DNA from: Isoetes taiwanensis
Taxonomy: Eukaryota; Streptophyta; Lycopodiopsida; Isoetales; Isoetaceae
NCBI GenBank assembly: GCA_021234155.1
Contig: JAJEKV010000238.1
Span: forward strand, 186,001 to 250,000
Length of the DNA stretch: 64,000 nucleotides
Direction: 5' to 3'
Positions 1 to 64,000 of the stretch are shown here, piece by piece. Within the stretch, counting starts at the first letter, position 1, and the number at the start of each line of letters is the position of its first letter. The translations under genes were made by a program, and so were the position numbers. Below the pieces are notes generated by a model. It saw only the letters and a list, made by a program, of their open reading frames with translations. It was not told the origin of the DNA and did no database searches.

Positions 1-429
1 TCCTGCTTGGGCCCCTATTGAAACTTTAGTTTTTCATCAAAAATGAGGAATTCGAGAATGAGGGCTCTAGCAGAACAATTTCTTAAATATAAAGGCCCTT
101 CTTTTTCATTTGAATACACCGAATCTTAGATAAGAAGGCAGATGTGTCTTCCAGTTGTGAGTAGTTCTAGAATGCGATGTATATATAGAACTCGCACTAT
201 GCATGGAACAAAATTTCAAGATTTTTAGTTCCAGTTGTTTGCATCTAGTGCATTCGTAATTGAACTAACCAAAAATTGCATTAAGCAACCTGTAATACCA
301 ATATAGTAATTAGTGCTTTCTGTGCGACTCACATAGACACCACAAGAGCAGCAAACCCGGCCTTCTGAGACTATAGAGATAGTCCATGTGTATATCATGG
401 TCACGTCCCGATCAGAGCTCGGGACCACA

Positions 430-526
430 CTCTTTAGGAAGAAACTAGAGACATCAAGGACATCAAGGACTAGAGCCAAGAACTCTTTAGGAAGAAACTA
501 GAGACATCAAGGACTACAGCCAAGAA
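430..526. repeat. Tandem duplication, two units of about 45-51 bp
   Basis: A unit starting CTCTTTAGGAAGAAACTAGA occurs at about 430-480 and again at 481-526. The first unit contains an additional internal duplication of ACATCAAGG, which accounts for the length difference. It lies in noncoding DNA and has no known function. Confidence 0.8.
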
Positions 527-1153
527 TGATCGTGGCCAAGAAGGCGGCCAACGACAATGTCTAAATTTTGGATGATACCAAATAAGGAGTGGCTTGAGAG
601 ATTCCAACATTCTACATCGTTGTGGTCCCTTAACGCCCCGGTTCTCGGGTTTACACGGTCAGATTTAATCTGGACCGTTGGCTTCACAGCTGTTACCAGC
701 TAATAACGAGTCTGTGTCTCAAAATTTAGGCAGATTTCCTGTAACACCCTTGGATAATCGATTCAAAATGGCATAACACCCTAGGGCTTTCTTTTCGCCC
801 TGTTCCGGCAAAGCTCCAGAGAAGGTCGATGGCTCTGTAAGGAATAAACCCAAAAAGAGAGGAAAGGCGTAAAAAGCTCCTGCGCAGGAAAGATGCGCAT
901 GTGGAAACCCTTTCCCGGTGAAGCTGCTTTAACAAAGCTCCACCATAGCTCGGAATCTCTGGAGCTCCACCATAGCTCGGCTCTCTGCAGAAAAACCTTG
1001 TGGCAGATTCATGCATCACTTTTTTCACAGTCATACTCACCGGAATGGGGCCTGCCGAAGCATATTGCCGGAATGCCAGGAAAGTCTTGGGAATGCCGCA
1101 ACGAGGCAGAACAGGTATGTGAAAACCCTCAACTGGGGAGCAGCGATAGCGAC

Positions 1154-1267
1154 CGCCTCGGCGTTTACCTCAAAAATTTTGGGCCATGGTTAAAATGGCT
1201 CGGTGTGCGCACACCCGAGCCATTTTGGCCATGGCCCGAAAATTTTTTTTCGGTAACGCCCTCAGGC
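1154..1267. repeat. Long inverted repeat (foldback/MITE-like)
   Basis: Two arms of about 55 bp meet at an axis between 1208 and 1209 (GGTGTGC|GCACACC). Both arms contain AAAATGGCTCGG or its complement, GGGCCATGG, an A/T-rich tract and GGCGTT. The arms match except for a few substitutions and small gaps. A second perfect hairpin overlaps the right arm at about 1254-1277 (TAACGCCCT paired with AGGGCGTTA). It could be a small foldback transposon or a structured promoter-proximal element about 170 bp upstream of the kinase ATG. I could not identify a target duplication. Confidence 0.75.
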
Positions 1268-1440
1268 CAGGGCGTTATCTACACCATATTAATGGAATGT
1301 GTCATTTTTTGAAAACAGACTGCCTTTACAAAGAACAAGTCTGTGCCTTTGAAATGCCTGGATCTCTTACAACAAAGTTGAATATTGGCCCTCTTGTTTT
1401 CTCCAATTCCGGCTGCAGTGCTCTCTAGAGTGCAGCAGCA

Positions 1441-3969
1441 ATGGACTATATTTTTGGCCTCTTGATTTTATCTGCCACTATTGGAAAAGCAATCTCTGCG
1501 CCGCATATCCAGTATTATCCCACAGGATACGAGGCAGTTAACAAGGGCGTTCTCTATGATCTAGGCAATGGATTCCAAGGTCGATACTCGTTCATCCATT
1601 CCAATGCAACTGGGTTGAACGTTGCTTATGGTCTTTGGTTTGTGAATGCAACAAATGAAGAGTACTATCTTTGCCTGCTTGAGTTCAGAAACATATCTAC
1701 GGCCACCACTTTCAATCCTGCACCTGCCCAAATTGTGTGGTGTGCCAACACTGACGGCCACATACACGCACCTGTAAGCTCAGGAGCCACTTTAACGTTC
1801 CAAACAGATGGAAATTTGGTTCTGAAAGACACCCAAGGCGTCTCTGTTTTCGAAACCGGAACTGCAGGACAAGGGGTTAGTTACCTTGGTATACATTATT
1901 GGGTTAATCTCTTGTTAGTTGCAGCTGATGGCACTGTTATTTGGAAGAGTCATGAATCCCCCGTCAATACTTTAGTACCAGATCAGGACTTTACAAACGA
2001 AATGAGGTTGACTAGCTGGTCGAGTTCTACAAATAACTCACAAGGACCTTACAGCATGGTGATGGAAAGTGGTGGAGTTGCCCTCTATTATGATAATTCC
2101 CCATACTGGGTATTCTCCAATAGTAGCCCAAACACCATACAATCTGTCAAAAATGCCAATACTCAGCTCTATGCATATCTATGCACGGATAATGGAATGA
2201 AAGCAGGATTGGTCTTAAGCTCAAATTATAGCAATCTTTATTATACCACAGGTGAAACAACAGCAGATTGTTCTCTTTTTCTTAATGGAAGCGCAAGCCC
2301 GCGTAAGATCTTTTACTTTGGTTCAACAGTACTTCAGAGCTACACAATCACAACATTTATGAAGCTGGAGCCTGATGGAAATCTCGGCGCATATTATTGG
2401 GATAATGACAAGTACAATTGGTCTAGGTTTTTTGTACTGTTCAATTCTTTATGCGACCTTCCAGGATCTTGTGGTGATTATGGTATTTGTAAAGATGAGA
2501 AATGTTCTTGTCCTCCTTCATTTGTAGTCAATAATTTAACCTTGGGATGTGAGTTAGGCAAGAAGACTACAGGTTTTCAGGATTTGCAAGATATAACATA
2601 CTTTTCCAACGAATACAGTGATCCAGATTTTGTAAGTCAGAATTCCTCAGCCTGCAAGATTTTGTGCGAGAAAAATACTTCCTGTGCAGCTGCATTTTAC
2701 AATCAAACAAGTTCTTATTGCTACTTAGCACAGCAGGTAAGGACAATGAAATGGACATCTGATCAGAATTGTGTGGCTTTCCTCAAGTTGGGAGCAACAT
2801 CAGCAGGTTCCATCTCAAAACCCTCCCACCACATTTCTGTTGGAATTATTATAGGCAGCATCCTTGCATCCGTGGTTGGAATTATCATTATTGTAGTGGC
2901 TATGGTGTTTAAGTTAAGTCAAGAAAATAATATGGAGTTAAAGTCACATGAAATTCCAGTCATGCAAGAGCATAGCCAACATGGTCATGTGGTTGGGCCA
3001 GTCAGATATTCATATTCTCAGATTGAAGAACTAACTTCAGGATTTAGTACATTGATTGGCAAGGGAGGATTTGCAAAAGTGTACAAAGGAGTTCTTCCAA
3101 ATTATGACGAAGTTGCCGTAAAGGTTCTAGATGCTGCTTGGTATGATGGAAAGGACTTCTTTGCAGAGATGTCTATCTTGGAAAAAATTCATCACGTCAA
3201 TCTGGTGGAGCTGATAGGATATTGTCTACAAGAGCCACACAGAATTTTGATTTATGATTACTTGCCTAATGGCTCTCTAGACAAATGGATTTTTGGACAT
3301 CTGTTAAGCTGGGACATAAGGTTTAAACTTGCATTAGGAATTGCACAAGGCATGGCATACTTGCATGAAGGATGCAAACACAGAATACTGCATTTGGATC
3401 TGAAGCCACAAAACATTCTTCTAGACTCAAACTTCATTCCTAAAGTGGCAGATTTTGGGTTGTCCAGATTCATGAACAAAGATCAGAGCATTATGATGAC
3501 GAATACATTAAGAGGCACTCCAGGATATATGGCTCCAGATTTGCTAGCAGAAGGCGGGGTTACTTACAAAGCAGATGTTTACAGCTACGGGGTGGTGGTT
3601 TTGGAAATTCTATATGGCCGAAAAAGTGGTGAGCTATATGACAAGTTGAAGAAGGTAGTCGTGTCTGAAAATGAAGATGATGAATCTCATATGCTGGATA
3701 TAGTCGACATATCCAATTTGACGCCAATTCAGAAAAAACAGGCAAGCAGAGCACTGCAAGTAACTTTGCTATGTCTAGAAACGGATCCTGCTTGTCGTCC
3801 ATCGATGACAGAAATAGTGCAAATGCTACAAGGTCTGATATCCATTCCTTCAATTCCACTGACTGAAAGAAGACTGTTTAGTTGGGGTGTTATGAGCTCT
3901 TCGAATACAAGCAAAACGAATGCATCTAGCCGCAGCGCCTTCATCTCGAGTGAGCAATCGACACAATAA
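1441..3969 (+). CDS. G-type lectin S-receptor-like Ser/Thr protein kinase
   Basis: A single-exon open frame of 842 residues. An N-terminal signal peptide (about residues 1-20, cleavage near ISA|P) leads into a bulb-type (mannose-binding) lectin region with repeated D-G-NLVL patterns. A Cys-rich EGF/PAN-like stretch follows at about 335-450 (CDLPGSCGDYGICKDEKCSC...), then one transmembrane helix at about 467-490. The cytoplasmic kinase has the glycine loop IGKGGFAKVYKG from 539, the ATP lysine K561 (VAVKVL), the catalytic loop HLDLKPQN (H651-D653) and DFG at 671-673. The family perceives extracellular ligands at the plasma membrane and phosphorylates Ser/Thr. This copy is non-RD (HLD instead of HRD) and has APD at 698-700 instead of the usual APE. 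The length fits the family and no lesion is seen. The ATG at 1441 is chosen because it begins the signal peptide. Ligand and pathway are unknown. Confidence 0.93.
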   Translation: MDYIFGLLILSATIGKAISAPHIQYYPTGYEAVNKGVLYDLGNGFQGRYSFIHSNATGLNVAYGLWFVNATNEEYYLCLLEFRNISTATTFNPAPAQIVWCANTDGHIHAPVSSGATLTFQTDGNLVLKDTQGVSVFETGTAGQGVSYLGIHYWVNLLLVAADGTVIWKSHESPVNTLVPDQDFTNEMRLTSWSSSTNNSQGPYSMVMESGGVALYYDNSPYWVFSNSSPNTIQSVKNANTQLYAYLCTDNGMKAGLVLSSNYSNLYYTTGETTADCSLFLNGSASPRKIFYFGSTVLQSYTITTFMKLEPDGNLGAYYWDNDKYNWSRFFVLFNSLCDLPGSCGDYGICKDEKCSCPPSFVVNNLTLGCELGKKTTGFQDLQDITYFSNEYSDPDFVSQNSSACKILCEKNTSCAAAFYNQTSSYCYLAQQVRTMKWTSDQNCVAFLKLGATSAGSISKPSHHISVGIIIGSILASVVGIIIIVVAMVFKLSQENNMELKSHEIPVMQEHSQHGHVVGPVRYSYSQIEELTSGFSTLIGKGGFAKVYKGVLPNYDEVAVKVLDAAWYDGKDFFAEMSILEKIHHVNLVELIGYCLQEPHRILIYDYLPNGSLDKWIFGHLLSWDIRFKLALGIAQGMAYLHEGCKHRILHLDLKPQNILLDSNFIPKVADFGLSRFMNKDQSIMMTNTLRGTPGYMAPDLLAEGGVTYKADVYSYGVVVLEILYGRKSGELYDKLKKVVVSENEDDESHMLDIVDISNLTPIQKKQASRALQVTLLCLETDPACRPSMTEIVQMLQGLISIPSIPLTERRLFSWGVMSSSNTSKTNASSRSAFISSEQSTQ

Positions 3970-4094
3970 GGTCCAAGAAAGCTAAGTGAATAAAAGGCAT
4001 GTATATTCTAGCCCCCTTATTGTGTTCTGTTGGATCGTGTTATTGTACTCTAATATTGTATAATATTGTATAGGATAATATTCAGTCCCGTGTA
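3970..4094 (+). other. 3' UTR of the receptor kinase gene
   Basis: The stop codon ends at 3969. An AATAAA-like signal (GAATAAAAGG, about 3988-3997) and T-rich, TTGT-containing sequence follow, as expected for plant 3' end formation. The exact polyadenylation site cannot be read from sequence alone. Confidence 0.5.
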
Positions 4095-4363
4095 TTTTTT
4101 GGGTTGCCCCTAAGGGGGCAAACCCTTGTTTATGTGGGTTTGTGGCATATTATAGGTATATGCCAGTATATGCTTGGAATATGCCTATGACTGCTCAAAA
4201 CCCGTTATTGGCTGTAAACTCTCGGTCGTTTTCGTTGTTGGGCAGCCACTCTTGAAACTGGCTAACCGGAGAGGCCTGCTCTGGGATTTAGTATCTGGCC
4301 TTCCCATCTTCCATCTGAAGCCTATCTGAAGGGGGAGGTTAGCAAGTCGATCATGTCATCTGT
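4095..4363. repeat. Direct repeat, left copy (about 270 bp)
   Basis: Nearly identical to 7834-8103, with about six substitutions by hand count. It opens with a strong hairpin (GGGTTGCCCC, loop TAA, GGGGGCAAACCC) and contains further short palindromes such as GGCATAT...ATATGCC. The two copies bracket the kinesin pseudogene. They do not show clear TG...CA LTR ends, and I see no primer-binding site or polypurine tract next to them, so LTR status is unproven. Confidence 0.85.
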
Positions 4364-4562
4364 GGCCATAGCCGAAATGCCATAAAATTCTGTAATCAAG
4401 CATCCTAAATTGCTTTTTGATCTATTTGTTAGTCTAATGATAGCTCGTCGTTTGCAGGTCTGACAATATCGAACTTGTGGAAGCTTGTGTAATCTTTTGT
4501 GCTTGGAGTTTTATTTGTGAAGCCTGGCATCGAAAGATCATGATAATTATTGCCACAGTACA

Positions 4563-6544
4563 ATGAGACCTTCAGGGGCAAATGGAGTTAGTAGACCCAG
4601 GTCTGCAGGCCCAAGAAAAAGTAGCGCAGCTCCTAATGGAGGTAAGTTTGTCAGTGTAACCTCTTTCCTCTGACAACGTGATATTGGCTTTCCACATCGA
4701 TCAATTCCTTTCCTCTTTCAAGGAGTATCTGGTAGTAAAACTTTCATAAAAAACACTTGCATTTCTTAGATTTCTTCATAGACATCCTAGGCAGGTTTCT
4801 GACAGATCCAAATGGATCACAGATTTTGCTAGGCTACTGCACCTGCAATTGTAGATTATGTGCTCTCTTCAATCACCTTGACCAGTAAACTTTTGCACTT
4901 GGTCTAAATTTCCTTTTTATTTTTTTCTCACAAAATGCTGCATGGCAGTTGCTGGAAGGGTCAGAGTGGCAGTGAGATTGCGGCCTAGGAATGCAGAAGA
5001 GTTGGCAGTAGATGCAGATTTTGGGGATTGTGTTGAGCTTTTACCAGAGGTGAGTTTCAAATGATAATTTCTTAGCTGCATAATACTCCAGTTTCTTTTT
5101 ATCTTTACCTTTTTGTGCTTTACATGCAGATGAAACGGTGAAAACTGCGAAAAAATAACTGGGAATGTGACACCTATCAATTTGATGAGGTTCTTTCAGA
5201 CACTTCATCACAAAAGCGAGTATATGAACTTGTCGCCAAGTCTGTAGTTGAGGTTAGCAATGCATTTTCTTCCTATTTTTGCTGTAAGGACAATCTGAAT
5301 CATTTGATTGCCTTGTGCAGAGTGTCTTGGAGGGATATAATGGAACAGTTATGGCATATGGACAAACAGGTACTGGTAAAACTTACACATTAGGAAGAAT
5401 AGATGAGGAGGACAGTGCCAATAGATGTATCATGGTCCGAGCTATGGAGGACATAATAGCAGATATTAATCCAGAGTGTGATTCAGTGCAAGTGTGGAGC
5501 AATGTGTCTGCTGACAGTAATAAAGATACAAAGTTAAATGAGAACATTGATTTATTATTGATAGGGATACATAATTTCCAATATTCTTGCTTAAGTGTTT
5601 GCTTACCAGATTTGCTGGCTCAGCTCTACATGGAAACGTTTCAGAATCTTCTGGCGCCTGAAAAAGACAATGTACCAATTGCGGAAGATCTAAAGACAGG
5701 GGATATCTCAGTTCTTTTGTAGAACTACTCTTGATGGGAGAAACTAATCGTATTGCAGCTAACACCAAAATGAACAGAGAGTCTTCTCGAAGTCATGCAA
5801 TTTTGCTGGTTAGATTTTTGTTGGCAGCTTGCTTGTCCAGGATTATATGGTGTTCAAATATGAGGATTGAGCAAGGTTACTGAGAAGTAGTTTTTCCAAT
5901 GTTTCTAACTTACTAATGATATCCATGGGAGTCCATGTGGATTAATATATTGTCTGGCAATAGTAGTCTTAAGGGTATAAAGAAGTATGGAGATTATAAA
6001 GCCCTTGAGGTGATTGACTTTAGGTATTTTTACAGGTTCAATTAAAAAGGTGCAAAGCAGAAACAAGTCAAATTCAAGTTGAAAATCGTATCGGGATACC
6101 TAGAGGACAGAGAGCACCAACCATAGGAAAGAGCAAACTTCTTATAGTACTTGCAGGCTCAGAACGAGTTGACAAATCAGGTATGGACCATGTTTCAAGA
6201 GCTGGGATGTAGCTATGTAATGCATCTTATGCCTTAACATTGTGACCATCAAGGAGTGTCGCTTGATAATGTATTGGAGCAACCAATATTAGTTCATTGT
6301 TCTTTGGATGTTTATCCATGCATTCATGTATATAGCCACTATAGTTTTCTTTAAAAAACCGTTAATTTATCTTATCTTCCAGGCAGTGAAGGGCTTACTT
6401 TGGAGGAGGCAAAATTCATTAACCTGTCACTTACGGCACTTGGAAAGTGCATTAATGCATTTGCTGAAAATAGTCCGCATGTCCCTACTCGAGATTCAAA
6501 ATTGACTAGGTTGCTCAGGGATTCTTTTGGAAGTATTTTTAGGT
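4563..6544 (+). pseudogene. ARK-type (armadillo-repeat) kinesin motor domain, broken
   Basis: Exons with GT-AG borders are at 4563-4641, 4949-5049, 5130-5252, from 5321, about 5624-5810, 6036-6180 and 6383-6544. They encode the motor start (VAGRVRVAVRLRPRN), the P-loop [10 protein letters not shown], a switch I-like NRESSRSHAI, a damaged switch II (LAGSE with the preceding D missing) and [14 protein letters not shown]. These match plant ARK kinesins, which move on microtubules. Lesions: an in-frame TGA at 5139-5141, a deletion plus frameshift near 5714-5730, loss of one switch II codon, and truncation after RLLRDSFG at 6544. The armadillo repeats and stalk are absent. The unit sits between ~270-bp direct repeats, so it may be a captured or duplicated gene segment. 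Confidence 0.88.
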
Positions 6545-6767
6545 TTAACTGGTAAGAGGTCTGCAAGTTTCAAGTTGAATTGAATAGTTAGCTTCTAGCA
6601 AAAGGTCAATAAGCTTACCTTTATTAATACTCTTAATGGGACACATCTGTTTTACAGCGCCTCATCTGACGTAGCACAGATCCAGACTGTTACAATCTAA
6701 AAATCAAGCGCATGGCGCAACTCAACTACAAACTCGACTAACGTAAAATTCAAATGCTGGCACACAT

Positions 6768-7190
6768 GACCATTGGCTAGCAGAAAAGTACATAAAATAT
6801 GATAAAATATGAGAAATGATGCACAATGCTTTAATATCAATTTTGGTCAGCATTATATCTTATTAATAATAGCTAGACATTGGCAAAATGTTCAACAATG
6901 TGCTTTGCAACTTTGCTCAAGCACGAACATCACATTATGGGATTGTTTCAAGTCACAATACCGTCTCCATCCCTCCCATTCTCAAATAGTCAACACATGA
7001 CCATTGGCTAGTATAAGAGTACATAAAATATGAGAAATGGTGCACAACACTTTAATACCAATTTTGCTAGACATTGGCAAAATGTCCAACAACACGCTTG
7101 GCAACTTTGCCCAGGCACCTACATCACATTATGGGATTGTTTAAAGTCACAATTCTGTCTCCATCCCCCCATTCTCAAATAATCAATTTT
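6768..7190. repeat. Tandem duplication, period about 230 bp
   Basis: A segment beginning GACCATTGGCTAG at 6768 recurs from about 7000. Both copies contain ACATTGGCAAAATGT, CATCACATTATGGGATTGTT and GTCTCCATCCC in the same order, with substitutions and small indels. The sequence is noncoding. It lies between the truncated kinesin and the right ~270-bp direct repeat. Confidence 0.8.
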
Positions 7191-7373
7191 TATTCATATA
7201 TTGGGTTTGGGACACTCGACTTCATGATTTTCTATCCACATTCCCTAGTAGAAAGGCATCGCCATTCACTTACCCTCTTTGCACCACATTTGTTACTTGA
7301 GTAGCCAAATTCAAATAGCAAGTTCCACAATAGGGGCTGCTTAAACATAGTGAATATTGTCACTCTTGGTCCC

Positions 7374-7455
7374 AGCCACACACCAACACCATTGGATTGA
7401 AATAGTTGAGTGATAGCCACACACCAACACCATTGGATTGAAATAGTTGAGTGAT
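7374..7455. repeat. Perfect 39-bp tandem duplication
   Basis: The unit AGCCACACACCAACACC...TTGAGTGAT occurs twice back to back (about 7375-7413 and 7414-7452) without differences, so the duplication is recent. It lies in noncoding DNA. Confidence 0.85.
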
Positions 7456-7833
7456 CAATTATGAAAAATAGAAACTTAAAAAATAGAACAGAATAGATTT
7501 TTTAAGGTCCACGAAGACGAAGAGGTCATGGGATCCAAGAATTGAGTAATCTTAACATAAAAAACTATGTCGAGATGTGGACATTTGGCCTCTTTGACCT
7601 TTGAAGGACTAAAGCTTCAATAACTTGAAAATACCATAATGTGCAAGTAAATGCATATTTCAATAATATTGTTAAAAGAAATTGCACGATTTTTAGAGAT
7701 GAATATTTGGCATCTTTGACCTTTAAAGGGCTAAAAGGTTCATTAACTTGAAATACTATAGTTTATCCTCACAAGTAAACGCAAAATTTGATAATATTAT
7801 TAATGCATTTTGAGCTCTTCTTTGCTAGAGCCT

Positions 7834-8103
7834 ATTTTTGGGTTGCCCCTAAGGGGGCAAACCCTTGTTTATGTGGGTTTGTGGCATATTATAGGTATAT
7901 GCCAGTATATGCTTGGAATATGCCTATGACTGCTCCAAACCCGTTATTGGCTGTAAACTCTCGGTCGTTTTCGTTGTTGGGCAGCCACTCTTGAAACTGG
8001 CTAATCGGAAAGGCCTGCTCTAGGATTTAGTATCTGGCCTTCCCATCTTCCATCTGAAGCCTATCTGAAGGAGGAGGTTAGCAAGTCGATCATGTCATTT
8101 GTG
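7834..8103. repeat. Direct repeat, right copy (about 270 bp)
   Basis: Partner of 4095-4363 in the same orientation, with the same opening hairpin and the same ending (GATCATGTCATTTGTG). Divergence is about 2% by hand count. The 3.5 kb between the copies contains the kinesin pseudogene and the 230-bp tandem duplication. Confidence 0.85.
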
Positions 8104-9545
8104 CATCCATATATTCTCAACACTGTTAGATATGAGGCAAAATTTGAGGCAAATAAGCATCCTGGGCGCTGCCTCAAATTATTCCCATTCCTCGTCATTG
8201 ACTTAACTTCCTTGACTTAATTCCCAAAAAGCCCTTCGTATTTTTAAAATTCCCAAAATGCCCTTAAATTTTAAATATTTTCCCAAATAGCCCCGTATAT
8301 TTTATAGTTCTGAAATTCGTGTGTTCTTTATTTCACAGGTTGCTAAACTCTTTAGCTGCATTTTGGAAGATAAAGGTAGTTCGTTGGCTACAGAGGATTT
8401 CGTTTCTAAATGTTCGGGGTTATGGTTTTGAATTGACTGTCAAATATGCCTTCGAACTATGATTTAAGCCACTTCACCCTCCGGCCATGGAGGGCAACCC
8501 TCCGTGCGCAGCACCTTGTTAATATTTCTTTGTTTTTTAATAGCTTCGTGGCACTTCCAACGTTCTCGAAACCAGATATATATACCATATTATAGTTGTT
8601 CTAGAAATCAGTTGGTTTTAGTTGGTATTCTACATTTATATACAAGTTTATTATTATTTAGGGCCTGCACATTTGGAGAAATATGTGATAAAAATTTGCG
8701 AAAAATACCCTGCAAAAACACACTCATGTGAAAGATTCTCCTAGATGCTATAGAGATTCCTTTATATTTTCAAAGATTATCCCAAGATTCCTCTATATTT
8801 CTCAAGATTCTATGTATATTCTCCTATATTCTCTTAGATTAGATGAAAATTCCTCAAGGTTCTTCAAGATTCCATTAAGATTCCTCTAGATTATAAAGAT
8901 TATTCCAAGGAAATCCATGGCCATGGATTGTTATGATGCATCTGTTGTTTTTCTACATTCATCCTTCAATGTATTTAGACGAAGTAATACGGGATTCTAA
9001 TCTATGAATTTGCCTCAATATAGACTTCTTTTATAAGTTCAATACATTCGTTCAATTGCACTTGCTTGTTTTCCACATTCTAATAGTTGAATACCAGAAT
9101 CTTATAATTTGAGTTCAATCTTTTGGTTAGAAGAAGCCAGCTAAGAAACATATGATGGAGTCCACAAAGGGAAGCGTTATAAGCGACTCATATATTGTCT
9201 AAGAAGGGACAGTATAAGGGACTAATATGTGTAAGTTATCTACTTATAGAGGCATTATCAAGAAATTACATATTGGCCAAAGAAATAGGTAACACACTAA
9301 ATCATTAGAAGATCCATTTAAACGTTAGAGACAGTGCTCTTACAATAAGTCGCTCATTGATTGCAGTCATCTTCAACTATGGTAAAGCTTCACATACTCC
9401 AAGAGACATGCCAACAACAACACTCTTGGAGCAAAGCTTTAAAAAAATTAACTGATAAAAACACTTGCAATATTTGGAGGATGGTCAAATATGGAAATTG
9501 AAAATTAAATACGTCTTTTCAATGTAAAACATGTATTTTCCAATA
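8104..9545. other. AT-rich intergenic DNA, no gene supported
   Basis: No reliable coding region. Features seen are alternating AT-rich and CCC-containing words at 8215-8310, and at 8735-8905 a degenerate microsatellite-like run built from AAGATTCCTCTATATT-type words. A short open frame at about 8338-8428 follows an AG acceptor-like sequence, but it is too short to assign. The region ends at the Helitron A insertion site. Confidence 0.4.
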
Positions 9546-10472
9546 TCCTATATTATAATGTTATGGCGTAATTCTTGGATTTGGATCCGCCCTAATATGG
9601 ATGGTGGGGATTGAGGAGTAAATAATCCGACGGCTAAAAGTGGCCCCTTCTCCTTTTTAAAAGAAGCCCCTATACGTTATTTTCGGACACTTTTATTCCT
9701 TTTTTAACCTAAATACCCTGGCGGCTCCTCTAAAAATCCCGCTTCCTCCAAAGTCCGGCATGCTGGGTCGATTTGCAGAAGCCAGATGGAGTCGGCTGGG
9801 GATCTGCAAGTGATCTGCCTGTGCTTTTCATGTATGCAACATTCTAGGCCATCACTGATTGATGCCATCTCTCACTGGAAGTGCGTTTCAACACCAACTC
9901 TTCAAGGTTTTATCCCCTCTTATTTGCTCTGAATTTAGTACACCCTATCGATCCTTCTTTGATTGATTAGAGTCCTTAGATGTTGGTGGTGCAGAATATC
10001 TGCAGTCAAGATTTGATGCAGCAGTACCACTGTTTAGTTTAGGGTTATGGCGCGTCGAAACAGGGACAAGAAGGGACAATGGCTAAAGCATGGCGCAAGT
10101 GGAGCTTCCAGCCCACATCCGGCTAATGCATCCGGCCACTGGAGCTTCTGTCGCCCACATCAAGCCAGACCTCTGTGCCCACATGGGCCTATCGAAGCTC
10201 TTTTTGAAGAGCTCTTCATCTTATCAGAGCGAGGCTCTGTGTTTGCAGGCTTTCAAATTGTTTAAGCTTGGTAGGACAAAGCTTGGTTAGGAACATTTGC
10301 ATTGGTTGTTACCAGAGATATATTTGGAAATGTTTATTGTAATTCCACAAAGAATCTGTTGTTTTCAATAAAGGATCTGCTTATTTGCTTTGGATTAGAT
10401 AGGGATTGAAATGTTTCTAGAGTACTGGAATATTTGGGAGCAGTATAGTCTTATTTCTTGCATGGTACTCAG

Positions 10473-10592
10473 GAGACCCAAGTTGCACAAGAACAAAATT
10501 CCTATTTGACTACATGTGTCCTACTTGCAAAAGACCATTCCGTCCATGTCAAGAATCATATGAGGGATGCCGCTCAGCTAATATTCAAACAG
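10473..10592 (+). other. Exon-like segment, possibly captured by Helitron A
   Basis: A 120-nt stretch is bordered by ACTCAG upstream and GTAAGA downstream, that is, consensus acceptor and donor. It stays open for exactly 40 codons in phase 0, starting ETQVAQEQNSYL and ending DAAQLIFKQ. I do not recognise the parent gene. Helitrons commonly pick up host gene pieces, which makes capture a reasonable reading. Chance cannot be excluded for one short exon. Confidence 0.4.
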
Positions 10593-11173
10593 GTAAGATA
10601 GCATGCAAAGTTTGAGATGGTTTGTAGATTAAATGTTCACTTTCTAACGTTAAAGCACATCAGGCTTTGTCAGCATTTTAACATATTTAGCTTCATCGGA
10701 TAAGGAGTTTTAGCCCCACTTACAAATATTTACCTTCTACAACAACAACAAAACACAAATGTCTAGATGTCCCTGGTATATGCCAATTTCTGCAATGGAT
10801 TGCCCAATGTGACAGGGCATGTGCCTTGCAGTGTCAATTTGTTGTATTATATATAAAGATGTGTTAAACTTGCAATGTATTTGTCTAGATCTACATGTGT
10901 TCCATAACATAAGCAGATTAATACGTCTTTCTAAAGAACCTTTAAACATATATCAGCATTGCTCTGTGCCAGAAGTGTAATTCATATTTTTTCAAATGTG
11001 AATCCCCTTATGGAGTATATGCAAAAAATAGACATTATGTTGAATTGTTAAAAAAACAGACATTATGTTGAATATCATTTTCAATGATGTGCGTTGAGTT
11101 GTTTAAAGAATGCATATTTATGTTAAAAGCATGCTGATCTATATTTGACAACAGTTTTAAATGTACCCAATAA

Positions 11174-11258
11174 ACAAAGCTCAAAGGGCCCTTCAGTCGT
11201 ATCAAGTAATCCAATATACAAAGCTCAAAGGGCCCTTTGGTAGTATCAAGTAATGCAC
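11174..11258. repeat. Tandem duplication of about 45 bp
   Basis: ACAAAGCTCAAAGGGCCCTT followed by a GTATCAAGTAAT motif occurs twice in a row inside Helitron A. The two units differ at a few positions. Confidence 0.75.
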
Positions 11259-11489
11259 ATGCTGATCTATAAGAAAGACTCTAAGTTAATGTAACAAAGC
11301 TAGCATGACATGGAATATTATGCAAAAACAATGTCAAATGTAATTACTCCATATACAAATATACAATAGTTGTTTCAAAAAATTATCTTTGCATATACAA
11401 TAGTTGTTTCAAAGAACCATATAACATTTTTAAATGTTGATAAATCCAATAAACAAGCATGAAAAACTGTGGAGAACAACAGACCATAA

Positions 11490-11955
11490 ATAACGTTAAA
11501 CTTTATTTTTCTCTCTTTCATGGATTTCTCAGGTCTTGCTTCTCCTTTATGTTTTTGGAAGTCCGTAGCCTTGCCCATTTGTACATAGATTCATAGGTGA
11601 AGGATACTACTAGACAATGTATAGTTTTGCTGCAATCTGGCATTATAATGTATGCTTTTGCTGCAATGTGGCATCGTATCTGCTTACACTGGCAAAAAAG
11701 CTTTATGCATGTAGGTGTTTCTGCCTTAACTTTGTTTTTATCTCTTTCATGGAATTCACAGGTCTTGCTTCTCCTATATGTACTTGGAAGTCCATAGCCT
11801 TGCCTATTTGTGCAAAGATTCATAGGTGAAGGATAGTACCAGACAATGTATAGTTTTGCTGCAATTTGGCATTATAATGCATGCTTTTACTGCAATGTGG
11901 CATCATATCTACTTACATCGGCAGAAAAGCTTTATGCATGTAGGTGTTTTTGCCT
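11490..11955. repeat. Tandem duplication, period about 229 bp, inside Helitron A
   Basis: The block that includes TCTCTTTCATGGA, GGTCTTGCTTCTCCT, GACAATGTATAGTTTTGCTG and CTTTATGCATGTAGG occurs at about 11490-11720 and again at about 11721-11955, with roughly 10% differences. Overlapping small open frames in this stretch are duplicated shadows and not genes. Confidence 0.85.
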
Positions 11956-13022
11956 TATGCATGTAGGTTTTTCTATTTAAGATGCTATGAAACATCATTG
12001 ACATTACGCGGGTATGCGGGTTTATTCAAGCATTGATCTCAAGCATTGCTCTGACATAAAGGTGTAGCAGCATTGCTCATCTTCTAGAAAATGCGTGCTT
12101 CTTCAGAAAAACAAAAGTTGAAATGCTTTGGGACAATCAGATAATGAATTAAGCTAGGCAGAAAATGGCCGCTGAAATAGCTCAGAAAAGAAGTTGGGAC
12201 ACAAATTACAGATAGCATAAAATACGCTCCCACAAATAATTATATCCAACATTTACAGTTACCAAATTTTGCCCAGCAACGCTGGGCATCGTAACTAGTA
12301 CTTCATGGTTGAATCCATGCCACAAATTTTTTTGTCATGTAGCAGTGCCACATTGCACGGCATGATACCTTAAATATGTGTATTGTTTGTCCCTGCATGC
12401 GCAACACTACACAACTTTTAATTTTGTTTTATTTCCCACATACATGTTCATATGCTATCAATGGCTTCACCCTTTCCAAACATATGCAAATTCATACACA
12501 ACTAAAACATGATTAAGAGCAATAGACACACTCCATCATTACAAAGGGTCCAAAGGCACAACTTTCATGTTTAGTAAGATCTCGAGGAATGCAAAATGGG
12601 CGTATTAAGATAAACAATTACATATCCTTCCCAAAGAAACGGAAGATAATGTTCCGTGCATCGGAGCATGAAATTCTGTGTATGCTTCTACTTGGCGACT
12701 TCAATGACTGGCCAAATGTATGCCTTTGTGCAAAAAGAAAAGTATGCACACAGTAATTGCAGTTATCATTATAATACAATGCTCACAACCTGACAAACCA
12801 TAGAGCTAACCTCAAACTTGTAATGGGAATAAGGAAACAAAACATTCATATCTTTGTTTTTCCATCATCCAGATGTTTGAAGTACACATCATGGTATAAA
12901 GGGCTTAATTCTGCATATAAGGGAATTTCAATCACAAATCTAGTACCAAATGTCCATTTGAAAGAGGTTTTAGTCTTCGTCAAAATGATAGAAATGATGC
13001 TTTGGTCCTTTTTTGCCAACTA

Positions 13023-13089
13023 TTTTTTTTTTTTTGAAGAACTGTGTCATCAATATATTAAAAGAATGGTAATGTTACAAAGCAAGTGA
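13023..13089 (-). mobile_element. Very short 5'-truncated retroposon tail
   Basis: On the minus strand a short sequence ends in a run of 13 A (13035-13023 as T on the plus strand). The 8-bp word CAACTATT occurs on both sides, at 13017-13024 and 13090-13097, and looks like a target-site duplication. This is the pattern left by a LINE- or SINE-type insertion that aborted after about 65 bp. The family is not identifiable from so little sequence. Confidence 0.45.
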
Positions 13090-14417
13090 CAACTATTACA
13101 TCTTACAATCCATAACAAATGTGTTTGAAAGATTAGGGGACCATCCCATTGCAAAATCGACCAATAAACAAGGTGAATTAGGCATACCACCTTATAAAAA
13201 CAACCTATTATGCAAGAAGTGTACAAACTCGAATACATTTATTTTGCTCTCCAACAAATTCATTCTATGACATGCCTCTAATCTGTGTACCCGAGGTAAT
13301 CAAACATCTAAGTTTAAAATCCATCATCAAACATCAGTTGTTACATGAATGAAATATCATTTGTTAATTTGTCCCATCCTTTGTAAAATGGTAAGGTTTG
13401 GACATTGTGTTCATGAACATGCAATGTAGGATATATGTGGGGATGTATAATATACGTGACAAACAAAACCTAGTAACTATCGCATGAACTTCAAAGGTTG
13501 ATTTGCATTGCAACTCATCATGAATTCAATTGTTACAATTTGGTGTATTATTACCATATAAGAAGAGGGAGAATTAGATTGCTTATTTATGTTGAAATCT
13601 GGCAGCCTGGTTTTGTGCTATTAAGACAAAACCAATGGTATTAAAAGTGCCTTGCATTACATATTCGGCCAATGGTATAAGAAATGTCTTCCAGCATGGC
13701 GACTAAAATTTGCTATACATGTTGAAGTTCTAATTCAGGGACAATTCACAGATGTGTTACATTCGCAACTATTGAGCCCATCTTCTGAGAGTACATATTC
13801 TTTCATTATGAATAACATTCAAAAGAGTGTTGAAATATTAAACGGTGCTCCAAAAATGTGGTTTATACCCCATGTTTCAAGTTCCTGATATAGAATGGAG
13901 AGACTTGATATTGGAGTGAAGTGTCAATGCTCTGTTAATGTATCAGAGGTTAACGCACAAGTATATGACATACAATAAAATTTGTATTTTATGAAAATGT
14001 ACTTGGAAAAAACCTCGTCCCAGTATCTTTAGGCTTGTTCTTATATATTCCAGTTCCTAAAGACCTGTCAGACATTTTCTGACATTATAATTTCAATATC
14101 CCTCCTATCTCGCCTGAGCACAATCAGGTAATTGCCTCAATTTATTGTTTCAAAACCTAAAAAATAGATAGAAGACTTATTGTAGGGTTGCAATATTATA
14201 TGAATTTACCAAGAAGCAAGAAAAAACTATAAAAGCAACCCACCCTAGGAATTTTATGTTTATACACCTCCTATATATCCACCAGACTGGTCATCAGTTT
14301 TGCAAATTTCAAATATTGTGCTTGCACGCAGATTTCCCCAACACCTACTGTACTCGAGATATTGATAGAACGAAGTCCACGGTTCTTGGAAACTCCCCAA
14401 TTGTAGAATGCAACTGC

Positions 14418-14800
14418 TTAATTCAAGTAGTGTATAAGATGCCATGATATGTTCAAAGGCTAATGACATGTATATTTTCCAAGATATAAGATGCTATGAT
14501 ATTTCAAAAAGCTTAAGGACGCAGAACAATATGCCAATGACAACGGTCCTTTCTATAGTGTTTTTTGAGAGAACATGAGCACATGGAACATGGAATGTGA
14601 CTTGGAACATGAGTTGCAACACGACCGAACATGAGTTGCAATAATGTGTTTGGTTTTGCTGGTTAATTCAAATAGTGTATAAGATGCCATGATATATTCG
14701 AAAGCTTAATGACATGTATATTTTCCAAAGTTATAAGATGTCATGATAGTTTAAAAAGCTTAAGGACACAAAATATCATACCGATGACAACGGTCCTTTG
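14418..14800. repeat. Tandem duplication, period about 245 bp
   Basis: TTAATTCAAGTAGTGTATAA followed by GATGCCATGATAT, AATGACATGTATATTTTCCA and GACAACGGTCCTTT occurs at about 14418-14550 and about 14663-14800, with roughly 10% divergence. Noncoding. Confidence 0.8.
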
Positions 14801-15837
14801 GATTCCTCGACTCATGCTCCATTGAGTCATCAAGGTGGGAGGTAACTATTGAGAGATAGTATTATGGGCTCTGTTACGAGTGTGCTGTGGTCTTCCAGCC
14901 TAAGGACTCACCTCTTGTGACGTTCCGCGTTAGCTATACTAAAACGTTAGCTAACTAAGCTAAATAATAACTAAATACCTAGCTAGTTATTGTTATACCT
15001 GAGGGCCTAATTGGCTTGATAAATTCATATCATATCATATCAATTTGACCAGTAAGATGAGGCCACCTGAGCAAACTCGATTGGCCCTGGCTACTTGCCT
15101 ATATGGGAGGCCATCAAGTGGGTCTCTATAACCCCAATTCTGCTACAAACTGTTTTGGGAGGATTTGGTGAAGGAGGAGCTATTTGGTCATCCCTAACTA
15201 GACTAGCTACATGGAGACCTTAAGAGATAATGGCTCTAGCCAAGACACAGGTTAGTACATAGATAGCTTGAGCTTTTAGCTAACCCTTGTATGTGTTGTT
15301 GTCTGGTTAATCTTTATTTCATGCTCTACTTGAGATTATAGATGCGTATATGTATGGTGATTGTTCTCCATCTGTTCCTCCTGGGTTGTGGGGATTAAAA
15401 AGGGGTAGAGACCTAAAGGCCATCTAGTGGTATGGATGCTCCTAGTTATAATCCCTTAAATCCCATTAAATGTGGTATGTGCACAAGCGCCCTAGCTGTG
15501 GATGCTATGCCAAGAATGAGCACCAGATAATGGGTACAATGGTGAAGTGGGGTGGAGCCTTGCTGATCGTGGCTACTGCGGCTCCTACAATGTGCTAGTT
15601 GCGGGCCGGGTATGGGTCTGACACCCCCTGGGTTGCAGGTCATGTCTCAAAGGATGGCCTTGGCTCGATAGGTGTGGTGAGATGACCTATGGATGTTGGG
15701 GGCTAAGTCGGGTATGGATGCATGGGCACTGGTGGTGCCACCATCCTCTAACGCACCCATGAAACCATTGTGCCCCGGAAAGGGACCCATTCCTGACCTG
15801 CCTCATCGAATCGAGGAGATGTAACCCAAAGTAGTCT

Positions 15838-16405
15838 TGTTTAGGGTATGAATTCGGAAGAATTTGGGGACAGTCCTCTGTGAGAACCCTTGTGTCCTAC
15901 AAACAACTTCTCAATAGAAAAGAAATATCATGTGGGTTTTGCAATGGACAAGGGAGAGATAGAGAGAGAGAATAATAAAGAACAATGCAACACAGATGTG
16001 AAAATACGGATCTTGAAATACCAATGAGGATACATGAAGGGCTCTGAAAGGAGTTGAGACAACACAAATGCCTGAACTTGTCTAAAGATCTAAGTCTACT
16101 TTTTTGGTGTGTATGCTACAATGGCCTCTGCCCAAGATAGCAAAGGGTCTACCATTTCTGGATCTTCGGTTACCTAATCCCGTGATCTCTACCATGACCC
16201 GTGGAATCATTATTTCCATAATGAGTGGTACTAATTGGCAGGCCGTGGATTCGCTATGCGGTGGATTCCCTATGCTGTGAACTCTCGTGGTCTCTTCTTC
16301 TTGGTTGGCATGGCCTTAGCTGTTGATGTGGATGCTTGAACTTTGTCCTTTGGATCTTTTCTATACCTTAGAAATAGTCCCGTGCTTTTGGGCCAGGGAC
16401 TAACA
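15838..16405 (-). repeat. 3' LTR of gypsy A (old Ty3/gypsy copy)
   Basis: This 568-bp sequence has the same order of blocks as the gypsy B LTRs: TGTTTAGGG start, CCTCTGTGAG, GATACATGA, TACAATGGCCT, and GGGACTAACA end. Overall divergence from them is clearly larger than between the two gypsy B LTRs. It is followed by a polypyrimidine CCCCCC on the plus strand, which is the polypurine tract of a minus-strand element. The coding parts of gypsy A lie to its right, scattered by later insertions as far as 59007. Its 5' LTR and gag are not in the window. Confidence 0.85.
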
Positions 16406-18531
16406 TTTCCCCCCATCAAAGCACAGTCAGAGGAGAGAAAAACAAGTACCCTCTCTGAAGGAGGAAAATTTGCAAGATCAACTGCACGTCCTGGCGACTG
16501 TGAGATCGATCTTGATTATGGTACTCAGCGACCAGTTTTTGTCACTGTTGGAGTGCATCCGGTATGGTCCGTCCAAGAGCTAGTGTGGCATCAATGAGAA
16601 ATCCTATTCACACCATTTCTTTAGGGCTTGATGAGCAGCAACAGGCACAAATTGCATTCCATCAACAGAAGAGTCTCAAGTCCAAAGGCACTGACACTAG
16701 CATTAGGGTTGCAATGGAAAATTTGACGCTTCCTATTCAAGGAACTTGGTGCAACGGAGTGTAGCACAAAAGCCAGCTTGTCGATGAATAGATCGGTATC
16801 CTTCCATACATGTATTCGGACAAAGCATAGATCCCAACAAAGATCCACAGTGATGTGCATAGGAGTTCACTCAGCACGAGCAGCCAATGTTCGTGTCCAA
16901 AAAGAAGAATGTCAGTCAGTGGTCATGTACTCACGCTGTGGAGGTGCATGAGAGAAGCATAAGGACTAGGTCGTGGAGGAGGATGCATATGCTCATTTTG
17001 AGGCTGAGCACGGAACTCAGTTACCAATGCTAGATGCAACTATTTGCAGAGCATTTCCCAATTTTGAGGTGGCATCAATGTCTCGAAAGGAGACGGTTCT
17101 CAGTCTAGTGGAATAACTTTACTTTCCAAAATATGTACGGAAAGTATTCAGAGTACCAACATACTAGAGGAACGGCTGTGCATAGCCTATGCCATAATCC
17201 CGCTGTAGATGTGCTTGGGCACACGCAAGAGCTTCTTGTGCCTAGAGTGTGAGATTGGAATAGAACTAGGGCATATATTCGTTGAGAAGCGTGGTCGTGG
17301 CAGTTGGAAGAGAGAGGTAGTGGTTGTCTTTTTGAAGTAACAACACGGCTCCCTCATTTTTCATGAATGCCTCTGGATGGTCTTCGGAAAATCATCTCTG
17401 AGAATGAGCCAGATAACAATTATGCAGAACATAAGCCATTGGCTGAACTGTTAGAAAAATGAAGAACGGAAGATCTTCGACAGGAAGCAACTAAAATTTA
17501 GCCAGGGCATACAAGATGTCTCGTTCTTCAATGGCGAGTCCCGGCCAAAGACGGACAAAATCATTGATTGTAATAGCTCCTTCAACTGAGTCAGATGCAC
17601 TAGGCCATGGGCATCTTAGGTAGATTGCTCCGCTTGCTGGAGCTAGTGTTTCAAATCCTGGATTTGGTTCTTCTTCTCATCCCTTATACGCTTGAGTTCT
17701 TTAAGCTTTCGATGAGCGTGAGCGTTATGAGAGGGAGAGGCATCCATAGAAGAGAGTTGCAATTGGAGACCTCCAAGTTCTGTATCATCTATGATTTCTA
17801 GTTGACAGAGCCATGACTAAATCGTCTAACACAGTGATACATAGCTGTTGTTGCATGGTGATACTTTTCTGAGTTTTGATTTCTTCTTGAAGGCTATGAT
17901 AGAGTGCCAAGGTATCTTGAAGAAGTTGATCCTTACCTAAACCTGTAATGGAGTGTGGATTGCCTCCAACTGAGCCATGGTGTCCTGAGCCATTTTTAAT
18001 TCTTCACAAGCGGCCAAAAGAGTGTTGTGTTTCTCTTGAAGCTGCTCCTCAAGATGACTTTTTTGAGTGGTGAGATCCTAGAGAACATCAGAGATATCCT
18101 GGTCTTTAATACCATTCATTAGTTTTTCTTGGGATTCCTGTAACTGCAGAATACAGCCAGCTATCCGTTGCTCATACTCATAGAGAGCTTGTCGAGAAGG
18201 TTGTAGAGGCTAATGGTGGACTTCTTGCGAGATGGAAACTCGTGACTGCTAATGAGGATTCAGAGGGATTATTCTTTGCAGAGTGATGTGAGGAGAAGAT
18301 GGCAATGGGGGATTTCCTTCATGGAGAAGGATAGTGAGCTTCTCCTTGAAGGTTGACGTTCTGCTGCTGAGAGGTCTCATCTAGAAGATCTTGAATGGTT
18401 GTTATCTTGGAGGGAACCTTACTGGATGCCCGTGACATGGATGCCCATGACATGGATCTGCTTCCATAAGTGGATAAACTGCTAGGAACTGGAAGATTTT
18501 GGTTTATAAGTGCCTAAAAATGTGCACCAAT
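16406..18531 (-). pseudogene. Gypsy A third ORF, C-terminal two thirds, decayed
   Basis: The plus-strand sequence follows the gypsy B region 30880-33190 block by block, for example the complement of a frame reading SAFGLETLLLMECN, against SAFGLQTCLLMEC in gypsy B. The frame is broken by many stops and shifts. The part upstream in the gene continues at 29678-30289, because TIR transposon 1 is inserted at 18531/29678. The function of the intact protein is unknown; it sits in the position where some plant gypsy elements carry an env-like or accessory ORF. Confidence 0.8.
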
Positions 18532-18564
18532 GGGTCCTCGCATGTTACGGTGTCTCATTTTTAG
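18532..18564 (+). repeat. Left terminal inverted repeat of transposon 1
   Basis: It begins GGGTCCTCGCA and continues with TACGGTG and ATTTTTAG. It pairs with the complement of about 29632-29677, where the outer 11 bp are identical and the inner part is diverged and longer by an indel. Confidence 0.85.
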
Positions 18565-19539
18565 TGTCTTTTTGTCCACCCAAATTAGGACTATTTTTTA
18601 GTATTATGGGAAGAGGGAAATTCAAAATTAACGAGAATATTGGGGGGTGGTTGATTCCCCCTTTCTCGAGGGAGAGAGATCTCGTTTCTTTCTTTCCATC
18701 CATTTTTTGTTCAGGCTTCTTGTGATCTAATGACTAATGACGAAGACAGGAGGCGGAAATGGCGTTTGCAGAAGCAGGCAAAGAGCAAGCAAGATGAGGC
18801 AACAATTGTCAAATGAAAATTTAGATTGGAGTATTGAGCACTCAAAAAAGCAATTGCAACATGCAGCCTCCATAATCACAAAAACATTTTTGGATTTGAC
18901 AGGTTCGATGTCTACAGACCAGAAGAAAGAAGTATGGCATCTAGTGAAGAACAGCAAAGTTATGCAGGTTGCAGTGTCTGATAAGGAAAAGATTATTCAC
19001 AATGAAGTTGTCGGTAGCATCCAAGAAACCATACAGCATGTGAAAGGAGTGGAGTCCAATGACAAATTAGCAGAAAAAAGAGCAGCATTAGTCATAGCAC
19101 TTGAGAAGGTCAGGCATGGCAGCAAAAGATTAGCTGCCAAGGCTTTAGGAATTCATCCAAGGAATTGTTCCAGAGATAAGAAGCACCGTGTTACAATTAG
19201 TAATAAAAACGCATTGTGGGCTCTTGGGGGAAGGAAGAAGAGAAAGGATTCCTTGAGCCAAGAAGTGATTGAAAAAGTTATGGATTATTGGACAAACTAC
19301 ACCAGACTTTCGCCTAACTTCAAGGACGTCAGATCTGGTAGAGGAAAATATCCTAAGCATCCAACACATTACCTTGATGTGAGCCAGGTATACTATCTGT
19401 AGATCAGTTTTTTACTAAGTCTTTTTTACGTTTACTAATACTAATATTTTTTATAAGTTTTCAAGTATTTTTTCTAATATGAATTGTGTCTGCTAATGGA
19501 ATTAATCTGCACGTTCTTCTCGTGCTAGCAAGTTTTAGT

Positions 19540-19740
19540 GCTATTGATGGTTGATAATGGATCATTTTTTGATATAGTGCTAAGGTTTCTCACCTTTATA
19601 ATGTTGGTGCCACTTTTAGTAATTGTGTTGATGTTAGTGCCACTGTTAGTGATTTTGTAAATGACAGTGCTAATATTACTAATTTCGTTAATGTTGGTGC
19701 CACTGTTAGTAATTTTGTCAATGTTAGCACTAAACTTAAT
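19540..19740. repeat. Degenerate minisatellite in the transposase intron
   Basis: Words of the type GTTAGTGCCACTGTTAGTAA and TTTTGTCAATGTTAGTGC alternate through the intron with substitutions. Similar word repetition (gcaaacatagtac, gctaact) occurs at the other end of the same element at 28430-28900. It is noncoding. Confidence 0.6.
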
Positions 19741-19762
19741 CTCTAGTTAGTGAAGCACCACC

Positions 19763-20351
19763 ATGGACGGGAGACCAGGTAACAGTTGGATCACTATGGA
19801 ACTCGGGTCTATACTGGCAGATCAAGGTGTGTAGAGGGAGCGAACAGACCACCCTCCTGGGTAGGCTTGTGGAAGCAGCATGAGATGGTGCAAGCCAAGT
19901 TAACGCACGGGATGAAGTAAGCTATCTCCATGCCCTCATCTGTAAGGAAGGGCCCTAGTTCCAGTGTAGTGTTTCCTCTATTTGATTTGGTTGTGACAAG
20001 CACCTGCGGTAGACTCTTATCTTGGGTTGTGTCTGACACCCAAATTGCAGGATGATTGAAGTGCTGCTAATGGACGGAAAAAATAAGAGAAGCCCCTTTA
20101 GTATGTTTTGTTAATGGGAAGAAGCAGAGGCCTATTGGCAGGCTCGCCATAGTACTAGAGACATCACAGAAGATGGAGAGCTTTTCTTATTCCAGTACTT
20201 TGTTAGTTAGCTCTTCACCATCCTCCTGTTTGGGTGTGGTGCCAATATTTCCTATCTAGCCTGTTGAGAGGCTTTGAAATAAGGTTGTATACCATACTTT
20301 ATTAATAAAATCAAAAATATCTTGCCTCCGAAAAAAAAAAAAAAAAAAAAA
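19763..20351 (+). mobile_element. 5'-truncated LINE (L1-type) 3' end
   Basis: About 590 bp end in CTTGCCTCCG plus a run of 21 A (20331-20351), preceded by TTTATTAATAAAAT. The 10-bp word AAGCACCACC flanks the insert at 19753-19762 and about 20350-20359, a target-site duplication. These are the marks of target-primed reverse transcription. No reverse transcriptase frame remains. It lies in the intron of the transposase gene and is younger than transposon 1. Confidence 0.8.
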
Positions 20352-22599
20352 GCACCACCTACCACTATAGATTAGCAATGCTTTCATCCCAATGTCCTAG
20401 CACCGGTTAGTGGTTTGGTTTGCTAAGGGTTATGTTGTAATGCTAATGGAATCAGTAATTAGTTCTAAGTTGCTATTCATTAGCAGTTGTTTTTTCTAGT
20501 GGTATTAGCATTAGCATTTACCAAGTAGTTTCCTATTATTATTCTGCAGACAGAATTCTTCACTAGTTTCAAGCAAGACAATCCAGATGTTCAAATTAAG
20601 CAGAGAGCCTTCGAGAAATTAAAGCCTTACTTTGTTGTAAAGCTATCTGAATCCAATACCTGTTGTTGCGTCTATCATGAGAGGATGTCAATGCTGAGGG
20701 AAGGGGTGAAGAACATGAGGAAAAAGTCCATGGTGCATGTTGCAAATGGCACCTGTGAGTGCAAGATATGTGACCATACGGCAAGCCAAGTAGGGTGCAA
20801 TGCATCAAGACATGTTTGGCAGTCTAACAGTGACATGTGGAGAATCATGGTTTGCCCAAAGCCTGAAGATGAGGAATGGCACAATGAAGCATGCTTGTCA
20901 GGAACCTGCAGCAAATGTGGTGTGGACAAAATGGAAAGGTGTCCAAAAAAGAAACAAAGGACAGAACCTCAAAAGTCACTTGGGAGAACATAGACTACAT
21001 TGAAATTGGTAAGGATAAAAATGGCAAATCCAAAAAAAGAATTGAGCATCAATATTTACAGACTTCACCCAATGTTTTGATGGAAACCTTTAGATCTAAA
21101 GCAAAGGAGTTTGTGACACATAATTTCAGGTATAAATGGCAGCAAGCCACGTTTAGACAACTACTGAACAGGTTTGCTGATGATATTATTGTATCAGTGG
21201 TTGACTTTGCAGAGAATTACTCTTTCAAGGAGCAGAATGAAATCTAATCCAAGCATTGGCATAATGAGCAGATCACTATTCTTGTGCACCTCACATATAG
21301 AAGGGATCCTGAGACACAAGAAATGATCAAGGAAGAACATTTTTATATATCTGATGACAGAAAACATGATTCTTTGTTTGTGCAGCATTGCTTTCTCTTA
21401 CACAATCATTGGATGCAAGAGAAGGAAATCACTTTGAAAAAGCATTATATCTTCTCAGATGGTGCAGCCTCACAATTCAAAGGTAAAAAATCATTTTACT
21501 TTGATGCTAGATTCAAATCTTTAATAGGTTTAGATATGATGTGGAACTTTTGGTGCTCTGGCCATGGGAAGGGAGAACATGATGGTGCAGGAGCAGTAAT
21601 AAAGAGGGCTTTGAGAGCAGCACAGTTGAAGGGCAGCAAGATGACCAATGCACACGGGGTGGTGGAATGGCTAAAGCAGTACATGTCAACAGCAGCACCC
21701 ACAACATATAAAAAGAAGATTCAAACTGTAAGTAGAACTTTTTGGGAGGTTGAAATAAGACAAGTGGACAGAAAAAATCAATGGGAAGCACGTCCTATTG
21801 AAGGATCTAGAAACCTTCATTGTTTCCATGGGTGTTCAAATCACATGACATATTTACAGGTCAGAAACCTCTCTTGCTTTTGCACAGATTGTTTAGATTT
21901 GGATTGGGAATCTTGCCCCAATGCATCATATACTAAGAAGTTTGAACTAGTTGTGGTACAGCCCATCAAAGTTATTATTGAAGAAGAATTAGTACATGAT
22001 GAAGGAGAAGAAGCATATATTGGCAGCGCTGACTTATGTAGCATGCAAGTATCTATAGGTGATGTCTTTGCAGTGGTGGCTCCAAATAACAATCACGAGA
22101 ATGTGAAATTCTACCTTATCCTATGTACCAAAGCTAAGTACTTGGTGTTAGAAGACTTTGTAGATATGCAAGGGCAGAAGTTTGTGAAATGGGATGAGGT
22201 CATAGAAGGGACATACTATGAGAAGTTGGTGAATTGTAAATCCAGCTACAAGTTTTGTAGAGGAAATAAAGCAATTGTTTATGCCACTCAAGTTGCAAAG
22301 AACAAAGTCAGGTTGGTTCAAGCAAAGCACGTTGTTAAGCGGGGAGTGGTTTACACTCTAAGTGCCAAAGAAGAACAAGATATTCTAGAGAGGCTTCCCA
22401 CATTGTTGGAATAGTGAGCAATTGTGTAAAGGGTACTGTATCAGTACTTTTATGAATATAAAGAAGTTTCCGTATTTTGCATTCTCATTTTTTATGCTTC
22501 AGTTACAGAATTTTGTACTCGAATGTTGAATGAATTCCAAATTTCAATCAATTTCAATTGTTGGTGTTTCATACTTTTTTAAATTGCTGGTATACAGAC

Positions 22600-23000
22600 A
22601 GGACACTGAGGCCAATTTATAAGGTAAAACATCTAAGTACAAGGTATAACAAAACCAATTTACAAGGTAAAACATGTTAAGTACAACAGAATTAGAAAAA
22701 GGCACAAGGCACAAATTTACACAAGGCACAAGGTATAACAAAACCACAAATTTACAAAAGGTATAACAAAACCAATTGATTAAAACATGTAAGTACAAAA
22801 TCATAAGAGAAAGGCACAAGGCCATCATCCACATTAAAGAAGGCACTAAGGCCTGGATTACAGAAGGCACAAGGCCTAGATTACAGTCGGCACAAGGCCA
22901 TTACAATCAAAGGCGCTAAGGCCTGGATTAAACAAAAGGCACAAGGCCTGGATTAAACTGAAGGCACAAGGCCTATAGCATGTGTTTTTCAAAAATTTAC
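22600..23000. repeat. Imperfect tandem repeats (AAGGCACAAGGCC type)
   Basis: Two interleaved word families fill this stretch: CAAGGTATAACAAAACCAAT-type at 22620-22790, and AAGGCACAAGGCCTGGATTA-type at 22810-22980. It lies between the convergent transposase and acidic ORF of transposon 1. There is no coding support. Confidence 0.75.
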
Positions 23001-23079
23001 AAAGGCATAAAAGGCCTGTTTCAAAAGAACTTGTAATCAAAAGAAGAAAAAAAAGAAGCAAAGATCTATAAACAAAAAA

Positions 23080-23624
23080 GGATCTTTAGGTCCTCAGAGT
23101 CTCCAGGTTCTTCAGGCCTCATCTGTAAGAAAAATTCAGAAAGTTAGGAAGCTGTAATATGTCAAAGAAAGCAAAAAATGAAAAGCAGACTTACTCTGAA
23201 GCCAATTCTGAAATTCAAAAAAATCTTCAGCTTCCTCCGGGTCCGGGTCTTCTTCTTCGCTGGTTCCTGAAAATTCGCTGGTTGCGTCATCTTCTGAATC
23301 AAAAGGCTGGAGCTCAAAAGAATCCACCTCTGAAGAATCTTTGTCAAAAGACAGGAGCTCAGAAGAATCCACCTCTGTGGATGTTTCAGAAGTGAAATCA
23401 GAGCTGGTGGAATCAGAGCAGGTATCCTGAGAAGGCTCGAGACTTTCTACAATCCAAGTTGGGCGAAAATCTTGGAGGTCTTCTGGTGGCTCTTCAAGCG
23501 GAATTAGCCAAGAACCTATAGCATACCTCGCGAAGAGCTCTGGCAAAGGAAGGGAAATCAATTCCCGGCGTTTGGTAGGGGCAGGGGCAGGGGAAGCAGA
23601 GCGGGAACGGCAGCGCTTCGGCAT
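23080..23624 (-). CDS. Acidic Ser/Glu-rich ORF of transposon 1, unknown function
   Basis: The frame starts at 23624 with a basic, Arg/Ser/Pro-rich N-terminus (MPKRCRSRSASPAPAPTKRR), resembling a nuclear localisation signal. It then has a hydrophobic patch and a long Asp/Glu/Ser-rich tail. A consensus donor (CAGA|GTAAGT) at about 23195 and an acceptor (TTCTTACAG) at about 23128 suggest a short intron before the last few codons. A frame reading EEPGDSEDL lies just past the acceptor. A similar ending, PGDQHDSEDF, occurs near 53200 in transposon 2. No enzymatic domain is visible. It is convergent with the transposase gene and could be a DNA-binding or regulatory accessory protein. Confidence 0.5.
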
Positions 23625-25215
23625 TCTGTTGGGAGAATTGGACGATGCTTCTCCCTCACGACCATATAAAGGTTGACATGAAATAAATTTTGGAGGCTAC
23701 GATTTTAGGATTTTTGTACCATTAGAATCTTAATCGTAATGATTTAGTAGGATACGAAGTGAAATGTAATTACCTTGAAATGACCATAATTTTATTTTTT
23801 AAAACATTAAAAAATATCTTATATTATAAAGTTTTAGCATATGTCATGAAGCAAACCCTAATTTGGATGGTTGACATCATCTGATTGCATCCGAAGACCG
23901 AGATTTATTGCATGAGTTCCCACCACCATAAGGCCATGCTCTAATGTCTGAAGAGGAAAGAGAAAAGGAAAAGGGAGGAGAAAAGGGCAAAGTGAAAGGC
24001 AAAAAGCATGGGTAAAAGGAAAAAAGAAATGGAAAAGAGCACGAAAAAGGGAAACGAAAAGAAAGGAAAAAAGGACACTATAAAAAGTAGAAGAGGGAAA
24101 GGGTAATGACAGGAGTAAAAGAGGAAAAAAAAAGGAATGAGGAAAAGGGTAGAGAGAAGGGAAGGAAAAAGGAGAAGGGAAAAGGAAAGAAAAAGAGAAA
24201 GGAAAAAAAGGGGGAAGAGGAGGGAGCGAAAAGGGACAGTGGGAAAGGGGAAGAGGAAAAAGGTGGGAAAGGAGGAAAAAGGAAGGGAAAAAGGACACGA
24301 AAAAAAAAAGGAAATAGAAAAAGGGAGGGAAGAAGGGATGGAAAGGGAAAAAGGAAAAAGGGAGGGGACGGGGAATAGGGAAAAGGGGCATGGGGAAAAG
24401 AGGAAGAGAGAAGAAGGAAAAGAGAAGCAGAAAAAAGGAAGAGAGAAACGAGGGAGGAAAGGGAAAAAGGGAAAAAGAAAAGAACAAAAGAGGTATGAAA
24501 GGGAAAGAAAAAGACTACGAGAAGAAGGGGAGAGGGAAAGGGTGGGCAAAGGGGAGGAACAAATGGCATTGTAGAAAGGGGAAGAGAAATAAAGGGAAGG
24601 GAAAAAAGAACATGAGAAAAAGAAAGGGAAAAAAGAAAAGAAAAGGAGGTGAAGAGAGGGAAATGGAAGGAAAAAAAGGCAAGAAAAAAAGCTGAAGAGA
24701 GAAAGGGTCTGAAGAAGAGGAAAAGGGAAGGGAAAAAGGCTATTGGTAAAAAATAAAGGAAAAGAAAAAGGGGAAGGGGGAAAGGGAAGCGAAGGGTATG
24801 GGATGGGAGAAAAGGAAAATAAAAAGGGTAAAAGAAAAAAGGGAATGTGAAAAGGAGAGGGGAAAAAAGAAAAGGGAAAAGCGAGGAGGGGGAAAATGAA
24901 AACAAGCAAACGTGAAAAAAGGGGGAAAAACAAATGGAAAAAAGGTAAAAGGGGGATAAAATCGAAAAATAGAAAGGGGATGTGAACGAAAAGGAAGAGC
25001 AAAATAGAAAAAGAAAAAGAGAAGGCACAAAGGGAAAAGGAGGGGGAGGTGGGAAAAGGTGAAAAAAGGGGAAAAGAGGAGCGGAAAACAGCATGGAAAA
25101 ATAGAAGAGAAAAGGGACATGGCAAAAAAGGGAAAGGGTGAGAGAAGGGGAAAATCAAAGGAAAACTGGACATATGGAAAGGGGAAAAGGTAGAACGGGC
25201 ATGGGAAAAGAGAAA

Positions 25216-25375
25216 GAGTGCATGGGGAAGAGGGTGTGATGAAAAGGGCAAAATGGCATAAAGGGCAAGAGTGCATGGGGAAGAGGGTGTGATGAAAAGG
25301 GAAAAATGGCATAAAGGGCAAGAGTGCATGGGGAAAAGGGTGACACAAAGGGAAAAATGGCATGGGAAAAGGAAA
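25216..25375. repeat. 53-bp tandem repeat, about three copies
   Basis: GAGTGCATGGGGAAGAGGGT starts at 25216 and 25269, and a close variant at 25322, giving a regular 53-bp period inside the polypurine tract. The third copy degenerates after about 25 bp. Confidence 0.85.
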
Positions 25376-25925
25376 AGAGAAGGGAAAAAGAAAAAGGAAG
25401 GGAGAAGGATAATGGAAAAATGAAACAAAAAAAAGGGGAAACGGGAAAGGGCGAGGAAAGGGAGAAAGAAATGGAAAAAGGAAAACGGAAAGGGAAAATA
25501 AAAAGGGAAAGAAGAAAAGAAAGGAAAGATGGCACGGGAAAAAGGGAGAGAAAGGGTGAGGAAAGGAGGAAAAGGGAAGGAAAAATGAGCAAAAAAAAGG
25601 GGAAGAGGAAAAGAATGGGAAAAAAGAGAAGGAAAAAAAGGGGCATGGGAAAAGGCAAGCGGAATAGAAAAGCGAGAAAGGGGGAAAGTGCACGAGAAAA
25701 AGGAAAAGGGGAGGGAAGGGAAAAAAGGAAGGGGGAAAAGGGGAAGAGGGAAAGGGTGAGAATAGGGCAAAAGAGAAGGGAAAGAAGGCACGGGAAAAGG
25801 GAAGGAGAAAAGAAAAGGAGGAAAAGAGCACATAAGAAAAAAGAAAGAGGAAAGGGTGGGAGAAACGGAAAATGAAGAGAAAATAAGTACGGGAGGAAGT
25901 GGAAGAACAAAAGGGTGGGGAAAAG

Positions 25926-26006
25926 ACAAGGCAAAGGCAAAGGCAAAGGCAAAGGCAAAGGCAAAGGGAAAGGGAAAGGGAAAGGGAAAGGGAAAGGGAA
26001 AGGGAG
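25926..26006 (+). repeat. Hexamer array (GGCAAA)n then (GGGAAA)n
   Basis: About six GGCAAA units pass directly into about seven GGGAAA units at about 25926-26006. The GGGAAA part provides more than four closely spaced GGG runs, enough for an intrastrand G-quadruplex. It is not the plant telomere repeat. Confidence 0.9.
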
Positions 26007-26762
26007 GGGGAAAGAAATGGGAAAAGTGGCATGGAAAAAGGAAAAGAAGGAAAGGTGGAGAAAGGAGGAAAATAGAAGGGAAAGAGGCCATCGAAAAAAG
26101 GAAGAGGAAAAGGGAAGAGAAGGAAACATGCAAGAGAAAAGACAAAGGGAAAATATGTGGAGAAAAAGAGGAAAAGTGAAATGCAGGATACAGGAAAAAG
26201 AAAAGAGAAAGGGATTGGGCTTTTCTCATTGTGACCCAAAACATTTACAGGCTCTTAACTTATGCCCAGCAACGCTGGGTACCATTACTAGTATATATAT
26301 ATATATCTCTATCCTGAAATGGCCATTCTTTTTTGGACACCAATCATCTTATGTTGGCTTGGCACTTGTTTAGTAATTGTAATTGTAACTAGTTAGTGTG
26401 AATTGCTTGTTGACTTCAAAATTGTTGACTTACGCATCACCAAACATGTTGGTCAATGAAAGTCAAACATTTGCTTGGGGGTGATTCACACTTGTTGACT
26501 TGAAAATTGTTGACTTACTTCCACCACATCAGGTACTGCTTTGGCCTTTTTGAAAAGTTTGTACGGGAAATCCTCCGGCACAATAACCAAAAGCTTCTTT
26601 CCAACACACTAGCACTGTGCAGTGAAAACTATTAGAAAAATTATATCAGTACAACAGGTAGAAAGAAACACAGTAGAATCATCATAGTTTCTTAGTTATT
26701 GATTTGGATGGAGCTCGTTTGCTGGAGGAAACTTGCTTGGAATTATTCTTAGAAGGAGATTC

Positions 26763-28344
26763 TCAAACTGATGCCAAATCAGTTTCTTCCTCTGTGATTG
26801 TCTTCTCCACAATATCAGCACGTTTGTCCAAATTGGAAACATAATCATCTATATTCTTCAACACTGCTTCACATTCTTCATCTATTACTTGCACAGCATT
26901 ATCTTCAATTCTGTTAGAAATGTCAACTATAGAGTTTGAAATTTTCAAACTTGAGCCTGCATCATTTAAATTATCAAACTAAATAAGTACTTATAGAAAA
27001 AAAATCCAAAGTAGTTATACTTCACAAGAATAACTTACTTTCAGTCTTTTACAACTATTACTTTGTTCAGCATTGTCTCTCTTCAAGTTTGGGTTTGTGG
27101 AAGATAATAAAGTGCAATCTTCAATAGATTGCATAATTATATTAGGCTCCTCCAAGTCAGCAGGTGTGCTTAATGATGGATCTTGACTCTTTTCAATGGA
27201 CTGCACTGCACTATAATTGGGAGCAGATTCCATTGCAGATCTACATGGAAGTCCAATGGACCTGAACCAATTATGAGGCATCTAGCTCTCACAAGAGGGA
27301 CAAGTTGATCTCTTTGAGAAACATATGTAAGCGCAAATTGGATGAAAACTGTGCATGCAATGTGCAACAATGGCTGAGACACAAAGTGGGTCATAGGCAT
27401 ATGTACAGAAAGAACAACTTTGTAATCTTGCAAATGCTACGGTAGAGCATTTTGGATGTTCTAAAAATTAAAGGTTGAGTTGCAGTCCAGACATCTTATT
27501 TAGAGATGAAGCTATTTCTTTCAACTTCTCCAGCCTTGGTTGGAGTGTATGTTCTTCATCTTCTGCCTGTTTAAAAATAAAAAGAATGATGAAGCAGAAA
27601 GAAAAAGTATTGAGCACTATGTAATTGCAAAGGTCATTAGCAATTACCCCTTTGTGAATTTCCTCCATACTCTTGTATGCTGTTGTCGCCTCCAAAAGTT
27701 TATTTTCCTTGGAAAACAGCATTGACGACAAGAATGTAATGACACTGGAGTGCTCACACCTGGCCTTTGCTGCTTCAATTTGCTGTTTTGTAGCATCCAC
27801 CTCGTAACTGCACTTCTTCCACAACTTCCTTTTTTTCCTTCATTTCACTGGCTGCACTTTTAACTCTAACATTCAAGTCATCCTTCTGCTTATCTAACTC
27901 AGCGATCAAGAAGTTGATGACAGAATAGTCCACTACACAACCAACAACGTTTGTATGAGGAAATAAGGACTCATACTCATCTTCTTTCTCAAGCTTAGCT
28001 GTAACACTTTTCTTTATTTTAACCACAAATGACTGCCAGTTAATCTTTTGTCCTCTCACATGCAAAGTGAATGCCCGTGCAAAAAACTTCCCAATCTCTC
28101 CAACACAAACATCAGTTCTTTGGTAACATCTTCTGTAGATGTTCATAAACTGATCCACAAATAGTGGATTCATTCGACTAGACTTATAAATTTGCTTGGT
28201 ACCCACCAGTTTTACACATCCAAATATTTTGCTTATCTCATCTTCAGCCACATCTGGCTTTCTTACATCTGAAGAGGTCATGCCCTCACAAGGCAACACA
28301 GATGTGTCAAACATCCTCCTTGCTTCCTCTTCGTCTATGGTCAC
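26763..28344 (-). pseudogene. Coiled-coil/RING-H2 accessory gene of transposon 1
   Basis: Reading right to left, the segment from 28344 encodes an alpha-helical N-terminal region and a Lys/Glu-rich coiled coil (to about 27770). It continues after a +1-type shift near 27800 (ATKQQIEAAKARCEH...). An intron with GTAATT/AAACAG borders (about 27653-27570) is followed by a further coiled coil. A finger at about 27420-27290 reads CSFC...AHCMHSFHPIC...CPSC, which fits C-x2-C...C-x-H-x2-H-x2-C...C-x2-C, the RING-H2 pattern of ubiquitin ligases. An in-frame TAG follows directly after the finger. A Ser/Glu-rich tail extends to 26763. Transposon 2 has the homologous gene in the same convergent position, so it belongs to the family. 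The role is unknown; ubiquitin ligation would be inference. Confidence 0.7.
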
Positions 28345-29160
28345 TTTAGGTTGAGTCTTCTATCTCTACACCAGCTTTGAAATTATATATCAGTGGAAGT
28401 TCTTCATTGTGTCTGCAAAAAACTAAACCAATCCAAATCATAGCACTAAGTATCCTGAATAGTACTAACTTTAAGAGCTTAGCAATGAACTGCTACTTTT
28501 TCTAAATAATTACTAATTGTCATCAACACCAATTACCTTGAGCCTACTGTCTGCAAAATAGCAAATGCTTAGCATGTCATGCTAAATAGTAGCTAACTTT
28601 TTCTAACTTAGCACTGAACTTCATCTTCTTAGCAACCGCCGCTAATAACAATTTGAGCCTGCAAGTGTAGCATAAAATTTGCGTTGTTAATGTAACCTGC
28701 TACTTAGCAAATGTTGCCTGCAAACATAGAACGAAATCACTAAGTAACTCGTACATAGCACATACTAACTAGCAAGTACTGCCTGCGAAACATAGTACCA
28801 ATATAACATGTTAGCATAAATTGCTAACTGATTGTCTGCAAACATAGTACTAAATGCTTAACTCGTTAGCATCAACTACTGAACTTGTACGACCAAACAT
28901 TACTGCGGTGTATTTTTCGCTGATGCCAAGCACAAAAAATTCTAGCTTGAAATATCACACTAATAAAGAGATGAATCAAAGCAAGATGGAATGCAATCCT
29001 CCACACCTGCTATATTAACTTTTGTCCTCAATATAGAAGCATGAAATATAATAGAATGAAACCATTTCCACATTATTTACCATTCCCAAAGATTTGTCAA
29101 CAAAGATTAGATGCTTACCACTAAAAGAACTTTTCTTGAGTCTGAGAAATTGTTCAGATG
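28345..29160. other. 5' flank of the RING gene in transposon 1
   Basis: No gene seen. The stretch at 28430-28900 is built from recurring short words (TAGCAAATGCT, GCCTGCAAACATAGTAC, GCTAACT), a decayed minisatellite. It probably holds the minus-strand promoter and first exon(s) of the RING gene, which I could not place. Confidence 0.4.
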
Positions 29161-29480
29161 AGCAATTTAATCCGAGCTCTTTACCAAGCGGGGTAATGGG
29201 ATCTCGATTGACTGGCAATCGATTGTTTAGAATGGTACAAATAACCGAATTCGATAATTACTGCTGTGGAAGCAGCACAGTCACAGCAATTTAATCCGGC
29301 CAGTTAACCAAGCAGGGAAATGGGATCTCAATTGGGGCTTTTGTTGAATCTAATGACTGGCAATTGATTTTTAGAATGGTACAAATAACGGATTTCGATA
29401 ATTACTGTTGTAGGAGCAGTACAGTCACAGCAATTTGATCCGGCCAGTTAACCAAGCAGAGTACGGGGATCTCGATGGGG
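29161..29480. repeat. Subterminal tandem repeat, three units of 124-143 bp
   Basis: Units begin AGCAATTTAATCC at 29161, 29285 and (with one change) 29428. Each includes ACCAAGC, GGGATCTC and, in the first two, GAATGGTACAAATAAC and GATAATTACTG. They lie just inside the right TIR of transposon 1. Such subterminal arrays can serve as transposase-binding sites in other TIR elements. Confidence 0.85.
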
Positions 29481-29631
29481 AGTAGCTATCTTTCTGAATC
29501 TGATCCAAGAAACTCCAAGAAAGAAGGAAAGGAAGAAAGGTTCGACGGTTTAGGATCCCATGGGTGGGATTTAGTGCTAAAATAAAATTTAAAAATTCAA
29601 TTACACCCCGTTAATTAGCGCTATTAGTTAG

Positions 29632-29677
29632 GGCTAAAAATGGCGTCATTTATGCCACCCATAGCGTGCGAGGACCC
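29632..29677 (-). repeat. Right terminal inverted repeat of transposon 1
   Basis: On the minus strand it begins GGGTCCTCGCA and continues ATGGGTGGC with an ATTTTTAG block further in. It matches the left end at 18532 and is followed directly by the CAAT target duplication at 29678-29681. Confidence 0.85.
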
Positions 29678-30289
29678 CAATTGCAGAATCAGGGCCAGAG
29701 CCCGGAGCTTTTCTCAAACGATCCAGTTCTTAAAACATGCGATGTATCAACAGTTGTAGCCAATCAATGGTCTGATCATATTGAATAACAGCTATGGCGG
29801 TGTTGAAAAAAGTATTTGTTGATGTGGGTATTTTGGCAAAATGGCCAAAGAACTTTCTCCGCAAAAACTTGACAAAAGACTCATGGTTCTTGGCAAAGGT
29901 AGTGAGCTTGGTGGAAGTAGCAGAGTAGGAGAGATCCACATACATCAAAGTCTTGTAAATCCGACCATCCCAAAGAATTTGGTGTGCTGACAGCGAAAGA
30001 CCTTGGAGACCAGTGCCAGATTGAGGAAAATTTGAGTTCCATCCACTGACGTTTGAAAACTCGTGGGAGTACTGACAAGATTGGCAACAAATTGCCGGAG
30101 TTGCCCAGGCTTGGGGATTGGAAATTCCTGATCAGCAAAATAATCTAGGCCTACCCTGACCACAACAACGTGATTTTGGCCTGGTAAAGGCACTGGAAGA
30201 GAGGTGCTGGAAAAACTTACCGTGGCCTCCATTGGTGTGATTACATGCAGAGTGTTGAATCGCGAAGAGGCAGCCATGGGCATCGACGG
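29678..30289 (-). pseudogene. Gypsy A third ORF, N-terminal part, decayed
   Basis: Minus-strand frames here include QLRQFVANLVSTPTSF and SVDGTQIFLNLALVSKVF, homologous to QLQQFVAHIVNSPEGY and MVDGTTILLTQPLISEVF at the start of the gypsy B ORF. The frame begins near 30283 and is broken by shifts. It is cut off on the left by transposon 1 and on the right by gypsy B, inserted at 30289/48566. Confidence 0.8.
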
Positions 30290-30876
30290 TGTTTGGGGTC
30301 TGGGTTCGGGAACTCCTGCAAAACAGCCCTCTGTGAGGACCCTTGGATCTAACAGGAGAATCTGGGAGCTATGTCACGCGGGATTTGCAAGAAAAACAAG
30401 GAAAAGGGAAAAGAAAACAAAAGAGAACAATGAGATCACAATAATGAGCTTCCTTGATGTCAATGAAGATACATGAGCTCTCGCAATCGAGAGAAAACTG
30501 AAGTGAAACAAGACTCAAAACTCATCTAAAACTCATGTGCTAGCTCTACTCATATATATAGTACAATGGCCTTTGGCCCAATATAGACACTCTGACTGAT
30601 TTCGGTGCCGACTCCTGGAAGAAGGCCTGATTTGCAGGAATGCTGGCGGTGCCTCTTGAAGTGCCTGAAACCACGCTGACGCTGACGCGGGCGGTGACGG
30701 GCCGTCACTTGTCTGAGCGCCTCCTCTTGACGCCAGGCATGGTCTTTGTCTGCGTGGTCTGCTTGGTCTTCTGCTGGGCCTTTGACGACTGACCTGTGCC
30801 TGACTGTAGATCCTTGGCCTTGACTTGGTCCGTCGTATGCATGAATAGTCCTGTACCAGGAGGCACAGGACTAACA
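30290..30876 (-). repeat. 3' LTR of gypsy B
   Basis: 587 bp, TG...CA ends (TGTTTGGGG to GACTAACA on plus). It differs from the other LTR at about a dozen positions by hand count (about 2%). A TATATATA box on the minus strand at 30551-30560 suits a retrotransposon promoter. The end of the third ORF is encoded inside this LTR. Confidence 0.92.
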
Positions 30877-33671
30877 CTCCCCCCCACCAAACGACACTCA
30901 GAGTGAAGAAAAGGAGGAAGTGTTTCCGAGGGCGGGAAACCAGCAGTTTGAAAGTGATCCTCACGGGAATGAGGACGGGCGCCATTATGGTAATTGCCAA
31001 TGAGGTCCTGGCGTGTTTGAAGAGCATCAGGAGTGTTGAGCCCAAGGGCAGGATCTGCATCAATGAGGAATTTAGAGCGCACCATGCCTTCCAGGGCAGC
31101 ATGTGCTTCCGAAGGAACGAACTGGCACTCCATGAGAAGACAGGTCTGTAGACCGAAGGCACTGACGCTGGCATTCGGGTTGCAATAAAAGATGGGACGC
31201 TGCCGATTTAAGGAGCTTACCAGGATGCACTTGAGAGCAGCACAGAAGCCAGCTTGACAGATCCAATTTGCAGTGTGGTCCAGGGTGGCACCATCCTCCC
31301 AATCGGAGCGTCTGACAAAACGAGGATCCCACCGGAGATCCGTCGAGATCTGAGGGGGAGTCCACCCTGCGTGGCCATCCAGGACCTTGGTCCAAAAGGG
31401 AAGACGCCAGTCGGAGGTCAAAAATCTGGGGCATGGAGGGACACCCAGTGAAGCATATGGAGAGGGAGCCATGCCCATGGGCGTGGGCTGCTGAGCCTGT
31501 TCCCTGAATTCATGGACGAGGTCTGGATCAAGAGCTTTGCACCACTGGTTCCAAGCAGAAGCAGAGAGCTGAGTATAGACAGGAGGACTATCCCAACCTA
31601 TTGGTATTGTCTTGCTATCCAAAAGGGCACGCAGTTGATTGTAGCCGGCTAAGTGCTGCATATAAACTTGGGCAAACGGAAGATCCTCAAGATGCCCAAG
31701 ATTCTTCCGCACCTGTTCCAGTGTTTCAGCTTGCCATAGAGGTAAATGATGAGCAAGCTCTGGTATATACTCCTGATGAAGAGTGTGAGTCCGATCATGA
31801 TCTTTGAGATACGGGTTGTTATCCAATAACAACCAGTGAGCCTGTGAGTCGCCCTGAAAGTTTTGATGTGGCCCATCACGGAATTTGTCTTGTGTATCAG
31901 CCAGATAGAAGTCATGGAAGATGTACGCCATCGGCTGAACAACTCTAAAGGTGATCAAATCCGGGTCTTCACAGTGAATGAGGTCGAAGATTAAAAGGGC
32001 ACAGAGTAAACCTTTGTCTTCAACTGAGAGGTCTGGCCAAATCCGGAGAAAATCCTCACTGCGCATGTGGGCATCAACCTGACCATCTGCTGTGTACCAC
32101 TTCAAAAGAAAGAGGTGGCGGCGGGCAACCACATAATCTAGGTAACTGGAAGGAATAGCGAAATCCACAGACATGTGGAGAGATATATTAATGTAGCCCT
32201 CTTGTTTAGTTTGGGCCTCTTCGACAGATTGGACAGCTTGCTGGAGCTGATGTTCAAGATCGCGGATCTGGTTTTCCTTTTCTAACAGAAGACGTGACTG
32301 ATCACGGACCCGTTTCTGAGGAAGCGTGGCATGTGAAGAGGATTGCCCAGGAGTATGGAGTCGCGGCGTGGCAATCTCTGCATCATCAAGTATCTTTTGC
32401 TTCTTGGCCTCCGTGAGTTGATCCTGGAGAGGCGTGAGCTGACTGGTCAGCGTGGAAAGCTGAGCTTCTAAAGAGGCTATTTGAGCGTCACGCTCTGTAA
32501 AGGCATGGGCTTGAGTGGTGTAATTCCGAGAAAGCTTTGTATACAGCGTGTCAAGCTTAGCAATGTCTTTATCCTTGTCAACCAAGAGAGTTTCCCTTGC
32601 CTTGACCTGCTCCAACAATTCCTGAATGGTGGTTTGCAATTGAGCCTGCTGGTCAGCAAGCAGACTGTTCTGATCGTTGGCATTCTTTAGATCCTCACGG
32701 GCCTGTAAAAGAGCCTCGTGCTTTTCTTGAAGCTTGTCCTCCAGAGTGTGAACTTGCGTGGTAGCAGCTTGAAGGTCTCTGTGAACCGCGTCCGAGGTCT
32801 CCAGGGATGCTTGAACCCCATTCATGAGAATTTCCTGGGATTCTTGCAACTTGAGAGCAGCAGCTTGAACATCCTGCTGGTATTGATACAGAAGCTGGCG
32901 AGGATGTGGAGGTGCAGGGGCCTGCTGTTGCCGTGTTTGTGACGTTTGAGAGACATGATGAGAATCGGAGGGCATGGATTCTGTGGAGGAAGAAGAGACT
33001 GTGACATGTGTGGCATTGCATTGAACATGACCAGGAGAAGAAGGGCGTGAAGGTGCAGCCTGTTGGGTGTGAGGAAGGGAATGAAGGGACCGCTGAGTGG
33101 AGGCATGAGAAACAGAAGGTGACCCCGAGAGAGGAAGATAATGACGGATTATGGCTTGAAGATGAGCGCCCACCGAGGAATCAAAGCCAGAGGAAGGGGC
33201 AGCTCGAATACGATCTACTTCTTGAGGAAGTCGGAAGAACAGCAATCGGGGCCAATCCAGATGGTGAGTGGAGCTTGTGGCCGTGATGACAATATTGTAG
33301 AATGGTTTGTTGATATGGGTGTTTTTGATTGAATACCCAAGCAATTTGCGCCAGAGAAACTTGACAAAAGTATCATGGGGCTTGGCAATGTTTGTGAGAC
33401 GATGCATGTTAGCTTGATAAGGAACAGCGCCAAACTGAGTGACATCTATGTCCTGTAAGGTAGCCCAAGATAAAGAAGGTTTTTGCAAAGGAATATGGAA
33501 TACCTCAGAGATCAGGGGCTGAGTAAGCAAAATGGTGGTGCCATCGACCATGGTAGCATAGCCTTCCGGGCTGTTGACGATATGAGCAACAAACTGCTGC
33601 AATTGCGTTGGATTTGGTGCAGGAAGGTCCATTTGTGAGAATTCAGAGCTCCCCGGCGCCCGCGACTTCAC
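30705..33671 (-). CDS. Gypsy B third ORF, 988 residues, unknown function
   Basis: An open frame from ATG at 33671 to a stop at 30705 lies between integrase and the 3' LTR and extends about 170 bp into the LTR. The N-terminal ~180 residues (QLQQFVAHIV..., HDTFVKFLWRKLLGY) form a compact-looking domain. A Ser/Pro/Gln-rich linker follows, then a long heptad-like coiled coil (about residues 260-495). After that comes a mixed domain rich in Trp, Leu and Asp (WYTADGQVDAHMRSEDFLRI...), and a basic C-terminus (KRRRSDK) like a nuclear signal. I see no signal peptide or transmembrane helix, so it does not look like an envelope protein. A decayed homologue exists in gypsy A. It is open throughout, unlike the pol gene, so it may be conserved by selection or simply lucky. 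Confidence 0.8.
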   Translation of the reverse strand: MKSRAPGSSEFSQMDLPAPNPTQLQQFVAHIVNSPEGYATMVDGTTILLTQPLISEVFHIPLQKPSLSWATLQDIDVTQFGAVPYQANMHRLTNIAKPHDTFVKFLWRKLLGYSIKNTHINKPFYNIVITATSSTHHLDWPRLLFFRLPQEVDRIRAAPSSGFDSSVGAHLQAIIRHYLPLSGSPSVSHASTQRSLHSLPHTQQAAPSRPSSPGHVQCNATHVTVSSSSTESMPSDSHHVSQTSQTRQQQAPAPPHPRQLLYQYQQDVQAAALKLQESQEILMNGVQASLETSDAVHRDLQAATTQVHTLEDKLQEKHEALLQAREDLKNANDQNSLLADQQAQLQTTIQELLEQVKARETLLVDKDKDIAKLDTLYTKLSRNYTTQAHAFTERDAQIASLEAQLSTLTSQLTPLQDQLTEAKKQKILDDAEIATPRLHTPGQSSSHATLPQKRVRDQSRLLLEKENQIRDLEHQLQQAVQSVEEAQTKQEGYINISLHMSVDFAIPSSYLDYVVARRHLFLLKWYTADGQVDAHMRSEDFLRIWPDLSVEDKGLLCALLIFDLIHCEDPDLITFRVVQPMAYIFHDFYLADTQDKFRDGPHQNFQGDSQAHWLLLDNNPYLKDHDRTHTLHQEYIPELAHHLPLWQAETLEQVRKNLGHLEDLPFAQVYMQHLAGYNQLRALLDSKTIPIGWDSPPVYTQLSASAWNQWCKALDPDLVHEFREQAQQPTPMGMAPSPYASLGVPPCPRFLTSDWRLPFWTKVLDGHAGWTPPQISTDLRWDPRFVRRSDWEDGATLDHTANWICQAGFCAALKCILVSSLNRQRPIFYCNPNASVSAFGLQTCLLMECQFVPSEAHAALEGMVRSKFLIDADPALGLNTPDALQTRQDLIGNYHNGARPHSREDHFQTAGFPPSETLPPFLHSECRLVGGSVSPVPPGTGLFMHTTDQVKAKDLQSGTGQSSKAQQKTKQTTQTKTMPGVKRRRSDK
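30877..30887 (-). other. Polypurine tract of gypsy B
   Basis: On the minus strand GGTGGGGGGAG abuts the 3' LTR directly. This is the expected primer site for plus-strand DNA synthesis. Confidence 0.8.
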
Positions 33672-34290
33672 GATTTCGGGCCGACGAGGGCGCCGCGAAG
33701 GTGGGTGTCGAGAAGGTCACAGACTCAAAAAGAGCTGGATCCCTTGGAGCGTAAGCCCGAGGTGAGGAAATTTAAGTCGTACGCCATGGCAAAGAGCGGC
33801 AGAAAGGAACAGGAAGAACTGTCTTGAGAAGGCGGAGAGCGGAGAGCGGAAGACGAAGACGAAGATGGACGAAAAGGTGTTTAGGGCGCACAAGGGTTGA
33901 GCGAAGGGGCATGATGAGAATGAAACGGTGGCCGTTGATGATACCAGGTGGCGGTAGATGCGAAGGAGGCGATTGAGAGGCGAAAATTTGGCTATGTCCC
34001 CAAACAGTTAAGGGAGAAGGGATGAACGGTGGAGATGAAACGTGAATGAACGATCGGAGGTGACAGCTGGCGAAGGTACACATATTAATGTGCGACGGGC
34101 GTGAAAAGAAGGAATGTCATTTAATGCTGGCAACTCGAAGTGGGATATCATTAAAACGAAGGTGTCAGAAGGTACCATGGCTAGATATGCGGCGGGAGAA
34201 AAGATTCCTCATTTAGAAACAGCCTTGCATTGCAACCACGTCGGCGAGTTTTCTGATTGGACCACGTCGACAAGAGTCCCGTCGGTTGGA
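33672..34290. other. Spacer between third ORF and opposite-strand ORF of gypsy B
   Basis: It would hold the upstream promoter region of the plus-strand ORF and the leader of the minus-strand third ORF. Open frames at 33772-34083 and 34114-34296 have no recognisable domain and are not counted as genes. Confidence 0.4.
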
Positions 34291-34299
34291 CTATAAAAG
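34291..34299 (+). promoter_or_regulatory. TATA box of the opposite-strand ORF
   Basis: CTATAAAAG lies 42 bp before the first ATG (34334), good core-promoter spacing for a short leader. The matching site in gypsy A, CTATAAGAA at 48998-49006, lies 48 bp before its ATG (49046). Conservation of both box and spacing in two diverged copies supports a real promoter. Confidence 0.7.
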
Positions 34300-34333
34300 A
34301 CGAGCAGTGGGCAGAGCGAAGACACCCTTTGCG

Positions 34334-34597
34334 ATGATGAGTATGGCAGCGGCCGGATTGAACGAAGATTGCACTATACCAACAAACTGCCAGGAGTGGA
34401 TTACGTGCAAAATGAACTGCTTGGACCTGTGGAAATGCCACAACCGTGGCATTGCAATGGACGGGTGGTGCAAGAGGATGGCTGAACATCCCGACCCCAT
34501 GACCAACGCCATGGAGGTGGTGGTCCATCTGCGCTGGGATCCGGAGCAGAACTACTACCACATCCTGCGCATCACCTCTGCTCCCAACCCGGAGTAG
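34334..34597 (+). CDS. Small Cys-rich opposite-strand ORF of gypsy B
   Basis: 87 residues starting MMSMAAAG, with several Cys and Trp (NCQEWITCKMNCLDLWKC). They end in a beta-like stretch (MEVVVHLRW...YYHILRI). The ORF lies between integrase and the third ORF, on the strand opposite to all other gypsy genes. Gypsy A has an equivalent split by transposon 2 (49046-49212 and 56858 onward). It shares EWIT, GI-MDGW, AE-PD and VV-HL in the same register, with a nonsense codon. The chosen ATG follows the TATA box; a second ATG is one codon later. Opposite-strand accessory ORFs are known in some plant Ty3/gypsy lineages such as Tat. Function unknown. Confidence 0.65.
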   Translation: MMSMAAAGLNEDCTIPTNCQEWITCKMNCLDLWKCHNRGIAMDGWCKRMAEHPDPMTNAMEVVVHLRWDPEQNYYHILRITSAPNPE

Positions 34598-34719
34598 AGG
34601 GGTTTTTAACTTAGGATTTTGTAAATAGGGCACTGCCTATAGAGCTCTGCTCATAGCGGAAGTAAGTGGGCAATGCTCACATTTTGTAATTTGCCTCTAG
34701 TAATATAAATATGCCTCGT
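34598..34719 (+). terminator. 3' region of the opposite-strand ORF
   Basis: After the stop at 34597 the plus strand becomes T/A-rich, with TTTTGTAA and AATATAAATA at about 34682-34711. These are plausible plant near-upstream polyadenylation signals. Weak on its own. Confidence 0.3.
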
Positions 34720-36002
34720 TTAGTCACTATCTGTGGTGTCAGAACTTTGTGGTGCATCTTGTGTAGAACTTTCTGTAGCTGTTGTATGAAATTGCTTAAG
34801 GCGAAAGCCATTAACCAGAGTAGGTAACGGAGTGCCATCTAATTCTGCCAGCTTGAAAACGCTGGGTTGTACCACTTGAACAATTTGATAAGGACCAAGC
34901 CATCTGAACTTTAACTTGCCCGAAAAATTTTTGTAACGAGAATCATAAAGAAGAACCTGCTTTGAATGTTTTTGTCTTAAGACGTTTGTCATGCAATGAT
35001 TTCTGCAACTGTTGTCCATGAAGAACATGAATGTAAGCATCTCGCCGAAGTTCATCCAACTGTTCCAATTGATAAACCCTTTCCTTGAGTGCAGCAGGTG
35101 GATTATGTGCTGTAGCAAATTGAAAACGGAGAGTCGGAAGAATATATTCAAAAGGCATGAGAGCTTCTTGTCCATAAACTAGTTTGAAAGGAGTGTGGCC
35201 AGTAGCGATTTTGAAACTGGTGTTGTAAGCCCAAAGAACAGTAGGCAACTTATCTTGCCAATCTGTGCGAGAAGCGTCACAAATTTTCTTGAGAATAGTG
35301 ATGAGAGTTTTGTTGGTGCTTTCAGCCAAGCCATTTCCTTGAGGATAGTAAGGTGTACTCTTCCGGTGTTGGATGTGAAGATAGTCCGTCGGCTCCTTGA
35401 TGGTATGATTGACAAAATGCACGCCACGATCACTAACAAGTTCCGTGGGACAACCAAAACGCGTGATGATGTGCGTGTAAAGAACCTTGGCTGTGCTGGC
35501 AGCAGTGTTGTCTGGAAGTGCACAAGCTTCCGCCCATTTGGTAGCATAATCCGTGATGACCAGAATATAGCGGGCATGGGTGTGCCACGCCGGTGGGTCC
35601 ATGGGCCCCACAAAATCCATTCCTCATTTGCTGAAGGGATATGGCGTGGCGACCGGCGTCAAGGGAAGAGCGTCACGGGCCGTGGGCTTTCCCACACGCT
35701 GACAGACGTCACACGTGCGAGCATAAGCGTGGGCATCTTTGAAGAGCGTGGGCCAGAAGTATCCTGCCAGAAGTATTTTGCGTGCCGTGGCGTCACCACT
35801 AAAATGACCACCACCAAGCCCGTCGTGGGCTTGTCGAACAAACCTCATGAGGGAGGACACAACGTCGGAGGACCATGTCTTTACCGCGTTTGTATAGATG
35901 GCCTGCAACCATGGTGTAGTCACGGACTTCTCTGAGAAACTGACGGCGGCGTGAGCAAAGCTTGTCTGAAGAGAACAAGGCACCCAAAGATTTAACTATC
36001 AT
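34720..36002 (-). pseudogene. Gypsy B integrase, broken
   Basis: From right to left: the pre-integrase region, a zinc-binding HHCC domain (QAHDGLGGGHF...YARTCDVCQR), and the catalytic core with D, D and E in DYATKWAEA, ELVSDRGVHF and NGLAESTNKTL. A C-terminal GPY/F module (WLGPYQIV...LVNGFRLKQF) follows. The enzyme would insert the cDNA into the genome. Lesions: a frameshift near 35860, TGA at 35621-35623 where the family has Trp (FSK-GMDF), and a frameshift near 34945. No chromodomain follows. The segment is separated from RNase H by the CACTA-like insertion. Confidence 0.9.
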
Positions 36003-36040
36003 AGATAACCACTACAAAACCACTATGATAGTGGTTTTCC

Positions 36041-37925
36041 ATGCAAAAATAATTTTCCCTAATAAATCCACCTATTATAGTGGTTTTTAGAATAGACCTA
36101 TGGTTTTGCATGCTAGTTTATACTCTTATGTGGTTAATTGAGACTGATGAAGGTTTTTATCCAGGTCTTTGCTACGAGTTTGGCATGTCATAGTGGTTAA
36201 TTATGCAATTTGCAACATTGAGAGTAAGAAAGTAATGCTTAATAGTTTTTTTATACATGTAGATGGTTTTGGGAGTGGTTTTAACTGGCAATACTTCACT
36301 GTTCATATATATGGTTTAACAAAGTTCTTTTATTTGCGATTTTTCATTTGGATTCTTTAAGCAAGCACGGCTTGCCAAAATGTTAGTGGTTTTTGACTAG
36401 AAATACTATAATGTTTCTAGACATAGTTTAACAATGTCTTTTTATTTGAGGTTTTTCATCGTAATTTTTTAGGCTAACATGAGTTGCCAAATTGTTAGTG
36501 GCTTTTAACATGGTTTGGTGGTCCTGTTGAGAAAGAATGCTAGTGGTTTTTTGTTAAGGAAGACATGGTTAGTACATGGTTTTACATCTAATTTCCTAGG
36601 GTAATATGATTCTAAACTTCTTAATGGTTTTTTACATGGTTTTGTTGGTCGGTCTTTGTAATGTAGTAGCTAACATGGTATGGTCGAGTTTTTTTTTTAT
36701 GGTATTTTATAGTGGTATTATCCAATCTTAATGAGCATATTTCGGGGGTATTAAGTACACCATTCTCTCCCTACATACTAATATCAAGGATGTTGAGGGA
36801 AGAGAGTTATGAATCAACATGTTGTTCACATTGTCATTTGTTGTAGTTGAATTCATTGCTAATAATCATCACCTAAATGAGCAGTGTGTCTGAATATCAA
36901 CCACCGGTTCAATAGTAAAAATGCATTTAGGTCTGGTTGTGTCTGACTATGAACCATTGATTCAACGATAACAATACATAGGTGCTCAATAATGTTTGAC
37001 GTTCAGTCTGTCATTAAAAAGGTTTGAGATAATGATATACATTTTGCTCTGGAGGGGAAGGAAGCCATAAATAGTTTCTATGTGTGAAAATAATTCAAAC
37101 CAAATTTGCCTTTTTCAACAAGACCATCATGTTGAAGTAGTTATGAAATACTTGTACTTCACTGAGTGAACCACTTAGTTATGCCATAACACATTTATGG
37201 CCTTCGAGTCTAGGCATATTAAACAGCATATTCCCTCTCACACAATCTGGGCCAGAAAATTTTTTAAGAAACTGATGTGGGGTGCTGATTACCTTAACAT
37301 TTAGCTATTTTTCCATTGAGTGTGGTGTTAGATTGATTTATTTTACCCTGCAACATATGTACGCTGAGGGGCAAAAATTAAGTCTCAAAACCACATAATC
37401 AGTGTGAAGACATCAAACTGATTTTGTAGTTGTGGATTTGCATTCATTATCTTTGGGTATTATTATATTAAATGTTAAAGTTTGTTTCTTCTAGATCATT
37501 TGTGATATTGAGAAAGAAACAAATGAAAGTAATTTCGGGTTAAATAATATTTTAATTCAATGATGCAGTTCATTCTTAAAAGCATGTGGTTTATGCACAA
37601 TCACAGTTATCTCGATGGCATACAACATGATTGGAAATAGTCTAGACAAACATAGTCTGACTGGTCTGGTATGTGAAAATAGGCGAATAGAAAACTCAGT
37701 CATGGCATGTGAAAATAGGCGAATGACCTGAACCAGGCAATTTAAAAACATTCCGTGGCATATGAAAACAGGTGAATAAAAGAGTAACCTAAATCAGGCA
37801 ACTGAAAAAACATTCTTCCCTCCTTCTAGTGCATAGGCTTTCATCTCTGCCAAAATTTGCATTAAGAAGACTTGATAGTCGCATTTTAAAGTTGCTCCAT
37901 GTGCCTATTGCCTTTGCCATCGTTG
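36041..37925. other. Left interior of the CACTA-like element
   Basis: AT-rich noncoding DNA. The first ~700 bp hold the subterminal AGTGGTTTT repeats. A short duplication of CATGTGAAAATAGGCGAAT is at about 37640-37730. No gene seen. Confidence 0.4.
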
Positions 37926-38452
37926 TTAACAAAATTCTAGAATGGGACTCGCAGAAACCAACAAACCGCCCGATAGATAGGCTTCTCATTCATCTCAGCA
38001 GATTTTCTACAATGGTGGACAGTGAGTAGCCGCCACATGCGAACTACCCACGAAAAATAAAGGGAAATCCAATTATATCATTTGGACCCCAAAAAAAATA
38101 CAATGCTAATAGATGAGTGGCTGATGTACCTGCCGAAATCTTATACCGGGATTAAAAAACCCCGCCCTTTCGGGTTTTCGAGGAAAAACCCTAGTGATAA
38201 GCCTTCGGTAAGGGGCTTAGACAAACGTAAGGCATAGAATCGCTCCCAAAAAACCCCCGCATGGAGAAGTCGAACAGATGATGCCGCTTCGCCCACAGTA
38301 TCGCACATCACCAACACAACAAACGAGACAACACAAACATACCGAGAGAATAGCATCACCCGGCCGGTGAAAAAAACATCACCCGGTGGTGGAAAACATG
38401 ATAAACGAAACTTGTACAAAATACAATAAACAAAGAAGGGGGGGAGGGTGGG

Positions 38453-38986
38453 TTCAAAGAGAATAAGGTACTGCTGAGAGAAGAGGAAGCACCGATGAGA
38501 CGTGGATGCAGAAACGCGCCTGAAATAGCGAACTCCCAACCAAAACGGGCATGCGCCGCCCGCATGCATGCACGACATGCATGCTCGTCCCATTCTAGAA
38601 TGGCGATCCGATGTCCGGATCGATCGCGATTCTAGAATGGGACTCGCAGTAAAACCAACAAACCACCGACTACCGAGAACTTCCTTACAAACTAGGATCG
38701 AGGACGAAGGTCACAGGACGAGGCCAAAGGCCGGAAAAGGATAGCAAGAAAGAAACGCCAAATTGGCTAAACCAGACAGGAAGAAGCCCCTCCCCTGCCT
38801 GGAAATAATTCAAAGAGAATAAGGTACTGCTGAGAGAAGAGGAAGCGCCGATGAGACGTGGATGCAGAAACGCGCCTGAAATAGCGAACTCCCAACCAAA
38901 ACGGGCATGCGCCGCCCGCATGCATGCACGACATGCATGCTCGTCCCATTCTAGAATGGCGATCCGATGTCTCGGATCGATGCGAT
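38453..38986. repeat. Pair of 178-bp direct repeats with palindromic cores
   Basis: Copies at 38453-38630 and 38809-38986 are nearly identical and separated by 178 bp. Each contains the palindromic GCATGCATG-CACGA-CATGCATGC segment (more than 20 bp in total) and ATTCTAGAATGG. The word ATTCTAGAATGGGACTCGCA also occurs at 37936 and 38630, so this is a composite, rearranged repeat block. The ends lack TG...CA, so LTR identity is not supported. Confidence 0.8.
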
Positions 38987-39475
38987 TAAGGAGGCTTGAC
39001 AGTAATATTTTAATGTTGTTTCGTGCCTATCAACCTTTTCATTTTGCAACACCATGGTTGTTAGCATTATAGCCTTGATTAATATGTAAGCTTATGGCCC
39101 ACCGATTACATGTTGCATTTCGTTTGACAAGATATCTATTATGACTAATTCACAAGACTCTTATAATGGTACCAATATGTTTGGCTCTGAAATAGAAGGT
39201 AGATTAATGTGTCGGGAAAGTATCCTATATACTCAATAACTAAATCCTCGTTCAAAATGCATTATAACTCAGTTCGACCAGGGAGGGATCCTCCTACTTT
39301 CCCATTCCTCATAAACAAATGGCAGGATCAAGATGTTCTGGCAAGCATTCAGAGCTCACCAAGGACTCGCCAAGGTTAGATTATTTGTCCCAAAAGATAA
39401 TCTTAAGTTGCTTATATTTGTATAATCCTCGAGGCCCTATCGGTTTGTTAGAAGGTCCAATGATTTATTTAAATA

Positions 39476-39772
39476 ATGAAGTGGGTCGACTTTAAATCGT
39501 GCGCCCAACTACTGTCCCGTTGTGGCATTCATAGAGCCCTATTTGAGGGGAAGTTTGTCCATGCACTTCTTGTCCAAACTGAACATGATAATTCCACATT
39601 TTTGGAAAACGTTCTTGCTCAGATGTATGGCAATTGTGGATCTTTATTGGAAGCCGAGATGGTATTTGAAAGGATTTTGCACAGAAATACAATCACTTGG
39701 AATATTATGTTTGGAATATATATACGTTCTTGCAGTATCCAATATGCAACACTTGATCGATATAGTTGCTAA
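39476..39772 (+). pseudogene. PPR protein fragment inside the CACTA-like element
   Basis: An open frame reading GKFVHALLVQ...ENVLAQMYGNCGSL and EAEMVFERILHRNTITWN matches about two plant PLS-type pentatricopeptide repeats, which bind RNA in organelles. It stops after about 90 residues, far short of a PPR gene (typically 400-900 residues). The next frame (39522-39968) is unrelated. Probably a gene piece carried by the transposon. Confidence 0.8.
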
Positions 39773-39969
39773 ACACCCAAGTTTAACTGTCTGTTTTATC
39801 AAAAGACAGTCTATGAGTGCTAATGTACAACCAGATACGTACCCATATGGAGGAAATGCACATATTGCCTTATTGCTCAAATTTGCATTGCGGATAACAT
39901 TTTACAAAACATGGCCCCTATGGTTGTTCATGCTTTATTGCAAGCAACATTGGAATATTGACAACTAAG

Positions 39970-42020
39970 CATGACATAGTTTTCTAAGGAAGTCGCTTAA
40001 ACAAGGTACTTGGTTATTTTACAAAATCCTTTCTCTATATGTGCACACTTTCATTGGTTGCAATAGATACTTATTATTTAATAATATTGGGACTTGCATC
40101 TCGGTCAAAGTGGTCTCTCTATTTATCCTATCTTAACCTTACAAATATATACATGCAACTTGAATGCATGAGTGCCACTTGGCACTAAATTAAATGAGAT
40201 TGCATGAATTTGTTACTTTTTGTTGTTTTTCACACTTTTGTTGCATCTACTAAAAATGCATACGCCCATATATGGGCATCGCCATATATTGCTCTTGGGT
40301 GCCTATGGTTGGCTAGACGGATTTGGCACCTTGAAGGTATGTTTTGCAAGTGTAGTTGTAAATGTTTAATAATGGACATGGTGATTTTAAAGGGCATTTG
40401 GCAATAGCACATTATGTGCAACATGTTTATGTACACGAGGCATCTTTGCCCTAAATATTTGGTTCATCTTTTTGGAACCCTAAGCGGCCAAAACCATCTG
40501 CGAACCCTAAATCCGAAATTAGGGTCGGCCCAGCTCACAATGCGGCGCCCAGCTTATCTGCTACTATGCTACAGCTTTGCCATAGCCGATTTGCAAGAAG
40601 ATCTGAGCATGCTAAGCATATTCTGGCAATTCTAGATATTCCCCATTTGATACTTGATCTATCTGCTGGATCTATCTTTTGCAAGCCCATCTACCAAGAT
40701 CGTTCTTGGGCAGCAGAATATTACCATGGCGAGAGCTCCTTGAAGTGCTTTGGAGGATTGAAACAATGTGGAGAACCAAAGGGTCTGCAAATATGACAGC
40801 CACTAATGCTAAAGTGATCAAAATTCTTAAAGGAGTGCTCTGATATACATCAATGCATATTGAGAAGCTGTGGAATACGAATCTGTTGATGTCATCCTTC
40901 CTTTAACTGATTTAAGTTGCAAAGGGCAAAGGGCGATAAGCCATGGAATTCTCTAGCTTACCTGATGCCCCTTGTCTAGTTACCGATTAATTTACTAACT
41001 TTGACATGGTTGGGTGCAGGTAACCGGAGTTCCATTTCCCTTACTCCATTATTTCAGTTTATTGATGTCTTTGGAGCGTGCTGATTCAAGGACCAGACTT
41101 AAACGTTTGTACAAATGTTAGTCTAAATGTACTGCATAAACGGTATACTCCACTGCTTTTGTTTTTGGAATGCAAGTTATTTGAAAAAAGGCTGCTGATA
41201 CATACTCTGTCTACAAGCTATGCATTATATATGCTCTTGCTTTATATTCTAGCCCTCGGGAATAATGTCTACCTTCTTTAAAAACTAGTTTTTCGTAAAA
41301 AAATTGCATGTCTGTCCCTTTTTAAAGGTCGTTCTGCTGTAATCCTACATGTAGCAAAGGTTTAAAACTGCTTATGCATTTTTCAATATGTTACGTAATA
41401 TGTGAAGCACATAAGCAGTCATGGCATGATTGGCACATTGTTGTTTCGATGTGCTTAGACAAAATGAACATAAATGCATGTTGTATATCTGCTTGAACTT
41501 CATTTACTTCGATCTAGCATAGGAATAATCATTAAGGAAAGCTGTTAGCTATTTGTCATATGTTTTGTGTTATCTGCACTACCAGTGGCATTGAAAAGCA
41601 AGGATGCAATGGTTTCGGCCTGGAAAATGGTCTATTCTATACATTACATGGCAAAACTATATGCTCTTGAATACTGCATAATTGAATACAGCTTATTTCT
41701 GATATTAGAATCCTAAGTAGGCGTGGTTCCGTGGGGCTCCCCATTGATTGATAATGGGTCTGATAAGCCTTGGCCTCTGGGAGGTTAAGGCAAAACTGGC
41801 TATATATTCATGGACTTCGGATTACTGGTTTAACTGGTATGGGCCTCTGGAACCATTTGCCTACACAATTCCTCTTTTTGCATTTGATATGAAGGACAAC
41901 TATTACTCTACAAAGATAATCAGAGGACACTAATTCTTATAATCAGACAACACAAACGCTTTTAATGAAATGTAGTACTGCTTAAGAACTATTTCAAAAT
42001 GCTATGAAACCATCGAGGAG
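39970..42020. other. Central part of the CACTA-like element, no gene assigned
   Basis: Several short open frames (40204-40407, 40414-40796, 41748-41933) have no recognisable domain. A GC-richer stretch at 40480-40800 with frames rich in Cys and Leu could be another decayed gene piece, but I cannot name it. Confidence 0.3.
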
Positions 42021-42029
42021 AAGCTTAAC

Positions 42030-42510
42030 TGCTTGGACGTGAAAAATAATCATGGTTAATAATCTTAACCACTAGGAGATCACTACATTTTAACTGCTTC
42101 TTGTAGTCTAATATTAAATGCTTGAATGTGAAAAACATGTATGCTTGATAGTCCTAAGCGCTAGGCATATGGACGCGAAAAACAATTATGGTTAATAATC
42201 TTAACCACTACGAGACCACTACATTTTAACTGCTTCTTTGTAGTCTAATCTTAAGTGCTTGGACGTGAAAAACATTTATGATAAATAGTCTTAACCACAT
42301 ATGAATAACATTTATGGTTAATGATCTTAACCAATAGGCATATGGACGTGAAAAATGTTTATAGTCAATAGTCTTAACCAGTAGTAGACTACTATATTTT
42401 AATGCTTGGACGTGAAAAACCTTTGTGGTTAATAGTCTTGACCACTAGGCCTATGGAATTGAAAACATTTATGGTTAAGAGTCTTGACCACTAGGCATAA
42501 ATGTCAAGAA
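42030..42510. repeat. Subterminal-type repeat array of the CACTA-like element
   Basis: Words GGACGTGAAAAACATTTATG, GTTAATAGTCTTAACCACTA and GACCACTACATTTTAACTGC recur six to eight times in varying order, with substitutions. The array is about 0.9 kb from the right end. Confidence 0.75.
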
Positions 42511-43439
42511 ACTATGTGGTCATAGAACACAAATGCATACATATATAATCAATAAGACTGCCCTTGTTTTCATTCATTAACCAAAAGTGCTTCAGATCAT
42601 AGAAAGGTAGTGATTTGTCATCATCACCATTGCTTGTATGATTGAAGAAATTATTAGGTCTTCAGTGAAAAGATCGCCATTCTTTCAATGCAGTAACTTA
42701 AGAAGCTTAACACTAGAAATTGTTTAGTGGTTTATCATTATTAACACGTACACTTTGAGTGGGAAGGTCGTCGTGCCTTTTATGCATTAATTGAAATGCT
42801 TTAGACTAGAAGCCATTAATGGATTACCAACTTTAATAAGTACTACAATACGTAAGAAACCATCCATAGTTCTTAATGGTTTTAGTCTATTAACTTGAAA
42901 TGCTTCAGACTACATAACATTACTAGTTTATTAATGATAACTATGAACCTGATGCATTACAAAACCATACACATTTTGAGCAAAACAATTATATCTAATT
43001 TTGATAAGCACAATAGTGCTTTAATAAAAAACCCTAAACACTTTGACTAATCAACTAATAGTGATTTATTGCTATTAACACAATTCAAACCGTGCAGGTT
43101 TACCATGAAAATTAGCCGGGCCAGTTTTCCACAATAACAAACCACAACAACTACCACATTATGAAATCACATGAATAGAGTACTACATTGAAACCACATC
43201 CACAACCATCATGTTATACCACATGGACAAACCGTACCCTAAAAACGATATAATGTACCACATCCACGTACCAACATATAATACCACTTTCACAAACAAT
43301 AGAAATAAGCCATTTACAATCATCATGATGTAATACCACCTTAACAAACCTTACAAGAAGACCAACTAGTTTAGCCACATATGGTTTTTAATGAAATTAA
43401 CCCCCAAACACCCATTAGTTTTGTAGAATGGTTTTCTAG

Positions 43440-46400
43440 TCACAACCATAGAAAAAACCACTGATCTTCGGGAGGAAGAGCACCAGTGAGAAGATATTGC
43501 GGAAAGTTGTGAAACCAATGGGGCGTGGCCGTGACCAGGAACAATTGAGCGTCTGGAAAGGCATCAGAAACACCCGTGGAGGGATCATCCGTGTGTATGC
43601 GTGAAAGATAATCAGGTACCACATGAGACTTGCCTGCCTTATGAACAATTTCGAAGGGAGCGAATTCTTGCAGAAGAAGGACCCAACGAGCAATTCTGCC
43701 CGTGGGCGTGGCTTTGTTGATCAAATAAAGAAGAGCTTGATGATCAACAAAGAACTTGATCTGGCTTCCCAGTTTAAGCCCAAGGCTTCATGTTCCGTGG
43801 CAGAGTAATTTCGCTCAACAGGATTGAGTTTCCGGCTGGCATAGCGGATTGGCTTGTCCGTGTGCTCATCATAGGCCTGAGAAAGAACAGCACCAATGGT
43901 AAATGCAGAGACGTCAACATGAACGTGGAAGGGCTTGTCCCATTGAGGAGGAACAAGTACTGGGGCCTGAGTAAGTAACAGCTTCTGAAAAGCAGCTTCC
44001 GCTTGGGGATTCCAAGCCCAAGTGGATTCATCACCCGTGAGTTTATGAATGGGGTCAGCTATAGCTGCAAGTCCAGGAATGAAGGTGGAATAATAATTAA
44101 CCTTACCCAGGAAAGAACGTGTCTCTTTGATATTAGATGGTGCTTGAGCCTTCAGTACACAACTGATTTTAGCGGGATCCATGGTGATGCCTTCTTTACT
44201 GACCACATGACCCAACAGAATGCCTGAGGTGACACAGAAAGTGCACTTCTCAGGATTGAGACTAATGCCAGATTCATCACATTTTTGAAAGACAAGCTCC
44301 AATTTTTTCAAGTGATCATCCATGGAGCTGTAGGCCGAAAAATCATCTTGAAAGATCTGAAGAAAAGGTTTATCCTTCATAAAGTCGTGAAAGACGGAAA
44401 GCATGATGCGCTGAAAGGTTGAAGGAGAGTTTGACAAACCAAAAGGGACCACCTTGTAAGCAAAAGTGCCCCACGGGGTGGTAAAGGTAGTTTTGAGTTG
44501 GTCTTCTTGCTTGATAGAGATTTGATTGTAGCCAGAAAAACCATCCATGAAAGAGTACATCTTATGACCAGCAACTTCTTCAAGAACCTGGTCAGTGAAG
44601 GGAAGCGGAAAGTGATCACGCTCCGTAGCTTGATTGAGTTTTCTGTAGTCCACGCAAACGCGGATCTTACCATTGTGTTTGAGAGCAATGACGATGGGGC
44701 TCACCCATTCAGAGTGTTTAACCTCATAAATCAGACCTGCAGCTAAGATTTTGTCAATTTCGGCCTTGACGCGGTCACGGTAGTTTGGGTTGAGCCGGTA
44801 CTGTCGTTGCTAGATGGGACGTGCATCAGGTTTGGTAGGAATGGTGAGTTCCCCCAACTCTTTTTTGATACCCCGAAGGTCTTTGTAGCTCCAAGCAAAA
44901 ATATGTTTGAACTTCTTGAACAGCGTCAAAGCGCGTGCTTTATAGGTGGAAGGAAGATTTGCAGCTAAGCGGACAGGTTGATTGTTACCAATGTCCACAC
45001 TTTCCACCGCTGGAGTTTGAATATGAGGAACAACCTCCGTGTCCTGAACCTGATGAGCAGGAGGCTGAAGCATGACGGGAGGAGCAGCATTTTGCGTAGT
45101 GAAGAAAAGAGGCTGCTGAGCGTCATCAAGCAAGGGTTGCTTCATGACGGCATGAACATCGACTGTCTCTGAAGAAGGAAGTGGATCCGAAAAATGATCA
45201 AGGCGTTGAATGCGATTGCAGGAAGCCAGGTAAGGGTCCAAGAGAGCCGCTACAGCCTGGTCCTGATCGAGCGTCATGTCACCCCAAGGATCAGCATACT
45301 CAAGGTAAGATGAGAGAGGCAGACCCGCTGGAGGAGCTTGAACATGATAAATATTTTGTGCTTCTTCAGAGTCAGTGTCAGAGATGGAAGGTTCAGCATT
45401 CTCGACAGAGATTAATTTGCCAGTTTCCAGATCCATTGTGGCATTGAGATGTCCATCAGTAATAACGAGTTGGTCCGTGGCCCAGTAATGAATACTCTTG
45501 GCCTGTCAGAGAAAAGGTCTTCCAACCAGCATCTCATAATCACTAGGATCCTCTCCTGCTTTCCAAACTCCAAATTCCAAAGGGAATTTGAGATCACCAA
45601 TGCTGATATGGAGAAGAGGAGTGACGCCTTGAGGACGCGTGATATGGCCATTTGCCAACTTGATGTCATAAGGGGCACGGTATAATTGTTTGATGCCCAA
45701 CTACTTTCGGAGCTTATCAGTAATAAGATTGACAGCACTACCACCATCAATTTGAACATGATTGATGTGCTGATTGCCCACCGTGGCATGCACCGTGGGT
45801 GTTGAGGTCGCAACAGCGCCAACCAGAACCGTGGGGAGAGGTAACTGATCTTTGAGATCCGGACAGAGTTTCAAAATGGTGGCCCGGCTCAAGGGAATCT
45901 TGATCTTTACAAGTTCTTCCTGAAGTTCCAAAGGAACATGGGAAAAAGGGTCCGCAGGGTCCAGTGGAGCTGGAGTTTGTGGTAAGGAAGCGGAGGCTTC
46001 TTTGAGAAGCTCGACCTCAGCAGCAATATTTGGATATGGCTGAGAGCGTGCGCTGGTGGATGATGACGGCGCTGCCTGACGCTGCTGAGCCCGAGTGGTG
46101 GCGTGAACATTTGCCAAGGTTCTACCTTCCGCAGCCTGCATGAGTTTCAGAATACTTTGTCTCACTTTAGGCATGACGTGAGGCATGAGTTTGTCAAGAT
46201 CAGGCGCGAAGTGAACTTTTTTGTCATCTTCATGAGGGACTATTTCCACAGCAAAAGCAGGTTGCGTGTCATGAGGAATGATGGTCAAATGGCGTGAAGC
46301 CCGTGTGTGACGTGTGACTAGACCAACCCAATTGGACTGCTGGACGGGAGGGTTGAGAGCTTGATAAATCTCTTCTTGAGCTTGTTGATCCATAGGATTG

Positions 46401-47938
46401 GAGGTAGATGCAAATTGCTGAGGGCGCTGTTGTTGAGGCGGCCGTGGGGGCTTCCGCAAAACAGGACGGGGGCCTTGTTTACCGTTGGCCACCCACAGTT
46501 GATAAGCTGTGAGACGCACTGAAGCGGGTTGATTTGAACCTGGAAGTTGAACTTGAACTTGAGGAAGTTGAGGACACGCTGTGGTGGTGTGACCCCATTC
46601 ATGACAATGATAACATTGAGCTTTAGAAGGATCAAAGGGAGGACGGTTGCCTTGTCCCCGTGGCTGCTGAGATTGCTGCGTTTGTTGATACTGCTGCGGT
46701 TGTTGAGTTTGATATTGCTGAGGCGGATAGGACTGTTGTGGTTGAGGCGTGGTCTGGACTTGAAAAACCATCTTTTGCCTAAAAGGGGTAGGATGAGAAC
46801 GAGTGCATTCCTCCGTGGCGTGATTGCACATATTGCACCTTTTACAGTGAGGAGGTCCATTGGATGAGTTGCATTCATTCGCCAAATGGCCTTGATATTT
46901 GCAAAGATGACACCAAATCTGTGAGCATTGAGGATTTGTTTGCTGAGGCTGGACTGCATTCTGAGGAACCATGACGGGGGGCATGAAAGGAAGTTCCGTG
47001 AGAGCAACACCTCGAGAAGAAACATTGACCGAGTGATTGACTAATTCAATGGCCTGTTCCAGAGACTTGGGACGCAGGTATTCGGTCATTAGGCGAATGG
47101 CAGGAGGAAGGCCTTGCAGAAACCAGACGAGGATCTGGCATTGCGTGGGGTACTCCTGGAGTTTACTGACGAGAATGTGAAGACGATCCGCAAAGTCCCG
47201 AGCTGACTTCGTGGGCTCTTGCTGAAGGTCATTGAGTTGCTTGAGGAGTATCTGATCGTCGTCCGTGGTGCCATAATGAGACAGGAATGCGGTTTTCATT
47301 TCATGCCAACTTTGCTTCCAGTGGCTTTTGTTGGCCATTAACCACTGATGAGGGGCGCCTCTGAGCGTGGTCGAAAAGATATGAAATTTGAGTTGTGGTT
47401 GCGCATGACCATTCAGAATGGCCAAGGCTTCAAATTCCTCCATATGGGCTTGAGCACTCTGATCCAGAGGTTTGCCTTTAGTGTTGCCAAAAGTTGGATA
47501 AGTCAGCTTCAAATTATGAGTGGGAGAGGAAGGCGGAACGGATGCATAAACAGGTGGATTCGGTGGAGGATATGCAGAAGCATAGAGAGGTGGAACCGCC
47601 TGGGACTGAGAGCAAGGGGGTGGGACTGAAAAACCCGGTGGTCCATAGAAAGTAGCATCTGGTGGGGAAGGGCCTTGGGAGCCGTCCTCATTGGGCTGAA
47701 CAGGGGTATGTTATGGAGATTGCGGTTGTGAACAATGGCGACACACAGGGGGAGACCCTGGTCGAGAATGAGCACGAGGGGTAGGAGGTGCCGACTGAGC
47801 TCTGGAGCGGACACGGTCTCCCTCAATGTCATAAGCAGTATCATACATATCCCGAACAGCCTCGCGTCGTTGATGACGCTCCAGTCGAGCCGCCGTTTGG
47901 CAAAGAAGTTCTTCAGGAGTGAAACCTCGAGCAGACAT
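43440..47938 (-). pseudogene. Gypsy B gag-protease-RT-RNase H polyprotein
   Basis: One minus-strand frame from ATG 47938 runs through gag, protease and RT. It contains a gag core (LKLTYPTFGNTKGKPL...), two zinc knuckle-like clusters including CYHCHEWGHTTTAC, and a protease site IDGGSAVNLI. RT has WVSPIVIALK and the active site FQDDFSAY (F-Q-D-D in place of Y-V-D-D), and RNase H has HVDVSAFTIGAVL. In-frame stops are TAA 47711, TAG 45701, TGA 45506 and TAG 44810. A shift near 43775 displaces the rest of RNase H (KAGKSHVVPDYLSR, ending at 43440). All parts are otherwise collinear, so the element was a single-polyprotein type and is now inactive. Confidence 0.92.
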
Positions 47939-47962
47939 GATGGAAAGAAAAGAAAGACCAGA

Positions 47963-47978
47963 CGCGGTAGCGGCGACA
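47963..47978 (-). other. Primer-binding site of gypsy B
   Basis: On the minus strand TGTCGCCGCTACCGCG lies one base inside the 5' LTR. It resembles the TGGCGCCGTTGCCGGG-type tRNA primer sites of many plant gypsy elements, with several mismatches. The cognate tRNA is not certain. Confidence 0.5.
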
Positions 47979-47979
47979 G

Positions 47980-48565
47980 TGTTTGGGGTCTGGGTTCGGG
48001 AACTCCTGCAAGACAGCCCTCTGTGAGGAACCTTGGATCTAACAGGAGAACCCGGGAGCTATGTCACGCGGGATTTGCAAGAAAAACAAGGAAAAGGGAA
48101 AAGAAAACAAAAGAGAACAATGAGATCACAATAATGAGCTTCCTTGATGTCAATGAAGATACATGAGCTCTCGCAATCGAGAGAAAACTGAAGTGAGACA
48201 AGACTCAAAACTCATCTAAAACTCATGTGCTAGCTCTACTCATATATATAGTACAATGGCCTTTGGCCCAATATAGACACTCTGACTGATTTCGGTGCCG
48301 ACTCCTGGAAGAAGGCCTGATTTGCAGGAATGCTGGCGGTGCCTCTTGAAGTGCCTGAAACCATGCTGACGCTGACGCGGGCGGTGACGGGCCGTCACTT
48401 GTCTGAGTGCCTCCTCTTGACGTCAGGCGTGGTCTTTGTCTGCGTGGATGCTTGGTCTTCTGCTGGGCCTTTAACGACTGACCTGTGCCTGACTGTAGAT
48501 CCTTGGCCTTGACTTGGTCCGTCGTATGCATGAATAGTCCTGTACCAGGAGGCACAGGACTAACA
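47980..48565 (-). repeat. 5' LTR of gypsy B
   Basis: 586 bp, same ends as the 3' LTR. A minus-strand TATATATA box at 48241-48250 would start the genomic transcript toward gag. A frame on the same strand (48223-48645) is the LTR copy of the third ORF's C-terminus and is not a separate gene. Confidence 0.92.
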
Positions 48566-49212
48566 GACGAAAATCTTGAGGCAGTAAAGGAGATGAGGAG
48601 TCGAAGAACACGTGAAGAATAGGGGTATAGCAGTTCAGGTGTCATTTATATGAAGGGGCCATAGGGAGATCGGAGCCATTGAAAAAGACAGGTGGCGAAC
48701 ATCGCTGAAACAGGAAAGCGATCAAAAATTTGGTGAAGTCCCCAGTAAGGCACAAGAGAAGGAACATGTGATGGGACATCATCGTGAGGGACAGTTGCAT
48801 AATTAAGAATAGCAACTCACGGTAGAGTGTAGTTGTATTCGTCCCGTCCGTGCAATAATGGAAGGGTGCGATATTTACGGTCTGGTACAGTAAATTCCAA
48901 GAGGATCTTTTTGATGAAAAATCCATGATGGGTAAGGATGGGACATGTGGAATGACAACTAGGATGCCAGCTTGACAGAGTAACAAGCCGGTGGCCTCTA
49001 TAAGAACGGATCAAGACGAAAGAGAAGAATTAGCAGAAGAACACCATGGGCTTCGTGAACACTATGCTCAGCGATTGCCTTGAATGGATCACTTGGCGCA
49101 TGAATCATCTGGGTATATAGAAGCTAAAAAACTATGGAATTCCTATGGATGGCTGGCTGACGGGCCTGGCAGAGATGCCCGACCTCCATTCTGAATATGT
49201 GGATGTGGTGAT
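48566..49212. pseudogene. Gypsy A spacer with opposite-strand ORF relic, first half
   Basis: The region corresponds to gypsy B 33680-34530. On the plus strand a TATA box (48998) precedes ATG 49046. The frame reads DCLEWITWRMN, then TAG at 49118-49120, then NYGIPMDGW...AEMPD, and is cut by transposon 2 after GTGGTGAT. It resumes at 56858 (next entry). The alignment with gypsy B keeps register without gaps, which supports coding on this strand in the common ancestor. Confidence 0.7.
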
Positions 49213-49241
49213 GGGTGAAAGTATGCTGGTGGGTAGCAAAA
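49213..49241 (+). repeat. Left TIR of transposon 2 with adjoining palindromes
   Basis: 29 bp identical to the complement of 56829-56857. A perfect 24-bp palindrome (49240-49263, centre CGTCC|GGACG) follows immediately, and a hairpin ATCAGCACCC...GGGTGCTGAT lies at about 49286-49321. The palindromes are on the left side only. Confidence 0.92.
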
Positions 49242-49756
49242 GCATGCGTCCGGACGCATGCTTATAGCAGGGTTTTAGCCCGCTATCAGCACCCCTGCTT
49301 TTGCTTAATCTGGGTGCTGATGGGCGTAACTGCCCGTCATTTCTTTTTACGCCCTTCATGTACTCGCACAACACCTCACGAACGAGCCGTTAGGAAAATG
49401 ATTGTGGGCTTTTGGCTGGATTTTGTAGCGAGTGGTGGTGTGGTAGCACGTTGCAAATTGGATTACCGTCATGGCCCATGAAATTTCTCCCTCCAATTCA
49501 CTTATCCTCCCTCTCGGGAATTTCATGGCTCCCCGATACCGGCCTCGAGGCAATCACACATTTAGCATTGGATTTTTGGCCCGATGAATCCCAATACTGA
49601 TGTTCCGTGATCTGTTGGATGTCAATGCAACTGAGGAAATATCACGTGAAGATCCGGTTTCCTCGCAATTTACAAGAAATTGGATGCAGCGAGAAAGAGA
49701 GAATACTGATTACGGAATAAGATGAAAAAGCAAATGGCTGAGCGGGAGGATCGAGC

Positions 49757-52700
49757 ATGAGACTTGGGCAAGAAATAGCCAAGCAAGTAGTTGATTACTT
49801 CAATAAGCTCACCAAAAACATTCACCGAACTCAAGGCCGATGTGATGAAGAGGGTGGTTCATCACCACGAAATGGAAATCTCGAGAACACGGAATTTTGC
49901 CAAATCCAAAGGAGTGCAAGGCGTGGGTGCTGCTCAACAACTTGAAACAGACAATGGCAGCCACAAAGAGGCAAAGGAACCATGATGTTTGGAGAGCCGT
50001 AACCTCATTACACGGGTGATGGCTTCTTCCACAAAATTGAGATGCAATTCCACTATGGCGGGGTTGTTAGGTGCAACTAATTCTTGCTTTCATGCCTGCG
50101 GCTTCTTAGGTGCTTTTTAAGTGCTTTTAAGTGCTTGTATCTGCTGAGTGATGCTTTGGATGAGATATGTTCATTGATTAATGTGTGCAATATTTCTTAT
50201 GATAGGTTGCATGAGGTCAACAATTGCAACCTATTTGATTAAGAAAAATCGGAAGGCCGCCCTTGGAAATGGTCCGTGGTCTAGCTTCCAAAGGAGGTTG
50301 AGGTGCGATTCTCTCACCCCTGCTTGCAAGCAAAGCATAACAGAATTCTGGAAACAAAATAGCAGAGTCTCTCCTTGCAAGAAAGATGTTGTGAACACTG
50401 TTGGAGAGTCAAGCCCGAATTTCTTATCCCTTGCACCTTATGGAGGTCACACGGTATAAGTTTCCATACAAATTTTTCTTTGCTATTGTTGCATAAATAT
50501 TTCTAACCAAGCGGCCACCATTCAATTTGGAGCTATTTCAACAATACAAAAAGGCACATCCCCGAACACCCTGTTTGCTTAAAGGCTTTCGAGAAGTTGA
50601 AGCCTATTTATGTAAAGAAAGTATCAGAAAGGGAAACCTGTTGTTGCATATACCATATGAAGTTGGAGTATGCCAGGGTAGCCCTGAATGCATTAAGGTC
50701 AGCGAAAACTGGATTTCATGGTGAAGAGTGCAAGTGCACCTGCGAGGTCTGTGGACTGGTGAGGCGATGTCCGCCAGCCAATATATGTATGACTCAACCC
50801 GGTGAAAGCTCACGGAGGGTCGTGGGTTTGCAACAAGAGCGAGGGTGAAGAATGGCATAAACATGACTGCTTGATGCAGACATGTCAGAAGTGTGGCATA
50901 AAAACTCTTCCTATATGTCCAAGAGAGAGAGAGAATCATGAGTTCTTGCTTGAATGGAAGACGTTTGAAAAGGTAATACTCTCTTTATTGCATGCTGCAA
51001 CATGCTGATATGTGCTGTCATCCGCTGAAAACTGCTTTTGTGCTTTCAACTTGCGCTAATCTTCTGTTTTATGCTACAGACCTTGTTACAGATTCCAGTG
51101 GAGACAGAAGAGGCTGGTGGAGTTGCAGACTGCGTTACCAAGGAGGTGCCAGGTGGCAGCAGAAAGAAAAGAGCCAATGCCACCAAGAAGGGAAACAAAA
51201 GTAAGAAATCCAAGGTAGCTGGTGGGACACAGCCTGAAGCTGCAGCACAAGTTGAGAAGAAGGGAAACAAAAGTAAGAAATCCAAGCAAGCTGGTGGGAC
51301 ACAGACTGAAGCTGCAGCACAAGACGAGACCTCAAATGGCAAGGGGAAAAAAAAGAAAGGACCAAAGCCAGTCCTCAGATTGTCTTACAAGAGAACGGCA
51401 GTGAAGGATTTCATTTCATATCTGTGTTCCACATTGAAGATATTCGTGCCACACAATTACAGGGCTAGATGGCAGGCCATGCAATTCAGGAGTTGCCTGG
51501 ACAATATTCAAGATGGCATCATTGTTTCTGTAATTGATTTTTGCAGAGAATTACAAAGATAAAAATACAAAGGGAGGTTCAAAGCCAAAGATTGGCACAA
51601 TGACCAGATAACAATTCTCGGCCCACATCATTATAGGATGGACATCAGTTCTGGGATCAGAAAGCTATTGAAGGAAATCCATTTTTACTTGAGTGATGAC
51701 AAGCTTCATGACACTCTTTTTGTGTAGCACTGTCTTAGAAAGCACAATTCATGGCTTGTATCAAATGGTGTAGATTTCTCCAGGCATATAGTTTGGTCAG
51801 ATGGTTGTTCTAGCCAATTCAAATCTTCTATTTCCTACCAAGATATCACCATGAGCTAGGGAAGGAAATAGTATGGAATTTCATTGGGACAGCCCATGGT
51901 AAGGGAGAGCACGATAGGCAAGGGGCAGTCCTTAAAGGGGCATTCACTAGAGAGCAGCTCAAATATGATGGGGTGAGATTTAGGGGTGCTGCTAATGCAT
52001 GTGAATTCGCAAATCGCTGGAATGAAGGTACCAACAACGGGGACATCAAAAGGTATTATGCTTTCATCCGCCAGATTCGTTGAGTAGTGCCGCCTCAGAA
52101 ACTGCCAGAATAATGTCTTTGAATAGTGCTTTCATCCGCTTTAAGTCTTTGTCTCGTGAACTGGCCAGATCTTGGATGAGTAGTCCAGATATGATGTCTG
52201 TGAGATGCAATACTTGTTGTTTCCTTGCAGGTACTTCTGGGTAATTGGAAAGGATGATGTTGATAGGACAGACCCGCTGGACTGTGCCAGGGTGGAAGGG
52301 ACCAAGCAAATACACAGCATCCGAACATACTTGGCCAAATCAAGCACAAGGGTGGCTCGGAGAGGTTTAAGTTGTTTCGTGGTAACCGTTTGAAAGGAAA
52401 CCGGTCATCTTGTGTGAACAAGCAATGATTGAAGAATTGGAAATATGTTACACTAAAGCCGATAAGCTCCATGGTGAAGGTAATCAAGACTAAATCGATG
52501 AGGCATTTTTGAAGGTGATGGAGAATGGCTATCAGGAAACGTAGAGGAAGGTGATAACTTTGTTGTTGAAATGAAAGGTGGAAATCAGGAGAATGCAGAT
52601 TTCTATGTGGTCAAATGTGTTAAGTCGAGGCATATCCTTGACGTAATTGTCAAGGATAGCCGGGTCGAACCTTCAATGTGGATGAACATGTGTTGGCTGG

Positions 52701-52858
52701 TTTGTACTATCTTTGCCTTGACCCGGATGGTAGTTGGGAGCTACTTGAAGACAAAGGCCGACTTTCAATCTGATCATCACGTATCGGCTATCAAGTTTGA
52801 GATGAATCGATTCACGGCACCAACAGATTTTCCCTTGAACGGGCTACTCACCGGATGA
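49757..52858 (+). pseudogene. Transposase of transposon 2, decayed
   Basis: Segments in order, separated by introns or shifts: a basic N-terminal part (49790-49985); 50181-50459 with DSLTPACKQSITEFW, matching DSLSQEVIEKVMDYW of transposon 1; 50530-50780 with AFEKLKP-like, ETCCCIYHMKLEYA and a Cys cluster; and EWHKHDCLMQTCQKCG with CP. An intron of about 50975-51079 is followed by a Lys-rich internal repeat (KKGNKSKKSK twice) and HNDQITIL, LSDDKLHDTLFV, WSDGCSSQFK (D at 51800). HGKGEHDRQGAVLKGAF is at about 51894, and the C-terminal part runs to 52858. Stops (for example TAG near 51726) and shifts abolish function. The shared motifs place it in the same family as the gene at 18737-22414. Confidence 0.75.
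51200..51320 (+). repeat. Internal 63-bp coding duplication
   Basis: GGAAACAAAAGTAAGAAATC followed by CAAG-AGCTGGTGGGACACAG and CTGAAGCTGCAGCACAAG occurs twice in tandem, duplicating a Lys-rich then Gln/Ala-rich peptide in the transposon 2 transposase. Transposon 1 has no such duplication. Confidence 0.8.
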
Positions 52859-53189
52859 TCCTTTGACACCGCCATATGAAGGTTGAATATGCTTTGGCCT
52901 AGTTGTTTTATCATTGTAACAAATCTGTAGTTACTTGTGTACTTGTCTCAAATTTTGATCATTGTATTGGAGACAATGCCCCTGAGACAATGTTTGTAGT
53001 ATTGGTTTGAATTATTGGAGTATTTTAGTATTGGAAACAATGCTTGTAGTATTGGAGAGTAAGCTTGATATATATTACAGAAAATTGTACACTCAAGATT
53101 AGAACATCACTCAAGATCACTCAATACTGAAGATAAGACAAAGTAATCATACATATATATTACAAAAAAGTACTGTACAATGGTTACTT

Positions 53190-53960
53190 CATGAGTCATC
53201 GAAGTCTTCAGAGTCATGCTGGTCGCCAGGAAGGGTGCCCAGCAGCTGCCTTTGTACTTCTAATGGAGCATTGAGGATATAGTAACTGTCTCCTCTTCCA
53301 ACCATGCATCAGTGATGTCAACCTGTGAGATCGTTTCCTGTACAGTATGAGAAGACAAGTACTCCAAAGTTGGACACACAAACTTCTGCAAAAAGTTGTC
53401 CTCTTCTTGCCCCTTGAAAGGCATAATGGGAAGGGTTGTGTGTGCAGGGTTTAGAAACCCTTTGTGTAGGCTGTCATCAACCAAGAAAATCATACCATGA
53501 TTTTGAGGAAAATCCTCAAGTACAACCTTCAACTCCTTGAAAAAATCTGCTTTTTCTCGGGTCTTTTGGATGCTCGCATGCATAGCAATGCTCTTGACCA
53601 TAAACCTTCAAGAATCTGGTCCGCAAATCGGGAACAATGCATCCACCATATCCCTTGTATTCCGAAGTAGAGAAGCACTCCAAATAACAATATCAAACCT
53701 CTGCGAAGTGCCCACTCCACAAATTCATGATACCCCTCGTCCGCAAATGAGGTACTTATTTGCGGTTTCTTTTACAACATGCTTGGTTTGTGGTGGAGGC
53801 AAGATTTTCCCCGTTCATTCTCCTCTCATTTGTTATGCGCCAAGACACCATTTACGCCCAGCACCATCAACTTCCGTGCGGGTGTCCATCCTTGGGACGT
53901 TTGCAACCACCGTCGATGTGTGCCGCATCGTGCTTGTGCATCCGCAATGTGTGCTTTGGA
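53190..53960 (-). pseudogene. FCP1/NIF-like HAD phosphatase relic in transposon 2
   Basis: Minus-strand frames read, right to left, LMVLGVNGVLAHNK (near 53890-53840), then GYHEFVEWALRRGFDIVIWSA (about 53740-53680), then FLVDDSLHKGFLNPAHTTLP (about 53500-53440), ending GDQHDSEDF-DDS near 53195. This order is that of plant FCP1/NIF-type HAD phosphatases (motifs LDLNG, V-WS, and VDDSP-K--LNP). The first catalytic Asp is replaced (LGVNG) and stops or shifts are present, so no active enzyme. It occupies the same position as the acidic ORF of transposon 1, and both end in a short acidic GD-DSED tail. It is either a normal family gene or a captured host gene. Confidence 0.7.
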
Positions 53961-54659
53961 CTCACTGGGAAGTGCTATCGGGGATGTCTTTGGGCGGTCT
54001 TTGCCGCAACCTCTTTGGACTCGCTTTATCTTTGCTACGGATGATGGAGAGTGCTGATAGCCATAGTCGATACATCCTTATTAGTATCTCCCGCCCCCAA
54101 TGTATGGGTGTTTCCGGCTATCGGTAACCCTTGATTTGCCTTTGTCCTCGGTTTCTTCATTCACGACTGTCTTGTTCTCCGCATGCAAGGATGAGCTGCA
54201 ATTAACAACTGAAATTTGAAACACATTCGAAATATAACAGGATAACAGGCACCTTTTGTATGTTAGAGTTTGTCTTTGGCACTTCTTTATCTGTATTGTC
54301 TTCTTCATCGATTCACTAAGTATAACCATTGGCTGCCTTCTTTTTCTCGAGACAAGTTTTTACGAAAGCCTAAGTTGAATAATCCAAACCAAAATTTGCA
54401 CATTAAAGGTGGAATAAAACAGGGATCAAATATATTAATTGTTTGAACAAAAACCTTTTTGGTGATGGTTTAGGGTTGTCTTGCAAATTCAAGGTTTGCT
54501 TAAGTTCGAAATACATAAGGCAAAATTACATTAGCCATGTTTTTCTTTCCAAATGCTACTTCTATGGGGACGTCCTCATCAAGGTCATTTTTCGACTCAC
54601 CCTCACTTTCTTCTTCCACAACCTTCCCGGCCCTTGACCGTGTCAACTTTGTTCACTGC

Positions 54660-56522
54660 TTAACGACCGGTCACGAATCGATTGCCGACATCTTCGCCAT
54701 CGTTTTCCTTCCCTGCAGCAACAGTGTTAGAGGAGGCCTTTATAGAGGCAGCTGCAGAATTTGGAACTATACTATAATTGTTGGCACCATCAGTACTACT
54801 TGAATCTCCCTTGGATTCAGCATGCTTTGGTGTCTCAAAGACCTTGGTCGCCAAGTCCGCAGCAGTGTCAAGAGTCTTTGGTAGTTTGTTGTCCAATGTC
54901 TCAAAAGCACCTTTCGATCTTTGTCAATTCAAAATCAGAGCCTAAAAACAGGCATGTACCTTTTTTCCCATGTCTTGGATGTGGAGTGTGAAGCCTTGTG
55001 GACTTGTGCTTGGCTGATCCTGGGGTCCTTTTACTTTTTGGTGTGATTTGTTGTTTCCTTTTCCTGCTGCTACCAGGAGTTGTGGCTACATGCTCATCAA
55101 CATCAATTATCTTCTTCTCGGTTTTGTGAGCTGTTCCAGCATGCAACACTTCCTGCTTTATTGTATTAAGCTTACCTATTTCCTGCACTAAGCCAGTAGG
55201 AATGGTCTCTATGCACTCGAGGCAGCATCCTCTTTCCATGAGCAAACTGGTGCAGCTAACGCGATAATGATGTCCACATTTCATCCGCAGGCTGAGGGTG
55301 TAATCATCCTGGAATGCAAGACCACAGGTGGAGCATCTCTCCTCATCTCCAATTGGCAATCGGAATGGTATTGGAGTGATGCTGACCAGCTGATCATTTC
55401 TCTTGGTCATCTCCCTCAGCCTGGTGACATTCTGTAAGTGCTGCTGGGCTTTTGCAAGGAGGGACTCGTTGTTGGCAATCTCGGCGATTAGTGCGACCAC
55501 CTTTTCTACAATGGTTTGATCTATTGGCCCACCCCCATTTCAAGTAGGGACTTCAAAGATATATTACGCCATATCTTTCTCCCTCTCCAAAGAATGAATC
55601 TCTCAGAGACACTGCATTAGGATCCGCGGTGCTTGAAGGCGTGCAATATTATCCTTTATGGTCTTCAACTTCCCCTCGCGCGGTAGAAGAAGCTTCCCTT
55701 TGCCTCCAGTTATGCGGCCTGTTCCTTCTTTGACACTAGGTCATTCTCAGCGCAATTTTAGGGCTTCCTGCATATCTTGGATCATGCTTTCCGGACGGGA
55801 AATATTTTCCCCATAAGTCGAGAATCTTCTTTGGACACATTGAAGTACTCTGAATGACAACCTCCTTCTAATTTTGGCCAGATGCCGAGGCTGGGCTTTT
55901 TCTCGCAATGCTTTTAGTCTTTGTTATGCATTTGTGATTTCTTTGGGCTCTATTTTGTGTTCCATTGTAATACGCCGGTAAGCCGAGTTCACTCTTGACC
56001 TTGCTCGAATAGGCTACGCTTTTTCGCCCTGCTGCCCAATTGACCTTGAAATTTTCTGGATCCTGCTTGGCCCTCTTGCAGTTGTTGAATGCAAATAAAA
56101 AGAAACCGTCTTCCTTACTTCTCTGTTCTTCAACCCTTCTGGGTATATCTTGCTCAACAGCTCAATTAGAGCTTCTTCGTGCTCTGGCCTTATTTTGTCG
56201 ATGGATGTCTTGTTCGGAATGACACCATTGGTGTCCCAAACCTCATTATATTCTGCTGCAGATATCACATCCGTTCGAAATTGAGAGGGATGCACGCCCT
56301 CGTTTGATAGACCCGCGTAGGCATGGAAGTCCTCCTCAGTTCGGCAATCAGCCAGGTCGGGTCTTAGGGGCACGTTCCTTCTGGGCTGAAAGAAATCAAG
56401 AAAAACAAATTAACAGGGCACCATAAGCCATCAAAATTAGATTTGCATTTTGCTTACCCTGCAAGATGGCATCCATTGGAATTGCCGGGCCGAGCCGGCG
56501 GATTAACAACCTTCTTCACCAT
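54660..56522 (-). pseudogene. Coiled-coil/RING-type gene of transposon 2
   Basis: Start ATG at 56522, exon 1 to 56458 (MVKKVVNPPARP...). A donor GTAAGC and acceptor CCCAG at about 56380 lead into RNVPLRPDLADCRTEEDFHAYAGL...NREVRKTVSFYLH (56379-56014). This is comparable to the N-terminal part of the transposon 1 gene. Decayed sequence follows, then a coiled coil and a finger at 55500-55200 reading CSTC...KCGHHYRVSC...CCLEC. The spacing equals the RING-H2 finger of transposon 1, but one zinc ligand is Arg. A basic KRKQQITPKSKR segment and a Ser/Ala tail end near 54660. Stops lie between the N-terminal exon and the coiled coil. The parallel with transposon 1 shows that this gene belongs to the family. 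Confidence 0.7.
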
Positions 56523-56828
56523 AGTTTTTGGCGTTTGAGTTTTGGAATACTAAGCTTGGAGTGAATCCGGAAATTCTCGAGCTTCTTCTCCGCGGGCTAT
56601 TTGGCCGGAGTAGCAAAAGGTGGGGAGCACGGTTCGAAATTACAAATTCAAAGTTAAGCTACCCCCTTCGGTCCGCGGTCATTAGTTACGGTGGGCGGTA
56701 AGAAGGTTATGATTGAAACGGGTACGCCCTATGTGAAGTGACGGGCATAGCATAGGTTACACTTCAATTGGTGAAGGGTGGAAAAAATAGTATGAAGGGT
56801 GCTGGTGCTGGGTGCTGGGGTCGCGTTT

Positions 56829-56857
56829 TTTTGCTACCCACCAGCATACTTTCACCC
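56829..56857 (-). repeat. Right TIR of transposon 2
   Basis: Perfect complement of 49213-49241, followed directly by TGAT (56858-56861), the target duplication. Just inside lies a GC-rich run of GGGTGCTGGTGCTGGGTGCT. Confidence 0.92.
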
Positions 56858-57009
56858 TGATCCATCTGCAACGGCATCACAGACGAGGGTATCACATCTT
56901 GTGGGCCTGCTTTGTGACCAATTTTAAATAAGGATGGTCTAGATAGTACGTAGTGTGACAATATAGAGGAGAAATCCTCAATTTTGTATGTAATCTACTA
57001 CGTTTTCAA
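56858..57009 (+). pseudogene. Gypsy A opposite-strand ORF relic, second half
   Basis: It continues the frame interrupted at 49212: after the shared TGAT the plus strand reads IHLQRHHRRGYHILWA, against VHLRWDPEQNYYHILRI in gypsy B. An AATATA-rich 3' region follows, as in gypsy B. Confidence 0.7.
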
Positions 57010-58230
57010 TATAACTAGGTTGGCTCCAATTTTGTATTTGTGTCTGCGGATAAATTGTCTGTCTTGTAGAAGGGTTTCAGATGAACTCCATTAACTAAGG
57101 ATGGAAGAGGAGTGCCATCCAACTCCCCCAGTTGAAATACTCCCAGATGAACTGCTTGTTTGATTTCATAGAGTCCTAACCAATGAAGTTGAAGTTTGAG
57201 TTTGGCAGGATGATTTTTGTATCTCGAATCATAAAGGAGGACTAAATTACCTTGAACTCTTCTGATCATGCCATGATTTCCTGATTTGATGTTCGGCCAG
57301 GACGCGGAGATAAGCATCTTGTCGAATTTCATCCAGTTGTTGAAATTGATAAACGCGCTCTTTAAGAGCAGCTGGAGGATTATGTGTGGTAGCTAACTAG
57401 AATTTAAGTCTTGGAAGGATATATTTGAAAGGCATCAAAGCTTCTTGACCATAGACAAGTTTGAAAGGAGTTTGCTCCAGCGATCTTGTATGTAGAATTG
57501 TATGCCCATAAAACTATCAGTAGTTTTTCATGCCAATCTTTTCTGGAAGCGTCAAGATTTTCTTTAGGATAGAGATGAGAGTTTTGTTGGTGCTTTCTGC
57601 AAGACTATTCCCTTGTGGATAGTACGGTGTACTTTTTCGGTGATGGTTACGAATAATCAGTGAGTTATTTGACGGTCACTGATAATTTCCATAGGACATC
57701 CAAAGCGAGTGATGATGTGCATGTAGAGAATCTTGGCCATGCTGGCTGCTGTGTTGTCTGGAAGTGTGCATAAGCTTCTGCCCACTTAGTAGCAGAATCC
57801 ATGAAGACGAGAATGTAGCATGCCTGACTGTGTATAGCAGGAGAATCCACGAGACCAATAAAATCCATTCCCCATTTATTGAAGGGAAGTGGCGTGTCAA
57901 CTAGGGTGAGCGGTAAGGCATCATGAGCCATCGGTATTGACAGACATCACAGTTACGTGCATGAGCATGAGCATCCTTGAAGAGCGTGGGCCAAAAATAG
58001 CCTGCCAGAAGGATTTTTCGTGTTGTCACCATTGAAATGTCCACCCCCAAGCGCTCATGATCTTGTTGGACGATGCGTGGAATTTCGTGGGAAAGAACAT
58101 ACCTTCAGAGAATCATATCTTTACCTCGTTTGTACAAGTGGCCTGCAACCATAGTATAATCACAGGCTTCACAAAGGAACTGCTGGTATTGAAGATGTTG
58201 GCATTATGGAAAAAGCATGGGGTCCGTGGG
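57010..58230 (-). pseudogene. Gypsy A integrase relic
   Basis: Minus-strand fragments include GMDFIGLVD and DSATKWAEAYA (first catalytic Asp region), then VLLYDSRYKN, HWLGLYEIKQ (GPY motif changed to GLY) and GTPLPSLVNGVHLKPF, in the order of gypsy B integrase. Many shifts and stops. No insertion separates it from the RNase H relic, so it gives the empty-site state for the CACTA-like insertion in gypsy B. Confidence 0.85.
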
Positions 58231-58234
58231 CGGG

Positions 58235-59007
58235 AGCGCTCCTATCAATAGATATTGCTAGTAATCATGGAACCAGTGAGGCGATGGCGGTAACAAAAAA
58301 TAGTTGGGCATCTGATAGAGTATCAGAAACACCTGATGATGGGTTGTCTGTATGAATGTGGGAGAGGTAGTTTGGAATATTATGAGACGTCCTTAGCTTA
58401 TGTATGATCTCAAAAGGAGTAAATTTCTGGAGGATGAGAACCCAACGTTATAATATGGTCCGTGGGCGTGGTTTTGTTGATCAAGGAGAGAAGAGTCTGA
58501 TGATCCACACAGAACTTTATTTTGCTACCCAGGAGATAATGGCGGAACTGTTGAACACAAAAGATGAGACCAAAAGCTTCACGCTATGTGGCAGCGTTCC
58601 GCAAGATTGAGCCTTCGACTGGTGAAACAAATGGACTTATCTCTATGAGGTCCATGTTCCTTAGAGAGAACAACACCAATTGCAAAGGCTGAGACGTCCA
58701 CATGAACACGAAAATGTTTGTCCGCATTGGGGTTCCACACCCAGTTTGCCTCACCACATGATCGAGAAGCACACCTGAAGTGATGCAGAAAGTGCACTTT
58801 TCAGAATTGAGGCCGATGCCAGACTCATCACATTTTTGAAGGACAAGCTCCAATTTGGAAAGGTTATCATCTTCCATGCTATGAGCGGAGAAGTCATCTT
58901 GAAAAACCTGAAGAAAGGCATTTTCCTTCATGAAATCTTGGAAGACTGAGAGCATGATGCGTTGAAGGTGGAAGATGAATTTTGAAAGACCAAAGGGGAT
59001 AACCTTA
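58235..59007 (-). pseudogene. Gypsy A RNase H and reverse transcriptase relic
   Basis: Frames contain FQDDFSAHS (the FQDD active site as in gypsy B), LVLQKCDESGIGLNSEKCTFCITSGVLLDHVV and FVHVDVSAFAIGVVL, with an internal deletion between RT and RNase H. It ends abruptly at 59007, where a copia element begins. RT N-terminus, gag and 5' LTR are not present to the right. Confidence 0.88.
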
Positions 59008-59319
59008 TGTCAACCTTTTAAAAACAGCCCTCCGACAGCCCAAGCGCTTCCTTCTTTCTTGAATCTTCTCTGGTTCTATCACTTAGATCTTCTGTGCCAC
59101 ACCAACAAAACTGCTATAACAGCCTTCTTCTGCACAAAAATGATCGTTCTTCCTTCTCTGGATGTAGCAGCAGACAATTCGCCTTCCATTAGTTAATCAC
59201 TAACGCTCACTATTACGATTCATCCTTTTATTGCTTCTATCTGGGCCACCACTTTTCCAAGTGCCCACACAAGGCCCATTGACTCCATGACAAGTGTACA
59301 GGCTGGATTTGATCTAACA
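59008..59319 (-). repeat. 3' LTR of a truncated Ty1/copia element
   Basis: 312 bp with TGTCAACC start and GATCTAACA end on the plus strand (TG...CA), followed by CTCCCCCT, the complement of a polypurine tract. The coding part on its right is copia type. Only one LTR is present. Confidence 0.75.
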
Positions 59320-59328
59320 TTCTCCCCC

Positions 59329-60230
59329 TCAGCCTGTACAACTCATGATTCCCATTTGCTCCCTTGCAACTAGTAGTTTTGGTTTAGTAAGAACCTTGGT
59401 TAAAACATTTGCTTCCTGCAATTTAGTAGGAATATATTTCACATCTATTTCTTCCTTTTCTACCTCATCTCGAATAAAATGGTGATGGACTTCTATATGC
59501 TTAGTTCGTGAATGACAAACTAGATTTTTGCTCATTACTATCCCGCTTTTGTTGTCACAATAAATTGTTGTAGCACCTGCACATGACTTCCCTAACTCCC
59601 TGAGCATTCTTCGTAACCAAATGATTTCCGATGCTACCAGAGAGACTGCCACATATTCTGCTTCTGCACTGGACTTTGCTACACGGTTGTTGCTTTTTGC
59701 TGGCCCATGATATTGCTGTGTCTCCAAGTTTGCAAAGATACCTAGATGTTGACTTTCTATCATCAATATCTCCTCCCCAATCCGCATCTGCATATCCAAC
59801 TAAATTATTCTCCACTCCTTGTAAAACGTAGTCGATGAGTTAAGGTACCTTTTAAATACCGAAGAATTCTTTTTGCGGCTATCCAGTGCTCCCTTCCAGA
59901 ATTATTCAAAAATCTGCTATGTAGATTAACAGCATAAGTGATATCTGGTCTTGTGCTATTTGCGGCATGCAACAAACTCCCAACCAACGACCTATAAGGT
60001 CTGGTTTTCATTTCTTTTTCCTCTTCAGGTGTTTTCGGAAACATCTTTCCTGATATTCTTGTTCCTGAAACTAATGGTGTTTTTGTTGCATTACAGTCAA
60101 GCGCATTTTGTTGATCTTTGAGTTTACACAGGTTCTGCCCGTCCATCAGCATTAATCTCAACATCCATGTAGTAGCAATAAAGCCTCCATAACTGGTAGC
60201 TGCAATATTCAGATTTCTCTTTTTGGCCAT
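59329..60230 (-). pseudogene. Copia RT C-terminus and RNase H, truncated
   Basis: Right to left: a copia RT end (RPYRSLVGSLLHAANSTRPDI, YAVN-HSRFL), a frame change near 59810, then copia RNase H (SSAEAEYVA, YCDNKSGIVMSKN, RTKHIEVHHHFIRD, EANVLTK). The first two thirds of the polyprotein (gag, protease, integrase and most of RT) and the 5' LTR are missing, with a break at about 60232. Confidence 0.9.
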
Positions 60231-60235
60231 GTAGA

Positions 60236-63200
60236 TTTATTTGGGCCTACAATTATGGATCCAACATCTAATTATAGGTTTAGGCACTCTGGCATATGAA
60301 GCTCTTTTAGATTTAGAACTCATTGCACGAATGTTTCGTTAACAAAACCATTTTTTTGTCGCTGAATATGCATCATTTACAGGGCAGGCATTGGTGCAAA
60401 ATGTTGTTGGAGTCCTTAGAATCCTCTTCATAAATTAGGATCAATTTATTTTCTTTGAATCTATATCTACCTCTATACCCCATTTGTTCAGGTCTACTCA
60501 AGTGTCAAAATTCTTAAGTGTCTATGTGCACTCTTAATGCAAGAGAACAAGTTCTAGACTGCAAACAAGCGACAAGTTTTTAGACTGCGAACAAACGTGA
60601 TTACATTTGGAGATTCCCATTAGCCAAGAGCTACCATCACAATGTATTGAAACATTGAAGCAGATAATTAGCTATTCGATGGTCTGCAAGGAGTTGGTAG
60701 GCCAGATTTTAGCCCGATTTAATAGTGCAAGTTTAAACCTCCATCAGATGGAACATGATAACCTGTTGCATCAATTTTTAAAAGAGTGTTTTTTGTTCCA
60801 CTGTAGAGGCAATGTTTATCACATGCAGAAAATGGTATAAGAACTTAGAGTGCTCATTACAATTGTATGTTGCTACAGACATATACTGTAGCTACAACCC
60901 ATCAACTCCCTCTCTTACTGACATGCCTATTGCCCCATATCTGATAGGATCTTCATCAACAGCTTTGGCACCCTCTTCACAGCTCAAGCAAGTTCTAACT
61001 TCACTGCCACATGAGCCCATATGTTCTGTTATTTCCTTAGTTTGCTAATTTATCTTAAGCAAATTGAACATGCGGCTCCTCTGTGGGAAATGCCCCGTGC
61101 AGCTGCATAGGAAGACCAACAAAGCTCTTAATAATGGTATACTCAAACCCCTTTCTAGATGTACACTTATAAGTAGACAATACGTTTTTAAGCTGATTGT
61201 CTGCATAGGATTGATCAAACCCATTGTCAAAAGTTCTGTTGACCAAATTGGTAAATAATGTCTCTCTAGGTTTATCAATAGTAGTATGGATATTAATGGG
61301 ACTTTTCCTTTTTTTGACTGATAAAAATGTCTATCTATTTTTGAATCTCAGATCCGTATTAGCATTGCATGGTAGAAATTTAACACTGAAATATTAAAGA
61401 CGAAATAATATGAAGATGTATAAGAATGTCAACCATCGTCATCTCAATATGCAGCCGCAGATGTGTTTGTTGTATTATTGGGTCTGCCATTGCAGCATGA
61501 GTGTTAATAGTCTGTACCCCATTTAAGGCCTCTATACAATTGTCTACGTTACCATCGATCAATCTTTTAGAGCTTTTAATAGAAGGGTCATTTTTCAATC
61601 AATAAGATTCACCATCTGCTCCTTAAGTTGATATGTACACTAAGTATCGCGGGTTTGTGTACAAGCGTCTTCTGCACATAGGCTCCTCTGGTTCACCTAT
61701 GAAATAAGGAAGGATCCATGAAGAATTTAAATAAAGATCCATAAACAAGACATGAGGTAAGAGGTTGGAAATGAAACACAACTGTCCTAAAGGTGCCTTC
61801 TCCTTTATTTGGTCTTATTCATACCATTCTTGCCTTAACTAAACATTAACCTGCATTAGAACCTGTGCTTTTTAGGCCTAGGAATATGCATCACAATTCG
61901 TTGTATTCTTCTATCAATTTGACTCATTATAACTGCAAAAATAGGCAAAAGATGAGAAAGTAGATGGAAGTGTTGGAATACAAAGATTTGCTACTCTATA
62001 CAAACCATCTTAAGCTGTTATAAATCAAAATCTTCTAACTGAATGGGCAATCTTCAATCAATGAAATGCATTATTTGCATGGCTATTCAACACTTGAGAT
62101 GTTGCTCGACGTAAGCCAGGGCTTGGAATGCTCCCTATGTTAGGAAAAATTGAAGTCTTTCTTATTTTAGGATAAATATAATAGTTCACCTAAAAAATAT
62201 AGGCTAACCTTTTGGTGTTGCTCAAAGGAATGTCGTTTTGAAAAAAATAGGCTTGAAACAAAGGTTTTTGGCGCTTTCCTTGCAAAGGCTTTGGTGGTTT
62301 GTGTGTGTTTTGAGGGAGGGGATTTGTTATATGAGGGAATGCCCTCTAGCCTAAGAATTATTTATTCATGGAATCTCTAGTTATCCAATTCATATGTTTA
62401 GATTTATAGAAAGTAAATTCATGAGGCATTTAGTATGATGAAATTAGGGATCCGATGTGCCATTATTCATGTATTCGGAACTAAAATGATGAGATTAAGA
62501 ACTAAAATGATGACATTACGAAGCGTGGCATTATTATTCCATTTTATTCAAGTCAAGTTCAAAGGTCATCTATAAGAAACAAACAACATGTTACTTCAAA
62601 GATTCCACATACCATGTTGCTTGCTTACATACCATGTCTACAATGTGAGAACAAATAAAAGCCCCATTTACACTGCATTCACAAAGGAGGAAAACATAAT
62701 TGATGAATATGTTTTGGCCCTTTCATCGTAGCGCAAACGAATAAATGTGTCTAGACAAATGATATTTTTCCCACTTTGGTTCAAGTAATTCTTATCATTG
62801 TTCAAATAGCCAAAATCCTATTTCTATATGACCAACATGTCAAGAAATTATGGAATTATTACATGTATTGCTACTTTTTCAAATAATTCAAGGTAATTAT
62901 TTACAAATAGCCAAAATCCTATTTCTATATGACCAACATATTAAAAAATTGTAGAATTACACATATTGATACTTCTTCAAATGACTCAAGGTAATTATTC
63001 ACAAAACCCTTTCGCGGGAAGACCCTTTACCTAGCTATAGCTAATAGATATGAACAACTTCATATGTTGATTGATATGTAGAACACTTGCAGTGGCATCC
63101 ACATGGCATTCCAATGATAACCAACAACAGTAGGAACAATCAAAGTTCACAGTTGCTAAAGCTCACATATAAACAGAAACAATGTCCTGTAACATTTGTA

Positions 63201-63330
63201 CAGTTAACATCCAAGATTGCACAATGGTTCTTTATTTTTGAATCTTAAAGCCTTGCTCTATATTACACTTGCCCTCCGAAAGACACTCTAGCCAACACCG
63301 AAGCAACCACCTTCTCAAATCATTACTAAA
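60236..63330. other. Intergenic DNA, no gene recognised
   Basis: Short open frames (60607-60840, 60812-61048, 61045-61278, 61380-61598) show no domain or splice context that I recognise. The stretch may belong to a Helitron-like element ending at about 63357, but I did not find a matching 5' end. It contains the 101-bp duplication at 62804-63002. Confidence 0.4.
62804..63002. repeat. Tandem duplication, period 101 bp
   Basis: AAATAGCCAAAATCCTATTT followed by CTATATGACCAACAT, TACT-TTTCAAAT-A and CAAGGTAATTATT occurs at 62804 and 62905, with about 10% differences. Confidence 0.8.
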
Positions 63331-63358
63331 GCCCGGCAACACCGGGCACCATAACTAT
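63331..63358 (+). mobile_element. Helitron-like 3' terminus, degenerate
   Basis: The hairpin GCCCGG-CAACA-CCGGGC (63331-63347) is followed seven bases later by CTAT and T. The layout is that of the Helitron A and B 3' ends, but the terminal tetranucleotide is CTAT instead of CTAG, and no 5' end was found. Confidence 0.4.
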
Positions 63359-64000
63359 TCCTATTAGGCACGTTAGCTATGTGTACCAAATATATGTTCC
63401 TTAAGGTCACTTTGACGCTTGGAATTGTTTAATAGCACCACGTTAGCTATTTGTACCAAATATGTTCCTTGGGTCACTTTGGCGCTTGTAATTGTCTAAT
63501 AGCTCCATATTTTGTGTTACACCACTTTTGACTTGCCTAAGATAGTGGTGTATTGATCTGTAGTTGTTTTTGGGCTGCTTAAAACTGCGGAAAGCATGCC
63601 TTTTTAGTGAATCACTCCCCCAAACATAGGGGAAGTAGTCAGAGAAAGAAAAGGACTGTTGGAAACATGCCTCTTTATTGAATCACTTCCTTAAACATAG
63701 AGGAAGTCAAAGAAAGAGAAATGTTCGGGTTGAGCAGCCACGATAAATTCATGGGCAATTATAAAAATGCCCTAGTATTTTACTTAAATTATAAAAATAC
63801 CCTTGTATTTCCATGAATTATAGAAATGCCCTTCCGTGCGATTTGGTCCTTACCAGGAGCTTTTGCCAAAATCACTTAAGTTTATGATGTGGCAAAATCG
63901 TTTTTATATGAATGGAACGGAATGGCATGGCTTTTGAAAATAAACCCTTGCTCAAGACTATGGCTCTAGCGACATCTGCCATTCCCATACACGTCCTTCC
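63359..64000. repeat. Tandem duplications, no gene
   Basis: CACGTTAGCTAT-TGTACCAAA plus GTTCCTT...GTCACTTTG-CGCTT occurs at about 63369 and 63437 (period about 68 bp). TGAATCACT-CC--AAACATA plus GAGGAAGT is duplicated at about 63608 and 63678. ATTATAAAAATGCCCT-type words recur at 63758-63835. No coding sequence seen. Confidence 0.6.

Follow-up and report, generated by a model that had tools for sequence, protein, structure and literature searches.

Tn1 and Tn2, two elements in a 64,000-nt stretch of the Isoetes taiwanensis genome (contig JAJEKV010000238.1, positions 186,001 to 250,000; hereafter the window), appear to be fossil members of two large DNA transposon families that belong to one superfamily, most likely Sola. 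Each starts with GGG, ends with CCC and has inverted ends, and each is flanked by a 4-bp target duplication. Their borders are as follows.

18532..29677, + strand: Tn1, whole element (11,146 bp), from its ends, the CAAT repeats, the empty-site alignment and genomic copies of both ends
18528..18531: Tn1, left target duplication CAAT, with an exact copy at 29678-29681
29678..29681: Tn1, right target duplication CAAT
18532..18550, + strand: Tn1, left inverted end, from inverted-repeat comparison
29659..29677, - strand: Tn1, right inverted end, from inverted-repeat comparison
49213..56857, + strand: Tn2, whole element (7,645 bp), from its ends, the TGAT repeats, the empty-site alignment and copies of the right end
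49209..49212: Tn2, left target duplication TGAT
56858..56861: Tn2, right target duplication TGAT
49213..49251, + strand: Tn2, left inverted end, from inverted-repeat comparison
56819..56857, - strand: Tn2, right inverted end, from inverted-repeat comparison

The inverted ends of Tn1 cover 19 nt with 84% identity, and those of Tn2 cover 39 nt with 90% identity, the first 29 nt being identical. When 2,000,000 random pairs of points spaced 7-12 kb apart within the window were checked, a 4-bp repeat turned up in 9,598 pairs and an inverted end matching at 10/11 or more in 23, and no pair combined the two, which rules out a chance match as the source of the Tn1 and Tn2 ends. When the flanks of Tn1 are joined with one CAAT kept, 102 codons align without a gap across the junction with gypsy B (33419-33114) at 42% identity. 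The flanks of Tn2, joined with one TGAT kept, give 62 codons that are likewise ungapped and 42% identical to gypsy B (34373-34558), with VVIHL opposite VVVHL. As gypsy A carries stop codons at both empty sites, this is collinearity and not an intact gene. Gypsy B lies between Tn1 and Tn2, and its ends (30284-30876 and 47974-48565) are 97.8% identical. An earlier sequence-only reading of the window had proposed these coordinates and 4-bp repeats, which are exact by sequence read-out, and had held that removal of either element restores the collinearity of gypsy A with gypsy B, which the ungapped alignments bear out.

Copies were sought in the 1.66-Gb assembly of 1110 contigs. The left 200 bp of Tn1 gave 237 candidates (40 scored, all 96-100% identical), the right 200 bp of Tn1 gave 224 (40 scored, all 94-100%), the right 200 bp of Tn2 gave 577 (40 scored, all 96-100%) and the Tn1 transposase core gave 991 (40 scored, with 42 match rows at 92-100%), all of these being counts of candidates and not copy numbers. 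Both ends were found in 13 of the 28 Tn1 copies and 7 of the 11 Tn2 copies looked at; in the other 15 and 4 copies, the sequence examined contained one end only, and the position of several of the Tn1 stretches was a guess. Paired Tn1 ends are about 8 to 24 kb apart. Those in copies C1029 (17.8 kb) and C907 (24.4 kb) were paired by position and are flanked by identical duplications. Two Tn1 left ends (L021 and L029) have the same 24-base flank; a duplication that took in the neighbouring DNA may have produced one of them.

In the 20 two-ended copies the ends fall at the same bases, with single substitutions in GGG..CCC in a few. The duplication is exactly 4 bp in 15/20 and matches at 3 of 4 positions in 5/20 (Tn1 copies C1019, C557, C996 and C1028, and Tn2 copy C1099), where the one-base differences are read as later mutation. 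Nine of the exact pairs flank Tn1 (window CAAT, C1071 TCAA, C1100 ATAC, C1057 AAGA, C954 ATCA, C975 GCCC, C1029 AATA, C907 ACAC and C941 AGCT) and six flank Tn2 (window TGAT, C1074 CTCA, C1053 AGCA, C1020 TACT, C1018 CTTT and C1072 AATA). Only AATA occurs twice among these 15 words, each other word occurring once, and no exact duplication (0/15) extends to a fifth matching base in the printed flanks. The duplications are of 4 bp without a fixed target word. The earlier reading had named copies ending elsewhere, duplications of other lengths and a structure lacking an RNase H fold as outcomes that would speak against it; none of the three was seen.

Both elements include a transposase region in the direction of the element.

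18737..19387, + strand: Tn1 transposase exon 1, an open frame matching relatives P0018 and P0027
19388..20549, + strand: Tn1 transposase intron, GT..AG, phase 0, read from the sequence, with an inferred boundary
20550..22414, + strand: Tn1 transposase second part with the catalytic domain, from genome matches and alignment with relatives
21203..21205, + strand: putative catalytic Asp 1 of Tn1 (DFAENY), aligned with D240 of P0003
21458..21460, + strand: putative catalytic Asp 2 of Tn1 (SDG), aligned with D323 of P0003
21581..21583, + strand: putative catalytic Asp 3 of Tn1 (HGKGEHD), aligned with D364 of P0003
50268..52639, + strand: Tn2 transposase in broken frames, from alignment with relatives

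The transposase genes are broken in both window copies, that of Tn1 by a frameshift at about 20945-20957 and by a TAA stop in frame (21245-21247), that of Tn2 in several places. The six protein motifs that the sequence-only reading had listed as shared are each present in both translations, and its placement of the two elements together holds at the level of one superfamily. A single family in the narrow sense is ruled out, because the ends differ and the transposases are only 30-50% identical in pieces (about 41-50% in the core). The Tn1 intron contains a SINE-like insertion (approximately 19753-20352) with flanks AAGCACCACC and a terminal run of about 22 A, and Tn1 copy C1071 is approximately 600 bp shorter between the left end and the core. 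In Tn2, a 72-bp unit present twice (51185-51329) encodes a lysine-rich stretch.

Moss and liverwort proteins, and others from Klebsormidium, sea urchin and cockroach, are among the 71 relatives found for the transposase. Those in Ceratodon purpureus (P0027), Klebsormidium nitens (P0018), Calypogeia fissa (P0049/P0050), Lytechinus pictus (P0055) and Periplaneta americana (P0068) have the DDD and share motifs with Tn1 and Tn2, with 27-45% identity where aligned, the comparison being of transposase proteins only. Two of these gene models are unusual: P0018 joins the transposase to leucine-rich repeats, and P0068 has a long extra C-terminal part and a UniRef name that includes 'DDE-1 domain'; either may be a fusion or an annotation error. 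The transposase pieces of the window match no Pfam family above cutoff, and precomputed Pfam domains are lacking in all but one of the 71 relatives, the exception having only leucine-rich repeats. A transposase profile (A1) gave 24 pattern matches and 0 relatives in viral contigs, and 6 pattern matches with 1 relative in bacterial and archaeal genomes. The latter is on a 4-kb contig (L079) in a bacterial-labelled metagenome bin and is perhaps a eukaryotic contaminant.

The Asp residues of DFAENY, SDG and HGKGxxD are identical in 34/34 alignment rows, with a caveat for 2 rows. DFAENY, which supplies the first catalytic Asp, was outside the earlier motif list. The structure predicted for P0003, a relative 46% identical to the window protein, adopts an RNase H fold in which the conserved acidic residues occupy the catalytic positions, and is consistent with the three Asp sitting where such a fold needs them. 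Whether acidic residues of SDG and HGKGEHD meet in an RNase H fold had been posed as a check; the Asp of both do so in the model, but the Glu of HGKGEHD is not conserved. Retroviral integrase cores are the top structural matches of the predicted fold, and Foldseek alone gave weak matches, the best being NurA (E 4.7e-4). Retroviral integrases, SETMAR, IstA and the V-K CAST transposase are likewise RNase H-fold enzymes, but profile A1 has no sequence match among solved structures (PDB) at E up to 1, and the Tn1 transposase core gave a chance-level match only. Integrases use a DDE triad, whereas transposases of the Tn1/Tn2 type have DDD.

On the opposite strand, both families carry a RING-like finger and a NIF/FCP1-type phosphatase domain, an arrangement newly described here; the source excerpts are silent on a phosphatase or finger gene in such transposons, and a narrow literature search gave no paper linking these domains to Sola or DNA transposons, which is not proof of novelty.

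26718..28359, - strand: Tn1 second gene, N-terminal part, coiled-coil-like part, RING-like finger (27285-27467) and linker, split over frames
26519..26605, - strand: Tn1 second gene, first residues preceding the NIF match (tblastn, 29 residues at 86%)
55871..56409, - strand: Tn2 second gene, N-terminal part, split over frames
54904..55539, - strand: Tn2 second gene, RING-like finger part, weak Pfam match below cutoff
53263..53607, - strand: Tn2 second gene or neighbour, C-terminal part with NIF/FCP1-like phosphatase domain (PF03031)

In Tn1 copies C1071 and C1100 the minus strand continues beyond the RING-like finger into the NIF/FCP1-like domain. Against a PF03031 cutoff of 21.8 bits, the domain scores 34.1 bits (E 2.7e-8) in Tn1 copy C1100 (L081:1456-2034), 28.8 bits (E 1.1e-6) in the Tn2 of the window (53263-53607) and 64.6 bits (E 1.1e-17) in Tn2 copy C1100, all above cutoff. 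In Tn1 copy C1071 it is in two pieces, one scoring 18.9 bits (E 0.0013, below cutoff) and the other giving no match. Its nearest solved relative, for Tn2 copy C1100, is UBLCP1 (3shq_A, E 2.4e-4); the Tn2 window piece and the Tn1 piece gave nothing useful against the PDB, and the single-sequence fold of the Tn2 piece reached a pLDDT of only 38.9. The domain thus resembles NIF/FCP1 phosphatases such as UBLCP1 and TIM50 in matching PF03031 above cutoff, and differs from them in lying inside a transposon. At the place that we take to be that of the nucleophile Asp motif, both Tn1 copies read (C1071 and C1100) have IEPED, so that catalysis is doubtful in them; in the Tn2 copies read, this place falls in broken frames. 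For the finger, Pfam RING models gave no second-gene match above cutoff (best 20.7 bits against a cutoff of 27.3), with E 0.002 (PF13639) for the Tn1 window finger (27285-27467) and E 0.013 for Tn2 copy C1018, where the finger frame is open over 337 residues. As the scores are below cutoff and the Cys/His spacing is RING-like, only the term RING-like is used.

The second protein might be a helper of transposition, or might act on host transcription or silencing. One possible but rather doubtful scenario is that a Sola-like lineage acquired a phosphatase of NIF/FCP1 type from a host before its families separated and coupled it to a RING-like finger, giving a protein that makes the host permissive, for example via RNA polymerase II, ubiquitin or silencing. 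That the region is instead a passenger, made of host gene pieces captured by chance and without a role in movement, is a plausible alternative, though we lean away from it. The whole second gene is open in none of the copies read, and the NIF-matching part is absent from the window Tn1, which keeps only the 29 residues before the Pfam match; approximately 1.5 kb of Tn1 copy C1100 has no counterpart there, and a purine-rich block is nearby. A search of the protein database with the Tn1 protein as far as the RING-like finger gave 1489 candidates and no relative (0 at E 0.01), and tblastn found no pairwise similarity between the Tn1 and Tn2 accessory proteins (best E 0.14, in unrelated places), as expected of two separate captures. 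Against a passenger stands the fact that two families about 41-50% alike in their transposase cores share both domain types, arranged alike in order and strand. It is these shared domains, strand and order that would link the two second genes, whether finger and phosphatase form one protein or two. The main stretches of the Tn1 gene are 92-95% identical at the protein level in copies C1071 and C1100, which is not proof of selection since the element ends are equally alike.

Assignment to Sola was made from features (DDD, 4 bp, ends and size), with which membership is consistent, and not from comparison with a named Sola protein. According to PMC10741241, Sola elements have a DDD transposase, a 4-bp duplication, inverted ends of at least 11 bp and a size of mostly 2-9 kb, with some above 15 kb. 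Tn1 and Tn2 have the DDD in every alignment row, duplications of 4 bp, and ends of 19 and 39 nt; Tn2 measures 7.6 kb, and the paired ends of Tn1 copies lie some 8 to 24 kb apart. Sola is also reported from a moss, Physcomitrella (Sola1; excerpt of PMC9033089), and SOLA from Azolla (excerpt of PMC6786969). The superfamily has in common with Tn1 and Tn2 a DDD transposase, duplications of 4 bp, inverted ends that are short, elements of large size and hosts among non-flowering plants. Unlike Tn1 and Tn2, Sola is described in these excerpts without mention of a RING-like plus NIF/FCP1-like second gene.

The target duplication of Kolobok and piggyBac is TTAA. This word was found in 0/20 copies, which rules against both. 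Academ, Zator and KDZ have transposase families and duplication lengths of their own; in the comparison with Pfam, no model matched the transposase pieces above cutoff.

An undescribed DDD superfamily outside Sola, sharing the 4-bp duplication by chance, would agree with the lack of Pfam, precomputed-domain and PDB matches given above and with the absence of the six transposase motif words from the literature searched, but is unlikely, as each Sola feature open to testing was found and Sola is known from the moss and Azolla reports. The original suggestion of Sola or an undescribed relative stays the best reading, judged by features. Derivation from Ginger, IS481EU or a retrotransposon integrase, which would account for the leading integrase matches, the first two being able to make 4-bp duplications (excerpt of PMC10045372), is highly improbable: Pfam rve at E up to 1 matches the gypsy integrase of the window and none of five transposase pieces (20888-21247 not alone), rve is absent from the precomputed domains of the 71 relatives, the ends are GGG..CCC and not TGT..ACA-like, and the third catalytic residue is invariably Asp.

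Given the borders, 4-bp duplications, family size, invariant DDD and predicted fold of the relative established here, movement of a Sola-like element could be envisaged as follows. A transposase whose integrase-like RNase H domain holds three catalytic Asp would bind the GGG..CCC inverted ends, pair them and cut the element out, using metal held by these Asp. The excised element would be joined to the target at two cuts 4 bp apart, and repair of the 4-bp stagger would give the 4-bp duplication. Intact copies would have moved both families, and the second protein may help via transcription, ubiquitin or silencing, or be a passenger.

Tn1 and Tn2 define two plant families with exact borders and candidate copies in the hundreds, in a superfamily that is poorly described. 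Their transposases belong to a conserved DDD family, present in both green plants and animals, for which Pfam has no entry. The elements also give an indication that transposons of this type bring along a phosphatase/zinc-finger gene, which makes it testable what accessory genes do in cut-and-paste transposons.

Three further features of the window were recorded. Tn1 contains a purine-rich block of approximately 2.3 kb (23950-26220, GGAAAA type, AT and GC skew approximately 0.8), within which a 53-bp unit is present three times (25207-25363). A 186-residue open frame on the minus strand of Tn1 (23139-23696) predicts an acidic, serine-rich product without a Pfam match. Outside the transposons lies a gene of a type that points to a land plant.

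1429-3969: receptor kinase with lectin and S-locus domains
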